Positions 1-64,000 of a DNA stretch of 64,000 nt are shown in pieces. Numbering within the stretch: position 1 is the first letter of the stretch; every line of letters begins with the position of its first letter. The stretch is taken from contig NZ_JACSEU010000001.1 of NCBI RefSeq assembly GCF_014334335.1, positions 186,001 through 250,000 of the forward strand. The letters are read 5' to 3'. The notes under the pieces are model-generated. The model was not told the DNA's origin. It saw nothing but the letters and a program-made list of their open reading frames with translations, and made no database searches. The position numbers were made by a program, and so were the translations under genes. The DNA is from Treponema sp. Marseille-Q3903 (lineage in GTDB: Bacteria > Spirochaetota > Spirochaetia > Treponematales > Treponemataceae).

Positions 1-319
1 TATCGTGTTCAACCATAATCCTTGCAGCTTCTTCAACAACTTCATCTTCAGAGACAACCAAAACTTTTTTTGTCATTACCTTTTCTACTGTCAATTTAGA
101 AAGCAGATATCCTATTTCGTAAACATCGAGCGTAGTTGCATCCGATGGACCTGCCTTTGCAAGGTCATTTTTTGTTACAATTCCTGCAAGTCTGTTTTTT
201 TTATCGATTACAGGCAACTTGTTGATATTGTGTTTTGTCATCAAATTTTTTGCTTCTGTCAAACTTGTATCCGGCGAAACGTAAATCGGATTAGGTGTCA
301 TCACAGTTTTAATTATCAT
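1..319 (-). CDS. CBS-domain protein, AcuB-like (partial, 3' end outside window)
   Basis: Reading the minus strand from the ATG at 319 gives a protein opening MIIKTVMTPNPIYVSPDTSL, then a typical CBS repeat (LMTKHNINKLPVIDKKNR, GIVTKNDL) and the start of a second (VEKVMTKKVLVVSEDEVVEEAARIM). The reading frame runs off the left edge, so the C-terminus, where an ACT domain sits in AcuB-type proteins, is not visible. An AGAGG ribosome-binding site precedes the ATG, and TTGCTT-16-TAAAAT just upstream could be its own promoter. It lies directly downstream of livF. CBS pairs usually bind adenosyl ligands. A role in sensing energy or amino-acid state for the adjacent Liv system is only an inference. 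Confidence 0.8.
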   Translation of the reverse strand, partial: MIIKTVMTPNPIYVSPDTSLTEAKNLMTKHNINKLPVIDKKNRLAGIVTKNDLAKAGPSDATTLDVYEIGYLLSKLTVEKVMTKKVLVVSEDEVVEEAARIMVEHD

Positions 320-374
320 AGAATTTCCTCTTTAGTTATTTTACTACAACTTACCTTAAAAGCAATTGCAATCA

Positions 375-1085
375 TCAGCCGCCAAGATATGCAGCACGAA
401 CAGAATCATCAACCGCAAGCTTTTTTGCATCTCCACTTTTTGTAACTGAACCGGTCTCCAAAATGTAAGCACGGTCTGCAATTGAAAGAGCTTTGTACGC
501 ATTCTGCTCAACAACGAGAATTGTAGTTCCCTGTCCGTTGATTTTTTGGATAATCGAGAATATTTCGTCGACAAGAATAGGAGCAAGCCCCATAGAAGGC
601 TCGTCAAGGAGAAGAACTTTTGGCTTAGCCATAATTCCTCGCCCAATGGCGAGCATCTGCTGCTCTCCGCCACTCAAAGTTCCTGCATTTTGCTTAATTC
701 GTTCTTTTAAACGTGGAAAAAGTTCAAAAACATTTTCCATATCATCATTGATTCCGTCTTTATCTTTTCTGAGGAAAGCTCCGAGTTCAAGATTTTCTCT
801 GACAGTCAGATTCTGAAATATGCGTCTTCCTTCCGGAACATGGATCAAATTCTTTGCAACGATTTTATCTGGAGAAAGATTTGTTATATCTTCGCCCTCA
901 AAAAACACCTGCCCTTCATTTTTTTTGATAATATTTGAGACTGCGTGAAGCGTCGTCGTTTTTCCTGCCCCATTTGAACCAATCAGAGAGATGATTTCGC
1001 CTTGCTCAACTGAAAATGAAATATTTCTGAGAGCTTTGATAGCCCCGTACGAGACAGAAAGATTTTTTACTTCTAGTATAGCCAT
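375..1085 (-). CDS. livF: Branched-chain amino-acid ABC transporter ATP-binding protein LivF
   Basis: This is an ABC ATPase of about 236 residues, the usual LivF size. Walker A is GSNGAGKTT near residue 36, the signature is LSGGEQQ, and Walker B is VLLLDEPSMGLAP, where the MGLAP after Walker B is characteristic of LivF. I start it at the ATG at 1085, which overlaps the livG stop as TGATG. A TTG one codon upstream is also open. It is the last gene of livJ-H-M-G-F and would power uptake of leucine, isoleucine and valine or related amino acids at the inner membrane together with LivG. Translational coupling to livG is likely from the overlap. Confidence 0.95.
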   Translation of the reverse strand: MAILEVKNLSVSYGAIKALRNISFSVEQGEIISLIGSNGAGKTTTLHAVSNIIKKNEGQVFFEGEDITNLSPDKIVAKNLIHVPEGRRIFQNLTVRENLELGAFLRKDKDGINDDMENVFELFPRLKERIKQNAGTLSGGEQQMLAIGRGIMAKPKVLLLDEPSMGLAPILVDEIFSIIQKINGQGTTILVVEQNAYKALSIADRAYILETGSVTKSGDAKKLAVDDSVRAAYLGG

Positions 1086-1879
1086 CAAACAGCCTCCGAA
1101 CCAAGATAAGCTTTTATAACCTGCGGATTCGTTCTTATTTCTTCAGGTTTTCCCGATGCAATGATTTTTCCGTAGTTCAAGACCATAATTCTTTCGCATA
1201 TCCCCATTACGAGTTTCATGTCATGCTCAATCAAAAGAATCGTCAGGTTGAATTCTCTGCGTATAAAACCGATCATTTCCATCAACTCTTCAGTTTCCTG
1301 CCCATTCATTCCGGCTGCAGGTTCGTCGAGAAGAAGGAGTTTTGGCTTAGAAGCGAGCGCTCGTACGATTTCAAGTTTGCGCTGTTCGCCATACGGAAGA
1401 TTTTTTGCATATTCATCGGCTTTGTTGTCAATTTTAAAAAGTTTCAAAAGCTGCATAGCCTTTTCAGTCATCATCTTTTCATCGCGGCGGAACTTTGAAG
1501 TTCTGAACAAAACGTCGAGCGGGTTGACTGTCCTTGAGTTGTGGAGCGCAATTCTAACATTGTCTGCAACTGTCAGCTTTCCAAACAAACGGATATTTTG
1601 AAAAGTTCTGGCTATTCCGATTTTATTCAACTGAGCCGGACTCATCTTGTTGATTACGTGAACTCTGCCGTCTTTATCCCAAAATGAAAGCTGCCCTGAT
1701 GTCGGCGTGTAAACTCCACTCAACATGTTGAATAAAGTTGTTTTGCCGGCTCCATTCGGACCAATCAAACCTACAAGTTCCCCTTCCCGTAATTCACCGG
1801 AAAATCCGTTGACAGCGCAGAGTCCACCGAAAATAATAGAAATATCAGTAGCTTCGAGAACTAATTTTTTTTCACTCAT
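1085..1879 (-). CDS. livG: Branched-chain amino-acid ABC transporter ATP-binding protein LivG
   Basis: A 264-residue ABC ATPase with Walker A GPNGAGKTT, LivG-type insertion GIARTFQNIRLF, signature LPYGEQRKLEIVRAL and Walker B LLLLDEPAAGMN. The PYGEQR form of the signature and the AAGMN after Walker B are family features of LivG as opposed to LivF. The start ATG overlaps the end of livM by 8 bp, and a GAGG ribosome-binding site lies within livM. It pairs with LivF as the ATPase dimer of the high-affinity amino-acid importer. Confidence 0.95.
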   Translation of the reverse strand: MSEKKLVLEATDISIIFGGLCAVNGFSGELREGELVGLIGPNGAGKTTLFNMLSGVYTPTSGQLSFWDKDGRVHVINKMSPAQLNKIGIARTFQNIRLFGKLTVADNVRIALHNSRTVNPLDVLFRTSKFRRDEKMMTEKAMQLLKLFKIDNKADEYAKNLPYGEQRKLEIVRALASKPKLLLLDEPAAGMNGQETEELMEMIGFIRREFNLTILLIEHDMKLVMGICERIMVLNYGKIIASGKPEEIRTNPQVIKAYLGSEAV

Positions 1880-2876
1880 TTTCGACCTCGCTTGTAGATT
1901 TATTTTTTATATTTTTGACCATATTTGAAAATTTTTCCCACAGCCCGACAAATGAAATCTCGTTGATTCCCATAAGCCCTTTGGGACGGAACAGCATCAC
2001 TATGATTAAAATTATCGGGTAAATCAGCAGACGGTAATTCTGCAAGAAACGCAAAAATTCCTGCAAATATGTCAGGACAAAAGCGGCAAGTATGCTTCCA
2101 GTTGTAGAGCCCATTCCTCCGAGAACTACGAAAATAAGATAATCTATACTTTTTGTAAACGATGCCTGCTCCGGCTTTACAAATCCTATAAATGAAACGT
2201 AAAGTGCGCCTCCAATTCCTGCAACAAACGAAGCGATTACAAAACCTATCATTTTATATTTAAATACGCTGATGCCTGAAGAGTTTGCTGCAATTTCATC
2301 TTCGCGGACTGCAAGAATCGCACGACCGTAAGTTGAACGGATAAAATTCATCAGCAAGATTATGATTAGCACAAGCGTTCCTATAATCGCAAGATAAGCA
2401 GCAGTTGCGTTGAGAGTCAAAATCGTTGGAAACTGTTTTCCATTCGGGCCGCCTGTCCATTTTTTTAAGTTTACAAGCACGACTCTGATAATTTCACCGA
2501 ATCCCAAAGTCACGATTGCAAGATAGTCGCCTTCAAGCTTCAATGTTGGAAACCCTATCAAAAAACCTAAAAATGCAGTGAAAAGTCCGGCAAGGATAAT
2601 CGCAACCGGCAGCGGAATTTTAGCGTTCAGTGTCAAAATGATTGTAGAATATGCACCAAGTGCCATAAAACCTGCCTGACCGAGCGAAAGCTGCCCCGTA
2701 ATACCACAGATGATGTTTACACTGAGCGCCATGATTGCATTGATTCCAGACAAAGTCAGAATCTGTGCAGTATATGGATTGATTGCTCCAAACTGAATTA
2801 AAATTGCCGGAAGTAATACAAACAAAACCGCAATTATGCCGGGAATCATCATGTTTCTAAATACTTTTTTTTTCAT
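1872..2876 (-). CDS. livM: Branched-chain amino-acid ABC transporter permease LivM
   Basis: A 334-residue polytopic membrane protein with about ten hydrophobic segments and the family motifs GQLSLGQAGFMALGAYS, LGFGEIIRVVLVN and GGMGSTTG. The permease motif AVREDEIAANSSGI, which contacts the ATPase, is intact. The C-terminal tail after the last membrane segment is hydrophilic and Lys-rich. It lies 11 bp after livH and has an AGGAAG ribosome-binding site. It forms the transmembrane channel with LivH. Confidence 0.95.
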   Translation of the reverse strand: MKKKVFRNMMIPGIIAVLFVLLPAILIQFGAINPYTAQILTLSGINAIMALSVNIICGITGQLSLGQAGFMALGAYSTIILTLNAKIPLPVAIILAGLFTAFLGFLIGFPTLKLEGDYLAIVTLGFGEIIRVVLVNLKKWTGGPNGKQFPTILTLNATAAYLAIIGTLVLIIILLMNFIRSTYGRAILAVREDEIAANSSGISVFKYKMIGFVIASFVAGIGGALYVSFIGFVKPEQASFTKSIDYLIFVVLGGMGSTTGSILAAFVLTYLQEFLRFLQNYRLLIYPIILIIVMLFRPKGLMGINEISFVGLWEKFSNMVKNIKNKSTSEVENE

Positions 2877-2887
2877 AAACAGTCTTC

Positions 2888-3811
2888 CTACACCTTTACA
2901 GTAATCTTTTTCCCAAAAATGCCGGTCGGCTTCACAGAAAGAATGATAATCAGTATTGAAAATGAAATTGCATCTGCATACTGTGATGAGAGAAATCCTT
3001 TTGTCAGAGTTTCTGCGATGCCAAGAATAATTCCTCCAAGCATTGCACCTGGTATAGAGCCTATTCCGCCAAGAACAGCTGCGATAAACGCTTTAAGCCC
3101 CGGCATATATCCCATGACAGGGTCAATCTGAGGATATGCGGTTGCATAGAGAATTCCTCCTGCCCCTGCAAGAACAGACCCGATGACAAACGTAATTGCA
3201 ATTGTCTTGTTTACCGAAATCCCCATCAAACTCGCTGCTTTCATATCGTAAGAAACAGCTTGCATTGCTTTTCCTGTTTTTGTTTTGTTGACGATAAAGT
3301 TTAAAACAAGCATTAAAACGGCACTGAACACAATCACAATCAGCTGGATATTTGAAATGGAAATTGAACCAAGCGCAAAATTTTTTGTCGCCATCGTTGG
3401 GAATTGGCGCGGGTCTGGTCCCACAAACGGAAGTACACGCATTGTATTTTGGAGAATAAGTTCTACAGCAATTGCCGTTATCAAAGAATTCAGTCTAGGA
3501 GCATTTCTCAGCGGTCTGTAAGCAAATCTTTCAATAACGACTGCAAGAAGAGCACAAACAACCATAGACCCTACAAATGCGAATGCAAGGCTCAAAGCTG
3601 TTACATTTACAGACCCCATGGCTGTCAACCCGAATGCGACGAGTACAAAGTAGCCTGCATAAGCACCTATCATCATGATATCACCGTGGGCAAAGTTGAT
3701 GAGCTTTACAATTCCGTAAACCATTGTATAGCCGAGAGCTATCAACGCATAAATACTTCCCAGCGACAACCCGTTTATCAGTTGCTGTAGAAACATAGAA
3801 CCAGAATTCAA
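2888..3811 (-). CDS. livH: Branched-chain amino-acid ABC transporter permease LivH
   Basis: A 307-residue permease with LivH motifs: NGLSLGSIYALIALGYTMVYGIV near the N-terminus, INFAHGDIMMIGAY, and VLGGIGSIPGAMLGG near the C-terminus. I choose the TTG start at 3811 because a GGAGG ribosome-binding site ends about 6 nt before it. The in-frame ATG at 3796 (MFLQQL) would be about 21 nt from that site. It follows the binding-protein gene by about 50 bp and partners LivM. Confidence 0.93.
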   Translation of the reverse strand: MNSGSMFLQQLINGLSLGSIYALIALGYTMVYGIVKLINFAHGDIMMIGAYAGYFVLVAFGLTAMGSVNVTALSLAFAFVGSMVVCALLAVVIERFAYRPLRNAPRLNSLITAIAVELILQNTMRVLPFVGPDPRQFPTMATKNFALGSISISNIQLIVIVFSAVLMLVLNFIVNKTKTGKAMQAVSYDMKAASLMGISVNKTIAITFVIGSVLAGAGGILYATAYPQIDPVMGYMPGLKAFIAAVLGGIGSIPGAMLGGIILGIAETLTKGFLSSQYADAISFSILIIILSVKPTGIFGKKITVKV

Positions 3812-3859
3812 CTTTATCCTCCATTATTGTTTAATTAAAAAATAACTAGCTTCGCCAGA

Positions 3860-4996
3860 TTACGGATTTACAGTTGTCTTATAAGCTGTTGTAAGTTTTC
3901 CATCACTTCCTTTTACAAGTTCGAGCATTACAGCCGATTTTACAGGATTGTGTTTTTCATCAAATGTAAGGTGTCCTGTTACATATCTGCCGTTTGTCTT
4001 TTCAAGAGCTGCGGCAACAGAAGTGCCGTCAGTTGTCCCTGCCATTGCAATGGCATCTCTAATCATGTAAACACAATCGTATCCGAGTGCTGCAAACGAA
4101 TTTGGATCTTCGTTGTGCTTTGCACGGAATGAAGAAACGAATTTCTGAACTTCAGGCTCTGTGGAATCTACTGCATAATGATTTGAATAATAACCGTTCA
4201 AAACTTCTTCCCCAGCATTTGCCGTAAGTCCATCCCAGCCGTCTGCACCGACGATTGGAGTGTTAATTCCTTGCGCACGAAGCTGTTTTGCAATGAGAGC
4301 AACAGTTCCGTAATAATCTGGGAGATACACTACACCGGGATTTGCGTTTTTAATTTTTGTAAGCTGAGCGTTGAAATCTTTATCGCCAGTTGCATAAGAT
4401 TCAGCAGCGACAATTTTACCGCCGTTTTTTTCAAAAGCAACTTTAAAATTTTCGTATAGACCAACTGAATAGTCGTTTCCGACATCATAAAGAACAGCAG
4501 CTTTTTTAGCATGAAGAGTTTCTACAGAGAATTTTCCACCGACAGTTCCCTGAAATGGGTCTATAAAACATGCGCGGAAAATGTAATTACCTGCCTCTGT
4601 AATCACAGGAGCTGTTGCAGCAGGAGCAATCTGAACAATTTTTCCTACCTGAGAAAGTGTTGTAATAGCCTGTGTGCATCCAGAAGTGAGAGACCCGATT
4701 ATGATTTTTACTCCGTCTTTAGAAGTGAGCTTTTTAAAAGCGTTTACAGTTTTGTCAGGATTTCCTTCATCATCTTCGCTTATGAGTTGAATCTTTTTAC
4801 CATTAATTCCGCCAGCTTCATTGATTTCTTCAATAGCAAGGTCTATCCCTTTTTTACATTCAACGCCGTATACGGCAACTCCACCTGACAGTGGGAAAAT
4901 CCCACCGATTTTTATTGTATCAGTTGCTTTATCACCGCAAGAACAAACTGCAAAAACAGCAAGGGCAACTGCAACAAGTTTAACAAATTTTTTCAT
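3860..4996 (-). CDS. livJ: Branched-chain amino-acid-binding lipoprotein LivJ/LivK
   Basis: A 378-residue periplasmic-binding protein of the type I (Leu/Ile/Val) family: IKIGGIFPLSGGVAVYG, DLAIEEINEAGGINGKKI, and ALGYDCVYMIRDAI. The start is the ATG at 4996, preceded by a strong GGAGG. A longer frame upstream has no such site. The N-terminus MKKFVKLVAVALAVFAVCSC is a lipoprotein signal with Cys18 or Cys20 as acylation site, a relaxed spirochetal lipobox. It is the first gene of the liv operon. Exact ligand specificity (Leu/Ile/Val versus other amino acids or amides) cannot be read from sequence. Confidence 0.93.
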   Translation of the reverse strand: MKKFVKLVAVALAVFAVCSCGDKATDTIKIGGIFPLSGGVAVYGVECKKGIDLAIEEINEAGGINGKKIQLISEDDEGNPDKTVNAFKKLTSKDGVKIIIGSLTSGCTQAITTLSQVGKIVQIAPAATAPVITEAGNYIFRACFIDPFQGTVGGKFSVETLHAKKAAVLYDVGNDYSVGLYENFKVAFEKNGGKIVAAESYATGDKDFNAQLTKIKNANPGVVYLPDYYGTVALIAKQLRAQGINTPIVGADGWDGLTANAGEEVLNGYYSNHYAVDSTEPEVQKFVSSFRAKHNEDPNSFAALGYDCVYMIRDAIAMAGTTDGTSVAAALEKTNGRYVTGHLTFDEKHNPVKSAVMLELVKGSDGKLTTAYKTTVNP

Positions 4997-5016
4997 AACT
5001 AATCCTCCTTTGTGAT

Positions 5017-5045
5017 TGTATAAAAAAATCATTTTTCATTTGCAA
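5017..5045 (-). promoter_or_regulatory. Predicted sigma70-type promoter of the liv operon
   Basis: On the minus strand there is TTGCAA, a 17-nt spacer and TATACA, ending about 20 nt before the livJ start. A GGAGG ribosome-binding site lies in the short leader, so this gene uses a conventional leader. Confidence 0.5.
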
Positions 5046-5180
5046 TAAATAATAGAGTAAAGTTCAGTGAGTGTAAATACTTTTAGTATAATTGAACAAA
5101 AACCGGCTATATCAACAGATTTTTATATCTGCACAACTCTGCAAACGATGACTGTGGGAAAAATGGGAATTAAACGCATA

Positions 5181-5214
5181 TGCCGTGCAGAGCAAAATAT
5201 TTCACTACACGGCA
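5181..5214. terminator. Weak candidate hairpin between the ABC permease gene and livJ
   Basis: TGCCGTG at 5181-5187 pairs with CACGGCA at 5208-5214 around a 20-nt loop. On the plus strand it is followed by a CTCTTTTT run. On the minus strand, the direction of the permease gene ending at 5258, the T-run is poor. The rest of 5040-5257 shows no gene. Confidence 0.3.
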
Positions 5215-5257
5215 ACCTCTTTTTGACTGTTTTGCTTTATAAAACTTTTGTGGACGT

Positions 5258-6097
5258 TTATTCGAGATTAAATTTTTTATTTATCAGCACATAACTTGTG
5301 GCATAATTTGCGGCTATCGCAACAATTGTAAATGCTGCATACAAAATAGAAGGTATCAGAGAATTTTCACTGCCTTTAATCTTCAAAAGAAAAACCCTGA
5401 TAACAAAATAAGCAGTTATTATAATAATTGTTGTAAGAGCTTCCACAAGCTTTTTATGATTTTTTGCAAGATTCGCAATCGCCTCGACCATAAAAACAAA
5501 AGTTATGTATTCAATCATCAGTAAAATTGTGTTCAGAACGGTGAGAAAAATATATGCTCCCTTAGGAACCGGTAAACGCGTCATAAACGACTCAGGTCCA
5601 AACGCACTTCCATAAAATACATAATTCAAATATTCCCTTGTAAAAAAGACTTTGAAAAGAGGAAGTTGATAACACAACACACATATTGCAATCGCAAAAA
5701 ATAAAATCAATCCCCACAAAAACGAGGCGAGGATTCTTCCGCAAAGATGTTCCCCAGTAGTCACAGGAAGAGTCATATTCAAATACGCTTCATCATCGAA
5801 GACACTCTTTTTAAAGCGCCGTTCTATCATGAGCAAAGTGATAGAAATCATCGCTGTTGAGGTGATTATAAAAAACAACAATGAAAAAGAATAAACTTCC
5901 ATGTAATAATTGTACAACTCTTCAGCTGTATCTTTGCTGATAAAGAAGTTATTCCACCAAAACCCAATTAAAAAAGAAACGACTGCCGCAACGGCATATA
6001 CAAAAAGCAATGTATGAGCAAGCGCTCCGAATTCATATTTAAAAACTTTTCCAATAAAAGAAAACGAATTCCTCGAACGATTTGTTTTTGTTAGCAT
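5258..6097 (-). CDS. ABC transporter permease, ABC-2 type
   Basis: A 279-residue integral membrane protein with about six hydrophobic segments (first at roughly residues 28-48) and no enzymatic motif. ERRFKKSVFDDEAYLNMTLPVT between the second and third segments is the cytoplasmic loop typical of YtrC/YtrD-like permeases that couple to a YtrB-like ATPase. It overlaps the ATPase gene by 7 bp and is the last gene of a GntR-ATPase-permease operon. Such units in Firmicutes respond to cell-wall-active agents. That function is known for the family only, and the substrate here is unknown. Confidence 0.8.
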   Translation of the reverse strand: MLTKTNRSRNSFSFIGKVFKYEFGALAHTLLFVYAVAAVVSFLIGFWWNNFFISKDTAEELYNYYMEVYSFSLLFFIITSTAMISITLLMIERRFKKSVFDDEAYLNMTLPVTTGEHLCGRILASFLWGLILFFAIAICVLCYQLPLFKVFFTREYLNYVFYGSAFGPESFMTRLPVPKGAYIFLTVLNTILLMIEYITFVFMVEAIANLAKNHKKLVEALTTIIIITAYFVIRVFLLKIKGSENSLIPSILYAAFTIVAIAANYATSYVLINKKFNLE

Positions 6098-6789
6098 TTG
6101 AATTCCTCCCTAAATAACGAGTCTATAGACATACCCGTCTCCTGCCGAATATCGTCTGCATTTCCCTGTCTGACAATCTGCCCTTCCTTTAAGAAAATGA
6201 TGTGATTCAAAACAAATTCAACATCGCTTATTAAATGAGTTGAAATCAAAACCGTAGAGTTTTCGCTGTAATTGCTGATTATCGTGTTCAAGATAAAATC
6301 TCGGGCAGCAGGGTCGACTCCTCCTATCGGTTCATCTAGGATATAAAATGGAACTTCCCGGCTCATCGTCATAACAAGCTGAACTTTTTCTTTTGTCCCT
6401 TTCGACATTTTTTTAAGTTTTTGTTTCGGGTCGACTTTGAGTTTGCAGAGCATATCATGCGCTTTGTCTTTGTTAAAATTTGTGTAAAAGTCAGACATCA
6501 TTTTTACGAGCCCGTTCACGTCAAGCCAGCTGTTTATGTAAACTCTATCAGGCTGATAAGCAATCTGCATTTTAGATTCCGCTCCGGGCTCCAGTCCACA
6601 GACAGAAATCTTGCCGGAAGTCGGTTTGAGCAAACCTGCAGCGATTTTCAACATTGTCGTCTTTCCGCTCCCGTTTGGTCCCAAAAGCCCGACAATTTCA
6701 CCGCTCGGAATCTCAAGATTTATTCCGTTGAGTGCGATTTTGTCGCCATATTTTTTTGTAAGATTTTTACATTCCATTACAGGACTCAT
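6091..6789 (-). CDS. ABC transporter ATP-binding protein, YtrB-like
   Basis: A 232-residue ABC ATPase with Walker A GPNGSGKTT, Q-loop AYQPD, a degenerate signature MSKGTKEKVQLVMTM and Walker B FYILDEPIGGVDPAARD. The SKGTKEKV signature and DEPIGGVDP are typical of the YtrB/bacitracin-type exporter subfamily. The start ATG overlaps the stop of the upstream GntR gene (ATGA-type overlap), which indicates translational coupling. It energises the ABC-2 permease encoded next. Confidence 0.88.
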   Translation of the reverse strand: MSPVMECKNLTKKYGDKIALNGINLEIPSGEIVGLLGPNGSGKTTMLKIAAGLLKPTSGKISVCGLEPGAESKMQIAYQPDRVYINSWLDVNGLVKMMSDFYTNFNKDKAHDMLCKLKVDPKQKLKKMSKGTKEKVQLVMTMSREVPFYILDEPIGGVDPAARDFILNTIISNYSENSTVLISTHLISDVEFVLNHIIFLKEGQIVRQGNADDIRQETGMSIDSLFREEFKC

Positions 6790-7178
6790 ACTTTATTCTC
6801 CACAGTTTTTTCGTGATTTGTTTTTAACTTTTTATCAAGCAATTCCATTACATCTCTTTTTTCAAATCCCAAAGACTTCATCTTGTTGAGAAATAAAAAA
6901 ATCTCTTCTTCGGCGATATCTTGCTTCATTTTTTTTATACGTTCCTTGTCGTCTGTGATAAACCTTCCTGCCGTGCGCTCTGTTCTGACAAGTCCAATTC
7001 TCTCAAGTTCAGACAACGCTTTTTGCATTGTATTCGGATTAACCCTTGCTTTGACTGCCAAATCCCTGACAGATTCAAGGCGGCTGCCTTCCTGCAATTC
7101 TCCGGAGACAATCTGAACTTTAAAATAATCCATAAGCTGCACGTAAATAGGTTTATCATCTGTAAACTGATATTCCAT
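6786..7178 (-). CDS. GntR-family transcriptional regulator, YtrA subfamily
   Basis: A short 130-residue GntR protein: winged helix at about residues 10-75 (IYVQLMDYFKVQIVSGELQEGSRL, SVRDLAVKARVNPNTMQKALSELE, GLVRTERTAGRFI) followed only by a short helical C-terminal part (about 50 residues) instead of a ligand-binding domain. That architecture defines the YtrA subfamily, which represses its own ABC operon. A perfect 7+7 bp inverted repeat over its promoter -10 box is a likely autoregulatory operator. Confidence 0.9.
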   Translation of the reverse strand: MEYQFTDDKPIYVQLMDYFKVQIVSGELQEGSRLESVRDLAVKARVNPNTMQKALSELERIGLVRTERTAGRFITDDKERIKKMKQDIAEEEIFLFLNKMKSLGFEKRDVMELLDKKLKTNHEKTVENKV

Positions 7179-7223
7179 TTATCCCTGCCTCGTAAATTTT
7201 TTTAGTTTTGCACTGCCGTGCCG

Positions 7224-7245
7224 TTGTATTGGGTGCATAATACAA
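7224..7245. promoter_or_regulatory. Candidate GntR (YtrA-type) operator
   Basis: TTGTATT at 7224-7230 and AATACAA at 7239-7245 form a perfect inverted repeat with an 8-nt centre. It covers the -10 hexamer of the promoter that reads into the gntR-ABC operon, so a bound dimer would block transcription. The assignment to the adjacent GntR protein is an inference from position. Confidence 0.55.
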
Positions 7246-7265
7246 AAATACAGAGTTGATGTCAA
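7237..7265 (-). promoter_or_regulatory. Promoter of the gntR-ABC operon
   Basis: On the minus strand a perfect TTGACA -35 is followed by a 17-nt spacer and TATTAT. Transcription would start around 7230, giving a leader of about 50 nt before the gntR ATG, which has a GGCAGGGA-like ribosome-binding site. Confidence 0.7.
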
Positions 7266-7291
7266 GAAAAACAAATCGTTAAAAGAGAAAA

Positions 7292-8194
7292 TTAAAGAAA
7301 GTGTTTGATAGTTCTAGGATAATGCTCATCGAATGTAGCGTGAATCAGAGGACGTGCAATTACAACTTTATCAGCTCCATAAAAAACAGCCGTCTGAACG
7401 TCCCGATGCGACCTTATTCCGCCATCTACCCAAATTTCACTGCAGTATTTTTTTAGCTCTTGCGAATGCTCTGCAAGGAAATCTCCACTGCTGCCAATCC
7501 TCGTCTCTACGCGCCCCCCGTGATTAGAGACATAGACGACATCAGGCTTTAATTCTTTGACAAGCTCAATGTCTTCATCTGTGAAGACCCCTTTTATTAC
7601 AAACGGGACCCCGGCAATTTTTCTTAGTTCTTCGAGTTGATAAGCAGTTTTCCGCTCAAGATTGACAAGATTTCGCATTGTAACGATGTTGTAAGAGTCT
7701 ATATCAATTCCGATATATTCTGCATGAGGTTTTACAAATTCAATCCGCTGTCGCAGTTTATCTTGAGGATACGGTTTTAGGAAAAATGCCGCCTTTGTCC
7801 CGATTTTAACGACAGCTTCAACTCCGAACTTGAGCTTTTCGTCGGGACACCCGTCGCCTACGCAGAGTCCGATTCCGCTGTCGAACGCATTTTTTAAATA
7901 AGGAAAATAAAAATCAGCTTCCTGTGCATAACCGATGTTTTCAACAGCTCCTGTAACAGGACCACAACGAATCGTCGAAGGCTTTATTTTAATTACATCG
8001 AGTTCATCAGCTTTGCCGTTTGCAATTGCACGCTCATAGAGTTCTTTCCACGCTTCATAGTTTAGCTGAAAGTTTTTGCTTTCATAAACGCCTCCGAAAC
8101 CTGGAAGCTGCCCCAAACAACCATACCCATCACATACGGCACAGCGATGGCACTTAAAATCCCCTGTTGCCACCGTTTTTGCCTTAGTCACCAA
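7292..8194 (-). CDS. FMN-dependent alpha-hydroxy-acid dehydrogenase family protein
   Basis: A 300-residue TIM-barrel flavoprotein. The family's catalytic His and Arg are visible in VSNHGGRVE, and the FMN-phosphate region in EIWVDGGIRSHRDVQTAVFYGADKVVIARP. VIKGVFTDEDIELV carries the conserved Lys. The N-terminus holds a Cys cluster, C-x2-C-x2-C-x4-C (residues 15-26, CHRCAVCDGYGC), absent from classical glycolate and lactate oxidases and suggestive of a metal or Fe-S site. The start is GTG at 8194, overlapping the pfk stop by 11 bp, so the two are co-transcribed. The substrate is unknown. In an anaerobe it would act as a dehydrogenase rather than an oxidase (inference). Confidence 0.8.
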   Translation of the reverse strand: MVTKAKTVATGDFKCHRCAVCDGYGCLGQLPGFGGVYESKNFQLNYEAWKELYERAIANGKADELDVIKIKPSTIRCGPVTGAVENIGYAQEADFYFPYLKNAFDSGIGLCVGDGCPDEKLKFGVEAVVKIGTKAAFFLKPYPQDKLRQRIEFVKPHAEYIGIDIDSYNIVTMRNLVNLERKTAYQLEELRKIAGVPFVIKGVFTDEDIELVKELKPDVVYVSNHGGRVETRIGSSGDFLAEHSQELKKYCSEIWVDGGIRSHRDVQTAVFYGADKVVIARPLIHATFDEHYPRTIKHFL

Positions 8195-9269
8195 AACAAA
8201 TCCCTAAATCTCGTCCGGTTTGTAACATCTGATCATTTTCTGAAATCGATTTTACCTGTCCCGCAACGACACTCAAAGGGGTTGCCACGATTTGTCCATT
8301 TTTTATCGCTACAAGATTTCCAAACTGTTTGTTAGCAAGAAAATCTGCCGCAGCAGCTCCAAGCCGAGTTGCCAAAAGAATGTCGTAAGGCGACGGAAAA
8401 CCGCCGCGTTGCAGATATCCAAGAACAGAAGTCCGCGTTTCAACGCCGGTTTCCTCTTCGATTTCCTTTGCAACACGGAAAGCCACAGACTGCGTCGCTG
8501 CTTCTCGAGCTTTTTTGAATTCCTTCTTTTCAAGTTTCGATTCTTCAACGCTCAAAGCACCTTCAGAGCATGCTATGATAAAATTGTTCTGCCCAGCTTC
8601 TTTTTTTGCTTTTAAATGTTTAGCAATCTTTTTAATGTCGTATGGAATTTCCGGCAAAAGAATAACATCGGCATTTCCTGCTATTCCCGAATAAAGTCCT
8701 AGCCAGCCGACTTTGTGCCCCATAATTTCAACAACCATCGCACGGCTGTGACTTTTTGCAGTTGTCCTGATTGCCGCAATTCCCTGAGTTGCAACATCTA
8801 TTGCAGTGTGAAACCCGAATGTCTCATCAGAGCCGACTATATCGTTATCAATTGTCTTCGGCATTCCGATTACATTAAATCCTTCCTGAGACAGTTGATA
8901 AGCAGTCGTATTTGTTCCGTTCCCGCCAAGACACACAAGTGCATCAAATTTATTCTTTTTGAAAGTTTCTTTTATTGCATCTATAGGAAGCAAACCTGTT
9001 TTCGGATCTGGAACCGGATTTTTAAAAGGCTTTACTCGCGAAGTCCCAAGTATCGTTCCACCTGATGAAATTAGAGAGTCAAGATCGATAGAATCCATCT
9101 TGAAAGTATCATTGTCAATAAGACCGCGATATCCATTGTGAATACCAATAAATTTTATCCCGTATTTTGCTTTGCCAGCAATACACAACGCTCTGATTGC
9201 AGCATTAAGACCGGGAGCATCTCCGCCGGAAGTCAAAACACCGACTGTTTTAATATTTGAAGCTTTCAT
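8184..9269 (-). CDS. pfkA: 6-phosphofructokinase, mixed ATP/PPi-type active site
   Basis: A 361-residue PFK: VGVLTSGGDAPGLNAAIRA at the N-terminus, the phosphoryl-donor loop LGGNGT, catalytic PKTIDNDI, and the substrate-site stretch MGHKVGWLGLYSG. The donor loop reads GGNG rather than GGDG (typical ATP) or GGDD (typical PPi), while the Lys of PKTIDND is the PPi-type residue. This combination resembles group III enzymes, in which donor use has to be measured. I take the ATG at 9269. A TTG 11 codons upstream would include the promoter. There is no Shine-Dalgarno, and the -10 box ends 7 nt before the ATG, so the message is probably leaderless. Confidence 0.9.
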   Translation of the reverse strand: MKASNIKTVGVLTSGGDAPGLNAAIRALCIAGKAKYGIKFIGIHNGYRGLIDNDTFKMDSIDLDSLISSGGTILGTSRVKPFKNPVPDPKTGLLPIDAIKETFKKNKFDALVCLGGNGTNTTAYQLSQEGFNVIGMPKTIDNDIVGSDETFGFHTAIDVATQGIAAIRTTAKSHSRAMVVEIMGHKVGWLGLYSGIAGNADVILLPEIPYDIKKIAKHLKAKKEAGQNNFIIACSEGALSVEESKLEKKEFKKAREAATQSVAFRVAKEIEEETGVETRTSVLGYLQRGGFPSPYDILLATRLGAAAADFLANKQFGNLVAIKNGQIVATPLSVVAGQVKSISENDQMLQTGRDLGICFGD

Positions 9270-9276
9270 AAATATG

Positions 9277-9306
9277 ATTATAACAGCTTTTACAATTTTC
9301 AAACAA
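9277..9306 (-). promoter_or_regulatory. Promoter of pfkA, leaderless type
   Basis: Minus strand TTGTTT, 18-nt spacer, then a perfect TATAAT ending 7 nt before the ATG at 9269. The predicted +1 is 9270, one base before the start codon. Confidence 0.6.
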
Positions 9307-9386
9307 CAAAAATCAAATAAAAAAGCAGCAAAAAATAAATCGTTTTTAATGCTAAAAAGTTTTTTTGTTTTTCCGATAATGGAACT

Positions 9387-12290
9387 ATGAAAGCATCTAA
9401 TAAATACAGCATTATTACCGGAGCTGTCCTTTTAGCTCTCGCTGCTCTTTTTTCAATAAGCATGATTCTTTTACCGCTAGACTTCGGCGCAGCAGGACCT
9501 GGACACAATAACATCTTATTTTTGCTTGGCGATATGCTTTATTCCGTTTATGGATTTTCAAGCATTTTGATTCCTGCATTCCTTTTGACAGCAAGCCTTT
9601 CATGTTTCGCTTCTGAATGGACTGCAAGAAAAACGATGCGATTTTTAACAGCTCTTGTACCATTTTTTACTTGTGTAATCACAGAAAATATATGCCGTTC
9701 AATTATCAACCTGGACAATACATCTTTTCCCGAAGTAAAAATTGCCGTAACAATTGTAACTGGCGTTATGCTTGTTGTAATTGAATATTTTGCCGCAGGA
9801 ATTTTGGCTGATAAAATTGCAAAAAAAAACCTAAAACACAAAATTAAATCGCAAGGATATGATGACGATTTTGCCGCCCTCAAACAAAATGAGCAACAAG
9901 AACAGCAAGCACCGCAAATCGCAGAATCTGATACAAAAGAAACCATCGTACAAGAGAATTCTGAAAGTAAATCACAGGTTTTTGATGAAGCGCTTTCAAA
10001 ACTTTCCAAAGTTGAGCAAAAGGAAGAATATTCAACAAATGAAGACAATACAAATTCAACCCCATCTTCAATGATTACACAGGAAGAATTTGTCGCACTT
10101 ACTGAGCAGCCGGAACAGAACGGTTCTGTAGAAGAACTCGAATGGCCTGACCTTCCGCCTCCGCAACAGACGCTTCCTCCTGAATACGATGCAGATTTTG
10201 ATGCTGACGACCCTGCGTTAGAGTTTCCTCCAAAAGAGCCGGAAATTGAGCCAAAAATAGAAGAGGCTGTCGCTCCAGTGTTTGAGGCATACGATGTTGA
10301 AGAACAGAATATTGACGATGACGACTCGTATGACTCGTATATAGAAGATGAAACACTCCCTTTCCCGGATATCGGAATTGAGGAAGACGGCATCGGCACG
10401 GACAGCTTTGATATTGAAAACGATTTTGAATCAGACCTTTCCGATGTGTATTGGAACCCCGCCGAATCAGCCGAAGCAGCCGAGGCAGAACGAGAAATTC
10501 CGCAGGAAACAGAAGACGAAGTGCTAGAAACAGAAAAAGAAATCAAAGCTGTCAAAGTCGAACACGCTTCCGATGTTTTTTCAGAGATGGAAGCGGAAAT
10601 TCGAGCCTCAATGGATAACCAAGATAATAAGCTTTCTCACTATAAAGATAAAGAAGATGCATCACAAATTAAAAATGATGAAACAAAATCAGAGCCTGCC
10701 GAAAAAAAATCCTCCGGAGTTGATTTGTTTGGCAACCCTGTCTCGCAATCTTTTGTGCCTGATTTTGAAGAACGCCTCGTGTACGCAAACAATCTGACAG
10801 CCGATGAGCTCTCGGACTTTTTTAATGCACAGCAGCAGGAATCAGCACCAAAATCAAATACTGCAGTAAAAAAGGGTCCGTATACAATCCCAACAGATTT
10901 GCTGATTGCATATAAAGACGACCAGTATTGGTTGATCGACGAGCAAACAAAACAAGCCGCACTGAATCTTAAACAGACTCTTGGGGAATTCAATATTGAA
11001 GCAGAAATTATAGGTATTAAAAAAGGTCCTGTTGTCACAATGTTTGAAATCTTACCAGCTCCGGGTGTAAAACTGAGCAAGATTGTTGCTCTCCAAGATA
11101 ACATAGCCCTAAGCCTTGCAGCACAATCAGTCAGAATTGTTGCCCCAATCCCCGGAAAGCAGGCAGTTGGAATCGAAGTTCCAAACAGGCACCGCAGCGT
11201 TGTAGGCTTCCGCGAAATCATAGAGATGAATTTGCCTGAATGGTCAAAAATGGCAGTCCCTGTGATTCTCGGTAAAGACATACTTGGAAAAGCACAACTG
11301 ATAGACCTTGCAAAAACGCCTCACATGCTTATTGCAGGAGCAACAGGGTCTGGAAAATCTGTCTGTGTAAACTCTCTGATTCTTTCAATTTTGTACAAAC
11401 GCTCGTTCAACGACGTAAAACTGATACTCGTAGACCCTAAAGTTGTTGAACTTAAACTGTATAACAGCATTCCTCATCTTTTGACTCCTGTAATCACAGA
11501 ACCGAAAAAAGCACTAAAAGCTCTTCAATGGTGTTTGTGCGAAATGGAAAGGCGTTACGCATTGCTCGACAGTATGAGCGTTCGCGACATCGCTAATTAC
11601 AATCAGAAAATAAACGAACAAAAAATCTGCACCGAAAAACTGCCGTATATCGTCGTTATCATCGATGAATTTGCTGACTTAATGGCAACAAGCGGAAAAG
11701 AGCTTGAAAGCATTGTAGCCCGCCTCACGGCAATGTCACGTGCAGTCGGAATTCACCTCGTCCTTGCAACCCAGCGGCCTTCTGTAAACGTAATCACAGG
11801 GCTGATAAAGGCTAATATCCCGACGAGAATTGCGTTCATGGTAGCTTCCAGAACAGACTCAAACATCATCATAGATACCGTTGGCGCAGAAAAACTTCTT
11901 GGGCGTGGCGATATGCTTTACGCCTCTGCCGTCGACCCTGCTCCAATTCGTATTCAAGGAACTTTCGTAACAGATCAGGAAGTTGAAGATGTTGTAAAAG
12001 CTGTAAAAGAATACGGCGAACCTGATTACCTAGATGAAGAACTTTTTGAAGATGACAAAGAAGATGAAGCACGCGATTTATTTGGAGAACCGATAGCTGA
12101 CGATGACCCTCTTTACGACCAGGCTCTTGAAATTGTCGTTCAGGCAGGAAAAGCAAGCGCATCATATATCCAGCGCCGTTTGAAAATCGGTTACAATCGC
12201 GCCGCCCGCCTTGTAGAAGAGATGGAAGAAAGAGGAATTGTTGGTCCTGCAAACGGAAGTAAACCTCGCGAGGTGATTCAAATTCCATGA
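9387..12290 (+). CDS. ftsK: DNA translocase FtsK/SpoIIIE family
   Basis: A 967-residue chromosome translocase. The N-terminal about 150 residues hold four membrane segments. Residues about 150-490 are a Glu/Asp/Ser/Pro-rich low-complexity linker. The motor follows with Walker A GATGSGKS at 651-658, Walker B IVVIIDEFADLM and HLVLATQRPSV. The C-terminal gamma winged helix (ASASYIQRRLKIGYNRAARLVEEMEERGIVGPA) reads KOPS-type sites in known members. It acts at the division septum, pumping DNA and activating XerCD dif recombination. There is no ribosome-binding site. GATAAT ends 6 nt before the ATG, so a leaderless message is likely, although its -35 is poor. The next gene overlaps its stop by 4 bp. 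Confidence 0.95.
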   Translation: MKASNKYSIITGAVLLALAALFSISMILLPLDFGAAGPGHNNILFLLGDMLYSVYGFSSILIPAFLLTASLSCFASEWTARKTMRFLTALVPFFTCVITENICRSIINLDNTSFPEVKIAVTIVTGVMLVVIEYFAAGILADKIAKKNLKHKIKSQGYDDDFAALKQNEQQEQQAPQIAESDTKETIVQENSESKSQVFDEALSKLSKVEQKEEYSTNEDNTNSTPSSMITQEEFVALTEQPEQNGSVEELEWPDLPPPQQTLPPEYDADFDADDPALEFPPKEPEIEPKIEEAVAPVFEAYDVEEQNIDDDDSYDSYIEDETLPFPDIGIEEDGIGTDSFDIENDFESDLSDVYWNPAESAEAAEAEREIPQETEDEVLETEKEIKAVKVEHASDVFSEMEAEIRASMDNQDNKLSHYKDKEDASQIKNDETKSEPAEKKSSGVDLFGNPVSQSFVPDFEERLVYANNLTADELSDFFNAQQQESAPKSNTAVKKGPYTIPTDLLIAYKDDQYWLIDEQTKQAALNLKQTLGEFNIEAEIIGIKKGPVVTMFEILPAPGVKLSKIVALQDNIALSLAAQSVRIVAPIPGKQAVGIEVPNRHRSVVGFREIIEMNLPEWSKMAVPVILGKDILGKAQLIDLAKTPHMLIAGATGSGKSVCVNSLILSILYKRSFNDVKLILVDPKVVELKLYNSIPHLLTPVITEPKKALKALQWCLCEMERRYALLDSMSVRDIANYNQKINEQKICTEKLPYIVVIIDEFADLMATSGKELESIVARLTAMSRAVGIHLVLATQRPSVNVITGLIKANIPTRIAFMVASRTDSNIIIDTVGAEKLLGRGDMLYASAVDPAPIRIQGTFVTDQEVEDVVKAVKEYGEPDYLDEELFEDDKEDEARDLFGEPIADDDPLYDQALEIVVQAGKASASYIQRRLKIGYNRAARLVEEMEERGIVGPANGSKPREVIQIP

Positions 12291-12589
12291 TTTTGTTTAT
12301 CTTAAGTTTAATTGCGGGAATCGCTTTTGTCGCAGCAGGAATTTATTTTCTTTCAGAAAAGTTTTTACAAAGGCTCAACTCCGCATCTCGGGAAAAAACA
12401 GAAGCCTCTCTGCAAAAAAACTCATTTCGGGCAAAAGGTTCCGGTTATGTCGCAATTTCGCTGGGAGCATTTACAATTGTTTGGGGAATACTTTTGATTT
12501 GCTTTCCTGCTCTTTCAAATCTTTTGGCTCTTATTTATATGATTTTTCTCGTAGTTGCGCTGGCAATTTTGATGATTGCTTTTAGATAA
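12287..12589 (+). CDS. Small membrane protein, unknown function
   Basis: A 100-residue protein with hydrophobic segments at about residues 1-22, 52-75 and 76-98, separated by a basic stretch (REKTEASLQKNSFRAK). Its ATG overlaps the ftsK stop codon (ATGA), so it is translationally coupled to ftsK, and birA follows 20 bp later. I recognise no family. Two or three membrane passes are likely. Confidence 0.75.
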   Translation: MILFILSLIAGIAFVAAGIYFLSEKFLQRLNSASREKTEASLQKNSFRAKGSGYVAISLGAFTIVWGILLICFPALSNLLALIYMIFLVVALAILMIAFR

Positions 12590-12609
12590 AAAACAGGTTA
12601 CAAAAAGCT

Positions 12610-13665
12610 ATGACAACAAAAGAAAAAGTCCTCAATTTTCTTCAAAATAATTCAAATCAAAATCAGCTTTCCGGTGAATTTCTTGCAGAAAAATGCAATG
12701 TAAGCCGCGCTGCAATCTGGAAAGCTGTAAATGCGCTTCGCAGCGAGGGTTGCCATATCGAAGGCACTCCAAACGGCGGCTATATTTTATGCGGCGACGC
12801 AGATATTTTTTCACTGGAATTGTTCAATGAAGAATTTAAAATACGTTTTCCGGATTATGCAAAAAATCACGTCGAGTATTTCAAAGAAATAGATTCCACA
12901 AACACGCATGCGAAACGTCTTTTGACTGGCTGTGGAAATCTGCGTGATGCCGGAGGTCGGTTGACAGTTGCCGGCAAAAAATATCACAATGCAGTCATCG
13001 TTGCCGAAAGTCAGACTGCCGGACGAGGCCGGCTTGGCCGTACATTTTATTCACCGTATAAAACTGGAATTTATCTCACCTTAATTTACGCTCCAAAAGG
13101 GGGAATCACGAATCCTGCAAAAACTACGGCATTTACGGCAGTTGCAGTCAATCGCGCTATAAAAAAACTTTACGGAATTGAAACTTCAATCAAGTGGATA
13201 AACGATATTTTTTACAATCGCAAAAAAATTGCCGGCATTTTGACTGAAGGCTTTACAAATTTTGAAACAGGAACTATAGAATCTGCAATCATCGGAATCG
13301 GGGTAAATATTCAGCCCAATGAAATTCTTCCTGATGAAGTTAAAAAAATTGCCGGCGCACTCGAAGAAAATCCGACAAAAGAAAACCATCATGTGTCTCG
13401 CGTACAGCTCGCCGCAGAAATTGCCGGGCAGACAATCAGCGTTCTCCAAGAAAATCCTGCTAAAATCATGGAAGAATACAAAGCTGCGTCATTTTTAATT
13501 GGGCAAAAGATTAAGGTTCATCCGATTATCGGAGATGAAAAATCAGTTTATTCGGCAACTGTAATCGATATTTCAGATGAAGCCGGATTGATTATCGAAA
13601 ATGAAGACGGCGTTCAAAAGACCTTGAGTTCCGGCGAAGTCAGCATCGGGTCGGGAAACATTTGA
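12610..13665 (+). CDS. birA: Bifunctional biotin-[acetyl-CoA-carboxylase] ligase / biotin repressor BirA
   Basis: A 351-residue protein with an N-terminal winged helix (LSGEFLAEKCNVSRAAIWKAVNALRSEGCHIEG, residues about 17-50) followed by the biotin protein ligase domain: VAESQTAGRGRLGRTFYSP for the adenylate loop, IKWINDIFYNRKKIAGILTE and IGIGVNI. The ligase motif reads KWIND where KWPND is usual. The C-terminal SH3-like domain is present (about 290-350). Because the DNA-binding domain is intact, it should repress as holo-dimer. A perfect BirA-type operator lies in front of bioY 2 kb away, and the bioMNY genes end convergently 13 bp from this stop. Confidence 0.95.
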   Translation: MTTKEKVLNFLQNNSNQNQLSGEFLAEKCNVSRAAIWKAVNALRSEGCHIEGTPNGGYILCGDADIFSLELFNEEFKIRFPDYAKNHVEYFKEIDSTNTHAKRLLTGCGNLRDAGGRLTVAGKKYHNAVIVAESQTAGRGRLGRTFYSPYKTGIYLTLIYAPKGGITNPAKTTAFTAVAVNRAIKKLYGIETSIKWINDIFYNRKKIAGILTEGFTNFETGTIESAIIGIGVNIQPNEILPDEVKKIAGALEENPTKENHHVSRVQLAAEIAGQTISVLQENPAKIMEEYKAASFLIGQKIKVHPIIGDEKSVYSATVIDISDEAGLIIENEDGVQKTLSSGEVSIGSGNI

Positions 13666-13677
13666 TTTAAGGCTTTA

Positions 13678-14364
13678 TCAGCTCCTTGCCGAAAAAGCTT
13701 TTGCAGCGTTGTAAGCTTGTTTCATTCCAATCGAAAATAAAACCGGAATCAAAATCAAATACATTTTTACAGATTTTTTGCCGCAGCGGACTTTCCATGC
13801 ACGTTCTGCTTGATTCCAAATTTTTGTAACAATCGGAATAAAAGTAACGAACATCGACAGAAGAGCCGTGATTGTATTCCTCTGCCTAAGATGCATGATT
13901 TTGCGGACTGCTCTTTCAATTGTTTCAATTCCCTCACGAAGCTCTAAAGAAGTTGAAGTGCGAAACACAATCGAAGCGCACTGCATTGCACAAAAAAGTT
14001 TGAGCAGCATGATTCCCGTAGGCAGTGATTCTTTTGCGAGTAACTTTAAATCGCTGATATAAGTAAAATTATATTTTGGAATCTGTTCTCCAAAAAGTTT
14101 TGTAAAAGTTACCAGGATGACTTTTGCGATCAAGAGAATTGCGCCATAGTAGATTACAGGTTTCAAATCTGTCAATTGTTCTTTTGTTGTAAAATGCAAA
14201 CAGTATGCAAGGATTATTTGAAATAATACAAAAGCTGCTGCAAAATACCATGGCATTATAAAGAATAAGATATTTAGAATTGGAATTACAATAATTTTTA
14301 TCCAGGCTGGGCACCTGTGAACTAGAGAATTTCCATTTTTATAACTGAATGCAGAATATTTCAT
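13678..14364 (-). CDS. bioN: Energy-coupling factor transporter transmembrane protein BioN (EcfT family)
   Basis: A 228-residue membrane protein with about five hydrophobic segments. The EcfT coupling region is visible as ELREGIETIERAVRKIMHLRQRNTITALLSMFVTFIPI, followed by NQAERAWKVRCGKK, which corresponds to the Ala-Arg-Gly type motifs that dock on the ATPase. It overlaps bioM by 4 bp and ends convergently with birA. Together with BioM and BioY it forms a dedicated biotin importer. Confidence 0.88.
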   Translation of the reverse strand: MKYSAFSYKNGNSLVHRCPAWIKIIVIPILNILFFIMPWYFAAAFVLFQIILAYCLHFTTKEQLTDLKPVIYYGAILLIAKVILVTFTKLFGEQIPKYNFTYISDLKLLAKESLPTGIMLLKLFCAMQCASIVFRTSTSLELREGIETIERAVRKIMHLRQRNTITALLSMFVTFIPIVTKIWNQAERAWKVRCGKKSVKMYLILIPVLFSIGMKQAYNAAKAFSARS

Positions 14365-15122
14365 CGCCAGATTAAGTCGGAAACAGATTCATATTTGTTA
14401 AACGGATTTCTTATATTCCACTGTTCGAGATTTTGTTTTACAGCATCGGATGCAGCTCCATCAAACACTTTTTTCCCTTGAAACAGAACGATAAACCTAT
14501 CGGCGAGCCCAAGACATTTTTCTATCTCGTGGGTGAGAACTATTACTGTTTTTCCTTCTTTTTTGAGCCGAATCAAAAGCTGATTCACCTGTTTCACACC
14601 TATATAATCGAGATTTGCATACGGTTCATCTAAAATAATCACGGGAAGATCCATAGCAAGCATGCACGCAACAGCAAGCCGCCTTTTTTCGCCACCAGAC
14701 AAAAATCGTGCAGGAAAATCTTTTTTTGCGGTTAAGCCTGTTTTTTCCAACGCCGATTTTACAGCCTCTTCAACTCGCTGCCGATTCCAGCCAAGATTTT
14801 TAGGTCCGAAAGCGATGTCTTCAGACGGAGTTTCTCCAAGAATCTGAGTCTCAGCTTCCTGAAAAACAAGTCCAACTTTTTTTTCCCCAGACGGAATTCC
14901 ACAATCAACGTTGACAGTTCCTTTATCAGGCTCTTCAATCCCTGCGATAATCGACATCAAAACGCTTTTCCCAGACCCGTTTTCTCCACCAAAGACAACA
15001 CATGTTCCTTCTGTAATTTCAAAAGACACATCATAGAGTGCGGTCATCACGCTTTCACAATTTCCATCAACAGAGCCGATATCAAATGTTTTATATATAT
15101 GCTCTACTTTAAGACTTCCCAT
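14361..15122 (-). CDS. bioM: Energy-coupling factor transporter ATP-binding protein BioM (EcfA family)
   Basis: A 253-residue ABC ATPase of the ECF class: Walker A GGENGSGKS (Gly-Gly-Glu instead of the usual GPN), Q-loop VGLVFQEAETQILGETPSED, signature LSGGEKRRLAVACML and Walker B PVIILDEPYANLD. FQ-x4-Q and the EDIAFGPKNLG that follows are hallmarks of EcfA/CbiO proteins. It overlaps bioY by one base and bioN by four. It energises biotin uptake. Confidence 0.92.
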   Translation of the reverse strand: MGSLKVEHIYKTFDIGSVDGNCESVMTALYDVSFEITEGTCVVFGGENGSGKSVLMSIIAGIEEPDKGTVNVDCGIPSGEKKVGLVFQEAETQILGETPSEDIAFGPKNLGWNRQRVEEAVKSALEKTGLTAKKDFPARFLSGGEKRRLAVACMLAMDLPVIILDEPYANLDYIGVKQVNQLLIRLKKEGKTVIVLTHEIEKCLGLADRFIVLFQGKKVFDGAASDAVKQNLEQWNIRNPFNKYESVSDLIWR

Positions 15123-15745
15123 TATTTTTCAGCTTGGTGAACTCTGTCGGACTTCCTCGAATATAGATATTGCGCCAAAACAGGACGAAGTTTTAAAGCA
15201 ACTGGAGTACAGATTGCAATTTTTAAAATGTCGCCCGGAACATAAGGAATTACACAAGCTCCCATCGTGAATCTAAAAGCAGTTTTGTCAGCCGGAATTT
15301 TACCTGCTGCACTCGCCCAATAACTAAAGCGAATAACTCCAGGAATATATAAAACAATCATCCCTATAAAAAATGCGCACACAATTCTAAGGACAAGAGC
15401 AAAACTCAACTTTTTTTCAGCAACAGAAGGTTTTCCTGCTATAAGCCCTGCGACAAGTGCTCCAAACAAATAGCCCGGCAAAAATCCGCCTGTTGGGCCA
15501 AGCCAAACAGCAATGCCACTCGTTCCTCCCGAATAAACCGGTAATCCGATAAATCCAGCAAACAAAAATAAAGCTGTTGGAGCACAGCTCAGAACACCAC
15601 CGAGCAGAACGCCAGTCAAAATACACAGCGCATTTTGTAAGACAATCGGGATAGTTCCGATAGGAATTCTGATAAAACAGCCGGCACAAATCAGAGCGGC
15701 AAACAATGCCACAAAACAACAAATTAAAATATTTTTGTTTTTCAT
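15122..15745 (-). CDS. bioY: Biotin transporter substrate-binding component BioY
   Basis: A 207-residue membrane protein with six predicted helices. BioY features are RIPIGTIPIVLQNALCILTGVLLG, which supplies the biotin-site region, GGVLSCAPTALFLFAGFIGLPVY and GPTGGFLPGYLFGAL. I choose the ATG at 15745. An upstream GTG at 15787 would lie inside the BirA operator. There is no ribosome-binding site, and the -10 box lies 9 nt upstream, so translation is probably leaderless. It is the first gene of bioY-M-N. Its regulation by BirA is strongly indicated by the operator. Confidence 0.92.
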   Translation of the reverse strand: MKNKNILICCFVALFAALICAGCFIRIPIGTIPIVLQNALCILTGVLLGGVLSCAPTALFLFAGFIGLPVYSGGTSGIAVWLGPTGGFLPGYLFGALVAGLIAGKPSVAEKKLSFALVLRIVCAFFIGMIVLYIPGVIRFSYWASAAGKIPADKTAFRFTMGACVIPYVPGDILKIAICTPVALKLRPVLAQYLYSRKSDRVHQAEK

Positions 15746-15754
15746 AATGCGATG

Positions 15755-15783
15755 AGTATAGCCGATTGAAAAAAGATTGTAAA
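15755..15783 (-). promoter_or_regulatory. Promoter of bioYMN, overlapped by the BirA operator
   Basis: Minus strand TTTACA, 17-nt spacer, TATACT. The -35 hexamer (15778-15783) is contained in the proximal half of the BirA inverted repeat. Predicted +1 is 15748, three bases before the bioY ATG. Confidence 0.75.
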
Positions 15784-15811
15784 CCACAAATTTATCTCAA
15801 GGTTTACAATC
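15775..15811. promoter_or_regulatory. BirA operator (biotin-responsive)
   Basis: GATTGTAAACC (15775-15785) and GGTTTACAATC (15801-15811) form a perfect 11+11 bp inverted repeat with a 15-nt spacer. This matches the known BirA site form TTGTAAACC-N14/16-GGTTTACAA described for many bacteria. It sits on the -35 box of bioY, and the birA gene in this window keeps its DNA-binding domain. Confidence 0.93.
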
Positions 15812-15850
15812 TAAAACAGAGTAAATACAATGTAAAAAACTCGAGAAATT

Positions 15851-17683
15851 TTAATCTTCTGTATCGTATACGTTTATGTGAAGGTCTTTTAACTGCTGCT
15901 GGTCAACTACACTAGGACACTCATCCATTGGAGACGCTGCAAGATTGTTTTTTGGGAATGCGATTACTTCATGAATCGATTCTTCGTGCCTCATCAACAT
16001 AATCAGGCGGTCAAGTCCCGGAGCAATCCCTCCGTGAGGCGGCGCACCGAACTTAAATGCCTGAACGAGAAACCCGAACGCTTTTTCTGCGCGTTCGTTG
16101 CTATAACCTACAATTTTAAAAATTCTCTGCTGAAGGTCGGGGTCGTTTATACGCATTGAGCCTGATGCAAGTTCATAACCGTTCAGTACTAAGTCGTACA
16201 AATCTCCTTTTACTGCGCCCGGATCTGTTTCAAGAGTGTTCCAGTATTGTTTTTGAGGCAACGTAAACATGTGATGTTCTGTTTCCCAACCTTGAGTTTC
16301 TTCATTGAATGCAAAATATGGAAAATCTATAATCCATGCAAAATGGAATTCGTCTTCTGGATTATAGAGATTCAAATCTTTTCCAAGCTGTTTGCGGACA
16401 GCCCCGAGCGCTGTACATGCGAGCTGCCAATTTTCATCGCTTACAAACAGCAGAAGATCGTTTTTTTCTGCACCGAGTTTGGAACAAATTTCAGCTTCTT
16501 TTCCTGCATAAAACTTAGAGATTCCCCCTTCGAAAACGCCTTGTGCATCTACTTTCATCCATGCAAGCCCTTTCGCTTTATAAGTTTTTGCAACAGCTTC
16601 CAAAGCTTCAATATGTTTTCTTGAATATTTATCTGCAACATTCTTTACGACAAGAGCTTTTAATCCGCTTCTTTTATGACGCTGAACTTCTCTTCCCGGA
16701 GCAGATGCCCCTGATTTAAATGCATTAAAGTCTGCAAGGCTTGCCATGAAAGAGGCATCTTGTATCTTCATATCAAACCTGAGGTCGGGTTTATCACTTC
16801 CATAAAAATCAAAAGCGTCTTCCCAAGAAATTCGGTCAAATTTAGCAGGCAATTCGTAGTCGAGTGTCTTTTTAAATATGTGTTGCATCATTCCTTCAGT
16901 CGTAGAAAGAACTTCTTCACGGTTTGTAAAACTCATTTCCATATCAATCTGAGTGAATTCAGGCTGTCTGTCTCCGCGTGCATCTTCATCACGATAACAG
17001 CGCGCTATCTGGAAATATTTATCAAATCCAGATACCATCAAAAGCTGTTTATAAAGCTGCGGACTCTGCGGTAAAGAATAAAATTTTCCGGGATGAACAC
17101 GAGAAGGAACTAGATAGTCTCGAGCTCCCTCCGGCGTTGATTTTATAAATGTTGGAGTTTCAATTTCCAAAAAGCCTTTTGATGTCAAATACTCACGAGT
17201 TGCAAACGTAACTTGAGAACGCAAAATAATATTCTGCTGCATAGGATCGCGGCGCAAATCAAGATAACGATATTTCAGCCGCAAATCTTCATTTGGAATC
17301 ACGAGAGTTCCGTCTTTTTGTCGTACTTCTTCTATTGAGAATGGCAAATCCTGTGAAACTGTGAAAATCTCGATATCTGTCGCTTCAACTTCGATTTCAC
17401 CTGTAGCCATTTCTTTATTAATATCTTTTTCAGCACGGGCAGCAACGACGCCTTCCACAGCGATACAATATTCGCTTTTAAGGCTCGATGCAATTTTTTT
17501 AATATTATCGCCGGCATTGTCTCCAACCATCACCTGTGTGATGCCGTAACGGTCCCGCAGACGAATAAATACAAGCCCCCCAAGATTACGAGTGCGGCTC
17601 ACCCATCCATTTAATACAACCTTTTTACCAACGTCAGCTTTAGTCAGCTCTCCGCAGGTAACTGTTCTCTTTGAATTTTCCAT
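15851..17683 (-). CDS. aspS: Aspartyl-tRNA synthetase
   Basis: A 610-residue class II synthetase of bacterial type. The N-terminal OB fold (VVLNGWVSRTRNLGGLVFIRLRDRYGITQV) is followed by the catalytic core with FLEIETPTFIKSTPEGARDYLVPSR, QSPQLYKQLLMVSGFDKYFQIARCYRDEDARGDRQPEFTQIDMEMSF (motif 2) and GGIAPGLDRLIMLM (motif 3), and the bacterial GAD insertion domain. It charges tRNA-Asp or, in organisms with GatCAB, also tRNA-Asn. It has no ribosome-binding site. A TTGTAC-17-TAAAAT promoter ends 9 nt before the ATG. Confidence 0.97.
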   Translation of the reverse strand: MENSKRTVTCGELTKADVGKKVVLNGWVSRTRNLGGLVFIRLRDRYGITQVMVGDNAGDNIKKIASSLKSEYCIAVEGVVAARAEKDINKEMATGEIEVEATDIEIFTVSQDLPFSIEEVRQKDGTLVIPNEDLRLKYRYLDLRRDPMQQNIILRSQVTFATREYLTSKGFLEIETPTFIKSTPEGARDYLVPSRVHPGKFYSLPQSPQLYKQLLMVSGFDKYFQIARCYRDEDARGDRQPEFTQIDMEMSFTNREEVLSTTEGMMQHIFKKTLDYELPAKFDRISWEDAFDFYGSDKPDLRFDMKIQDASFMASLADFNAFKSGASAPGREVQRHKRSGLKALVVKNVADKYSRKHIEALEAVAKTYKAKGLAWMKVDAQGVFEGGISKFYAGKEAEICSKLGAEKNDLLLFVSDENWQLACTALGAVRKQLGKDLNLYNPEDEFHFAWIIDFPYFAFNEETQGWETEHHMFTLPQKQYWNTLETDPGAVKGDLYDLVLNGYELASGSMRINDPDLQQRIFKIVGYSNERAEKAFGFLVQAFKFGAPPHGGIAPGLDRLIMLMRHEESIHEVIAFPKNNLAASPMDECPSVVDQQQLKDLHINVYDTED

Positions 17684-17692
17684 AGTGATATT

Positions 17693-17721
17693 ATTTTAGT
17701 GATATGATGAAACTTGTACAA
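17693..17721 (-). promoter_or_regulatory. Promoter of aspS, leaderless type
   Basis: Minus strand TTGTAC, 17-nt spacer, TAAAAT. The predicted +1 at 17686 leaves a 3-nt leader before the aspS ATG at 17683, too short for a T-box or ribosome-binding site. Confidence 0.6.
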
Positions 17722-17788
17722 TTGGCGTAATAAAAAGAGCATCGCTATGTCGCATCCAGCAAGAAATTAATTCATGAGCTGCGTCAAT

Positions 17789-17818
17789 AATATGTATCCA
17801 TCACTGTGAATACATATT
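17789..17818. repeat. Inverted repeat between the PAQR-like gene and aspS
   Basis: AATATGTAT (17789-17797) and ATACATATT (17810-17818) are perfect 9-bp arms around a 12-nt loop. A wider pair, GGCGTAA near 17724 and TTACGCC near 17834, encloses it. No T-run follows on either strand within a few bases. The 17684-17851 interval has no gene that I can see. Confidence 0.5.
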
Positions 17819-17851
17819 AAAAACAAAGCCTTATCTTACGCCATTTTCACT

Positions 17852-18754
17852 TTACATCGAAATAAAGAAAAGAGAGAAGAAAATATAAACGCTTGCAAAC
17901 AACATCAAGATGTTGCTTATCAAGTGCATGTATTTTACTTTTTTAAGATTATAGAACACAATTCCCAGAAGATAAAAAACAGCACCCAAAATCAGCATAC
18001 TCAAGCTTCGCACAGAAAGCGCATTGTACAGATGTCGCACTGCCAAAAATCCAGAGAATCCAGAAATTGAATACAATACAACGTTTAATTTTGCGAACCG
18101 GTTTCCCGAAATTGCATAAAACATAATTCCCACAAAGACAATTCCCCAAACGATTCCAAACAAAATCCAGCCGAAAAGCCCTTGTATTTTTGTGATTGTA
18201 TAGACGCTGTAGCCAAATCCGATGATTAAAAATGCCCAGATATGAGAAAGTCTTTTAAAAACTTCTTTTGCTGTAAAATTTGGAATCGCATGATGTAACA
18301 ATGAAAAAAGATACATCAAAATCATCGCTGCGCCAAACAAAGAGTAGAACACAATCGTGATATTTATATATTCATGAAGTTTTGAAACAGCAATAGTATC
18401 TAAGATAGCAGTTGCCGCAATAAACAATGCAACTCCAATCCCCTGAACAATTGAACTTCCAATCTCTTCGCTTAAAGTCAGATGACGTTCTTTTTTAGAA
18501 TCTTCAATGCGGCGTTTCTCGGCAGCAATGCGTTTTTCGGCAAGTCGTTTAGCCCGTTCGTTTTTAGCATAATCTGAAGCCGCATACTTTGCCTTGAGGC
18601 GTTCCGGATCTTCAGCGTATTGCAGATTGACCTCTCGGACAGCATTTTCATAATCGTTTTTAAGCTGCTTAATGCGCACTCTCTTCTTTTTTTTCAAAGA
18701 TTTTAATGTTGATCTGCGCACTGCTTTTTCAGCGATTTCATCCTGTCTAGACAT
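17852..18754 (-). CDS. Hemolysin III/PAQR-like membrane protein with charged N-terminal extension
   Basis: A 300-residue protein: residues 1-95 are highly charged (Lys/Arg/Glu-rich, probably coiled coil), and residues about 100-300 carry seven hydrophobic segments. The membrane part follows the HlyIII/PAQR plan: YLFSLLHHA corresponds to S-x-x-YH, KRLSHIWAFLIIGFGYSVY to the usual DHxxI block, and the last segment begins KKVKYMHLISNILM. The normal Asp of DH is Ser here and the final GHxxH is reduced to one His, so metal-dependent hydrolase activity is doubtful. AGAGG ribosome-binding site. The family call is moderate. Confidence 0.6.
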   Translation of the reverse strand: MSRQDEIAEKAVRRSTLKSLKKKKRVRIKQLKNDYENAVREVNLQYAEDPERLKAKYAASDYAKNERAKRLAEKRIAAEKRRIEDSKKERHLTLSEEIGSSIVQGIGVALFIAATAILDTIAVSKLHEYINITIVFYSLFGAAMILMYLFSLLHHAIPNFTAKEVFKRLSHIWAFLIIGFGYSVYTITKIQGLFGWILFGIVWGIVFVGIMFYAISGNRFAKLNVVLYSISGFSGFLAVRHLYNALSVRSLSMLILGAVFYLLGIVFYNLKKVKYMHLISNILMLFASVYIFFSLFFISM

Positions 18755-18777
18755 ATGTAACCTCTTAATTTTTGTTT

Positions 18778-18807
18778 AATATACTACACAATGACATTAT
18801 TTGTCAA
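18778..18807 (-). promoter_or_regulatory. Promoter of the PAQR-like gene
   Basis: Minus strand TTGACA, 18-nt spacer, TATATT. The -35 overlaps the 3' end of the upstream methyltransferase gene. The leader of about 17 nt includes an AGAGG ribosome-binding site. Confidence 0.6.
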
Positions 18808-19586
18808 TTTTGTCGACGATACAATTCGTAAAGAAAAATGCCTGCCGCAACAGAAACGTTAAGGCTGTCAATTTTTCCGCATGTTGGAATTGAAACAATA
18901 GAATCACATTTTTTTGCAAGCAACTGAGATATGCCCGTCCCTTCGCTTCCCATTATTATGCAAGTTTTTTCTGGAAACTCTATTTTCCCAAGAGATTCTC
19001 CGCCGGCATCTGCCCCGTAAATCCAAAATCCGGAATCTTTAAGGCGTTCAACAGCCCTGACAAGGTTGTTTACAACAGAGAGCGGAACCCAAGCGCTCGA
19101 ACCGGCACTCGTGCGACCGATAACTTCGTTTCCTGCGATATCGCTTACACTGTTGTGCTCAGGGACAACTACAAGGCTTACCCCGAATTGGTCACAGCTG
19201 CGGATGATTGCACCAATGTTGTGCGGATCTGTTATGCAATCAAGGACGACAACTGTCTGTCGCCCTTTTTGATTAGAAAAAATCCGCAAAATCTGATCAA
19301 AATCTACAATATTTGAAGTTTTTGCATCATCTTTGCTAAGTTCAACAGTCATCACAATTCCGCGATGGTCTCGCAGAGGCTCTTCAAGAGAAGAGACAAG
19401 TTGATTGAGCTTTTTATCATCAACTTGTTCAAAAAGGATATGGGCTTTTCCTGCTTCTGCAAGAATTTTTTTTACTCTTGGACCCTGCTTGCTGAAATAA
19501 ATATGGGCGCCTTGAGAATTCTGATTAACAGAGACGGCTTTCACTTTTTCTTCGATGGAATGGAAGCCTGTTATAATTTTTGTCAT
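18804..19586 (-). CDS. rlmB: SpoU/TrmH-family 23S rRNA 2'-O-methyltransferase (RlmB-like)
   Basis: A 260-residue SPOUT methyltransferase with the L30e-like N-terminal substrate domain (about 1-85) and the three SpoU motifs: VVLDCITDPHNIGAIIRSCDQFGV, IIMGSEGTGIS and IPTCGKIDSLNVSVAAGI. The substrate domain plus catalytic domain gives the RlmB/TrmH group 3 architecture, which methylates a ribose in 23S rRNA. Which nucleotide is modified cannot be read from sequence. It lies 27 bp after the YchJ-like gene, without a good ribosome-binding site. Confidence 0.9.
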   Translation of the reverse strand: MTKIITGFHSIEEKVKAVSVNQNSQGAHIYFSKQGPRVKKILAEAGKAHILFEQVDDKKLNQLVSSLEEPLRDHRGIVMTVELSKDDAKTSNIVDFDQILRIFSNQKGRQTVVVLDCITDPHNIGAIIRSCDQFGVSLVVVPEHNSVSDIAGNEVIGRTSAGSSAWVPLSVVNNLVRAVERLKDSGFWIYGADAGGESLGKIEFPEKTCIIMGSEGTGISQLLAKKCDSIVSIPTCGKIDSLNVSVAAGIFLYELYRRQN

Positions 19587-19613
19587 TATTTATATAAACC
19601 CTCAGAACAGAAA

Positions 19614-20111
19614 TTATCGTCCGCAACACTGCTTGTATTTTTTCCCGGAGCCACATGGACACGGATCATTTCGTCCCACCTTAGCACCGACTCGTTTTAC
19701 AGTTGTCGGAATGACATTGCCTGCAACGTATTTCCAGTCACCGTCAATATTTCTGAACAAAGAAATTTCGTGATGAATATCGTGCATATTGTGCAGAGTG
19801 TAATCGACTTTAAATTCTACAACAGCTTCGTTTTCTTTTTCACCCTTTTCAGTGCGCAAAATCGTAAGCCCATTCCACGTAGCCTGTTTTGACCAGTCTT
19901 CTGTCGCCTTACGATCAACTTCACCTATTCCTTCTCCTTCTTCACAAGAATTAATGATGTAATCAATCTCGTGCTTTACATAAGAAGAGTAACGTGCACG
20001 CATACAAGCTTCTGCGGTTGGAGCTTTCACAGTTCCCTTAATAATCGGTTCACAGCATTCACTGTATTTTTTCCCTGAACCACAAGGACATAAATCGTTA
20101 TTTATACTCAT
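19614..20111 (-). CDS. YchJ-family protein with two SEC-C zinc-binding motifs
   Basis: A 165-residue protein starting with a SEC-C motif ([13 protein letters not shown], residues 8-20) and ending with a second ([13 protein letters not shown]). Between them lies the NTF2-like fold of UPF0225/YchJ, recognisable by [20 protein letters not shown]. The zinc motifs are those at the SecA C-terminus and are thought to bind ribosomes or proteins. Function is uncharacterised. It lacks a ribosome-binding site. A GTGACA-17-TAAAAT promoter ends 8 nt before the ATG. Confidence 0.88.
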
Positions 20112-20119
20112 ACTTCGAT

Positions 20120-20148
20120 ATTTTAATGAATTTATACAAATATGTCAC
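20120..20148 (-). promoter_or_regulatory. Promoter of the ychJ-like gene, leaderless type
   Basis: Minus strand GTGACA, 17-nt spacer, TAAAAT. The predicted +1 is 20113, two bases before the ATG at 20111. Confidence 0.6.
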
Positions 20149-20286
20149 TTAGCGAAAGTTTTGCAGGGGCGAGAATACACGACCTTTTCAAATTAAAGCG
20201 CTGCTACGGATTTCTAAAACTGAAGTAAAGTTTCAAACAATTATCACGGCTATAACGCTTTTAATCATTTCTCCGATAATAAATCT

Positions 20287-21408
20287 ATGAAGAAAATTAT
20301 TTTTGCATCAGTTTGCTTTTTTGTTTTTGCTGCTGTTTGCCCGGCTCGTGGAAAATCAGATAAATTGGAAGAATTGCCGGAAAATACGGAACCGGGTGAA
20401 CTTCCGGTTTCTTCTGAAAATGAGGGCTTTGAAATTCCTCCGGAAGAAAAAGGAAAACATCAAGAACCCATGACCCCTTTGTATACATTCAAATCTCCGG
20501 AAGGCAACCCCGTGCGATTGCAGGAAAGCTGGGGTTATGTTATGCAATCACGTTCAAACGAATACAATCGGTCGATTCCTTTGACAGACGTGTGTTTTTT
20601 TGCAGCCGAAATAAACTGTTACGGAGAATTGGTCGGCGTTCCAAAGCGTTCAAGCCTCGACATCGGAAAAGCGCGAAGCCACCTTGTAATTGTCTGCGAA
20701 AGTAAATCGCTGACTCACTTTGTGCTTTCTCAAAAATATGATGTGCGCATGAAAATTATCAAGCAGATTGTAAAAGCGGCGGACGCTTACGACGGCGTCC
20801 AAATTGATTTTGAATTGGTCCCTGCCAGAGACAAAAAAGCCTTCATTTCGTTTTTAGCAGATTTAAGATATATGCTCGGAAAAGAAAAATGGTTCAGCGT
20901 GTGCGTCCCTGCCCGCTTTAAACTTTTACAAGAAGATGTTTACCCTTACTCTCAAATTGCAACTTACTGTGATCGCATTTTTGTCATGGCATACGATGAA
21001 CACTGGAGCAACGGAGTTCCAGGCCCTGTTGCATCAGCGGAATTCTGCAAAAAAATAGTGAACTATGCAAAACAGGCAATCCCTGAAAAAAAACTGATAA
21101 TAGGATTGCCATTTTACGGAAGAACGTGGGCAAATGAAACAACGGCAGGGGCTTGGTATTACAGCGGAGCAAACAGAATAATGACAGAACACAAAGTAAC
21201 GGAAGTGAAATACGAAGACGGCATTCCTGCATTCAAATACACGACAGAAGTAGAAGTTACAGGCTATATTAACGATGCGTATTCGGTTGTCAATCTTGCG
21301 CGAATATATGAAAACGCCGGCATAAAAAAGATGGGTTTTTGGCGAATTGGACAAGAAGATCCGTCTGTCTGGGATTGGTTTAAAGTACGAGGATTCCCCA
21401 ACAACTGA
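20287..21408 (+). CDS. Secreted glycoside hydrolase family 18-like protein
   Basis: A 373-residue protein with an N-terminal signal peptide (MKKIIFASVCFFVFAAVCPA), a Glu/Pro-rich spacer to about residue 60, then a GH18 barrel. The catalytic DGxxxDxE is complete as DGVQIDFE at 169-176, with Glu176 as the proton donor. VFVMAYDEHWS and LIIGLPFYGRTW are the following conserved strands, and KMGFWRIGQEDPSVWDW closes the barrel. It is closest in style to YaaH/YdhD-like spore cortex and peptidoglycan N-acetylglucosaminidases, so a role in peptidoglycan or chitin-like glycan cleavage is likely. GATAAT ends 6 nt before the ATG and no ribosome-binding site is seen. Confidence 0.85.
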   Translation: MKKIIFASVCFFVFAAVCPARGKSDKLEELPENTEPGELPVSSENEGFEIPPEEKGKHQEPMTPLYTFKSPEGNPVRLQESWGYVMQSRSNEYNRSIPLTDVCFFAAEINCYGELVGVPKRSSLDIGKARSHLVIVCESKSLTHFVLSQKYDVRMKIIKQIVKAADAYDGVQIDFELVPARDKKAFISFLADLRYMLGKEKWFSVCVPARFKLLQEDVYPYSQIATYCDRIFVMAYDEHWSNGVPGPVASAEFCKKIVNYAKQAIPEKKLIIGLPFYGRTWANETTAGAWYYSGANRIMTEHKVTEVKYEDGIPAFKYTTEVEVTGYINDAYSVVNLARIYENAGIKKMGFWRIGQEDPSVWDWFKVRGFPNN

Positions 21409-21565
21409 TTTTCAGCACGCTAATTCAAAGCTGAATGACTGCAACTGATTTTTTCAAATATTGCTACATGGCTTTCTTTTCACTAAAATGTTATTAAAAG
21501 TGTCTGCGGAACACAAAAAATAAGTTTGCATTCACATTTTAAACTCATTTTTTCAGGACAGAGCT

Positions 21566-22927
21566 ATGATTTTTTCACCGATCGAAATTCAAGAAACTGT
21601 AAACATGTTCATGCGTCAAAAGCTGGATATTCGCTGTATTACGATGGGAATTTCACTTCTAGACTGTGCAGATTCGGACTCTGCACGAGCTTGCAGCAAG
21701 ATTTATGACAAAATTATGAAAAAAGCTGAAAACCTCGTAAAAACCGGGCAAGAAATCGAAAAAGAATTTGGAGTTCCAATCATCAATAAACGTATTTCGG
21801 TAACTCCGATTTCTCTTGTAGCCGGAGCTAGCGAGGCAAAAAACTATGTTCCATACATCAAAATTCTAGACAGATGCGCCCACGAGCTTGGAGTAAATTT
21901 CATCGGCGGATTTTCGGCTCTTGTACAAAAAGGCATCACTCCTGCCGACAAAATTTTAATCGATTCAATTCCTGAAGGGCTTGCGTCAACACAATGCGTC
22001 TGCGCTTCTGTAAACGTTGGCTCCACAAAATCAGGCATAAACATGGATGCCGTAAAACTGATGGGCGAGACAATCGTAAAAACAGCCGAAGTTTCAAAGA
22101 ACTGCGAGGTAAACGGATGTGCAAAACTCGTAGTTTTTTGCAATGCTCCGGAAGACAACCCCTTTATGGCAGGAGCTTTCCACGGGCCTGGAGAAGGAGA
22201 CTGCGTAATCAATGTCGGAGTTTCTGGACCAGGCGTTATTCTAGCGGCCGCAAAAGAATACAAAGGACAGCCTATCAACGTGCTTGCTGACGGCATAAAA
22301 AAGATGGCATTTAAAATCACAAGGATGGGTCAGCTTGTCGGCTCGGAAGCTGCAAAGCGTCTCGGAGTAGATTTTGGTATTCTTGATCTATCCCTAGCTC
22401 CAACTCCTGCTGTTGGAGACTCCGTTGCCCGCATTTTGGAAGAAATTGGACTTGAAGGCGCTGGCGCACCCGGAACAACTGCCGCTCTCGCAATGTTGAC
22501 CGATATGGTAAAAAAAGGCGGAGTTATGGCAAGTACAAATGTCGGAGGTTTGAGCGGTGCATTTATCCCGGTTTCTGAAGACGAAGGCATGATCGAAGCT
22601 GCGACAAAAGGTTCTATCAGCCTTGAAAAACTAGAGGCGATGACAACAGTTTGCTCCGTCGGGCTCGATATGATTGCAATTCCGGGAGATACCCCTGCCG
22701 CAACAATTTCCGGGATTCTCGCCGATGAATTTGCAATTGGAATGGTAAACAATAAGACGACAGCATGCCGACTCATTCCCGCTCCCGGAAAAAAGGCCGG
22801 AGATTGGGTTGAATTCGGGGGATTACTCGGAGGATGCCCTGTTATGCCTGTCAACAAATTCAGCTGTGCAGAATTCATAAACCGCGGCGGACGGATTCCG
22901 GCTCCGATACATTCTTTCCGTAACTGA
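21566..22927 (+). CDS. UPF0210 / PFL-family protein (DUF711)
   Basis: A 453-residue protein matching the UPF0210 family in length and content: [29 protein letters not shown] at the N-terminus, [13 protein letters not shown], a Gly-rich core ([21 protein letters not shown]) and [29 protein letters not shown]. Structures show a glycyl-radical-enzyme-like barrel but no function is established. An AGGACAG ribosome-binding site precedes the ATG at 21566. The GNAT gene overlaps its stop as TGATG. The partner ACT-domain gene seen beside it in many genomes is not in this window. Confidence 0.92.
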
Positions 22928-23793
22928 TGAAGATTATACATGCAGAAAAACATCATTTCCCTGCTCTCGAAAATTTCCTTAAACCGCACGAGGAAAAATG
23001 TATGTTCCTTGCGTCTAATGTGAGGCAAAAGTCAGACAAAATCCGGATAATCACAGACAATTTATCTGACGGACGCGAATTTTCAAGCACACAAATTATC
23101 GGCGTTCTTTATATCGAAAGCTCTATCTTCCACTGCATTCCAAACTTTGAAAATTTAGATAGGAAAGAACTGAGTTTGTTGCTTGGAGATGCCGTTGGCA
23201 GATGTAAAATAAAATGCGTCAGCGGAGAAAAATCAGGCACAGAATTTTTGATTGAACTTCTAAAAGAAAACATCGGAGAGCCTTATCAAATAAACAATTA
23301 CAGTCTTATGACTTGCCAATCGCCAGCTCAGCCTACCGAACCGCTTTTCAACGACGACACAATAATCCGCTGCACAGAAAATGATATCGACAATCTTTAT
23401 GATTTGCAGAAAGGTTATTTGACAGAGGAAGTTGTTCCACACTGCAAACCTCATTGTAAAAAAGTCACAGATGCTGAGGTAAAAATCATACTTAGAAAGA
23501 TACTGAAGACTCAGTTTTGCTTGGCGTTGATAAGCGATGGAACTGCAGTTGCAAAAGCGAACACAAACGCCATCGGCTGGAACTGCATTCAGATTGGCGG
23601 CGTTTACACTTCTCCTCTTTTCCGCCGAAACGGATATGCAGCTAAGCTGATTGCAAAAATCTGCCAGCGAGCCGCAAAGGTCGGAAAAAAATCAGTTCTT
23701 TTTGTGCGAGACATCAACGTTTCTGCATTTAAGCTTTACAAAACCCTAAATTTTCAAGAATCAGGGCTTTATGAGATTGCTTATTTTAATTAG
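22927..23793 (+). CDS. GNAT-family N-acetyltransferase
   Basis: A 288-residue protein whose C-terminal 150 residues form a GNAT fold. The acetyl-CoA loop is visible as IGGVYTSPLFRRNGYAAKLIAKICQRA, followed by FVRDINVSAFKLYKTLNFQESGLY. The N-terminal half is less conserved and may be a second degenerate GNAT unit. Its ATG overlaps the stop of the UPF0210 gene (TGATG), so it is translationally coupled to it. The substrate is unknown. Confidence 0.85.
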   Translation: MKIIHAEKHHFPALENFLKPHEEKCMFLASNVRQKSDKIRIITDNLSDGREFSSTQIIGVLYIESSIFHCIPNFENLDRKELSLLLGDAVGRCKIKCVSGEKSGTEFLIELLKENIGEPYQINNYSLMTCQSPAQPTEPLFNDDTIIRCTENDIDNLYDLQKGYLTEEVVPHCKPHCKKVTDAEVKIILRKILKTQFCLALISDGTAVAKANTNAIGWNCIQIGGVYTSPLFRRNGYAAKLIAKICQRAAKVGKKSVLFVRDINVSAFKLYKTLNFQESGLYEIAYFN

Positions 23794-23862
23794 CTTGATT
23801 TTTTATCACCGGAGTTTCCTGAAAATTCAACATCGCAAATCTTCGCCTGCAATCGAAAAAAA

Positions 23863-25209
23863 TCACACAAGTGCGTACTTCTGCCAACGTTTACTTTTCC
23901 ACCTTAACAGCATTACAATCCCACGTGTAGTTTCGTCAGTTCCAATTCCAATCCAAAATCCCGCAAGACCTAATCCCATCTTTAACCCAAGTATGTAACT
24001 TCCAAAAACCATGATTCCCCACATTGAAATAATTCCATACAAAACAGGAAATTTCACATCACCGGCACCTTTTAAAGCACCGACATAGATAAGATTCAGA
24101 GAGCGTCCGAATTCTATGTAAACGGAAAGAATCAAAAGCGTAGTTACCATGCTATAAACTTCTTCGATATCAGTAAACATTCTTATGACAGGGTTCTTTG
24201 CAATGTTGACAACAACAATCATAACCATTGAGCAGACTGTTGCAATAAGCTGATATTTGAAAACTTTTTTGTAAGCAACATCACTTTGGCGAGCTCCAAC
24301 GTAATATCCTGTTTTAATCTGCGTAGCCTGACCAACTGCTGAAGCAACTGAAAAAACAAATCGCACGATTGTCATTGTGTAAACTTCGGCAGAAATCGCA
24401 TTTGTTCCAAGAGTTGAAACCATAGCCATAATGACAATTTGGCTCACATTGTATGAAAGGCTCTCTCCTGCGGTCGGAACTCCTACCGAGAGAACGAGTT
24501 TGTAACTCTGCAACGGAACTTTTGTAATTCCATGTATATGAAGCTCAACATCTTTTCGGCGGCGAATAAAGAAATTAAAAAGTATGCATGAAGCAATCAT
24601 CGAGATGCCGCTTGCCCATGCAACGCCCTTTACCCCGAATACGGGAAGCCCGAACCAGCCGTAAAGAGAAAGCGCATTTCCCACTACGTTGATGAAATTC
24701 GCAACAAGAGAGACAATCATCGCTTCATTTGTATAACCGTAACTTCGTAGAATTGCACCTTGCAATAAACTGAATGCATTGAAAAAGCAGCAGATTCCGC
24801 CATAAATTATAAAATACTGCCAAGCGTATTCTCTGACAGAATCTTCAAGTTCATAGCAATTTAATAGAGGACGAGTTCCAAATATTACAGCAAAAGTCAA
24901 AACAAGAGAAATTATAGAAACCATTATTGCACTCGCTTGCGCAATGTGGTTTAATTCTTCTTTTGATTTTCCCGCCCCAATGTATTGTGCTAAAACTATT
25001 GAACAACCAGTCCCGATTACCGCAAATATGAGATTCAAAAAGAACACATATTGACTCACAAGCCCGACCGCTGCAACTGCGGCGTTGCTGTAAGAGCTGA
25101 GCATAAAAGTGTCAGCAGAAGAAACAAGGATACGAAAAAACAGTTCCATGGCGATTGGGAATGTTAGCTTTAACATTGACAATGCACCACGATTTTTTAT
25201 TTGAACCAT
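23863..25209 (-). CDS. MATE-family multidrug/cation efflux transporter
   Basis: A 448-residue membrane protein with twelve hydrophobic segments and the MATE two-bundle organisation: LTFPIAMELFFRILVSSADTFMLS in the first helix, VGLVSQYVFFLNLIFAVIGTGCSIVLAQYIGAGKSKE, and the second-half repeat LVLSVGVPTAGESLSYNVSQIVIMAMVSTLG. It would export cationic drugs or metabolites by Na+ or H+ antiport. Its ATG is preceded by an AT-rich -10-like element and no ribosome-binding site. It ends convergently with the GNAT gene. Confidence 0.92.
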   Translation of the reverse strand: MVQIKNRGALSMLKLTFPIAMELFFRILVSSADTFMLSSYSNAAVAAVGLVSQYVFFLNLIFAVIGTGCSIVLAQYIGAGKSKEELNHIAQASAIMVSIISLVLTFAVIFGTRPLLNCYELEDSVREYAWQYFIIYGGICCFFNAFSLLQGAILRSYGYTNEAMIVSLVANFINVVGNALSLYGWFGLPVFGVKGVAWASGISMIASCILFNFFIRRRKDVELHIHGITKVPLQSYKLVLSVGVPTAGESLSYNVSQIVIMAMVSTLGTNAISAEVYTMTIVRFVFSVASAVGQATQIKTGYYVGARQSDVAYKKVFKYQLIATVCSMVMIVVVNIAKNPVIRMFTDIEEVYSMVTTLLILSVYIEFGRSLNLIYVGALKGAGDVKFPVLYGIISMWGIMVFGSYILGLKMGLGLAGFWIGIGTDETTRGIVMLLRWKSKRWQKYALV

Positions 25210-25239
25210 AGCCTGATAATATAATGCTTTTAATGTGTT

Positions 25240-25413
25240 TTATAATACTCGCGACAGAATATATCCGATAAAAACTCCGAGAGGAATTATAATGACAAGC
25301 AATAAAAAACGCAGAAGATGATTCGGTTTTTTGTCATTTTTATCATCAAGTTTTACTTCATACAATGTTTTGTCATCTTCATCCTTGACTTTTATTTTTT
25401 TGTTAATTGCCAT
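25240..25413 (-). CDS. Small membrane protein of 57 residues, unknown function
   Basis: The minus-strand frame from ATG 25413 to TAA 25240 encodes 57 residues: a charged N-terminal half (MAINKKIKVKDEDDKTLYEV, then further Lys and Asp) and a single hydrophobic helix at about residues 33-57 ending ILSRVL. A GGAG ribosome-binding site lies 8 nt before the ATG, and the frame fills a gap between the MATE gene and the divergent peptidase gene. It would be a single-pass protein with a cytoplasmic charged tail. I know no family for it. Confidence 0.6.
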   Translation of the reverse strand: MAINKKIKVKDEDDKTLYEVKLDDKNDKKPNHLLRFLLLVIIIPLGVFIGYILSRVL

Positions 25414-25562
25414 TTTTTTGTCTCCGACTTTATATTAGCTCTTTTGTGATATGAAAACAAGAAGATTGTTTTTTATAAAATATACGCTGTCAATTGCATA
25501 AAGCATCGTCATGCAACACAGTTCCTCAAAAGTAGAGGAGTTTCTACAATGATTTTCATTAT

Positions 25563-25592
25563 TTGACATTAAAATGTATATTATGGTATAAT
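25563..25592 (+). promoter_or_regulatory. Consensus promoter of the M23 peptidase gene, leaderless type
   Basis: A perfect TTGACA, an 18-nt spacer and a perfect TATAAT. The predicted +1 at 25599 leaves 2 nt before the ATG at 25601. This is the best example in the window of a consensus promoter with no room for a ribosome-binding site. Confidence 0.8.
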
Positions 25593-25600
25593 TTTTCTAT

Positions 25601-26626
25601 ATGTCAAAAACACAAAAAGTGATGAAGAAATACGAGAAACAGTTCGCATCCAATGTAACAAGCGGGTTTGGTTCTTTTATTAGAACGACTGGGAATGTTT
25701 TTGTTCGTATTTTTAAATTTTTTGACAATAAGCTCACAATAATGATTGTTCCTCATTCTCAGAGTAAGGTGATAAACTTTCAAACAAATGTTTTTGCCTT
25801 GTGCTTGGGAACTCTTCTGACTCTCGGAATCTTTGCGTCTTTTTTCTATTACAGCAGACGTTCCCTTTCGGCAAACATGGAGATTTCGGCTTTAACAGAA
25901 CAGAACAGGGAAACTCTTGCAAGCCTCGACCAACTCCGAGATGAAAACACAAACCTTTTTCAAGCTGCCAAAAGATTCCAGACTTCTCTATCGCAAAGTC
26001 TTTCATTGCTCGGAATTGATCAGTCGGACAACAATTCTGTTTCCACAAACTCAAACAGCGACCTTGCCTCTCTATTCTCTTCAACGGAAGTGGCACAGGG
26101 AACTTCACGAGAAGTTGCAGATGTAAAAGAGCTTACAAATTACCTCGAAGATGCTGTAAAACCGATTGAACAGATTGGAAAAATGCTTAAAACTCAGCAA
26201 AATCTCTTTACAGAGATTCCAAGTATTTCCCCTGTAAAAAATCCTAACTATCATATTTCAATGCCTTTTGGTCCTAACATTCACCCGTTGAACGGCAACT
26301 GGTACATCCACAAAGGAATAGACTTTTCTACATGGCGTTCTGGAGACGCTGTTTTAGCGACGGCGTCAGGACAAGTTGTCACAGTCGGATTTGACAACAG
26401 TTTCGGTAATCAGATTGTTATAAAACACAGTCACGGTATGTACACTCGTTATGCTCACTTAAACTCGATGCGCGTAAAAAAAGGACAAATAGTTGCTCAA
26501 GGCGAAGTGATTGGAACAATTGGTAACACAGGTGTTTCAACCGGACCTCACCTTCACTATGAAGTTCACATCGGTTCTGACGTAGTTGATCCGCAAAAAT
26601 ACATCAACATCAACTTTGCAAAATAA
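25601..26626 (+). CDS. Membrane-anchored M23-family peptidoglycan endopeptidase
   Basis: A 341-residue protein with one membrane segment at about residues 68-90, a coiled-coil-like stretch after it (ISALTEQNRETLASLDQLRDEN) and a C-terminal LytM/M23 domain. The zinc ligands are in HKGIDFS (H and D of HxxxD) and HLHYEVH (the HxH), and YARHGMYTRYAHL-type residues (SHGMYTRYAHLN) complete the site. Such proteins cleave peptide cross-links in peptidoglycan. The bactofilin directly downstream makes a cell-shape function likely, as in other helical bacteria where an M23 protein and a bactofilin act together. Confidence 0.92.
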   Translation: MSKTQKVMKKYEKQFASNVTSGFGSFIRTTGNVFVRIFKFFDNKLTIMIVPHSQSKVINFQTNVFALCLGTLLTLGIFASFFYYSRRSLSANMEISALTEQNRETLASLDQLRDENTNLFQAAKRFQTSLSQSLSLLGIDQSDNNSVSTNSNSDLASLFSSTEVAQGTSREVADVKELTNYLEDAVKPIEQIGKMLKTQQNLFTEIPSISPVKNPNYHISMPFGPNIHPLNGNWYIHKGIDFSTWRSGDAVLATASGQVVTVGFDNSFGNQIVIKHSHGMYTRYAHLNSMRVKKGQIVAQGEVIGTIGNTGVSTGPHLHYEVHIGSDVVDPQKYININFAK

Positions 26627-26655
26627 GTTTGCCCACGGGATTATAAAATAAAATT

Positions 26656-27066
26656 ATGGCTTTACGAATTGACGATATTTCCATCAACACGCTAATCGGA
26701 AACGGTTCTGCAATTTCCGGAGATATAAAAGTAAACGGATTTGTCCGTATAGACGGAGATATTGACGGAAATCTTGAAACAGACGGAAATGTAATTGTTG
26801 GCGAAAAAGCACGGATACGCGGAAACGTAAAGGCAAAATCGATAATTGTAGGTGGAATCATCATCGGGGATTTAAACGCTGTTGAAAGTGTAAAACTCCT
26901 ATCTGAATCGGCTGTAATCGGGGATATTCTTTCTCATAAAGTTCAAATTGACGACAAGTCCATATTTCATGGGCACTGCATTTCTATTAAAAATGAAGAT
27001 TCATACAACAAAACCTCTGAAGAATATTTACAGTCAAAAGCGATAAAAGCAAAGGTCTCTTTTTAA
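26656..27066 (+). CDS. Bactofilin (DUF583) cytoskeletal protein
   Basis: A 136-residue protein made of the right-handed beta-helix typical of bactofilins. Repeating hydrophobic/Gly strands are seen in ISGDIKVNGFVRIDGDIDGNLETDGNVIVGEKARIRGNVKAK and IIGDLNAVESVKLLSESAVIGDI. It polymerises without nucleotide in known members and positions cell-wall enzymes. It lies 29 bp after the M23 peptidase gene. The -10-like element TATAAA/TAAAAT upstream of the ATG suggests an additional leaderless promoter. Confidence 0.92.
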   Translation: MALRIDDISINTLIGNGSAISGDIKVNGFVRIDGDIDGNLETDGNVIVGEKARIRGNVKAKSIIVGGIIIGDLNAVESVKLLSESAVIGDILSHKVQIDDKSIFHGHCISIKNEDSYNKTSEEYLQSKAIKAKVSF

Positions 27067-27653
27067 TGGCAGAAATCGATCCTTTAAGTACAAATTATTA
27101 TTACACAGGCGTTCAAAATGCTGCAAATGAAAAGATAAAAAACAACAAAGCAAAGGAAGAAGTTTCTAAAACCCGTCGTTCAAAATTTTCCGATTTATTA
27201 AAGGCAGAAAACGAAGCAAGCTCAGATTTTAAAGCAAACTCGCTTCCCTCGGAAATCGCCGAGTTATCTTTAGACGATGCTGTTGTCTATTTAAAAGATG
27301 CCGTAGACAATGCGGGAAATGCGCTTGCAGAAAACGTTACTCGAGAAAATATCGACAATTTTAAAAATAAAGTTCGTCAATTCATCACTTTTGTTGTAGA
27401 AAACAATTTTGAAGTAAATGCAAAGAGAAAAATGAGAAACGGAAAAGTGCTGATGGAACCTTCGCGAACTAATTTTTTTTCTAACTACGCTCTTCCGCCT
27501 CATCAATCAACTCCAAAAGTAAAAATCGAAATATTAAATGAAAAATTAGACGAGTTGACGAGAGAAACTCTTTCCACACAAGCAAACAATATGAAAATCC
27601 TTGCGCAGATAGATGAAATAAAAGGGCTTATTGTAGACTTGATAAGTTCATAA
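27066..27653 (+). CDS. YaaR-like (DUF327) protein
   Basis: A 195-residue hydrophilic, helical protein. NFKNKVRQFITFVVENNFEVNAKRKMRNGK and the C-terminal ILAQIDEIKGLIVDLI are the DUF327/YaaR pattern. The gene overlaps the bactofilin stop codon by one base (TAATG) and the PSP1 gene follows at once, which mirrors the yaaR-yaaT neighbourhood of Firmicutes and supports the call. The function of YaaR is not established. Confidence 0.72.
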   Translation: MAEIDPLSTNYYYTGVQNAANEKIKNNKAKEEVSKTRRSKFSDLLKAENEASSDFKANSLPSEIAELSLDDAVVYLKDAVDNAGNALAENVTRENIDNFKNKVRQFITFVVENNFEVNAKRKMRNGKVLMEPSRTNFFSNYALPPHQSTPKVKIEILNEKLDELTRETLSTQANNMKILAQIDEIKGLIVDLISS

Positions 27654-27668
27654 AACGTGAGGTATAAT
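27639..27668 (+). promoter_or_regulatory. Promoter of the PSP1-domain gene, leaderless type
   Basis: TTGATA, 18-nt spacer, perfect TATAAT. The -35 lies in the 3' end of the yaaR-like gene. Predicted +1 is 27675, three bases before the ATG at 27678. Confidence 0.65.
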
Positions 27669-27677
27669 AAAAAACGT

Positions 27678-28601
27678 ATGAGTGATATTTTTGAATCAGA
27701 CATCGAAAGCGAAAATGATAATTTATCAACTCTAGAAGACAGTGACATTAATGTTGCAGAATCTGAAAACATAGTATTTGATTATCCGCTTTATCATATA
27801 AAATTAGATTATTCCTGTGAAACAGTTTATGCAAAGACTCCCGACAACAAAATAAAACTTTCCGCAGGTGATTATGTTATACTTCCGACTCGCTATGGGA
27901 AAGACATGGCTCGCGTTCTCGGCATTTCTAAAAAACCTATTGGAATAAAGCAATCAGATATTGTGACAATCGATCGAAAGGCAACCGATAGCGATTTAAA
28001 AAAACGGCAAGAGCTTATAAAAAAAGAAAAAGAAGCTTTCCCGATTTTTAAAGGAAAAGTCGCTTACTTAAAGCTCGATATGAAACTCATCGAAGTTCAC
28101 TTTTTATTTGACGAGCCAAAAGCACTGTTTTTCTTCAGTTCAGATAACCGCGTAGACTTTCGAGAGCTTGTAAAAGACCTCGTTTCAGTATTTAAAATGC
28201 GCATTGAACTGCGCCAAATTGGAGTTCGAGACGAAGCTCGAATAACGGGAGGGCTAGGTGTTTGTGGACGGTCTTTTTGCTGCCATTGCGTTTCTGATAA
28301 ACTCCGTCCGGTCTCTATAAAAATGGCAAAAGACCAGAACCTTTCTCTTAATTCAATGAAGATATCCGGTCAGTGCGGAAGACTTTTATGCTGTCTTTCT
28401 TACGAATATGACTGGTACAATGAAGCTCGCAAAAAGCTACCGAGTGAAGGAATCAAATTGTTTTACGATGGGACTGATTTTAGAATTACTGAAGTCAACC
28501 CTCTGACTTGCATGGTAAAAATGACAGGAGACGATGGGCGCCTGCTCGAAGTCAACGCTAGCCGATTTTATAAAGAAAACAATCGCTGGAAAATCAATTA
28601 A
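27678..28601 (+). CDS. PSP1-domain protein, RicT/YaaT-like
   Basis: A 307-residue protein whose core is the PSP1 C-terminal domain: MRIELRQIGVRDEARITGGLG, CGRSFCCHC and SGQCGRLLCCLSYEYDWY. The Cys motifs match the Fe-S binding residues of Bacillus YaaT/RicT, part of the RicAFT complex affecting RNA processing and development. I start at the ATG at 27678, because the upstream frame would begin with GTG inside the -10 box. The N-terminal 30 residues are acidic. Pairing with a YaaR-like gene is conserved across phyla. Confidence 0.9.
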   Translation: MSDIFESDIESENDNLSTLEDSDINVAESENIVFDYPLYHIKLDYSCETVYAKTPDNKIKLSAGDYVILPTRYGKDMARVLGISKKPIGIKQSDIVTIDRKATDSDLKKRQELIKKEKEAFPIFKGKVAYLKLDMKLIEVHFLFDEPKALFFFSSDNRVDFRELVKDLVSVFKMRIELRQIGVRDEARITGGLGVCGRSFCCHCVSDKLRPVSIKMAKDQNLSLNSMKISGQCGRLLCCLSYEYDWYNEARKKLPSEGIKLFYDGTDFRITEVNPLTCMVKMTGDDGRLLEVNASRFYKENNRWKIN

Positions 28602-28627
28602 TATCCGGTTTTCCATCAGTTTTAAGC

Positions 28628-28659
28628 CTCAGTTATCGAACTACACTCAGTTAGCGAAC
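28628..28659 (+). repeat. Direct repeat upstream of proS
   Basis: CTCAGTTATCGAAC (28628-28641) and CTCAGTTAGCGAAC (28646-28659) are 14-mers with one mismatch and an 18-nt period. They end just before the predicted -35 of proS, so they may be paired regulator sites. No regulator can be named. Confidence 0.55.
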
Positions 28660-28662
28660 AAA

Positions 28663-28691
28663 TAGACTACTTTCATAAAATTCAGTAAAAT
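28663..28691 (+). promoter_or_regulatory. Promoter of proS, leaderless type
   Basis: TAGACT, 17-nt spacer, TAAAAT. The predicted +1 at 28698 is two bases before the proS ATG at 28700. Confidence 0.55.
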
Positions 28692-28699
28692 AATTTTGT

Positions 28700-30511
28700 A
28701 TGAAAGCTACAAAAACTTTAATTTCTACCCTGCGTGAAGCTCCAAACGACGCAGTTATCGCAAGCCATCAGCTGATGATGCGCTCCGGCCTTATAAGAAA
28801 ACTTGGAAACGGACTTTATGCATATATGCCGCTCGGCTACCGTTCTTTCATGAAAGTTCAAAAAATCATAAGAGAAGAATTAGACAACGCTGGGCTTCTT
28901 GAAATAAAACCAACTGTGATTCAGCCAGGAGATTTGTGGCGCGAGTCTGGACGCTGGGATAAAATGTCTGGCGAAATGTTGACAGCGCAAAACCGTCAGG
29001 GACAAGATATGGTCGTTTCTCCAACTGCGGAGGAAGCTTTTACTGCGCTTGTTCGAGACGGACTTTCTTCATATAAGCAATTACCTTTCACTCTTTATCA
29101 GATAAATACAAAGTATCGCGATGAAATTCGTCCTCGTTACGGAGTAATGCGAGGTCGCGAATTTACGATGATGGACGCTTACTCGTTCGACAAAGACCAA
29201 GAAGATTTGAATGCATCTTATGACAATGTTGCTGCCGCTTATCATCGTATTTTTAAAAGAATGGGACTTTCTACAATTTCTGTAAAAGCAGATACTGGTT
29301 CTATGGGCGGTTCCGGCTCCGAAGAATTTATGGTCGAAAGCCCTGTCGGAGATGATACTCTTCTTCTTTGTCCAAAATGCAGTTACGCAGCAAACGTCGA
29401 AAAGGCAGCGTGCCAAACGGAGATTCCTCTCAACAGCGAAGGAAAGCCGCAGGTAAAAACAGACCTCCCTATTGAGGAAATCGCCACTCCAAATGTTTTC
29501 AGCATTGAAGATATGGAAAAATTCTTCGGTGAAAAATCGACAACATTCCTCAAAGCACTTGTTTACAAAGTTTACAACTGCGCCTTAGACCTTTCAAAAA
29601 ATGAGTTTTATAAAAATACAAAAACTGTTACAGAAGGCGGCATCTCGTACATTCCTGAAACATTCTTCTGCGTGCTTATCCGCGGAGACCTTGATGTAAA
29701 CGAAACAAAGCTTGCGGCAGAGCTCAAATCGAGCGAGGCTGAGCTTGCAAACGATGAAGATGTTTTAAAATATTCGGGAGTTCCACACGGATTTGTTGGT
29801 CCGGTTGGAATTAAAATCCCAGTGATTGCAGATAAGTCAACTGTAGATATGCACGATTGTATTGCAGGTGCCGGTAAAACCGGATTCCACCTAAAACACG
29901 TTGAACCAGGCAGAGACTTCACTCCTTTTATGACGGCAGATGTCCGCACTTGTAAAGAGGGAGACAAATGCCCTGATTGCGGCGGAACATTCTACATGAA
30001 AAAAGGCAATGAGCTTGGTCACATCTTTAAGCTTGGCACAAAATATACAAAATCTATGAACGTAACTTACCTCGACGTAAGCGGAAAACCTGTCACGCCT
30101 CTCATGGGCTGTTACGGAATTGGAGTTGACAGAACTCTTGCGTCTATCATTGAAGGACACAACGATGATAAAGGTATTGTTTGGCCTATGACTGTGGCGC
30201 CTTATCATGTTGCCGTCATACCGATTCAGTACAAAGATAAAATGAAAGAGGTCGCAGACAAAATATATTCCGAGTTGAACGCAGAAGGAATCGACGTGAT
30301 TCTTGATGACAGAAATGAACGGCCTGGAGTAAAATTTACAGACTCTGAACTCATCGGTTACCCTGTACGCATAGTTGTAGGAGATAAAAATCTTCCGAAC
30401 GTAGAAGTAAAAATGCGCAATAAGGACGAAGCAAATCTCATTCCTTTTGAAGAAGCCTCTGCAAAAGTTGCCGAATATGTTCGTGAAGAACTTAAAAAAC
30501 TCAATAAATAA
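28700..30511 (+). CDS. proS: Prolyl-tRNA synthetase, long form with editing domain
   Basis: A 603-residue class II synthetase of the bacterial long form. Motifs: SHQLMMRSGLIRKLGNGLYAYMPLGYR, VVSPTAEEAFT, QINTKYRDEIRPRYGVMRGREFTMMDAYSF and GCYGIGVDRTLASIIE. The insertion between about residues 230 and 400 is the INS domain that deacylates Ala-tRNA-Pro. The anticodon-binding domain follows (VILDDRNERPGVKFTDSELIGYPVRIVVG). It lacks a Shine-Dalgarno sequence and lies 2 nt behind a predicted transcription start. Confidence 0.97.
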   Translation: MKATKTLISTLREAPNDAVIASHQLMMRSGLIRKLGNGLYAYMPLGYRSFMKVQKIIREELDNAGLLEIKPTVIQPGDLWRESGRWDKMSGEMLTAQNRQGQDMVVSPTAEEAFTALVRDGLSSYKQLPFTLYQINTKYRDEIRPRYGVMRGREFTMMDAYSFDKDQEDLNASYDNVAAAYHRIFKRMGLSTISVKADTGSMGGSGSEEFMVESPVGDDTLLLCPKCSYAANVEKAACQTEIPLNSEGKPQVKTDLPIEEIATPNVFSIEDMEKFFGEKSTTFLKALVYKVYNCALDLSKNEFYKNTKTVTEGGISYIPETFFCVLIRGDLDVNETKLAAELKSSEAELANDEDVLKYSGVPHGFVGPVGIKIPVIADKSTVDMHDCIAGAGKTGFHLKHVEPGRDFTPFMTADVRTCKEGDKCPDCGGTFYMKKGNELGHIFKLGTKYTKSMNVTYLDVSGKPVTPLMGCYGIGVDRTLASIIEGHNDDKGIVWPMTVAPYHVAVIPIQYKDKMKEVADKIYSELNAEGIDVILDDRNERPGVKFTDSELIGYPVRIVVGDKNLPNVEVKMRNKDEANLIPFEEASAKVAEYVREELKKLNK

Positions 30512-30531
30512 TTTTACTTATGGGATTTCAG

Positions 30532-31581
30532 ATGAAAAAATTTATTACTTTTATAATCACTGCAATTTTCCCTTTTATGATTTTTGCAATACCAGGAACT
30601 GTTCAATACATTCCCGACATATCCGGTGAATATGTTTATTACTGCGACAGAACTTTTAAACGAGAAAGCTACATCGGAATCATCACTTACGATGAATCGA
30701 CTTACCAAATAAGGTATTTTGCACCGGTTGATAAAGAAAATCAACTTCCAGAAAAACAAGTCGCATTGCTTATCACTATAGACCCTGAAGCCAACTTTTG
30801 GAAGATGACAGGTGAAAAAATCGTTTACTCTGTTTTACCGGATTCAGATGACGCAGACATAATAAATTATCTTCACGACATACTCTATGAATTTTCTGCG
30901 CGCAGAATAAAGGAACAGGCTGTCGAATCGTTTAGTGTTGAATCAACTCAAGATTTTGCACAGTTCGGCGGAAACGTTAAAATCACATTTGATGCAACAA
31001 TTCCCATATTCAATATAAGGACAATTCAAAGCCAATCCGGCGAAAAAGTTTTTGAGTGTTTGACAACAGGTAAACTCAAAGCGACAGACGATACTAGTTT
31101 TGACAACTTTAAAGGGTTTCCCCCTATAAATGACAAAGTAAAATACAAAAATATCAAAAAGCAAAAAGAAAATAAAATTACTTTTGAAGGGCACTCTTTG
31201 ATACTCGATGAAAGTTGGGAACAAAAACTGGACAATTTTTGGACATTTGAAAACGAATCTATCATCGTATTCTCTGTGATTCCGCAAGTCAATAAGGATA
31301 AAAATAAAGATGCTCTGTATATTATCCGCAAAATTTTGACAAACGAGAACAAAGTTTATCCAAATCGAGCAGATGCAGTATTTGAATACGACGATGATAA
31401 AAATCACTATAAAATTGCAATATGGAATTTTTTAAGTGAAAACAACGACTATGTCCGCAATGTCATGGTTTTGACTAAAAACGCAAAAGACGGATTTGAT
31501 TTTTTTACAATGGCAACGTATAAAAATGCATATCTAAAACACAAATCCTATTTTGATAAAATCGAAAAATCGTATAAATAA
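30532..31581 (+). CDS. Exported protein of unknown function
   Basis: A 349-residue protein with a signal peptide (MKKFITFIITAIFPFMIFAI). I choose the ATG at 30532 because a GGGA-like ribosome-binding site lies about 8 nt upstream. An ATG four codons earlier is possible. The mature part is rich in aromatic and charged residues (YYCDRTFKRESYIGIITYDESTY, FTMATYKNAYLKHKSYFDK) with no motif I recognise. No Cys follows the signal, so it is periplasmic or secreted rather than a lipoprotein. It follows proS by 20 bp and ends flush against the convergent GerMN gene. Confidence 0.7.
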   Translation: MKKFITFIITAIFPFMIFAIPGTVQYIPDISGEYVYYCDRTFKRESYIGIITYDESTYQIRYFAPVDKENQLPEKQVALLITIDPEANFWKMTGEKIVYSVLPDSDDADIINYLHDILYEFSARRIKEQAVESFSVESTQDFAQFGGNVKITFDATIPIFNIRTIQSQSGEKVFECLTTGKLKATDDTSFDNFKGFPPINDKVKYKNIKKQKENKITFEGHSLILDESWEQKLDNFWTFENESIIVFSVIPQVNKDKNKDALYIIRKILTNENKVYPNRADAVFEYDDDKNHYKIAIWNFLSENNDYVRNVMVLTKNAKDGFDFFTMATYKNAYLKHKSYFDKIEKSYK

Positions 31582-32451
31582 TTAAAACTGGCTTCTCGAA
31601 AGTGGGGAGCCTATCCAAACACCTTCGCTTCCGAGATATTCAAGTTTTTTTCCTTCTATCAAAAACTGAACGGAATTCACAGTCGAGAAAGATGTCGCAG
31701 TGAAGACTATCTGTTCAAGCTGATGGTTGTACCCTTCTGCACCGTCTGTGTTTATTTCAAACGCTTCATTAAAATTAAGATATGCGATGCCGTCGCTGAC
31801 TCTGGCACTCAATAGCTTTGCCCCACGAGGTATCAATGTCATGCAGTTTTTTTCCGCAGATAAAGTTGTGTCTGGGCCTTGTAAAAGTAGATTGATTGCG
31901 TTTGTTAACGGTGAGTCGCTTTTTTTAACAGAGCGCTTTACTATCTGCCGTGTTATAAGTCCGTCTCCGGTAATAATGATAAAACAAAGTTGTACTTCTG
32001 ATGTTGCAATTTTTTTAGTCTCGACTTTTTTTTCATCTTTTTTTTCTGTGTTTTTTCCGGGTTTATTTTCTTCGTTCTTTTCTGTCGTTTTTTGTTGTGT
32101 TTCACTTTTATCGGATTTATTTTTTTCTTGCTCAGATTGATTATCTTCGCCTTTTAAATCGTTGATTGAGACAGGAGCTGTTTGTTCTTGATTTTCTTCT
32201 TGAATTTGGATAGTAACATCTTCTTTTAAAGGAATTGCATCTGGTTTTTTGCTTTCAGCATGTTCGTGGTTTTCAACAAATGTCGGAGTTGAACCAAAGA
32301 GCTTATCAAAGAATTTTGTTTCTTTGAGATTTGTAAAAATTTGATCTTTATTTACAATAAATATAATAAAAATTATAAGCAGCCCAAGTAGAACACAAGC
32401 CGCAGTAAACAATGTATTATTTTTTTTCTTAGAATTGTTTCTTTGTGCCAT
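31582..32451 (-). CDS. GerMN-domain protein with N-terminal membrane anchor
   Basis: A 289-residue protein: one membrane segment at about residues 13-33, a Glu/Lys/Gln-rich linker (about 60-150) and a C-terminal GerMN domain (VQLCFIIITGDGLITRQIVKRSV, AINLLLQGP, LIPRGAKLLSARVSDGIAYLNFNEAF, QIVFTATSFSTVNSVQFLIEGK). GerMN domains occur in spore germination proteins and in non-sporulating bacteria in cell-wall-associated proteins. The last is the likely context here. No ribosome-binding site. TTAACT-17-GATAAT ends 6 nt before the ATG. Confidence 0.85.
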   Translation of the reverse strand: MAQRNNSKKKNNTLFTAACVLLGLLIIFIIFIVNKDQIFTNLKETKFFDKLFGSTPTFVENHEHAESKKPDAIPLKEDVTIQIQEENQEQTAPVSINDLKGEDNQSEQEKNKSDKSETQQKTTEKNEENKPGKNTEKKDEKKVETKKIATSEVQLCFIIITGDGLITRQIVKRSVKKSDSPLTNAINLLLQGPDTTLSAEKNCMTLIPRGAKLLSARVSDGIAYLNFNEAFEINTDGAEGYNHQLEQIVFTATSFSTVNSVQFLIEGKKLEYLGSEGVWIGSPLSRSQF

Positions 32452-32457
32452 ATATCT

Positions 32458-32486
32458 ATTATCGGATTTTTTTTTGCGATAGTTAA
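32458..32486 (-). promoter_or_regulatory. Promoter of the GerMN gene, leaderless type
   Basis: Minus strand TTAACT, 17-nt spacer, GATAAT. The predicted +1 coincides with the A of the ATG at 32451. Confidence 0.5.
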
Positions 32487-32556
32487 TATGTGTTTATCTT
32501 CGGGTTTTGTATTTTTAAACAGGTCTAAACTTTTTATACAAAATCCGAAGTTGTTT

Positions 32557-34029
32557 TTATTTTGCCAGATATTCGTTCATAGCAGCGGCAGCTTTTCGAC
32601 CTTCGCCCATAGCAAGGATAACAGTTGCAGCACCAAGTACAATATCTCCTCCTGCCCAAACTTTTGCATGACTTGTGGTTTGTTTTTCATCTACAGCTAT
32701 GTGCCCTCTGTTATCAGCATTGAGACCCGGTGTTGTAGCAACAAGAAGAGGGTTCGACCCGTTTCCAAGCGCAACAATAACAGCATCACATTTTACATCG
32801 TGTTCGCTACCTTCTATTGCAACAGGGCTGCGTCGACCTGACGCATCAGGTTCTCCAAGTTGATATTTTAAACATCTGATACCACAGACGTGACCATCTT
32901 CTGTTCCAAGAATTTCAACAGGATTTTCAAGGTATCTGAAATTTATTCCTTCTTCTTCGGCATGTGCAATTTCTTCACGGCGAGCCGGCATTTCATCACG
33001 TGTACGGCGGTAAACGACATCAACTTGTTCTGCTCCAAGTCGTAAAGCCATTCTTGCTGCATCCATAGCAACGTTTCCTCCGCCGCAAACAACAACATGT
33101 TTAGCATCGTATATCGGAGTAGCTGCGTGAGCTTTATCGTATCCCCTCATCAAATTTGCGCGCGTAAGATATTCGTTCGCTGAAAAAACGCCAATGTAGT
33201 TTTCGCCTGGAATATTGAAAAACTTTGGAAGCCCTGCTCCTGTTCCGACGAACGCCGCATCAAACCCTTTTTCTGTCAAAAGCTGATCGAGAGTATCTGT
33301 CCTGCCCACGAGGAAGTTTGTTTCAAATTTTACACCAATTTTTTGCAGATTTTCAATCTCTGACTGAACGATTTTTTTTGGAAGTCGAAATTCTGGAATA
33401 CCGTACATCATAACGCCGCCGCATTTATGAAATGCTTCAAAAACGGTGACATCATGTCCGGCACGTGCGCAGTCGGCTGCAACTGTAAGCCCTGCAGGTC
33501 CGGAACCGACAACTGCAACTTTTTTCCCAGTTTTTGCAGCAACTTCAGGCATTGTAACTTTATTGTTTTCGCGTTCCCAGTCGGCAACGAATCTTTCAAG
33601 ACGTCCGATTGAAACAGCTTTTTCCGGATCTTTCCAAATTTTTCCGACAGTGCATTTTCCCTGACATTGTTTTTCCTGAGGACAGACTCGTCCGCAAACA
33701 GCAGGCAAAAGGCTTGTTTTTTTTATGATATCGATAGATGCTTTAAAATTATTGTTTGCAATCTCACGGATAAAGTTCGGAATATCGATATTGACCGGAC
33801 AGCCATCCATGCAAAATGGTTTGGCACACTGAAGACATCGGTTTGCTTCGATTATTGCTTGCTCTGCACTGAACCCGAGTGCAACTTCATCCATCTGGTG
33901 TGCACGAATTTTAGGGTCGCGTGTCGGCATTTCCATCTGAGGAATTGCATTGCGGTCTTTTGCTGTCAATTGTCCATTTTTAAGTTTTTCTTGTAATTTG
34001 TTGTATTCTTCCGTAACGTTCAATGACAT
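32557..34029 (-). CDS. nfnB: NADH-dependent reduced ferredoxin:NADP+ oxidoreductase subunit B (GltD-like)
   Basis: A 490-residue flavoprotein. The N-terminal Fe-S region has CLQCAKPFCMDGCPVNIDIPNFI and CGRVCPQEKQCQGKCTVG, followed by two dinucleotide-binding folds: VAVVGSGPAGLTVAADCARAGHDVTVFEA (FAD) and VVVCGGGNVAMDAARMALRLG (NADPH). GltD-like subunits also serve glutamate synthase and sulfide dehydrogenase, but the partner encoded directly upstream is NfnA/SudB-like and no gltB is visible. This makes an NfnAB electron-bifurcating transhydrogenase the best call. AGGAG ribosome-binding site, 9 bp after nfnA. Confidence 0.85.
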   Translation of the reverse strand: MSLNVTEEYNKLQEKLKNGQLTAKDRNAIPQMEMPTRDPKIRAHQMDEVALGFSAEQAIIEANRCLQCAKPFCMDGCPVNIDIPNFIREIANNNFKASIDIIKKTSLLPAVCGRVCPQEKQCQGKCTVGKIWKDPEKAVSIGRLERFVADWERENNKVTMPEVAAKTGKKVAVVGSGPAGLTVAADCARAGHDVTVFEAFHKCGGVMMYGIPEFRLPKKIVQSEIENLQKIGVKFETNFLVGRTDTLDQLLTEKGFDAAFVGTGAGLPKFFNIPGENYIGVFSANEYLTRANLMRGYDKAHAATPIYDAKHVVVCGGGNVAMDAARMALRLGAEQVDVVYRRTRDEMPARREEIAHAEEEGINFRYLENPVEILGTEDGHVCGIRCLKYQLGEPDASGRRSPVAIEGSEHDVKCDAVIVALGNGSNPLLVATTPGLNADNRGHIAVDEKQTTSHAKVWAGGDIVLGAATVILAMGEGRKAAAAMNEYLAK

Positions 34030-34038
34030 TGTCTGCTC

Positions 34039-34896
34039 CTACATCTCCAATTTTTCTGCTTCGGCTAGCATTTTGCATTTATGAAAATCTTCAGTTTCAC
34101 GAGATTTGAAAGATTTCATACGCATCATCATGTTATCCCAATCAACCTGATGAGCATCAAAATCAGGACCGTCAACACAGACAAACTTTGTTTTCCCGCC
34201 GATTGCAACACGACAGCCGCCGCACATGCCAGTTCCGTCAATCATTATTGTGTTTAATGAAACTGTTGTAGGAACGTTGAATTCTTTTGTTGTAAGGGCA
34301 CAAAACTTCATCATTATCGGAGGACCTATCGCTATAACTTCGGCAGGAGGACACTGACTTTCGCAAAGCTCCTTAAGAGGAAGCGTAGAAACTCCTTTCC
34401 GACCGGCAGAACCATCATCTGTCATTATGATAACTTCGTCTGCAACTTTTTTCATTTCATCAACAAATATCAGAAGCTCTTTATTTCGAGCCGCAATAAT
34501 CATTATAACTTTGTTGCCAATAGCTTTGTGAGCCTGAACAATTGGATAGCACGGAGCAACTCCAAATCCGCCTCCAACAACAACAACAGGTCCGTTATCG
34601 TATTTTTTAATTTCTGAAGGATTTCCTAAAGGTCCTAGAACTGCCGGTAATGACTGTCCGGCTTCCATAAGTGAGAGTTTATAAGTTGTAGCTCCCACTG
34701 CCTGAAAAACAAGGGCAATCCACCCTTCCTCCGAATTTGCATCCGCAATTGTAAGAGGAACACGCTCCCCAAAGTCAATATCAACCTGAACAATCACAAA
34801 CTGCCCAGCCTTGCGATTGTGAGCGATTTCCGGAGCCTCAACTTTCATATAGAAAACACCGACAGAAAGCTGCTTTTTTTCAATAATTTTAAACAT
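34039..34896 (-). CDS. nfnA: NADH-dependent reduced ferredoxin:NADP+ oxidoreductase subunit A
   Basis: A 285-residue ferredoxin-reductase-like subunit. The FAD-binding barrel contains VPLTIADANSEEGWIALVFQAVGATTYKL, the NAD fold begins VVVVGGGFGVAPCYPIVQA, and the [2Fe-2S] site near the C-terminus shows DGTGMCGGCRV and FVCVDGPDFDAHQVDW. That C-terminal block, including the Asp, is characteristic of NfnA/SudB and distinguishes it from PyrK. It forms a heterodimer with NfnB, balancing NADH, NADPH and reduced ferredoxin in fermenting anaerobes. AGAGG ribosome-binding site with a normal leader. Confidence 0.88.
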   Translation of the reverse strand: MFKIIEKKQLSVGVFYMKVEAPEIAHNRKAGQFVIVQVDIDFGERVPLTIADANSEEGWIALVFQAVGATTYKLSLMEAGQSLPAVLGPLGNPSEIKKYDNGPVVVVGGGFGVAPCYPIVQAHKAIGNKVIMIIAARNKELLIFVDEMKKVADEVIIMTDDGSAGRKGVSTLPLKELCESQCPPAEVIAIGPPIMMKFCALTTKEFNVPTTVSLNTIMIDGTGMCGGCRVAIGGKTKFVCVDGPDFDAHQVDWDNMMMRMKSFKSRETEDFHKCKMLAEAEKLEM

Positions 34897-34928
34897 CTTA
34901 GTCCTCTAAAAAAAACTTGTCACCTTTT

Positions 34929-34957
34929 ATTGTACTGAATGCCTCCCTCAAGGTCAA
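34929..34957 (-). promoter_or_regulatory. Promoter of nfnAB
   Basis: Minus strand TTGACC, 17-nt spacer, TACAAT, about 30 nt before the nfnA ATG with an AGAGG ribosome-binding site between. This is a conventional, leadered promoter. Confidence 0.65.
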
Positions 34958-35019
34958 ATAAAGTACAATTAAAAGTGACAAGCATCATAAAACTTGAATA
35001 TCACTGTAAAAAGATTTAA

Positions 35020-36249
35020 TTAGAATCCCATTGCAAAATTTACGTATGCACCGAACCCGGCTCCCTGCCAACTCTTTAAGAAGTTTGCTGACTGCAAAGA
35101 AGCACCAATATCAAGCTCAATAATGCGGGCATTTATCGCCAATTCAATTTGATTTTTAAAAATTCTGTCCATATAAGACATAGAAGCTGTTACTTTCAAA
35201 ACGTCGATGAGATTTACAGTTGCTCCTGTATAATAATTGAAGTAACCTATTGCGTCAGCTGCAAACGGATGCCGCACTCCAGCTCCTATACCTGCCCTTA
35301 AGCTCAACAAGTTTGTTCCAAACAATGGATAAAAGTCAAGGTAACCCATTATGAACATCGGTCTGCGAACTTTATATTCAGTAGCTTCTGCTGCACCAAA
35401 ATTTACATCAAAGTTTGGAGTAGCATCTTTTATCCCTTTGCCGGAACCCGTTCCCAAATCCATAATGTTGACACTGTAATTTACATCGTATTTGATTCTC
35501 TGCTTTGAATGGAGGGTTCCAGGAACAAGAGGAAGTCGTGCAGTTGCCGAAACAGTAAGTCTGTTTGACAGAGGCATTGAGAATCCTCCCCCGACATCAA
35601 ATCCTGCATTAAATGCGACTATTATATCGCCATAGTTACCGCCTTTGATAATTTTTTGGATATCCGTTATCGCATACGTATCGACTAAGGCATTTGCTTT
35701 GAAGCTGATAGAGCCGTTTTCTTTATCATTTGAAAAAGATGCAGAAATTTTGTTTCCACCTGTAGTTGCAATAGGAAAAAACAAGCCCGGCGTTACGTTG
35801 ATGCTGAACCTTTTAAATTTAATTCCTACATTCACCTGATTATATTGAAATGAATCAAAGAAAAAATTTCCCTCTATATCGACATTATCCTTATCTTCAT
35901 TCCCATACCCTATCAATTCAAAAAGGCTTTTTGAAATACCTAGCTTTGAGTAAACATCAAATCCGCTTTCTATGCCAACAAAGACTGGACCTGCTTTTAA
36001 ATTAACTTGCATGTTTGGATTGGTAGCTACAATTACTCCAAACCCAGAAGAAGGGACATCGTCGGCAAGTTTTTTCAAATCAATTACGACGTTTTTTTGC
36101 AAAAAATCACTGATCGCAAATGAATTGTTAGAAACATCAACTGGAATACATATTTTATATTCAAAGAAGCGGTTTGTAAAAAACCCTCCCGCAATAGTCG
36201 TGCTACACAGACTAAACGCAATTATCAAAAGACAAAAAATACGTTTCAT
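35020..36249 (-). CDS. Predicted outer-membrane beta-barrel protein
   Basis: A 409-residue protein with a signal peptide (MKRIFCLLIIAFSLCSTTIA), a long series of alternating amphipathic stretches (for example VGIKFKRFSINVTPGLFFP, NRLTVSATARLPLVPG, LLSLRAGIGAGVRHPF, FGAYVNFAMGF) and a terminal Phe, which is the BamA-recognition pattern for outer-membrane barrels. It contains no Cys-rich motif. The gene starts at the last base of the upstream lipoprotein gene stop with a GGAGG site, so the two are co-expressed. I do not recognise the family. FadL-like or other spirochetal barrels are possible. Confidence 0.65.
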   Translation of the reverse strand: MKRIFCLLIIAFSLCSTTIAGGFFTNRFFEYKICIPVDVSNNSFAISDFLQKNVVIDLKKLADDVPSSGFGVIVATNPNMQVNLKAGPVFVGIESGFDVYSKLGISKSLFELIGYGNEDKDNVDIEGNFFFDSFQYNQVNVGIKFKRFSINVTPGLFFPIATTGGNKISASFSNDKENGSISFKANALVDTYAITDIQKIIKGGNYGDIIVAFNAGFDVGGGFSMPLSNRLTVSATARLPLVPGTLHSKQRIKYDVNYSVNIMDLGTGSGKGIKDATPNFDVNFGAAEATEYKVRRPMFIMGYLDFYPLFGTNLLSLRAGIGAGVRHPFAADAIGYFNYYTGATVNLIDVLKVTASMSYMDRIFKNQIELAINARIIELDIGASLQSANFLKSWQGAGFGAYVNFAMGF

Positions 36250-38714
36250 TAGTTACCTCCAAAGATAGGAATTTCGCCTGCAGATTCAACTTTTAACATC
36301 AAGCTTCCTTCCATTTTGACATCTTGCTGAATCATAAATTGACCAACAGGAATTTTAACTTTTATGCTAGGCTTTAAAGGATAAGTTTTCATCAAAGCTT
36401 CAAATTCTGAACGAGTCAGCACAAGAGGCCCTCCATTGAAGTCGAAAGTTTTCTTATCAACACCTGTAGAATTAAAATCAACTTCAATTGATACATGAGT
36501 TTCAGTGCCATCTGCTGCAAAAGATTTAAATGGAGCAACTTTGCTTTTATAAACAAGTTTTGCAGAGTTGATGATTGAAATATATTTTTGAATATTGTTT
36601 ATATCTGTTGCCTCTGAACGTCCAAACAAATCTCCTTCTGAGCTGCCTCCAAAAAGACCGCCCAAGTTGAGATAAACAGCTTTTTCATCAGGTGTATTCC
36701 CCTTGACCTTGAAATCAAAAGGAACTTCAATAGCTACTTTTATAGAAATTGCACGGTGTTCTTTTGAAAGAGAATCCATCTGTTCTTTTGTGATTGTTGT
36801 TCTTGGGATCGTCAATGCAACCTTAGATTTTACATAAAGTTTCTCATTCTCGTCTGCAAATGTATGATTGAGCTGTTCTGCAAGGTCGGAAACAACAGAA
36901 GCCCCTGTTGCAGCAAAATTCGTTAACACAACACCGTTATCATTTTTTATGATATCAGGCATTTTTGCAAACGGCATTTCACTATCCTGAGTCGGTGTTC
37001 CCAAAATATTTGTAGGTTCTTTTGTGAAATTACCGGTATCGCTTACTTTCACACCGGCAACAATATGCCCTTTTAATTTAATATCATTTAGAGCTTCAAT
37101 CGAAGGCTTTTCGCAAAACAAATAAACAGGGAGTTTCTTCAATGAAAATTTTTTTGAGAGGTCAGACCCAAGAGCAGCGAGCATCGAAGGGAAATCGATG
37201 TTTATTTTTGACACATTGTCAGTTGGGCTCAATCCGTCGTTTGCTCTAATTGTAACTTCTGTCCAGTTCAATTCCGGTTCAAGCTCTACAGAAAATTTAT
37301 ATTTTTGCTCCGGAATCAGGTTGAAAACTTTATATGTTTTGTCTACCGGATTCCAATTAGGAAGTTCCCATCCTGCCTTAAAATCAACTTTTGAGCCTGA
37401 CGTGATTGTCTGTGTATAAGGGACATCTGCTGCAAGAATCGCAATATCAGCATTTGTTGTGTTGCCATAAAGATCTTGTGTTTCCTCTGAAGTCAAACCT
37501 ATAAAATTAGATTTTGCTTTTAACTTAAAGTTGTTGCCTGCCGGGAAAGTGTTTGTGTATTTTCCTTTTAACCCACTCTTCTTAAAAACAACCTCTTCAA
37601 TTATTTTTTTGTATTCATCTGAAAGGTCTTGTTCTTTATCGACAGAAGTTTCTATATCTGTCGGAGCTGTCACAACGACTGACGCTAAAGAATCGATTTT
37701 CAACTTAACATTTCCTGTGAATTTTCCATCGCCAAAAGAGCTGAAAGAAACATTATCAAGCGCATAATTTGCTGTAACGGAAATTGAGCCTGTCGAAAAA
37801 GTTTTATTATTCAAACTTATAGTTCCGTTTGAAGAGTTTGCAGAAAAGGCTCCTGTAACATTTACATTTTTTACAGAAATTGAACCTGACCAGCCGCGCG
37901 GGGCAGCTGCAGAAATCCTAATTTCTCCGGTTCCAACCGTACTTTCTTTCACATGAGGATCCATCGTAATGTTGATATTCTGTGTTACCGGAGTCGTCAA
38001 TTCAAGTGAAATGTTAGACGCAGCTCTTACAACAGCTCCGGGTGCAACTGCAAGAGAAAAAGTCCCACTGCCGGAAGCACACTTTATTGTCGTTGAACTG
38101 TCGATAGTGAAATTTGAAATGTCTATGCTTGCCGAACTGCCGGAAATACTTCCCGTTTTTGAAACGCTACCTGTTGTCAAAGTTACAACACCGCTAGGAC
38201 TTCCCGTAAAAGAAATAGAAGCTGTTGCGGAAGAGCCGTAAGAAACACTTCCTGCTACTACCACAAAAGTTTGCGGCGAAGAGCTTATCGGTTTTCCCGA
38301 AACCGCAATCACGTTTGCAACAGCGTCCTGACTAACTGTTTGCGTCAATTCGTCAGTCTTATCAAATTTTGGAATAGACACTTCTTGGCTAAAAGACATT
38401 TTCCCTACGCTGTCAGAAATTTTTGTATTTTTAAAAAACTCGGCAAAATCAAGATCTACATCATAAAAATCTTTCAACGTTACCATTTTCTTTACCGTAC
38501 TCGTGTCGCCGTTCGGTCTGTATCCATACATCTTCCTGCTGTCGGAAGAGCCTGAGCCTAAATCAAAACGGTCTCCAAACGATTTGTCTATTTTACCAAG
38601 CATAAACTCGTAATTCGCATCTGTTTTTACAGACACCTTTTCGGGCAGCTGCAATGAACAGCCAAGCATAACAAATGCTGCAATTGTCACTGCAATTAGA
38701 AATTTTTCTTTCAT
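36249..38714 (-). CDS. Large lipoprotein of unknown function
   Basis: An 821-residue protein with lipoprotein signal MKEKFLIAVTIAAFVMLGC (Cys at residue 19, LGC lipobox). The mature part is rich in Ser, Thr, Val and Gly with beta-strand character, including a Ser-rich stretch at about residues 150-215 (SGVVTLTTGSVSKTGSISG) and repeated sandwich-like segments. No enzymatic motif is visible. GGAGGAAT ribosome-binding site. It is the first gene of a two-gene unit with the outer-membrane-like protein, which suggests the two form a surface or periplasm-to-outer-membrane complex. This is an inference from their linkage only. Confidence 0.7.
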   Translation of the reverse strand: MKEKFLIAVTIAAFVMLGCSLQLPEKVSVKTDANYEFMLGKIDKSFGDRFDLGSGSSDSRKMYGYRPNGDTSTVKKMVTLKDFYDVDLDFAEFFKNTKISDSVGKMSFSQEVSIPKFDKTDELTQTVSQDAVANVIAVSGKPISSSPQTFVVVAGSVSYGSSATASISFTGSPSGVVTLTTGSVSKTGSISGSSASIDISNFTIDSSTTIKCASGSGTFSLAVAPGAVVRAASNISLELTTPVTQNINITMDPHVKESTVGTGEIRISAAAPRGWSGSISVKNVNVTGAFSANSSNGTISLNNKTFSTGSISVTANYALDNVSFSSFGDGKFTGNVKLKIDSLASVVVTAPTDIETSVDKEQDLSDEYKKIIEEVVFKKSGLKGKYTNTFPAGNNFKLKAKSNFIGLTSEETQDLYGNTTNADIAILAADVPYTQTITSGSKVDFKAGWELPNWNPVDKTYKVFNLIPEQKYKFSVELEPELNWTEVTIRANDGLSPTDNVSKINIDFPSMLAALGSDLSKKFSLKKLPVYLFCEKPSIEALNDIKLKGHIVAGVKVSDTGNFTKEPTNILGTPTQDSEMPFAKMPDIIKNDNGVVLTNFAATGASVVSDLAEQLNHTFADENEKLYVKSKVALTIPRTTITKEQMDSLSKEHRAISIKVAIEVPFDFKVKGNTPDEKAVYLNLGGLFGGSSEGDLFGRSEATDINNIQKYISIINSAKLVYKSKVAPFKSFAADGTETHVSIEVDFNSTGVDKKTFDFNGGPLVLTRSEFEALMKTYPLKPSIKVKIPVGQFMIQQDVKMEGSLMLKVESAGEIPIFGGN

Positions 38715-38828
38715 TTTTATTCCTCCTCTCGCAGGAAAATACCTTTATACAACATTGAATGTAACAGCTTTTTATACTTAACTTAAAAAATTATCCTATA
38801 CTTAAGCTGTGTTTCAAAATCACAAATA

Positions 38829-38857
38829 AGTATAGGGCAATTCCTTTCTTAATGCAA
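38829..38857 (-). promoter_or_regulatory. Promoter for the lipoprotein/outer-membrane operon
   Basis: Minus strand TTGCAT, 17-nt spacer, TATACT. It gives a leader of roughly 108 nt. The leader contains two copies of TTAAGTATA and a second promoter-like element (TTGTATAAA) nearer the gene, so several start sites are possible. Confidence 0.5.
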
Positions 38858-38883
38858 TGAATTTGTATTTTGTAAAAATTTGC

Positions 38884-41277
38884 TTATTTATTGAAGAACG
38901 CTGCAAATGGATTGTAACTCATTCCGTCCTCTGAACCATTAAAGTTTTGACGTTTTTTGTTATCTCTGTTCGCATTCCCCTCTGCTGAATTCTTTTCACC
39001 TTTTTTCACGACAACTACACGGCGACCGTTTGCAGAGGTATTTCCGCTTTTTTGTTCGTGTTTTTGCGACACGCTTTTCTGACCAGTCCCTGCACGGCTT
39101 GCGGCATCGCTTTTTAAAGACAACCCGATTCTTCTTCGGTCTTTATCGAGCTGAATGATTGTAAATTCGTATACATCGCCGACTTTTACTACATCCATCG
39201 GATTTTCAACAAATTTGTCTGAAAGTTCGCTTAGATGAACAAGCCCGGTTTCGTGAAGCCCTATATCGACAAAAGCTCCAAAATCGACAACATTTCTGAT
39301 TTTTCCTGTAACTTTCATCCCTTCTCGCAAATCTTCAAAAAGAAGAACTCCTTTTTGCATGATTGGAGCCGGATATCCGTCTCGAGGATCACGATTCGGT
39401 TTTTGAAGCTCTTCAACAATGTCTTTTACGGCTGTTTCACTTAGTTTATATTTTTCAGCAGTTTTTTTGATTAAATCATCAGATACTTTTTCGCCTTTTT
39501 GGATTAAAGGAAGAACTTCGCGCGCAGCATCATAATTTTCAGGGTGAACCCAAGTGTTATCAAGTGGGTCAGAACTCTCTGCTATCTTCAAAAATCCGGC
39601 ACACTGCTCAAACGCTTTCGGACCAAGTCCTGGAACATTTTTCAGATCTTCTCGGCTTTTTATTTTCCCGTTGGCGTCGCGGTATGCAACAATTTTTTTT
39701 GCAGTAGATGTATTGATTCCAGAAACGTACTTCAAAAGCATATAAGAAGCCGTGTTTAAATTTACACCGACATTGTTTACAACAGAACTGACAACTTCAT
39801 CAAGCTGCTCTGCAAGTTTTTTCTGATTTACATCGTGCTGATAAAGACCGACTCCTATCGCTTTCGGATCGATTTTAACAAGCTCTGCAAGTGGGTCTTG
39901 AAGACGGCGCCCCATAGAAATTGCTCCACGAACCATTACGTCAAGGTCGGGAAATTCTTCTGTTCCTGCCGGAGATGCCGAATAGACAGAGGCTCCTGAT
40001 TCGTCAACAACAGTGTACATTACATCTGAATCTTTATAATTTTCATTTATAACTTTTGAGACAATCTCTTGAACTTCATGACTTCCTGTTCCATTGCCAA
40101 CTGCAACAACTTGAATATCGTATTTATCGATTGCGTCATTTATCGCATCGTAAGAAGATTTTGGATCCTGCTCTTGAAAAATCTTAAAAAATCCAAGATA
40201 TTTGCCTGTTTCATCGAGAGCGGCGCATTTTGTACCGTTGCGGTATCCGGGGTCAACTCCAAGAACTCGGCTTCCTTTTATCGGCTGAGTCATCAAAAGA
40301 TTTTTTAAATTTTCGCTGAACACGCCAATTCCATGTTCATCTGCCTCATCTGTTTCATCACTTCGAATCTCTCGAACTACAGCAGGGCTGAGCAAACGCA
40401 CAACGCCGTCTTCAATTGCCGATTTATGATAGTTATTGTTGATTTCAGTTCTTTTTTGCAAAAGGGAAACTGCGTCGTCTACATTTACATCTATCGTCAC
40501 AGAAAGCGCACCTTCACGTTCTGCGCGATTTATTGCAAGAATACGATGCGGCTTTACCTGATTCAGCGGTTCTTTGTAATCCCAATACATCTGATATGTA
40601 GAAACTTTTTGAGCCTGTTCTTCTGTCTGCCCTTCCGGTACAATGCCTTTTGTTACGATATTTCCTTCAGCCATGTAGAGCTTATGAATTGATTCACGGT
40701 TTGATGCATCTTGGCTGACTCTTTCTGCCAAAATATCCTGAGCCCCAGAAAGAGCATCGGCGGCTGTTTCAACATTCAATGCCTGATCTTCATTGTCCGT
40801 TTTTATAAATTTTTTCGCTTCGTTTTCGATTGAAGTGTCGTCCATTTTGAGCATTGCATCTGCAAGAGGTTCAAGACCTTTTTCTGCAGCAACCATACCG
40901 CGAGTCTTCTTCTTTTTCTTGAACGGTGCCCATAAATCTTCGAGAGCAGACAATGTTGACGCAGACATGCAAGCTTCGTAAAGGCTGTCTGTCAATTTTC
41001 CTTGTCCAAAAATACCTTTGATGATTTCAATACGGCGCTCTTCAAGATTTGAATATGATTTAAAAGAATGATCGATGTTTAAAACCTGAACTTCGTCTAA
41101 ATTTCCTGTTTTATCTTTGCGATAGCGGCTGATGAAGGCTACTGTACAATCTTCCTTAAAAAGTCCGATAACAGCGCTTACCTGTTGAACTTGTATGTTT
41201 AGATCTTCGGCAATTTTTTTCATTATTGCGACTTCGTTTACGACGAGTGCATCAATCTGTTCCTGTGTAAATTCCAT
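38884..41277 (-). CDS. tex: Tex family RNA-binding transcriptional accessory protein
   Basis: A 797-residue protein with the Tex order: helical N-terminal domain, YqgF-like RNase H fold (SRVLGVDPGYRNGTKCAALDETGK, VVAVGNGTGSHEVQEIV), helix-hairpin-helix (SGINTSTAKKIVAYRDANGKI, NVPGLGPKAFEQCAGFL) and a C-terminal S1 domain (GMKVTGKIRNVVDFGAFVDIGLHETGLVHLSELSD). The catalytic Asp positions of true YqgF nucleases are not all evident, as in other Tex proteins. A Gly/Lys/Asn-rich tail of about 80 residues follows S1. The AAGG site lies 8 nt before the ATG. It binds nucleic acid and affects transcription in known members. Confidence 0.95.
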   Translation of the reverse strand: MEFTQEQIDALVVNEVAIMKKIAEDLNIQVQQVSAVIGLFKEDCTVAFISRYRKDKTGNLDEVQVLNIDHSFKSYSNLEERRIEIIKGIFGQGKLTDSLYEACMSASTLSALEDLWAPFKKKKKTRGMVAAEKGLEPLADAMLKMDDTSIENEAKKFIKTDNEDQALNVETAADALSGAQDILAERVSQDASNRESIHKLYMAEGNIVTKGIVPEGQTEEQAQKVSTYQMYWDYKEPLNQVKPHRILAINRAEREGALSVTIDVNVDDAVSLLQKRTEINNNYHKSAIEDGVVRLLSPAVVREIRSDETDEADEHGIGVFSENLKNLLMTQPIKGSRVLGVDPGYRNGTKCAALDETGKYLGFFKIFQEQDPKSSYDAINDAIDKYDIQVVAVGNGTGSHEVQEIVSKVINENYKDSDVMYTVVDESGASVYSASPAGTEEFPDLDVMVRGAISMGRRLQDPLAELVKIDPKAIGVGLYQHDVNQKKLAEQLDEVVSSVVNNVGVNLNTASYMLLKYVSGINTSTAKKIVAYRDANGKIKSREDLKNVPGLGPKAFEQCAGFLKIAESSDPLDNTWVHPENYDAAREVLPLIQKGEKVSDDLIKKTAEKYKLSETAVKDIVEELQKPNRDPRDGYPAPIMQKGVLLFEDLREGMKVTGKIRNVVDFGAFVDIGLHETGLVHLSELSDKFVENPMDVVKVGDVYEFTIIQLDKDRRRIGLSLKSDAASRAGTGQKSVSQKHEQKSGNTSANGRRVVVVKKGEKNSAEGNANRDNKKRQNFNGSEDGMSYNPFAAFFNK

Positions 41278-41391
41278 AAATTATACCTTCTGTTCTTTAG
41301 TAAAATTGAAATGCTCATCATTTTAATGTAAAAAACTAAAAGGTGTAAATAGAGTTTTATGATTTATTTTTACTTTGAAAAAACTGATATT

Positions 41392-42276
41392 TTAGGCATT
41401 TAAATTAAATTCAAGAATATTAGAGATATCTTCTGTTTTTGAAGCTCTTGTATATATTTCGTTCAGCAAATTTATACAGTTATATTCCATCAGTTTATAA
41501 ATGCCGGAAACTAAAAAGTTTTTTATGCGCTGGTCAAGCCCGTTGTGCCCGGCGGAATCTGTAAAAGCAAAGACGAAAATTTTTTCAGAGCCAGTCTGGC
41601 GTTCCGTCAACAAAACCGCATCAGCGCGGAAAATATATCCCTGCACATTGATATGTATGTCACGTATTTTTTCATAAAGTTTAACATTTAATTTGCCCGC
41701 TCTATCACAAGCTGTAAAATGAGAAAGGCTGACATCTTGAATAGTGCCGGTAATTTGATTTCCGTTGTAGTTTAATGAATACGTACAGGAACTCGGACAG
41801 AGAGCACGGATATTCTTTCGTCTTCCCTGTGCCTGATTAGCGTATAAAATCTTTTCAATCAAAATAAAGTTGTTTTTTTTCTGATAGTCAAGCTGAATAC
41901 AACCGCAGCAAATGCCCAAATCAAAAAGGTATTTTTTTTCGATTCTAGCGCGTTCTTCTTTGTTTTGACGCTTTGTGTACAAAACCCCGATGCTTAATTT
42001 ATTTCCATAACTTGCGGTAAGATTTTTTATATATGAATACCAGTCTATTTCGGAACTGTTGTAATCGATATTGAAAAATATGATAACATCTTTGAACAAA
42101 GAAATTATTATGTCGATTTTTTTATCTAGACTTACTCGTTTGTCATTTTCAATAAAATAACATTCGTAACCAAGCACAAAAAAATCTTCAAGATATAACT
42201 CCGGCATTAAAGACGTGTCCGGCGTAATAAAAAAAGTTTTTCGTCCATTTACAATTTCGTTGACAGGTAGCCTCAC
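41392..42276 (-). CDS. PilZ-like protein with divergent receiver-like N-terminus
   Basis: A 294-residue protein. Residues about 150-250 resemble a PilZ domain: RRKNIRALCPSSCTYSLNY supplies the RxxxR arginines and IQDVSLSHFTA occupies the D-x-S-x-x-G position, although the final Gly is Phe here. The N-terminal 140 residues (FFITPDTSLMPELYLEDFFVLGY, KIDIIISLFKDVIIFFNIDYNSSEIDW) look like a receiver fold that has lost its phosphorylation pocket. The start is GTG at 42276 with an AGGA ribosome-binding site. A c-di-GMP effector role is plausible, but the altered motif leaves binding unproven. Confidence 0.6.
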   Translation of the reverse strand: MRLPVNEIVNGRKTFFITPDTSLMPELYLEDFFVLGYECYFIENDKRVSLDKKIDIIISLFKDVIIFFNIDYNSSEIDWYSYIKNLTASYGNKLSIGVLYTKRQNKEERARIEKKYLFDLGICCGCIQLDYQKKNNFILIEKILYANQAQGRRKNIRALCPSSCTYSLNYNGNQITGTIQDVSLSHFTACDRAGKLNVKLYEKIRDIHINVQGYIFRADAVLLTERQTGSEKIFVFAFTDSAGHNGLDQRIKNFLVSGIYKLMEYNCINLLNEIYTRASKTEDISNILEFNLNA

Positions 42277-42463
42277 TGTTTTATCCTCATTAATTTGCCT
42301 AAGCGAAATTTTTTTTGATTAATTGAAATACCTTTTTTAATATCCTGATTATAGCATTATATTTTTAAAAATCAACATAATAGCCAAAATAATAGTAAAA
42401 AAAAATTCACAATTTAGATTGAAAAGTAAAGGAGTCAAAGCCTTTTGACATCAAGACTTTTGC

Positions 42464-42492
42464 TTTAAATATTGAGCGAATTCAGTTATAAT
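42464..42492 (+). promoter_or_regulatory. Promoter of ptsI-der-merR-rsm22, leaderless type
   Basis: TTTAAA, 17-nt spacer, perfect TATAAT. Predicted +1 at 42499, two bases before the ptsI ATG at 42501. The 42277-42460 interval upstream is AT-rich and holds no gene that I can see. Confidence 0.6.
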
Positions 42493-42500
42493 CTTACCTC

Positions 42501-44216
42501 ATGGAAGTATTTCTTGGGATTCCCGCTGCTGATGGAATCGGGATTGGCACTGCCTTTGTAATTCCGGAAGCTGTAAAACGAGCTATTCCGCAGCATCACA
42601 TCAATATCGATCAGATAAACCGAGGTTGGACTCGTTTTGAAAACGCCGTTCAGACTGTCACTGTAAATCTTTCGGAACAGTTGGATTCTCTTTCCAGAAC
42701 AGACCAGCGCGATAAAGCGCAGCGTGAGATTTTTGAAACTTATGTTTTGATGCTTGAGGATCCCGTGTTTAAGGAAGAGGTTCGTGATTTTTACAAAAAA
42801 GAGCTTTTCAACATAGAATACACAGTTCAGTTTAAAGCAGAAGAATACGCTTCTAAATTGCGTCAATCAGGAAACGATTACTTAGCAGAGAGAGCTCAAG
42901 ATATAACAGACATTTTCGGCCGCGTTTTAGACGAAATGCTAGACATACATCCGTTTGATATAAATTCAGTCCCTGATGGCTCTGTGATTCTTGCAACATC
43001 TTTGAGTTCATCAGATACTATCGTCCTTTCTAAACGTAAAATTGCCGGTCTTGCTCTAACAGAAGGCGGAGTCTCAAGCCACGTAGTCATCCTTGCTCGC
43101 AACTATGGAATTCCAACAGTTGTCGGACTCGAAGCAATTACAAGCAAAGTTAGAAACGGTGAAACAGTTATCATAGACGGAAAAGCGGCAGAACTCCTTG
43201 TAAGCCCTGCTCGCAGCACAATCGAAGAATACAAGCAAAAAATCCGTGAAGAATATTTACGAAAACAAAGCCTTAAGGCCTTTTTAAATAAACCTGCCAT
43301 TACAAAAGATGGAATTCTTTTTAAGCTTTACGCAAATATCGGTACTCCTGAAGAAGCTGAAATGGCACTTGCAGAAGGTGCAGACGGAATTGGTCTTTTC
43401 CGCACTGAGTTTTTATACATGGCACAGAGTGGAGCTTCAATGAATGCGGCAGCTCGTTCGTTCAGCGAACAAACTCAGTTTGAAGCGTACAAAACGGTCC
43501 TTCAGACAATGGGAGATAAACCTGTTACAATCCGCACACTCGACGCAGGTGGTGACAAACTTATCAACTCTGTAGATATCCCCGTTTTTGATGAAAAAAA
43601 TCCTCTGATGGGATTACGGGCGGTACGCCTTTGTCTTGAATGTCCAAATGTTTTTAAAACTCAGCTTAGAGCGCTTTATAGGGCAAGTGTTTACGGAAAT
43701 TTGAAAATCATGTTCCCGTTGATTACTAGCGTTGAACAGGTAAAACAATGCCTTGAAATTGTAAACCAAGTTCAAACAGAGTTGTCAAACGAAAAAATTC
43801 CGTTCAAAAAAGATACCCCAGTCGGAATCATGGTCGAGACCGCAGCTGCAGCTCTTATTTCTGACTGCCTTGTAAATGTAACAGATTTTTTCAGCCTTGG
43901 AACAAATGACCTTACACAGTACACGCTCGGAGTTGATCGAGAAAATTCTCACGTTTCAAGTTTGTACAACGAATTTAGCCTCGCAGTACTTCGCCTGATT
44001 GAAATGACAATTCGGGCTGGAAACGACGCAAACATCCCGGTTTCTGTCTGCGGTGAAATGGCAGGAAAAAGCGACAGCATAATGGTTCTTGCAGGAATGG
44101 GAATCAGAAATCTCAGCATGAGCCCAAAACATATTTCCAGCACAAAGGAACTTCTTTCTCACTTTACAATTGCAGAATTAGAAGCGATTTCGGCAAAGCA
44201 TCTAAACAACCTTTAG
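42501..44216 (+). CDS. ptsI: Phosphoenolpyruvate-protein phosphotransferase (PTS enzyme I)
   Basis: A 571-residue enzyme I. The swivelling domain carries the phospho-accepting His194 in TEGGVSSHVVILARNYGIPTVVG, and the PEP-binding barrel shows GADGIGLFRTEFLYM, TIRTLDAGGDK, NPLMGLRAVRLCL, GIMVETAAA, FFSLGTNDLTQYTLGVDR and the acid-base Cys in VSVCGEMAG. All catalytic residues are present. No HPr or EII gene is in this window, so sugar transport versus a regulatory phosphorelay cannot be decided. No ribosome-binding site; it is expressed from a promoter adjacent to the ATG. Confidence 0.96.
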   Translation: MEVFLGIPAADGIGIGTAFVIPEAVKRAIPQHHINIDQINRGWTRFENAVQTVTVNLSEQLDSLSRTDQRDKAQREIFETYVLMLEDPVFKEEVRDFYKKELFNIEYTVQFKAEEYASKLRQSGNDYLAERAQDITDIFGRVLDEMLDIHPFDINSVPDGSVILATSLSSSDTIVLSKRKIAGLALTEGGVSSHVVILARNYGIPTVVGLEAITSKVRNGETVIIDGKAAELLVSPARSTIEEYKQKIREEYLRKQSLKAFLNKPAITKDGILFKLYANIGTPEEAEMALAEGADGIGLFRTEFLYMAQSGASMNAAARSFSEQTQFEAYKTVLQTMGDKPVTIRTLDAGGDKLINSVDIPVFDEKNPLMGLRAVRLCLECPNVFKTQLRALYRASVYGNLKIMFPLITSVEQVKQCLEIVNQVQTELSNEKIPFKKDTPVGIMVETAAAALISDCLVNVTDFFSLGTNDLTQYTLGVDRENSHVSSLYNEFSLAVLRLIEMTIRAGNDANIPVSVCGEMAGKSDSIMVLAGMGIRNLSMSPKHISSTKELLSHFTIAELEAISAKHLNNL

Positions 44217-44237
44217 AACAAAGAACCAGGAAAGTTT

Positions 44238-45773
44238 ATGGCAAAGAAAAAAAATAAGCCTGATTTCAGCAACCCAAAAAAAAGCGAAGAACTGAAGAGA
44301 GAAAACGCAGAACAGGCAGATTTTATATATGACAATTCTCAAGACAAAGTAAAAATTGAAGAAGATGGCACGATAACAGTAAACGATGACAACATCGACC
44401 CTCGTGAGCTTGAATACGAAGGGCTTCCTCTTGTTGTAATTGCCGGTCGTCCAAACGTCGGAAAATCTACACTTTTCAACCGTTTTTTACAAAAAAGGAT
44501 TGCTATCACAAATGATGCTCCCGGTGTTACTCGTGACCCTGTTGAAGCAACTGCGATTTTAAATGGAAAGCCTGTTCATCTTGTCGATACGGGCGGCTAC
44601 AAATTGACAAGAGACATTGGGTCAAAAGAAGCGGAACTCGACGATTTTGTGGTTGAGCGCTCTCTAGAAATGATTGAGCGGGCTGATGTGGTAATTCTCG
44701 TGCTTGATGCAACAGAAATAAACGGAGAAGATGAAGAATTCTTAATAAAGATGCGTCCTTTCTGGAAAAAGGTAATTGCGGTCGTAAACAAAACGGAAGG
44801 CGGGAAAAACGAAGCGGAGGCATGGAATTATGCAAAATACGGTTTTAACAACCTTCTTCTGATTTCGGCAGAGCACGGAGACCGCATAAGCGACCTTACA
44901 AAATTGATAACAGAAAAATGCGATTTCAGCAATGTAAAACTCTTAAGCAGTGACAGTCCAATCAAGATTGCAATTCTTGGAAAACCTAACACCGGAAAAT
45001 CAACTCTCTCTAACCGTCTGACACACAGCAAAAATTCAATTGTCTGCGATTATGCAGGAACAACAAGAGATGTCGTTGAAGGAGAATTTGAATATGCAGG
45101 TAAGCACTTTAAAGTTCTCGACACAGCCGGCATCCGTCGTAAAGCAAAAGTCCACGACGATGTTGAATATTATTCTGTGAACCGCGCAATCAAAACTTTA
45201 GACGAATGTGATATCGTATTCCTTTTAATCGACGCCGTTGAAGGACTTGCCGAACAAGATAAAAAAATCTGCTCGCTCGCTTATGAAAAAGGACGTGGAA
45301 TCATATTTGTCTTGAATAAATGGGATCTGCGCGAAGAAAAAAGCAATAAAACTGTAAAAGAAACACGCACTTGGATGAACATCATGTTCGGTCAAATGGA
45401 TTTTGCTCCGATTCTTCCACTTTCTGCTCTTCAAGGAAAAGGGATCAAAGAGCTTTTGAATACTGCAATTGACTTGTACGAACAGCTTTCAAGGCGAATC
45501 GGGACATCAGCATTGAACAACGCCTTGCAAGATTGGCTAGACCGTTATCCGCCACCTGCAAGTAAAACTGCGCACTTCAAAATAAGATATATGATTCAGG
45601 AAAGTGTAAATCCTGTTTCTTTTATCATTTTTGCAACACGCCCAGAGGTTGTACCGGAATCTTATATAACATATTTAAAAAACAGAATCCGCGAAGACTT
45701 GGGGTTTGACCATATTCCTGTTCAACTTGAACTTAAAGCCAGCCGCCAGCAGTGGGAAGACAGAAAACAATGA
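44238..45773 (+). CDS. der: GTPase Der (EngA), ribosome assembly factor
   Basis: A 511-residue double GTPase. G1 motifs are GRPNVGKST at about residue 70 and GKPNTGKST at about residue 250, with DTGGY, NKTEGG, DTAGIRRKAKV and NKWDLRE as the remaining G boxes. The C-terminal KH-like domain follows (ALNNALQDWLDRYPPPASKTAHFKIRYMIQ). The N-terminus has about 60 extra, highly charged residues (MAKKKNKPDFSNPKKSEELK) compared with the usual Der. It acts in 50S subunit maturation. An AGGAAAG ribosome-binding site and a 21-bp gap place it in the ptsI operon. Confidence 0.96.
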   Translation: MAKKKNKPDFSNPKKSEELKRENAEQADFIYDNSQDKVKIEEDGTITVNDDNIDPRELEYEGLPLVVIAGRPNVGKSTLFNRFLQKRIAITNDAPGVTRDPVEATAILNGKPVHLVDTGGYKLTRDIGSKEAELDDFVVERSLEMIERADVVILVLDATEINGEDEEFLIKMRPFWKKVIAVVNKTEGGKNEAEAWNYAKYGFNNLLLISAEHGDRISDLTKLITEKCDFSNVKLLSSDSPIKIAILGKPNTGKSTLSNRLTHSKNSIVCDYAGTTRDVVEGEFEYAGKHFKVLDTAGIRRKAKVHDDVEYYSVNRAIKTLDECDIVFLLIDAVEGLAEQDKKICSLAYEKGRGIIFVLNKWDLREEKSNKTVKETRTWMNIMFGQMDFAPILPLSALQGKGIKELLNTAIDLYEQLSRRIGTSALNNALQDWLDRYPPPASKTAHFKIRYMIQESVNPVSFIIFATRPEVVPESYITYLKNRIREDLGFDHIPVQLELKASRQQWEDRKQ

Positions 45774-46093
45774 CTTATTCAATCGGGGATGTTGAGGATT
45801 TGACAGGTGTAAAAGCTCATATTTTACGTTATTGGGAAGATGTCATTCCAGGCTTTTCACCACAAAAAGATATGAGCGGACGGCGGGTTTATTCGCAACA
45901 CGAAATTGAACTTATTTTTCGTCTCAAGTATCTGATTAATGAAAAAAAATTTACTGCAGAAGGAGCCGGTCAGCAGATTCTTGAAGAGTCTCAGGTTGTG
46001 CAAAATAACATAGATTTGATTCAACAGATAAGAGAATGCCGCTCTGAACTGAGCAATGTATATTTGAAAATACACAACGCGAGAAAATTATGA
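45770..46093 (+). CDS. MerR-family regulator, short form
   Basis: A 107-residue protein with a MerR winged helix: YSIGDVEDLTGVKAHILRYWEDVIPGFSPQKDMSGRRVYSQHEIELIFRLKYLINEKKFTAEGAGQQILEE. Only a short helical tail follows, with no ligand domain or metal-binding Cys. I take the ATG at 45770, which overlaps the der stop (ATGA). A longer in-frame start would lie inside der. It overlaps the next gene likewise. The target is unknown. Other small MerR proteins next to housekeeping genes control chromosome- or metabolism-related operons. Confidence 0.85.
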   Translation: MTYSIGDVEDLTGVKAHILRYWEDVIPGFSPQKDMSGRRVYSQHEIELIFRLKYLINEKKFTAEGAGQQILEESQVVQNNIDLIQQIRECRSELSNVYLKIHNARKL

Positions 46094-47403
46094 CAGAAAA
46101 ATTTTATCAGAATTTTATAGACCACAAAAAAACAAAGACAAACAAAGGGAATAAAACAAAAAAAACAATTAAACACGACAAAAATACCTTTAAAAATTCC
46201 GTTGAAAAAAAAATTGCCGACATGTCTGAAATAAAACATATTTCACTTTTTTCTGCAAAAAATATCACAAAAGATGCTGTAAATATTTTAAATAATTTTG
46301 ATGAAATTATTCAGGGAGTAAACCCTCTAAATTCACGCCAACTCCAACAGCTGCCGGACAACATCAGAAATCTTTCGCATCTTCTTACAGACAACAGAAG
46401 TGAACGCCGTCTCGGTTATATGAACGATAATGTTCAACTGAGTGCCTACATTCGCTATTACACATGGTGGAATCTTGTCCGCATCACAAGGCTGTTTGCA
46501 AATTTACCGGAGACTTGTTTCCCTTCAAAAGATGAAATTTGCCTAGATATCGGAAGCGGTCCTCTCACTGTTATAACTGCATTGTGGCTTTCAAGGCCCG
46601 AATTGCGAAAACTCCGCCTTACTTGGTATTGCCTCGACATTTCTGCAAATTCAATGGCGCTCGGAGAAGATATTTATCTTTCCATCGTTGCTAAAAGTGA
46701 AGAGGAGCCATGGCGTATCATTCGCGTAAAAGGTTCTTTCGGAACCGAGATAAGGCAAAAAGCTGATTTTATCACATCTGCAAATATGTTCAATGAACTC
46801 AACCAATCAAGCGAAATGCCGCCCGAGTATCAAACAAAAAAGTATTTTACGCAGCTAAAAGCTTACTCGACACCACATGCAAAATTTTTGTTTATAGAGC
46901 CGGGCATCCCAAAATCCGCACGAACATTGAGTTTGCTCCGCGACCGCTTTATAAGCAATGGAAAATTTATTTTAGCGCCATGCCCACATCAAGGCGAATG
47001 TCCAATGAATGGATTTAAGGCATATACAGGAAGCAAAAACAAATGGTGCAATTTTGCTTTCAGCACAGAAGACGCTCCTCCGAGACTTTTGAAGCTAAGT
47101 GAAAATGCAAAATTGCCGAAAGAGCGCGCAACTTTGAGTTTTATTTCTATTGTAGATAGCGAAGTTTCCACTCAGAATCAAAACCGCAATAAAGATAAGA
47201 GTGAAATAAAATGCCGTGTTACATCTGACACTTTCAAGCTGCCGGGAAACTTTACCGGACATTACGCTTGCACGGAGCGTGGACTTGCCCTTTTAAAAAG
47301 TCATGCAAAAATCAACTCCGGAGATGCATTCTGCGTTAAAATAAAAACACCGGATTCTCTCCCAAAAGATGAAAAATCCGGTGCCGTTATAATTGAGTTA
47401 TAA
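46090..47403 (+). CDS. Rsm22-like small-ribosomal-subunit methyltransferase
   Basis: A 437-residue protein. A Lys-rich N-terminus is followed by an Rsm22-type SAM domain: EICLDIGSGPLTVITALWLSRPELRKL (motif I), LTWYCLDISANSMALGEDI, FLFIEPGIPKSARTLSLLRDRF, then the Fe-S/zinc ligands LAPCPHQGECPMN and WCNFAF, and the C-terminal RATLSFISI and FKLPGNFTGHYACTERGLALL. Rsm22 proteins bind an Fe-S cluster and act on the 30S subunit. The exact modification in bacteria is not established. It overlaps merR as ATGA. A terminator for the opposite gene lies within its last 60 bases. Confidence 0.88.
   Translation: MTEKFYQNFIDHKKTKTNKGNKTKKTIKHDKNTFKNSVEKKIADMSEIKHISLFSAKNITKDAVNILNNFDEIIQGVNPLNSRQLQQLPDNIRNLSHLLTDNRSERRLGYMNDNVQLSAYIRYYTWWNLVRITRLFANLPETCFPSKDEICLDIGSGPLTVITALWLSRPELRKLRLTWYCLDISANSMALGEDIYLSIVAKSEEEPWRIIRVKGSFGTEIRQKADFITSANMFNELNQSSEMPPEYQTKKYFTQLKAYSTPHAKFLFIEPGIPKSARTLSLLRDRFISNGKFILAPCPHQGECPMNGFKAYTGSKNKWCNFAFSTEDAPPRLLKLSENAKLPKERATLSFISIVDSEVSTQNQNRNKDKSEIKCRVTSDTFKLPGNFTGHYACTERGLALLKSHAKINSGDAFCVKIKTPDSLPKDEKSGAVIIEL
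47339..47383 (-). terminator. Intrinsic terminator of the DUF-like membrane gene, inside rsm22
   Basis: On the minus strand CACCGGATT, an 18-nt loop and AATCCGGTG form a 9-bp stem followed at once by TTTTTATTTTAA. It follows the stop of the membrane-protein gene ending at 47406 by about 23 bases and lies wholly within the coding 3' end of the convergent Rsm22-like gene. Confidence 0.75.
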
Positions 47404-47405
47404 AG

Positions 47406-47810
47406 TTATCTCTTTACTGTGCTGCATAGAGCGATAATCCAACCTGCGCAGGCAAGGTAGAATCCCCACGTCGCATTTTTAAGCAAAAGTTTTCCGCCCA
47501 TCCTGTAGATTCCCCCGTTTGTCATAAAACCGACAACAAGGATAATTCCGCCGGCAATACTGCAAATCAGGAACAGAATTTTCAATGCGCCGAGATTCGG
47601 AATAAAGCTCGCAACAACTCCGGCAACTGCACCTGCAAAAATCAAAATTGCGCCAATTGTAACAAATCCAAATCTGTCAAAATTGATAAATTTGAACCCG
47701 TTTGCAGAACTTCCAAAAAGTCCTTTAATCATTGGACAGCAAAATCCAACCACAACAAGAGCCATACCGATAAGGTATAAGAATCCAAATACGTCTCTTT
47801 TCTTTGCCAT
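47406..47810 (-). CDS. Small four-helix membrane protein, unknown function
   Basis: A 134-residue protein with four hydrophobic segments (about residues 10-30, 50-72, 78-97 and 112-130) and no recognised motif beyond a short basic N-terminus (MAKKRD) and C-terminus (VKR). AAGGAG ribosome-binding site. It ends 2 bp from the convergent Rsm22-like gene and has its own terminator. Confidence 0.75.
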   Translation of the reverse strand: MAKKRDVFGFLYLIGMALVVVGFCCPMIKGLFGSSANGFKFINFDRFGFVTIGAILIFAGAVAGVVASFIPNLGALKILFLICSIAGGIILVVGFMTNGGIYRMGGKLLLKNATWGFYLACAGWIIALCSTVKR

Positions 47811-47907
47811 AATAATAAACTCCTTATTATATATAACTGTCTATTCATTTTATAGATTTTAAAATAATCAGTCAAAAGCCTTATCAAGATTGCAGCAAGA
47901 ATTTGTC

Positions 47908-47936
47908 TTGCATTGGCATTCTTTTATGTCTATACT
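47908..47936 (+). promoter_or_regulatory. Promoter of the WecA-like gene, leaderless type
   Basis: TTGCAT, 17-nt spacer, TATACT. Predicted +1 at 47943, three bases before the ATG at 47946. An alternative ATG at 47913 lies between the two hexamers, which argues against it as the true start. Confidence 0.7.
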
Positions 47937-47945
47937 TGGAATAAC

Positions 47946-49013
47946 ATGAAGATGTTTCTACTTGTCATACTGTCTGCAACCATCTCTTTAATATCTATGC
48001 CTTTGATTATAAAATTTTGCAAGCAGTTCAATTTATATGATTATTCGAACGCACGTAAAATTCATTCTGGAAATATACCTAGACTTGGCGGTATCGGTGT
48101 TTTTTTAGCATACGCTATCACCTCTCTTTTATACATTTTTTTTACAAACGACAATAATTTTTCACGCGAGATTTATTTTGTGATCGCAGGTTCAATCATA
48201 TTTATCTTTGCTATTATCGATGATATTTTTAATCTCCATGCAATCATTAAGCTCCTCGTTCAATTAGGCGCTGTTTTTCTCGTAACATCTCATGGATTCC
48301 GTTTTACTCAAATATTAGGATGGCTTCTACCAGCTCCCGTAAGTTATATTTTGACTTTCGGATGGATTTTAGGAGTGATAAACGCTTACAATCTGATTGA
48401 CGGGCTTGACGGGCTTTGCGGCTCGCTTTCATTCACTGCAATCACGACTTTAGGAATAATTTATTTACTATCAGGAAACAATGAAGCGATATTGTGCTTT
48501 GTGCTTGCTGCCGCAATTTTTGGATTTCTGTGCTACAACTGGCCGCCTGCAAAACTTTTTATGGGCGACAACGGCAGTCAATTTCTCGGGTTTATGATTG
48601 CAACGTTCCCTCTTTACACTTCAAGCGACGTATTCGAATACAATAAATTTCTTATGATGCTTGTCATAACAGCATTTCCCGTATTTGACACAATCGCCGC
48701 AATCTGGAGACGTTTGCGCGACCACAGACCGATAATGTCAGCAGACCGCTTCCATCTTCACCATAAACTTTTAAATCTCGGTTACTCTAAAACAAAAGCA
48801 TTATATTTAATTGTCGTGATGCAGATTATTTTGTGCATCATAGTGATTATTTCTTACTTTTTGGGTGCAAAAAAAGGTTCTTCGGTTTTACTGGAATCAC
48901 TTGCATTTGTGACATTGTTCTTCAGCATAATTCACTTTGCAAATAAAGCTGCCGTCAAAAAAATGGAAGACAAGGAATCTGCTGACGACAAATTTTCATC
49001 AGAAAAAAAATAG
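47946..49013 (+). CDS. WecA/TagO-like undecaprenyl-phosphate sugar-phosphate transferase
   Basis: A 355-residue membrane enzyme of the MraY/WecA family with about eleven hydrophobic segments. Family motifs: IHSGNIPRLGG, IIDDIFNLHA (Mg-binding Asp pair), GVINAYNLIDGLDGLCG, AKLFMGDNGSQFLG and RDHRPIMSADRFHLHHKLLNLGYS. The HLHH motif and lack of the MraY-specific peptide loop favour the WecA/TagO/WbpL side, which loads a HexNAc-1-phosphate on undecaprenyl phosphate for surface polysaccharide. I choose the ATG at 47946 because it directly follows a good promoter. No glycosyltransferase cluster surrounds it. Confidence 0.9.
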   Translation: MKMFLLVILSATISLISMPLIIKFCKQFNLYDYSNARKIHSGNIPRLGGIGVFLAYAITSLLYIFFTNDNNFSREIYFVIAGSIIFIFAIIDDIFNLHAIIKLLVQLGAVFLVTSHGFRFTQILGWLLPAPVSYILTFGWILGVINAYNLIDGLDGLCGSLSFTAITTLGIIYLLSGNNEAILCFVLAAAIFGFLCYNWPPAKLFMGDNGSQFLGFMIATFPLYTSSDVFEYNKFLMMLVITAFPVFDTIAAIWRRLRDHRPIMSADRFHLHHKLLNLGYSKTKALYLIVVMQIILCIIVIISYFLGAKKGSSVLLESLAFVTLFFSIIHFANKAAVKKMEDKESADDKFSSEKK

Positions 49014-49112
49014 TCTAAAACTACCTCTGATTAAACCCGAAAAACTTATTTTATAATGATTTTCCAAGTTTCAAACGATAGGCTTTCAAAAACTGTAGAC
49101 CTGTTTTTTTTC

Positions 49113-49140
49113 TTGATTTTCTTGGTTTCTATATTAAAAT
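49113..49140 (+). promoter_or_regulatory. Promoter of the kinase-regulator pair, leaderless type
   Basis: TTGATT, 16-nt spacer, TAAAAT ending 6 nt before the ATG at 49147. The predicted +1 coincides with the start codon. Confidence 0.45.
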
Positions 49141-49146
49141 CATTAC

Positions 49147-50850
49147 ATGCACCAAAAGCGTTTTAGAGACGAGTTAAGACAAAGTTTATTGATTCACTCT
49201 CTTGTTCCCGTCATAATCGCAACCTTTGTGTTTCTTATATGCTCCTACATAATTTGGCTTTATGCTCTTACTAATTCAATGGACAGAGACTTGGAAAACT
49301 ATGAGATTTTCCTTGATGATTCATTTTCAAAATATTCAGATTTTCTTTATAAAATCCCAGAACTTGACTTAGATCTATTGGAAAATGACATAGAAGCAAA
49401 AGCTGAATTCAACAGACGTCTTTATTTATTTCTAAATTCACAAAAAATAAAAGGAAACTTTTTTTTAACAGATAAAAATTTCAATCTAATACTTTGCTCA
49501 AAAGCTAATGCAAGCGCTAAAAAAAAACAATGCTCAGAGGTTCAGAAAGTAATTAAAAGTGGAGGCCTTTCAGAAGATTTTAAACATTTCCTATGGTATG
49601 AAAAAGATGGAGAATTTCCTTCGCTTTTTATATACCGTAAATTGCAAGGTTCTGGTGGCACGGCGGGTTTTATTCTCCAACCAAAGAATATCGTTGAAAC
49701 AGAAGAAATAAACGCGCAACATTTTGCAATAAGCGATAAATTTGGACGAATTTTTCAAACAAACACTCCGATGTTTTTTGGAGCAAATGGAAAAATAAAC
49801 CCCAGAATTTCATCAATAAAAGGTTTTTTCCTCCAAGGAAACCTTTATTATTATATAAAAAAAATATATTTAAAAAACTTTAGTTTTGAGCTTTATATCG
49901 CAAAAGGCGTACAAGAAATGTTCTCAATGTTTAAAATTCTTCTTGCAGTCTCTGGAGGTTTTATCATTCTCCAAGCGCTCACGATATGGAAAAGTTCCAA
50001 CATTATTGCAAAGAAAAAAACTAAACTCTTAGAGGAGATGGTTGAATCTTTTAAAAAAGTGTCTGACGGCTATCTTCAGGAACGTCTCTATATTCAAAGC
50101 CCTGAAGAATTTTCAATAATAAGTGAATCATACAATAAAATGCTAGAAAACGTGCAAAATCTCATAAAGAAAAACGAAGAGCAGATGCAGCAGGCTATAA
50201 ACTTAAATCTAAGACTTCTTGAGATTCGGTTTAACAAGCACTTCCTTTTCAATACCCTTGAAACAGTCAGATTTATGACAAGAATAAGTCCAGAAATTGC
50301 TGAAGAAATTGTCGTCAGGCTCTCAAACTTGCTAAGATACAGTATAAAACATGGCGATGAGACAGTAGAACTCAATGAAGATATTGGCTATGTAAAAGAC
50401 TATTTTCAGATTCTTTCATACAGATTTAGAAGTCGAATGATTTTTTCAATAGATGTAGACGATGCTGTTGGTGAATGTCTTGTTCCCAAACTTATATTTC
50501 AACCTCTTGTTGAAAACAGCATAAAATATGGACTTGATGAAAAGCAAAGCGTAAATATTGAAATTTCAGTTAAAAGAAAAAATGAGGACATTGTTATAAC
50601 AATATCAGACAATGGGCCTGGAATAGAAACTGAAAAACTAAGGCAGATTATGGACGAAATCTATGAAAACACAAAATGTACACACATAGGTGTTTATAGC
50701 GTACACCGAAGACTCGTATTGATGTACGGAAAACCTTATGGAATTTCAATAACAAGCACAAGGAATGAAGGGACCAAAATTGAGCTTCTGTTGCCGTTCA
50801 TAAAAAAATCGGAGAAAAAAAATGATGACTGTACTTATTGCCGAGGATGA
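49147..50850 (+). CDS. Sensor histidine kinase, LytS/YesM family
   Basis: A 567-residue membrane sensor: transmembrane segment at about 17-42, an extracytoplasmic domain of about 210 residues, a second segment at about 257-280, a HAMP-like linker, then the HisKA_7TM/YesM-type phosphoacceptor LEIRFNKHFLFNTLETVRFM with His365, and the HATPase_c domain (N box LVENSIKYGLDE, G box ISDNGPGI, G2 RNEGTKIELLLPF). This architecture is typical of kinases that sense extracellular carbohydrate or peptide signals. The response-regulator gene starts inside its 3' end. Confidence 0.92.
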   Translation: MHQKRFRDELRQSLLIHSLVPVIIATFVFLICSYIIWLYALTNSMDRDLENYEIFLDDSFSKYSDFLYKIPELDLDLLENDIEAKAEFNRRLYLFLNSQKIKGNFFLTDKNFNLILCSKANASAKKKQCSEVQKVIKSGGLSEDFKHFLWYEKDGEFPSLFIYRKLQGSGGTAGFILQPKNIVETEEINAQHFAISDKFGRIFQTNTPMFFGANGKINPRISSIKGFFLQGNLYYYIKKIYLKNFSFELYIAKGVQEMFSMFKILLAVSGGFIILQALTIWKSSNIIAKKKTKLLEEMVESFKKVSDGYLQERLYIQSPEEFSIISESYNKMLENVQNLIKKNEEQMQQAINLNLRLLEIRFNKHFLFNTLETVRFMTRISPEIAEEIVVRLSNLLRYSIKHGDETVELNEDIGYVKDYFQILSYRFRSRMIFSIDVDDAVGECLVPKLIFQPLVENSIKYGLDEKQSVNIEISVKRKNEDIVITISDNGPGIETEKLRQIMDEIYENTKCTHIGVYSVHRRLVLMYGKPYGISITSTRNEGTKIELLLPFIKKSEKKNDDCTYCRG

Positions 50851-51607
50851 AGACATAATCCTAAAAGGGCTTGTCCACCTCATAGACTGGAAAAGTATGG
50901 GGTGCAAAGTTATTGGGCAGGCTCATGATGGAGAAGAAGGAGAAAAGTTAATAAAAGCTCTACGACCAGACATAGTTCTTACAGACATAAAAATGCCTAA
51001 AAAAAGCGGAATAAAAATGATTGAAGATACTATTAATTTTTGCAAATTCAAAGCTATTTTGCTTACAAGCCATGCAGATTTTGATTATGCACAACAGGCG
51101 CTGCGGCTACATATTTTTGAGTATCTTCTCAAACCTGTCGATGAAAAAGAACTGAGGGAAACTGTAAAAAAAATACACAAAGAACTTGAAAAAGATGATG
51201 ATTACATAAAAAAGATGAGCCTCAAAGCCTCTGATTTGCACATTCTTGATTTTGATATAAACGAGGCTATAGACAAATGCCAATCAAGGCAAGTAAAGCA
51301 AGCGTTAAAAAATATACTGATATCTTATCAAGAACCTTTAAATATCAGCGATACTGCAAAAGAAATTGGTGTAAGCCAAGAATATCTTTCAAGAAAAATA
51401 AAAGAAGAGACTGGTAGAACTTTCACAGATATACTGAATATGCACAGAATCCAAAAATCGCTAGAACTTCTTGAAGACGGAAGTTTTCTGATGTATGAAG
51501 TTGCCTTGATAGTTGGTTTTTCAGAATATAAATATTTCTGCACTGTATTTAAAAAATATACAGGTAAAAGTCCAGGAGAAATAAAAAAGTCTTTTTCAGA
51601 TAAATAA
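50822..51607 (+). CDS. Response regulator, receiver plus AraC-type HTH
   Basis: A 261-residue YesN-type regulator, shorter than most because the linker is brief. The receiver domain (about 1-120) has VLIAEDED, phospho-acceptor in DIVLTDIKMPKKSG (about Asp55), the Thr/Ser of LLTSHADF and the Lys of YLLKPVDEKE. The AraC HTH pair follows (ISDTAKEIGVSQEYLSRKIKEETGRTF and FLMYEVALIVGFSEYKYFCTVFKKYTGKSPGEIKK). The GGAG site in the kinase gene precedes ATG-ATG at 50822/50825. It probably controls the nearby ABC importer. Confidence 0.93.
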   Translation: MMTVLIAEDEDIILKGLVHLIDWKSMGCKVIGQAHDGEEGEKLIKALRPDIVLTDIKMPKKSGIKMIEDTINFCKFKAILLTSHADFDYAQQALRLHIFEYLLKPVDEKELRETVKKIHKELEKDDDYIKKMSLKASDLHILDFDINEAIDKCQSRQVKQALKNILISYQEPLNISDTAKEIGVSQEYLSRKIKEETGRTFTDILNMHRIQKSLELLEDGSFLMYEVALIVGFSEYKYFCTVFKKYTGKSPGEIKKSFSDK

Positions 51608-51612
51608 CATCT

Positions 51613-53763
51613 CTAAACTTTAAACTTTTCCACTTCGGCAATAAGCATATCTGTAAGTTCCTTGTTTTTCTGTGTGAGTTCATTCACTTCTTGAACAGAA
51701 GAATTTATCTGCATCGTTCCGCTCGCCATTTTTTCCATCGTGTTTGAAATAACATCAGACATCTCTGCAAGGCTATCCATTTCGGTCGAAACTCTGTTGC
51801 TCTCAAGAAGCATTTCGTTTGAGACTTTCTGAACTTTACCGGTTATTACAGAAATATCATCCATTGCGCTAAGAACCCGTATATTTCCCTGCTCTTGGTT
51901 TTCCATAGAAACCATAACACTTTTTTCCTGTGCTTTTGTGCGTTCTGCAAGTTCTGTTATATTCAAAAATTCATTTTGTGCTTTCTGTGCGGAAGAACTT
52001 ACCTTTTCAATCTTTTCTTTTAAATCTTTTAAAAGTCCACTGATTTTTCCACCTTGCGCAGATGAGTCTTCTGCAAGTTTCCTTATTTCTTGAGCAACAA
52101 TGGCGAATCCTTTTCCTGACTCTCCTGCATGAGCGGCCTCAATTCCCGCGTTCATAGAAAGAAGGTTTGTCTGGCTTGCTATATTTTGAATAACCGAGCT
52201 CGCCTCCAAAAGAATGTCAGAACTTTCAAGAACAACGTTGCTGAGCGTAACCGTATCAGAAATAACAATTTTTCCGCTGTCAGTAGCTTTGTTGAGTTCT
52301 TCAAGAGTTTTTAGATTAGATTGAACAATGACAGCTACTTTTTTTATTCCTGCAACCATTTCTTTTATAAAACCAGAAGACTCGCCTATTGTTCCTGTCT
52401 GGCTTTTTATGTGCACATCAAGTTCCTCTATCGTCCTCAGCATTGTCTGCAACGAAGTTCCAATTGCAATAATACTTCCGCCCTGTTTGAGAATTTCATG
52501 CTTTACCTCTTCAATGTCCATGCTTATCTCTGAAACTGAATTTGCGGTTTCTGTCATATTTGTAGCAAGGCTACTTCCTGTCTTGTGAGTATTTAATGTT
52601 CCTTCACCAAGGGTCTGAATCGCTAGCCTAAGTTTTTCGATTGTCTGATTGAAATAGAAAGATAGATTACTTATCTCGTCCTTGCCACGAACAGGAAGCC
52701 GAACTGTTAAATCTCCATCTTCCTCGGAAATATTTCGCATCGCTTTTACAGCTCTGTTTATTGGGTTAAATATCGTTCCAGCGGTTATCACAGCAACAAC
52801 AACAAGAACAATTGAAGATATAAGAACCGCAATTACAATAATGCGAAGGATCATCACAGATTCTTTTTTGTACTCGCTTACAGGAGTTATAACAAGGTAG
52901 TCAAAATCAGCAGCCGTAATTTTTGATGGAAAACTTGAAAAACTTGATGGTTTCCCATCTACAGTAAAAACAGATTTATTTCCATGTAATATTTCTTCAA
53001 GTTTTTGAAAATCAAGTTCTGGAATTCCAAGAGCCGACACTGGTTGGAAAATCATTTTAGGATCAGAAGAATGAGCGATTATCTTTCCTGACTTGTCGAG
53101 CAAAAGAATGATAGAATTTCCTGAGCCTTGTGATTTGTGTATAAAATTTGAAAGATATATCAAATCGGCATCTATTGATACTGCCCCAGATATTTTTTTT
53201 CTTGAATTAAGAAGAGCCTTTGTGCATGCAATTACATATTCTCCACTTTCCGTTTTGTAAGGGGATGAAAAAACTGTTTTTCCACCACCGGATACCCCCT
53301 GCCTGTACCATTCAGCCTCTCTTACATCATAACCGTCAGGAGAATCTGTAGGCGGATAATTGATAACTCCTCCATTTGCCTGTGCTCCCACAGAAATTAT
53401 AAACGTGTCGCTTAAAGATTCCATATATATTTTCATCAATTCAAACACTCGTTTTTCATAGTCCGAATGAGCAATCATCTTCGTTTTACCAACAGAAGTC
53501 TTTACATTTTTATAACTTGTTATGTTATCACTAAGTTCAGAAAAAACTGAGAACCGAGAAAGAGAGTTTGTAAGTTCCTCAAGAGTATTGAAATATTTAT
53601 TCAGCGATTCATCAATCAAAGAAACTGTTTCGGAAAGTTTTTCATCAAAAGAATTTTCAACATGGCGAGCTGTTCTAAAGTACAATGCATAGCCAAGCAT
53701 AATCATTATCAATAAATTAGAAAAGATAAACATGAATATCAGTTTGACTCTAAGACTCTTCAT
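51613..53763 (-). CDS. Methyl-accepting chemotaxis protein with Cache sensor
   Basis: A 716-residue chemoreceptor: N-terminal signal anchor (about 5-25), double-Cache extracytoplasmic domain (about 40-300, with [20 protein letters not shown] and [15 protein letters not shown]), second membrane segment (about 303-325), HAMP domain, then the methyl-accepting and signalling coils with the family hairpin [26 protein letters not shown] choose the ATG at 53763 with a GGTGGT ribosome-binding site. An ATG seven codons upstream is weaker. It ends 5 bp from the convergent response regulator. Confidence 0.92.
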
Positions 53764-53825
53764 AACACCACCATAGATTTTCATGCTCGCTTTAGATTTA
53801 TAAAATCGATGCTAAAACGAAGTCG

Positions 53826-53853
53826 CCTTGGCTGCCCATTTAAACAGCCAAGG
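53826..53853. terminator. Hairpin between the ABC permease gene and the chemoreceptor gene
   Basis: CCTTGGCTG (53826-53834) and CAGCCAAGG (53845-53853) are perfect 9-bp arms around a 10-nt loop. It follows the permease stop at 53896 by about 40 bases. The plus-strand side has ATTTTTAT, while the minus-strand T-run (CGACTTCGTTTT) is poor, so termination in the permease direction may be incomplete. Confidence 0.6.
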
Positions 53854-53895
53854 ATTTTTATAAAACCGTAATCGAGAATTTTGATTGACGATTTC

Positions 53896-55554
53896 TTACA
53901 TTGTGACATCCTTACTACCAGAAACTTTAAAGAATACCAAAAGTGATACAATTGTTGTCAGCGTAAGAATTGAGGCAAGAGCGGCAGCTGTTCCATAACT
54001 TGCGCGGACAACTTCATTATATATCGCAACAGACATTGTCCTTGTTCTAGCTGTATAAAGCATTACAGAAGAACTTAATTCGTTTATCAAGGTAATCCAA
54101 CTTAAAATCGCACCCGAAAGGACTCCCGGCATCATCATCTTTGCTGTGACTTTGAAGAACGATTTTGATGGGGAATCTCCAAGGCTTATCGCCGCCTCTT
54201 CCATGCTTGGGCTTATCTGATAAAGAATTGCCGAACTTGAACGCAGAGTGTAAGCCATTCGCCTTATTACAAGTGAAATAATTATAATTGCCGCTGTTCC
54301 GGAAAGAACAATCGCCCCTTTATTGAACGCCAGCAACAATGTAATACCCAATACAGAACCTGGAATTATGTATGGGAACATAGCAGTTGTATCTATAAGA
54401 TTTGTGAGCCAACTCTTTCTTCTTACAGAAAGATACGCTACGAGCATTCCAATAACTATGATTATAAGAATTGCGGCAAATCCGTATACATACGTGTTTG
54501 AAATAGAAGAAACCGCTTTTCCAAATACGTCCCTGTAACTTTTAAATGAATAACCGTCAACAAAAATCTGCATGTGCGTTTTTCGGAATGAAGTCCAAAT
54601 CACAACGCACTGAGGAATTACAGAAAGTCCTGCAATGATGTAGATATAAGCATGCATCAAAACGCTTCCTATTCCTCTTGGTTTTTCAGGTTTTATTGGA
54701 CGAACAGAACTCATTGTAAAAGATTTTGTGTTTACATACCATTTCTGAACTAAGAAGAAAGTTGTGGTTATCAAAACCATGATTGTAGCCATGCTAGCGG
54801 CAAAGTTTGCAGAGCCACCACTTTCTCCGACAAACTCGGAATAGACCATAGTTGGCATAACCGCATATCCTTCACCGATAAGTGCTGGTGTACCAAAATC
54901 AGCCATGCAGTTCATGAACACAAGCAACGCGCCGGCAATAACTGTAGGAGTAACAAGAGGCATAATCACTGTGAATATTTTTTTGATTCCATGGCAACCA
55001 AGACTTTCTGCAGCTTCGCTTAAGGCAACGTCAATCTTTTTTAATGCGCCAGAAACATACATATAGATAAACGGATAGAGTTTCAGAGAAAACACCAAGA
55101 GCATCCCCGGAAATCCGTAAATCGATGGAAAATCTACATTAAAAACGCTCTTAAAAAATTGAGTCACAATCCCATTTCTTCCTAGCATCAAAATCCAAGA
55201 ATAAGCGCCGATAAAATTCGGACTCATCATAGAAACGATAATCATAATCTCCAATGCAGTCTTTCCCTTGATTTTATAGAACGACATGAAGTAAGCAAGT
55301 GGAAGCCCCAGAAGAACCGCAAAGAACGTTACGCTAAAAGTTAGCTTGAACGAGTTCAGAAGCGCAGAAAAGTAATACCGTTTTGAGAAAAAGCGCGAGT
55401 AATTGGCAATAGTGAATACCCCAGATTCTGTATCCCTGAAACCATTCACAAAAAGAGTAAGAAGTGGATAAATCAAAAACAGGGCAAAAACAAGTATTAC
55501 AAGTATTGTAATGATAGTCCAGAAGTCGAACTTGATTTTTTTCGTGCTAAGCAA
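53896..55554 (-). CDS. ABC importer permease, two fused permease domains (FbpB/AfuB-like)
   Basis: A 552-residue membrane protein with twelve hydrophobic segments in two tandem permease halves. Each half carries the EAA loop: ALSEAAESLGCHGIKKIFTVIMP and SMEEAAISLGDSPSKSFFKVTAKMMMP. The fused layout is that of the Fbp/Afu/Phn class of importers. It overlaps the ATPase gene by 8 bp and is the last gene of the operon binding protein-ATPase-permease. The solute, ferric iron, phosphonate or phosphorylated sugar in characterised relatives, cannot be assigned here. Confidence 0.85.
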   Translation of the reverse strand: MLSTKKIKFDFWTIITILVILVFALFLIYPLLTLFVNGFRDTESGVFTIANYSRFFSKRYYFSALLNSFKLTFSVTFFAVLLGLPLAYFMSFYKIKGKTALEIMIIVSMMSPNFIGAYSWILMLGRNGIVTQFFKSVFNVDFPSIYGFPGMLLVFSLKLYPFIYMYVSGALKKIDVALSEAAESLGCHGIKKIFTVIMPLVTPTVIAGALLVFMNCMADFGTPALIGEGYAVMPTMVYSEFVGESGGSANFAASMATIMVLITTTFFLVQKWYVNTKSFTMSSVRPIKPEKPRGIGSVLMHAYIYIIAGLSVIPQCVVIWTSFRKTHMQIFVDGYSFKSYRDVFGKAVSSISNTYVYGFAAILIIIVIGMLVAYLSVRRKSWLTNLIDTTAMFPYIIPGSVLGITLLLAFNKGAIVLSGTAAIIIISLVIRRMAYTLRSSSAILYQISPSMEEAAISLGDSPSKSFFKVTAKMMMPGVLSGAILSWITLINELSSSVMLYTARTRTMSVAIYNEVVRASYGTAAALASILTLTTIVSLLVFFKVSGSKDVTM

Positions 55555-56671
55555 ATCTCTTCACCTCTTTTATCAAACTGCGCTGCATATCTTCCGTAAA
55601 TACATTGATTTTTTCGGAGTTCGGCTCAAGATAAATGTCGTTGCCAGAACTGTAGATATGATCCGAATGTCCCAAATCCTGAGAAAATTCAATACTTGGC
55701 TGATTTTCAATACACATTCCATCTTCAAAGGAAAGCACATAGTTTGTGTATTTCCCAAGGAACGTAGAATTGGAAATCTTGCATTTTAATCCACTTTTTG
55801 AAATAGAGAATTCCTCTGGGCGAACAGATATAACAACTTTCTGTCCATCTTTTACCGAGTTCTCAAGGTTGCTCATTTTTATCTTGTAACCGTCGGCAAA
55901 TTCAACAGAAGTAACAGATTTTTTTCTTACAGTACCATAGAATAAATTTGAATGGCCTATAAATGTTGAAACAAACGTATTATAAGGTCTAGCGTAGATT
56001 TCTTTTGGACTTCCAATCTGTTGAATGACACCGTCTTTCATAACGGCAATTCTGTCTGAAATTGCAAGAGCTTCTTCCTGGTCGTGAGTTACATAAACAG
56101 TTGTAATGCCAATCTGCTTCTGAACATCGCGAATGGCGCTTCTCATCTCTATTCTAAGTTTAGCGTCAAGATTTGATAGCGGTTCATCCATCAAAAGAAC
56201 TTGAGGATGAATAACAATTGCTCGAGCAAGGGCAACTCGTTGCTGCTGTCCTCCAGAAAGTCTTTCCGGAAGCCTATCCTGATACTCTTCTATTTTTACA
56301 GATTTCAGAACTTCATCAACGCGTTGCTTTAATTCAGATTTTTCAATCTTTCGGATTTTTAATCCATATTCTACATTCTGCCTTACAGTAAGATGTGGAA
56401 AAACAGCATAACTTTGGAAAACCATACCGATATTTCGCTTATGAGCTGGAATATCGTTTATAACCAGAGAATCAAAAGCTATTGTCCCGCCTTCAATACT
56501 GTTAAATCCTGCAATCATACGCAGAAGAGTAGTCTTTCCACAACCGGAAGGCCCCAAAAGTGTAAAGAATTCTCCATTTTTTATCTGCACTGACAAATCA
56601 GGAATGACAGGACGTTCTGGATTGTCCTTGTACGTTTTGACTACATGCTCAACATTTATAGACACACTCAT
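55547..56671 (-). CDS. ABC importer ATP-binding protein (FbpC/PotA-like)
   Basis: A 374-residue ATPase: Walker A GPSGCGKTT, Q-loop MVFQSYAVFPHLTVRQNV, signature LSGGQQQRVALARAI, Walker B VLLMDEPLSNLDAKLR and switch His in YVTHDQEEALAISDRI. The C-terminal 130 residues form the TOBE/OB regulatory domain (VVISVRPEEFSIS). It is coupled to the permease by overlap and lies 25 bp after the binding-protein gene. Confidence 0.92.
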   Translation of the reverse strand: MSVSINVEHVVKTYKDNPERPVIPDLSVQIKNGEFFTLLGPSGCGKTTLLRMIAGFNSIEGGTIAFDSLVINDIPAHKRNIGMVFQSYAVFPHLTVRQNVEYGLKIRKIEKSELKQRVDEVLKSVKIEEYQDRLPERLSGGQQQRVALARAIVIHPQVLLMDEPLSNLDAKLRIEMRSAIRDVQKQIGITTVYVTHDQEEALAISDRIAVMKDGVIQQIGSPKEIYARPYNTFVSTFIGHSNLFYGTVRKKSVTSVEFADGYKIKMSNLENSVKDGQKVVISVRPEEFSISKSGLKCKISNSTFLGKYTNYVLSFEDGMCIENQPSIEFSQDLGHSDHIYSSGNDIYLEPNSEKINVFTEDMQRSLIKEVKRFA

Positions 56672-56696
56672 AAAATTCTCCTATCAGCCTACGATT

Positions 56697-57716
56697 TTAT
56701 TCAGTATAAATATCTTTGAATTTTGCAATCCATTCAGCTTTATGAGCAGAAGAATAGTCTTCATCGTCTGTGATTACATTTATGTTGAACATACTTTCCA
56801 TGTTAGATGGAGAAGGAACGTCTTTTCTTATACTTCGACGGTTCTGAGATTCGCTCAAGATTGTCTGAGCCTGTTTGCTTGTAGCCCAATCAACGAATGC
56901 TCTAGCACTTTCAAGATGAGGACAATTCTTAACGATATAGACGCCGTCGCATCTAAAGATAACTCCTTCTTTCATATACTTGATCGCTACAGGAGAACCT
57001 GCTACAGCATACTGAACTGCTCCTTGCTCAAAAGTAGGTCCTACAGTGTATTCACCGTCGGCAACTCCCTTGTAAACTGCCGAAGAGCTTCCCAAAAGTT
57101 TTCCATCTAACTGCTTGATGAATTTTCGAACATAATCCCATCCATTGTCAGGATTTCCTTTTCCCATTGCGTAAAGCATATTTACAAGATGTTCAAAAGA
57201 CGAAGAAGAGAGTTGTGGGTCTGCAAAGGCAATTTTTCCTTTCAAAGCAGGGTTCAACAAATCCTCATACCCTTCTACAGTTATGTTTCCAACAAGGTCT
57301 GTGTTAACCATGATTACAGATGGAATACTTGAAAAGCGAGTGATGTTTCCGTCCACATTTTTATACTCTGCAAAGAAACTACTTTCATTTGCGCAAGTAT
57401 AATTTGCAAACAAATCTTTTTTCATTTTTACAGTGCTGAGCGAACCACCCCACATTACATCAACTTGAGGATTGTTGATCTCTGTTTCAATTCGCTTTAA
57501 AGCCTCACCTGTACCCATCGAAAGATATTCGACTTTTATTCCGGTTTCCTGCTCAAAAACAGATACCATGGCAGTAACCATCGCCTCTGTATTTGAGCCG
57601 CAGATGATGAGTTTTTTTTCATCATTTGCAACCTGTTTTGTTTCTGCTTTTTTAGAACATCCTGAAAAAGCTAATGTTGAAATTGCGGCAATCGCCAGAA
57701 TGAGAGTTTTTTTCAT
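56697..57716 (-). CDS. ABC importer solute-binding lipoprotein (FbpA/AfuA-like)
   Basis: A 339-residue type II binding protein with lipoprotein signal (MKKTLILAIAAISTLAFSGC, Cys20). The start ATG 57716 is preceded by GGAGG. A longer open frame upstream lacks support. It opens with KKLIICGSNTEAMVTAMVSVFEQETGIKVEYLSMGTGEALKRI, and DVMWGGSLSTV and GPTFEQGAVQYAVAGSPVAI line the family's ligand site. Iron-binding FbpA proteins use a Tyr pair, and one is not evident here, which leans away from ferric iron and toward an anionic organic ligand (inference). Confidence 0.85.
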   Translation of the reverse strand: MKKTLILAIAAISTLAFSGCSKKAETKQVANDEKKLIICGSNTEAMVTAMVSVFEQETGIKVEYLSMGTGEALKRIETEINNPQVDVMWGGSLSTVKMKKDLFANYTCANESSFFAEYKNVDGNITRFSSIPSVIMVNTDLVGNITVEGYEDLLNPALKGKIAFADPQLSSSSFEHLVNMLYAMGKGNPDNGWDYVRKFIKQLDGKLLGSSSAVYKGVADGEYTVGPTFEQGAVQYAVAGSPVAIKYMKEGVIFRCDGVYIVKNCPHLESARAFVDWATSKQAQTILSESQNRRSIRKDVPSPSNMESMFNINVITDDEDYSSAHKAEWIAKFKDIYTE

Positions 57717-57765
57717 ATTTTCCTCCAAATTTTTTTTACAGAATTTATTTCTGTCTATTTTTTTA

Positions 57766-57795
57766 AGTATAAAACACGTTTCCGGAAGCGAACAA
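57766..57795 (-). promoter_or_regulatory. Promoter of the Fbp/Afu-like ABC operon
   Basis: Minus strand TTGTTC, 18-nt spacer containing the palindrome TTCCGGAA, then TATACT. The leader is about 40 nt with a GGAGG ribosome-binding site. The palindrome in the spacer may be a regulator site. Confidence 0.6.
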
Positions 57796-57892
57796 TCCAA
57801 TATAATGACTTAATATCCACAAAAATGAACAAAATAATGCAGATATACAGGAATTACAGAGATGCACTCATTTTAAAATTCAAATAAAAGCA

Positions 57893-58663
57893 TTATCCAA
57901 AGATTTCTCTTTTATGAATTATTCCCAAATCGTGAAGGCTTTTTTCGAGAGTCTGTGATTTTTTTTTGCCATCAATATTTTTTACATAGTTTCCAAGGTC
58001 TATCGTAAAGCGATTCATAGAAAAATGTTGGAAAACATAAACACTTTCCCAATTATTCTCACATTTTTTCAATGTATCACGGTATTTGCAAAATATTCCG
58101 TTTTGTTTGAGTTCTGAATATCCGATAAGCCACATTTCCGGCAAACGCTGATTTTCTTCTGCCCCAGACCTCAATTTGTCGTGCAACCACGCAGTTTTTT
58201 CAGCCATCCAGATCTGTGATTCCTCTAAAATGACGCTTATCTTTTTTCCACCAAGTTTTTCAATAGCTTTTAACTGATTTGTTTTTGCGCTGTGAATCGG
58301 GGTTTTATTTAAAATAATTGCATTTTTTCTAAAATCAATTCCAAGTTCCTGATTTTTTCTAAACCAGTTTTCTGCAATTTTTCCCGCTTGCCCTACGAGA
58401 TATCTGTTGTTTTTCAAAAGCTGTTCATCTTTTCCGGGATTATCGCCGATTACGATTAGTTTTATTTCATCATTTTTTGTGAGCATGTCGAGCGCTCGAT
58501 TGTAGACAACAGGAGTCTCAAAACTGTAAAAAGGAGTTCTTGCAAGCTCTGCAGCAGTTTTCTGAAGTTCTTGCAATTCCGGTGCCGCGTCTGTCCATTC
58601 CAAAACTTTTTTTGCAAATTCGAATTTAAATTGTGAAAAAGCATTCCATTGTCTTTCTGTCAT
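57893..58663 (-). CDS. Uracil-DNA-glycosylase-superfamily-like protein
   Basis: A 256-residue protein with a UDG-like core: IKLIVIGDNPGKDEQLLKNNRYLVGQAGKIAENWF corresponds to motif 1 plus the following helix of family 4/5 enzymes (GxxPGxxE and VGxAG), and VFQHFSMNRF may be the second motif (H-x-S). The four Cys of family 4 Fe-S enzymes are absent. The motif-1 Asn/Asp context deviates from known glycosylases, so catalysis on uracil is uncertain. It follows the LysR gene by 6 bp, on the same strand. Confidence 0.6.
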   Translation of the reverse strand: MTERQWNAFSQFKFEFAKKVLEWTDAAPELQELQKTAAELARTPFYSFETPVVYNRALDMLTKNDEIKLIVIGDNPGKDEQLLKNNRYLVGQAGKIAENWFRKNQELGIDFRKNAIILNKTPIHSAKTNQLKAIEKLGGKKISVILEESQIWMAEKTAWLHDKLRSGAEENQRLPEMWLIGYSELKQNGIFCKYRDTLKKCENNWESVYVFQHFSMNRFTIDLGNYVKNIDGKKKSQTLEKSLHDLGIIHKREIFG

Positions 58664-58669
58664 AATTGT

Positions 58670-59566
58670 TTATTTATAATAAGTGTGCAAAATATTTTCT
58701 ACAGCCCGCATCAATCGCCTGACTGACGTTGTCCCCGAAATCTCCGCCTTTCTGATAAAACCGACATCATAATATCCAAGCGCATTACCGGCTGTGTAAA
58801 TTGTGAATTCTCCTTGATAAGGACCATTTTCCAAGACAATTTGGGGAACAAGCCCTATTCCTATACCTAGCTGGACAAGAGCCAAAATCGCTTCGTTTCC
58901 TTCTGTTTCCGCAACGATTTTCGGATGAACGTTTCGCGATTTCACCCATTTATCAAAACGAGAACGCGCAAGTCCTGTTTTTGGCAGAATAAGCGGTATT
59001 GCCGAAAAAATATCCTGAGGGGAACCTTCCAGATTTGCATACGGACCGTTTTTTGTAGCAGCATATACAAGAGGAGTTTTTACAACGCTTACCGTTTCCA
59101 TCCCTGCATGCCCACTTTCAGAAATTGCAGCAACAGCGAGCTGAGCCCTATTTTCGCGAACAGCAGATATGGCAGCAGCGGGATCTCCTGTTTCTACAGA
59201 AAGTTGAATTTTCGGATATGTTTTTGTCAATTTTTTTATAAAATCCGGAAGAATTGTGTAACAAGCTGTGACAGATGAATAAACTTGGAGGACCCCTTCA
59301 AGTTCTTCGCCATTTCCAGAGAGCTTTTCCATTAGGTTCGCTTTGAGGACAAGCATTTCATTTGCATATTTTTCATAGATTTTTCCTTCTTTCGTGAGAA
59401 GGACAATTCTGTTGCTGCGATCAACAAGTGTGACGCCGGCTTCCTCTTCAAGGCGCAATATAATTCGGCTTAAAGCAGAAGGGCTCATGTTTAACTTTAT
59501 TGCAGTTTTTCCAAAATGAAGTGTTTTTGCAAGCTCAGAAAATGCTTCCAGTTCATAAAAATTCAT
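58670..59566 (-). CDS. LysR-family transcriptional regulator (IlvY-like)
   Basis: A 298-residue LysR regulator: HTH MNFYELEAFSELAKTLHFGKTAIKLNMSPSALSRIILRLEEEAGVTLVDRSNR, then the effector-binding domain (LQVYSSVTACYTILPDFIKKLTKTYPKIQLSVETGD, LALVQLGIGIGLVPQIV). The N-terminus and STVTACYTILP-like segment resemble IlvY. No ilvC is adjacent, so the target is unknown. It is divergent from the signal-peptide protein at 59666, the usual arrangement for LysR targets. Confidence 0.9.
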   Translation of the reverse strand: MNFYELEAFSELAKTLHFGKTAIKLNMSPSALSRIILRLEEEAGVTLVDRSNRIVLLTKEGKIYEKYANEMLVLKANLMEKLSGNGEELEGVLQVYSSVTACYTILPDFIKKLTKTYPKIQLSVETGDPAAAISAVRENRAQLAVAAISESGHAGMETVSVVKTPLVYAATKNGPYANLEGSPQDIFSAIPLILPKTGLARSRFDKWVKSRNVHPKIVAETEGNEAILALVQLGIGIGLVPQIVLENGPYQGEFTIYTAGNALGYYDVGFIRKAEISGTTSVRRLMRAVENILHTYYK

Positions 59567-59597
59567 ATAAATAAAGCCCTTGATTTTTGCTTTTTCT

Positions 59598-59626
59598 AGT
59601 ATAAAATATAAAGGCTACTTAAGCAA
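59598..59626 (-). promoter_or_regulatory. Promoter of the lysR gene
   Basis: Minus strand TTGCTT, 17-nt spacer, TATACT, about 32 nt before the ATG. The same 100-bp divergent region must also carry the promoter of the plus-strand gene at 59666, whose -10 candidates TATAAAATATAAA overlap this element. Confidence 0.55.
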
Positions 59627-59665
59627 ATGCCGAAATTTACAATAAATTACGGATTTGGAGGAATT

Positions 59666-60532
59666 ATGAAAAAAAATCTAATGCTTGCGATTTCTGCTTG
59701 TCTTACACTTGCGGTATTTGCAGCAGATTTTCACAATTACGCCCCTATAAAAGGGGACATTAAAAGCTGCACGGAAACAGAATTTTCGATTGCATCTAAA
59801 TTTGGGAGCTACTTCCGTACTCCAAGCAAAAAACTCACTCGAACTTTCGATGCAAAGGGAAAAGTAATCGCATCCTCTGAGCTTACACCGCGAGACACAG
59901 TTTTAAATACAATCACCTATGCTTACAAAGAAAACGGCAAACTTGCAGAAAAACTTTGCACAAATGCAGATGGCGAATCAGTTTGGAAGAATGTGTACAC
60001 ATACAACAAAGAAGGGCTAAAAGCCGATATGTCTGAATATGACGGAAAAGGCAACTTGAAAGACAGAACAATCTACATTTACGACAACGGACTTCTTGTA
60101 GATGAAACAGACTACGACGGAGATGGCGTTTTAATATGGAAAACTGTTTATAAATACAACTCGGCTGGCAAAATTGAAACTGTCTATCAATACAACAACG
60201 ACGGTTCTCTGAGCGAAAGAAAAGACTACACTTACACGGAATCGGGGCTAATCGACACTGTTTCTACATACGAAACTTTCAACGGTTCAATTGTTCAAGT
60301 TCTTTACCGTTATGCATCAGGAAGCTCAGTTTTGAACGAGCTTACAACATACAACAGCGCAAAGCAAATTATAGGTCGTGTGATATTCAAATACGACGAA
60401 GCTGGAAACCTTGCGAAAGTGTCTGAATATAGCGTTGCAGAAAAATTTGGAACAACTGTAAATGAACTTATCGGAATGTATGAATATACTTACGACTTTA
60501 ACGAATCGGACGTTGCAGAAATTCCTGAATAA
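59666..60532 (+). CDS. Exported YD-repeat-like protein
   Basis: A 288-residue protein with a signal peptide (MKKNLMLAISACLTLAVFA) and eight or so short repeats of the form YxxDGxL/YNxxGKI (for example YKENGKLAEKLCTNADGE, YNKEGLKADMSEYDGKG, YDNGLLVDETDYDGDG, YNSAGKIETVYQYNNDG), as in RHS/YD-type and MORN-like wrapping repeats. Start at the ATG at 59666 with a GGAGG site. A longer frame upstream is unsupported. It is periplasmic or secreted, with no enzymatic motif. It is divergent from lysR and has its own terminator. Confidence 0.8.
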   Translation: MKKNLMLAISACLTLAVFAADFHNYAPIKGDIKSCTETEFSIASKFGSYFRTPSKKLTRTFDAKGKVIASSELTPRDTVLNTITYAYKENGKLAEKLCTNADGESVWKNVYTYNKEGLKADMSEYDGKGNLKDRTIYIYDNGLLVDETDYDGDGVLIWKTVYKYNSAGKIETVYQYNNDGSLSERKDYTYTESGLIDTVSTYETFNGSIVQVLYRYASGSSVLNELTTYNSAKQIIGRVIFKYDEAGNLAKVSEYSVAEKFGTTVNELIGMYEYTYDFNESDVAEIPE

Positions 60533-60541
60533 AAAATAAAG

Positions 60542-62140
60542 TTACAGCAAAGGGGCAAAGACCCTTAAAGACCTTCCCAGAAATCTAGTATGGGAAGGTA
60601 TTTTTTTATAATCTTCAATTTTCATTTCTTCACAATCTGCAAGAGTTTTTTGAAAATCGCTTTCAATCTGTTCAATCACCGGGCAGTCATACATAACAGT
60701 TCCGCATTCAAAATGATGATACAAACTTCTGTAGTCAAGATTGATAGAGCCGACAGTTGCAAGGCAATCATCACTTATAAAAGTCTTTTGATGAATAAAT
60801 CCTTTTTTATAAAGATAAACATGAATTCCGTTTTCGACGAGAGTTTTCAAATACGTTTTACCGATACAAAACGTGAGATAATGATCAGGAACTGACGGAA
60901 CAATTACGCTTATTTCAACACCTCGCCGCGCAGCAAAAATAAAGGCATTCATCAGCTGATTATCTATGACGATATATGGAGTTGTGATGTGGACATATTT
61001 TTTTGCAGTGGAAATGATGTAATTATAGACATCTTCCGCAATATCTTGGTCATTAAAGGCGTCGTCTGCGTATGGAATCACAACTCCTCGTGCGTTTTTT
61101 TTAGGGGAAGGTTGCAAGAGATATTTAGCATAATCATCTTCTGCGTAAGTTTGAAGATTCCAAGTCTGTAAAAACATCTCTGTAAGGTTTTTTATTGCAG
61201 AGCCTTGAATGCAGATTGCATTATCTTTCCAGTACCCAAAACGGCAATGCCCTTTATTAAAATATTCGTTTGAGATATTGATTCCGCCAGTATATGCAAC
61301 ATCCCCGTCTATCACAACAATTTTACGATGATCACGGTTGTTCTGTGGGGTTGAGATAAACGGGACTAATGGTTGAAAAATGTGCGAATTTATTCCAAAG
61401 TTTTTAAGATATTTTTGATATTTTCTTGATGATGCCATCGGAGAGCCAATCCCGTCATACATTACGCGAACTTCAACGCCTTCGTGTACTTTTTGTTCGA
61501 GAAGCTCAAGCAAAAGCGCCCAAGTTTCATCAACTTCGATTATAAAAAATTCGATAAATATAAATTTCTTAGCTTTTTTTATAGATTCAAATAAATCCGG
61601 ATACAATTCTTCTCCGCTGCAAAAATACTTTACTTCAGTATTGATGTGAGGTGCAAATCCACCTCGAAAAAGATATTTGAGCAAACCTGTTATTTCCGGA
61701 TAATTTTTACAGATTGGCTCTATTTGCTCTTCCGGCAACGAAAACGGTTTTAACGCTTCTTTAAGATGCAGAAGGCGCTTTCTGGTAAGATAATGTCCCC
61801 CATTTATGTGAAAAAAAATGTATGCAAGGATTCCAAATATAGGAAAAAAAACAACAGGAACAAGCCATGCTATTTTAAATTCATTTTTCCCTCTACAGTT
61901 CGACAAATAAACAAAAAACAGAGAAGAAAAGAGAACAGAAGTTCCAAAATATAGTTCTATGTGTGGCTGTACTTTTATGATAAAAAAAAGAAATATTAAA
62001 ATCTGAATAAGAATCATCAGAAATGTGATAACTACCCGACTATAAACACCTTTGCGTAAAAGATCTTTACCGTGTCGGTCTTTTATAATCAGGTAATTTA
62101 AATCAACTTCTTTAGATTTTTTAGTAGTTTTGTGCTTCAA
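60542..62140 (-). CDS. cls: Cardiolipin synthase (PLD superfamily)
   Basis: A 532-residue membrane phospholipid synthase. Two N-terminal hydrophobic segments (about residues 33-55 and 58-80) precede two PLD domains with [20 protein letters not shown] and [24 protein letters not shown], both retaining the HxKxxxxD catalytic residues. The frame is open far into the rubrerythrin gene. I place the start at a TTG at 62140, which overlaps the rubrerythrin stop by 20 bases, because the next in-frame ATG lies within the first membrane helix. That start is uncertain. It makes cardiolipin from phosphatidylglycerol. Confidence 0.85.
60571..60609 (+). terminator. Intrinsic terminator inside the convergent cls gene
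   Basis: ACCTTCCCA (60571-60579), an 11-nt loop and TGGGAAGGT (60591-60599) form a perfect 9-bp stem followed by ATTTTTTTAT. It would terminate the YD-repeat-like gene ending at 60532. It lies entirely inside the last 70 bases of the opposite cls coding sequence. Confidence 0.88.
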
Positions 62141-62657
62141 TTTGGAAAAATGCCTGAGGATGGGCACAAACTGGACAAACAGAAGGAGCTTCTTTTCCCA
62201 CAACAATGTGACCACAATTGCGGCATTGCCAGATTGCATCTCCATCCTTAGAGAAGACAACTTTGTCTTCTATGTTTTTTAATAGTTTGCGGTAACGTTC
62301 TTCGTGATGTTTTTCAATTGCCGCAACACCATCGAACATCTTTGCAATGTATTCAAAACCTTCTTCGCGCGCTGTCTTAGCAAAGCCTTCATACATATCT
62401 GTCCATTCATAGTTCTCGCCTTCAGCAGCAGCTTTAAGATTTTCCGCAGTTGAACCGATACCATTGTTCAAAAGCTTGTACCACATTTTTGCATGTTCTT
62501 TTTCATTGTTTGCCGTTTCTTCAAAAATCGCAGCAATCTGTTCGTAACCATCTTTGCGAGCTTTACTTGCAAAGAAAGTGTACTTGTTGCGAGCCTGAGA
62601 TTCTCCTGCAAATGCAGTCTGCAAGTTTTTTTCCGTTTGTGTGCCTTTTAAATCCAT
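62121..62657 (-). CDS. Rubrerythrin
   Basis: A 178-residue rubrerythrin. The four-helix diiron domain shows [53 protein letters not shown] and [19 protein letters not shown] with the Glu/His iron ligands. The C-terminal rubredoxin-like domain has [12 protein letters not shown] and [11 protein letters not shown] (CxxC pairs). It reduces hydrogen peroxide in anaerobes using NAD(P)H-linked donors. AGGAG ribosome-binding site. The cls gene overlaps its end. Confidence 0.96.
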
Positions 62658-62694
62658 GTAATTTCTCCTATAAATTCTTTAAATTACTCCCCTA

Positions 62695-62723
62695 AATATA
62701 TCAGCATTTTGATATAAAGTAAA
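62695..62723 (-). promoter_or_regulatory. Promoter of rubrerythrin-cls
   Basis: Minus strand TTTACT, 17-nt spacer, TATATT, about 35 nt before the ATG with an AGGAG ribosome-binding site. No PerR box can be claimed with confidence, although the region is AT-rich and partly symmetric. Confidence 0.4.
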
Positions 62724-62855
62724 ATTGTTAATGATATGCCTCCTGATTATTTTTTTTACGTGACTAATTTTGTTGAAAATTCATTCAAGATAATTTAAAG
62801 TAAAAGTATACTCATAAATGTGCCGATATTTTAGAAAAGGGATTTTGGAGAAAAT

Positions 62856-64000
62856 ATGAAAACTATTGGTATTAAACTTGCTGACGGATCTTTTTATCCG
62901 GTTTTGGAAGATAACACTGCGTCTGAAAAATCGCTCACGCTTACAACAGCCCACAACAACCAGACAAAGGTGATGGTTGATCTTTACCGTTCCCCTACTT
63001 GCTCTATGGAAGATGCAGAATATGTTGACTCTCTTCAAATTGAAAACTTGAACGCACATCCGAATGGGGTCGCTAATATATCATTTACAATTTCCCTTGA
63101 TGAAAATAACCAACTTTCAGCGAGAATTATTGATCAAGAAACAGGAAATCAGAGCAACACAACTATTTCTCTTGTCTCTAGAACTTTAGAAGAAAGGCTC
63201 GTAACCGATCAATATGATATTTCAGACAAAGAAGATAAAAAAATAAAAGGATTTGCTGCTGCCGGAGGGTTGTTAGCAGCGGCAGAAGCTTTGAGCTCTC
63301 AAAAAAATAAAAACGAAGAAAATGACATCGATATCAAGACGGAAATGGAAGAGCCTGTCTTTGAAGAAGCCTCTGTTGACATCCCTGTTAAAACAGAAAC
63401 AGAACAGGGTTCAAATGACATATCTGAAGAACAAACAGATGAATCTGTTGACCTCTTAATCGATGAAACGCAACCGATTGTAGACATCGATTCAGAAGAC
63501 ATTTCGGATTTCGAAATTCCCGACGAAAATGACACAATCGAAAAACAGACTGAACAAGATTCTGTTGAAAAAACATCAGACGATACTCAAATTTCAGAAA
63601 TCCCTGATGATGTTTTTGGCGAAAATAAAACAGAAGAAACTTCGGAAGATTTGTCGGATTTCAACTTTGATGACCTTGATCTTCCTGAGTCTGAATCGGA
63701 AAAAACAGAAGAATCTGTAGACATCACAATGGACGAACCGGAAAAAGAAGACTCAGAAAAAACGATTGATTCGACAGAAGAGACTGAATTTGAAATGCCG
63801 GAACAGACACAAGAGTCTTTGGACGATTCTTTGGACTCTTCATTGGATTTTTCAGAAGATGCAACTCTTGAAATGCCCACAGATAAAGAAGACTTTTTCG
63901 ATTCAGCAACAGAAGAAACAGCTGACAAAACAGCGGAATTCGATGACGATTTATCTAAACCCTCCGATGATTTTTCTTTTGACGACATTCCGTCCGAATC
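62856..64000 (+). CDS. Orphan DnaK substrate-binding-domain-like protein with long acidic tail (partial)
   Basis: The frame from the ATG at 62856 (GGAG site) is open to the window end, at least 381 residues. Residues about 4-115 resemble the Hsp70 substrate-binding domain: GIKLADGSFYPVLEDNTA, LTLTTAHNNQTKVMVDLYRS (compare LTTAEDNQT in DnaK), NANGVANISFTISLDENNQLSARIIDQETGN-like (HPNGVANISFTISLDENN; compare the DnaK GIL strand) and SLVSRTLEERL. No Hsp70 ATPase domain precedes it. From about residue 145 the chain is nearly all Glu, Asp, Ser, Thr and Ile with short repeats such as EDISDFEIPDEND. Whether it is a chaperone cofactor or a surface protein is unknown. Confidence 0.65.
   Translation, partial: MKTIGIKLADGSFYPVLEDNTASEKSLTLTTAHNNQTKVMVDLYRSPTCSMEDAEYVDSLQIENLNAHPNGVANISFTISLDENNQLSARIIDQETGNQSNTTISLVSRTLEERLVTDQYDISDKEDKKIKGFAAAGGLLAAAEALSSQKNKNEENDIDIKTEMEEPVFEEASVDIPVKTETEQGSNDISEEQTDESVDLLIDETQPIVDIDSEDISDFEIPDENDTIEKQTEQDSVEKTSDDTQISEIPDDVFGENKTEETSEDLSDFNFDDLDLPESESEKTEESVDITMDEPEKEDSEKTIDSTEETEFEMPEQTQESLDDSLDSSLDFSEDATLEMPTDKEDFFDSATEETADKTAEFDDDLSKPSDDFSFDDIPSE

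Follow-up and report, generated by a model that had tools for sequence, protein, structure and literature searches.

Putative leaderless or near-leaderless gene starts at sigma-70-type promoters in Treponema sp. Marseille-Q3903

In Treponema sp. Marseille-Q3903, a sigma-70-type promoter lies directly before the ATG of many genes that open a transcript, and such genes very probably have leaderless or near-leaderless starts. Judging from promoter position, roughly a quarter of the transcript-opening genes appear to be read from the start codon itself. As leaderless genes are known in bacteria, Leptospira included, this Treponema would add a further case. If correct, this would mean that several treponemal housekeeping genes (aspS, proS, ptsI and pfkA) are translated without a Shine-Dalgarno (SD) site. 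This would affect start-codon annotation and promoter prediction and, going by the StartLink report, the expected response to antibiotics that tell leadered from leaderless mRNAs (PMC9581028).

Promoter hexamers at gene starts in the window

The window, namely, the whole 64,000-nt stretch of DNA considered here (C1:186001-250000 of the 2.51 Mb genome), includes 13 genes for which the first-pass annotation had described a -10 hexamer ending 6-9 nt before the ATG, with no SD sequence. Indeed, the hexamer lies at this distance (termed the gap) in 13 of 13 cases, and none of the 13 carries GGAG, GAGG, AGGA or AAGG at positions -18 to -5. A -35 sequence matching in at least four of six positions at a spacer of 16-18 nt was found in nine of the 13, with such a match being expected by chance at 16% per site.

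On the forward strand, the M23 peptidase gene (start 25601) is preceded by TTGACA-18-TATAAT (25563..25592, gap 8), exactly as the annotation had written, PSP1 (start 27678) by TTGATA-18-TATAAT (27639..27668, gap 9), proS (start 28700) by TAGACT-17-TAAAAT (28663..28691, gap 8), ptsI (start 42501) by TTTAAA-17-TATAAT (42464..42492, gap 8), the WecA-like gene (start 47946) by TTGCAT-17-TATACT (47908..47936, gap 9, the -35 matching in 3/6 positions) and the histidine kinase (HK) gene (start 49147) by TTGATT-16-TAAAAT (49113..49140, gap 6). On the reverse strand, the corresponding sequences are TTTACA-17-TATACT for bioY (15755..15783, gap 9, start 15745), TGTACA-16-TAAAAT, or alternatively TTGTAC-17, for aspS (17693..17720, gap 9, start 17683), GTGACA-17-TAAAAT for the ychJ-like gene (20120..20148, gap 8, start 20111) and TTAACT-17-GATAAT for GerMN (32458..32486, gap 6, start 32451). 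Three further genes combine a -10 hexamer with a weak -35, these being pfkA (TATAAT at 9277..9282, reverse strand, gap 7, start 9269), ftsK (GATAAT at 9375..9380, forward strand, gap 6, start 9387) and GH18 (GATAAT at 20275..20280, forward strand, gap 6, start 20287). The MatE gene (start 25209), absent from the earlier list, is a candidate by virtue of a single match, a -10-like TATATT at 25218..25223 on the reverse strand (gap 8).

Ten of the 13 gene products were scanned with Pfam and all fit the names given (bioY, ychJ-like, GH18, WecA-like and HK among them), while solved homologues bear out the names of proS, aspS, ptsI and pfkA. Of the genes that had been cited as SD-led, the names livJ (a periplasmic binding protein), gntR and rubrerythrin fit as well; for nfnA (34039-34896), the match is to a DHODB Fe-S domain only, which is compatible with the name. 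The description of all 13 as first genes of operons stands less well for two of them, given that PSP1 and proS lie 24 and 98 nt behind a same-strand gene, respectively, and so are not clearly first. The PSP1 promoter (27639-27677), being close behind a same-strand gene, is possibly internal. The genes pfkA and ftsK are divergent (9270-9386), each with its -10 directly at the start codon and with 92 nt between the two hexamers. A scan of the window against Rfam at gathering thresholds returned no match.

Because starts were called by a home-made procedure that considers coding score and start codon only, favouring ATG and ignoring upstream sequence, the possibility that the start codons are wrong, with the real starts lying downstream behind normal SD sites on leadered transcripts, has to be weighed. 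The simplicity of the caller speaks for this possibility, as does the need to correct pfkA, bioY, wecA and HK. In proS, aspS, ptsI and pfkA, by contrast, the match to solved structures starts at the ATG or no more than a few residues from it, and the ATG and the residues following it are conserved, by eye, in most orthologue loci. Misplaced starts are thus a most improbable explanation, and promoters placed at the true ATG are preferred.

To compare start types, genes were classed as first (the neighbour being divergent or, if on the same strand, more than 100 nt upstream), near (26-100 nt behind a gene on the same strand) or internal (25 nt or less). In the window, where only pfkA (9269), bioY (15745), wecA (47946) and HK (49147) had their starts corrected by hand, 12 of 25 first genes, MatE at 25209 included, were leaderless-like, nine had a SD site only and four had neither. 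The corresponding numbers were two, two and one for the five near genes and two, 12 and nine for the 23 internal genes. Since at least three of the four first genes with neither signal (livJ, 41392-42276 and 53896-55554) have a SD-like stretch before an alternative start, these counts understate SD use. In the case of livJ (3860-5032), the longest ATG frame probably overstates the gene by 36 nt, with a second ATG at 4996 following AAGGAGG.

First and internal genes across the genome

The same comparison was extended to 40 stretches which, with the window, cover about a third of the genome, 850 kb being considered in all. After removal of genes with a coding score of 15 or less, with no upstream neighbour or too near the end of a stretch, 631 of 704 genes were kept (269 first, 149 near and 213 internal). 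A strong -10 was defined as a hexamer with at least five of six matches, including A2 and T6, at a gap of 5-9, and 100 dinucleotide shuffles served as the null. Such a hexamer precedes 55 of the 269 first genes, as compared to 18.8 +/- 4.2 in the shuffles (maximum 30 in 100 shuffles), and 47 of 244 first genes when the window is excluded. Near genes gave 10/149 (8.8 in shuffles), and internal genes showed no excess at this gap (8/213 versus 8.4). The in silico comparison that the first-pass annotation had proposed, namely, that of -10 position in first and internal genes, thus yields sharply different distributions.

A mixture model seeded with -10-like and SD-like hexamers, and in which location was flat at the outset, ended at TATAAT, with 53% of the location mass at a gap of 5-10, together with AGGAG at SD distance. 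The expected number of leaderless genes in this model is 74.4 of 269 first genes (about 28%), 18.9 of 149 near genes and 12.5 of 213 internal genes. At the same time, pairing with the anti-SD at -5 kcal/mol or better was seen for 107 of the 269 first genes (40%). As such, the split proposed earlier, with first genes leaderless and internal genes SD-led, stands as a tendency; as a strict rule, it is ruled out by the many SD-led first genes (107/269, and at least 9/25 in the window).

The -35 region provides a separate line of evidence, having played no part in selecting the hexamers. Of 60 first-gene hexamers, 16 have a TTG at a spacer of exactly 17 nt, as compared to a mean of 1.5 at other spacers; spacers of 16, 17 and 18 nt account for 1, 16 and 5 of the 60, respectively, i.e., the distance at which sigma-70 promoters carry this element. 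All 16 lie outside the window, no first gene inside which had an exact TTG at spacer 17 in this count. In loci of named Treponema, TTG at spacer 17 precedes 41 of 132 hexamers (1.7 at other spacers), a number in which the few gene families around proS recur. Among the few hexamers before internal genes, some are promoter-like as well, with TTG at 16-18 nt in four of nine.

When both boxes were scored together, 98 of the 269 first genes reached at least 9 bits. The gap was 2-4 in two of these, 12-19 in seven and 20 or more in 59 (SD in 38), while only one of the 30 at gap 5-11 has a SD, a scarcity that is partly built in because the hexamer then fills most of the SD zone. In E. coli, the two-box score reached the threshold in 0/80 first genes, rendering that genome uninformative as a control for this measure.

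These results bear on the possibility that the hexamers act as AT-rich, unstructured or S1-binding stretches, aiding initiation on leadered mRNAs transcribed from promoters further upstream. The genome is AT-rich (GC 38.5%) and -10-like hexamers do occur elsewhere in first-gene upstream regions, at 3.6 per position over the 269 genes. Against this stand the convergence of the motif on TATAAT from a flat location, the TTG precisely 17 nt upstream in 16/60 cases, the lack of any excess before the genome's own internal genes and the retention, by eye, of the hexamer in orthologues in which the flanks differ. Such an origin is accordingly considered very unlikely, and chance arising from AT-richness is ruled out by the shuffles, the internal genes and the -35 test.

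According to the preferred explanation, RNA polymerase bearing the main sigma factor would recognize TTGNNN and, mostly 17 nt later, TATAAT or TAAAAT directly before the ATG, and would start transcription at the A of the ATG or 0-3 nt before it. The resulting mRNA would have no room for a SD sequence, such that initiation would presumably be of the 5'-terminal-AUG (leaderless) or near-leaderless type. Internal genes and leadered first genes would employ normal SD sites; the anti-SD tail CACCTCC is present in 3/3 16S copies and, being intact, would allow SD initiation to serve the remaining genes.

Within this explanation, it is conceivable, although somewhat less than an even prospect, that the transcripts are near-leaderless, starting 1-4 nt upstream and hence bearing a very short non-SD leader. 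Transcription typically starts 6-7 nt after the -10, which would leave 1-3 nt, gaps of 8-9 are common, and 10 of the best 30 ptsI loci have an A at position -1. On the other hand, transcription starts tend to follow a pyrimidine-purine rule, and position -1 is occupied by a T or C in 13/13 listed window genes, in 72/74 proS loci with a -10 match and in 21/21 aspS loci, as would suit a start at the A of the ATG. Genome-wide, the contrast is weaker, with a pyrimidine at -1 in 38/52 leaderless-like and 65/108 SD-led first genes. A preference for ATG among the leaderless-like genes was also looked for across the genome and not seen (76/81 versus 279/293 in SD-led genes, with a caller that favours ATG).

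Conservation and change of start type in orthologues

Records of Treponema, T. bryantii strains among them, match the proS protein at up to 89% identity, and the organism is accordingly taken to be related to T. bryantii. Of the 184 matching named loci, the best 80 were kept and 78 used. Among these, 72 have a -10 (at least 4/6) and no SD, while the remaining six have a SD. With called genes and a strict rule (at least 5/6), 62/76 are leaderless-like. In a tree of 78 rows (the window and 77 loci, one short locus being omitted), the SD rows fall in one clade of eight that also holds two leaderless rows, amounting to three changes on the tree.

The best 30 loci from 39 genomes of the genus, the own genome included, were considered for each of aspS, ptsI and pfkA under the looser (-10 matching at least 4/6) and the strict rule. 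In aspS, the looser rule gave 21 leaderless-like, eight SD and one neither, and the strict rule 20, eight and two. In ptsI, 29 were leaderless-like under the looser rule, L278, with its wrong start, among them, and one had both signals; under the strict rule, 23 of 29 were leaderless-like, with one both and five neither. For pfkA, where one incomplete locus was dropped, a -10 at gap 4-10 was present in 27/29 loci under the looser rule, 24 of these having no SD 4-mer and being leaderless-like, three having both signals and the other two loci neither.

GerMN was leaderless-like in 48/57 orthologues by -10 alone; when starts were aligned and both boxes scored, the gap was 11 or less in 12/26, 12-19 in two and further in four, with eight being weak and none having a SD. 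Orthologues of PSP1 were mixed (n=30: both 10, SD 9, neither 7, leaderless 4). Some -10 calls are due to chance, as seen with the bactofilin gene at 26656 and the gene at 30520, which match here and in only 0/27 and 1/53 orthologues, respectively. Genes with a SD in this genome retain it in their orthologues, as seen in 23/24 cases for the SD-led first gene at 34039-34896.

When the two-box promoter was located in 216 orthologues of six genes, 199 could be scored, these being related loci rather than independent events. The gap was 11 or less in 158 (SD in six), 12-19 in four and 20 or more in 37 (SD in 23). At a gap of 20 or more, a SD is present in 13/16 M23, 7/7 aspS and 3/4 proS copies, such that leader and SD occur jointly in these three genes, and in 0/10 for ptsI, pfkA and GerMN together. 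These ten are among the 14 far calls without a SD, in eight of which a close -10 is visible by eye, having been outscored by a distant site.

In M23, start codon and promoter distance are associated. Of 27 rows, the window included, nine combine ATG with a leaderless-like start, 16 have TTG or GTG (one misread by one codon), mostly with a SD-like stretch, and in the remaining two the start is ATG and the -10 lies about 14 nt off. Among the named rows, ATG is found in 8/8 at a gap of 11 or less and TTG or GTG in 16/16 at 20 or more. This association follows relatedness and may reflect one evolutionary change. In copies with TTG or GTG (e.g., L053, L095, L110 and L119), the promoter is mostly 35-41 nt off, while close relatives have ATG and a promoter 8-11 nt away.

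In SD-type aspS copies, the promoter lies further upstream, with several copies keeping, by eye, a similar promoter to which a leader and a short hairpin have been added. In L244, L245, L246, L248, L256 and L257, a short GC-rich hairpin is visible just before the SD, and the upstream regions of L246 and L248 contain more palindromes, resembling repeated elements. Operon position was considered as a clean cause of the SD-type aspS and proS copies and rejected, as it runs counter to neighbour distances: five of the eight SD-type aspS copies are separated from their neighbour by more than 100 nt, and 25/72 leaderless-like proS loci have a same-strand gene no more than 100 nt away. The 6/6 SD-type proS loci are likewise this close to such a gene.

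The differences in mode within aspS, M23 and proS offer a natural series in which the cost or benefit of a leader could be examined. It may be that promoter-to-ATG distance, SD and start codon evolve together as one switchable unit, and that leaderless initiation is a standing, gene-specific second mode kept by selection for housekeeping genes in Treponemataceae, a lineage with a 1.1 Mb genome included. This reading is put forward only tentatively, confidence in it having been lowered because the link to the start codon comes almost wholly from M23, which provides 16 of the 17 non-ATG starts over the six genes.

Known leaderless genes and distribution among spirochaetes

In Deinococcus and Mycobacterium, many transcripts have no 5' leader, with SD sites being employed in the same genomes as well. 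Leaderless genes of both are named in the parts of two reports drawn upon here (PMC5243855; PMC5397173). In a spirochete, a systematic split between leaderless first genes and SD-led internal genes had been thought worth describing; leaderless genes as such are, however, already known in spirochetes. In the cited portion of a dRNA-seq study of Leptospira interrogans, about 440 transcripts start less than 10 nt from the start codon (PMC5243855), and leaderless genes were predicted in 6/18 spirochaete genomes, at 1.8-6.9% of genes, in what is given of the survey by Zheng 2011 (PMC3160421). Leptospira thus has many transcript starts near the start codon, as predicted for this Treponema, on the basis of RNA there and of sequence here. 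According to the cited portion of the Leptospira study, no promoter motifs besides RpoN were identified there (PMC5243855), whereas TTG-17-TATAAT is explicit here.

With the TA-led genes of Zheng 2011, the present set shares a TANNNT about 12 nt upstream of the start and control by dinucleotide shuffles (PMC3160421). That work looked for a TANNNT-type motif peaking some 10-12 nt upstream, and the peak here is at a gap of 5-10; excess over dinucleotide shuffles and, as a tendency, location at first genes were likewise found. As argued there, only proximal genes can be leaderless, distal genes needing a SD (PMC3160421). The expected share of leaderless genes here, about 17% of 631 as compared to 1.8-6.9%, was obtained by a different method and includes false positives. 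In the passages cited, high-GC groups have a bare TAnnnT, whereas this low-GC Treponema has a fuller TATAAT (PMC3160421). A literature search for leaderless genes in Treponema returned no relevant paper by title; in the portions of published work considered, mapped 5' ends of T. denticola are leadered (14 and 124 nt), as is that of T. pallidum tprL, which has a RBS.

The distribution of strong -10 hexamers at gap 5-9 was addressed by applying the same pipeline to first genes of other genomes, with the expectation taken from distant bins. The two named Treponema sets gave 46/170 (12.5 expected) and 79/286 (20.6 expected), counts that repeat a few gene families because all named loci surround proS. 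Elevated counts were also seen in G088 of the own genus (6/35 versus 1.6), in three genomes of genus g2 (15/93 versus 7.6), in G041, which belongs to the same family and measures 1.14 Mb (7/75 versus 0.95), and in G104 of another family, f7 (14/116 versus 3.0). By contrast, strong hexamers were found in 0/80 first genes of E. coli (2.6 expected) and in 5/68 from two pooled genomes of family f15 (15.2 expected). There was little or no signal in G006 (0/22, 0.6 expected), G023 (3/29, 2.0), G004 (1/25, 1.1), G083 (1/32, 0.4) and G040 (0/35, 0.7).

In the mixture model, the leaderless share of first and internal genes was 20% and 0% in g2, 26% and 0% in G041 and 27% and 6% in G104. In named set A, 16% were leaderless even in the internal class; internal -10 matches over both named sets are mainly PSP1 (14) and proS (5). 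In E. coli and family f15, the seeds drifted away to different motifs (2% and 5% of first genes, respectively), no -10-like motif emerged in G040 and G083, and G004 gave TAAAAg (6.9/25 first, 1.0/40 internal) with only 26% of the location mass at gap 5-10.

First genes differed from internal ones in SD pairing (Fisher P <0.05) in the genome's own sample, as well as in G104, G040 and the two named sets; the same test gave no difference in g2, G041 and G088. In G040 (L231-L235, family f21), pairing at -5 kcal/mol or better was seen in 4/35 first and 10/21 internal genes, and this genome, which has no TATAAT near its starts, is possibly leaderless with another promoter type. The proS gene is SD-led in the three g2 loci and, outside the family, in most of the loci, meaning that a gene does not keep a single start mode throughout the phylum. 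In G104 (L179-L183, L200-L209), with a GC content of 58%, the same split is seen, with TAtAcT at gap 5-10.
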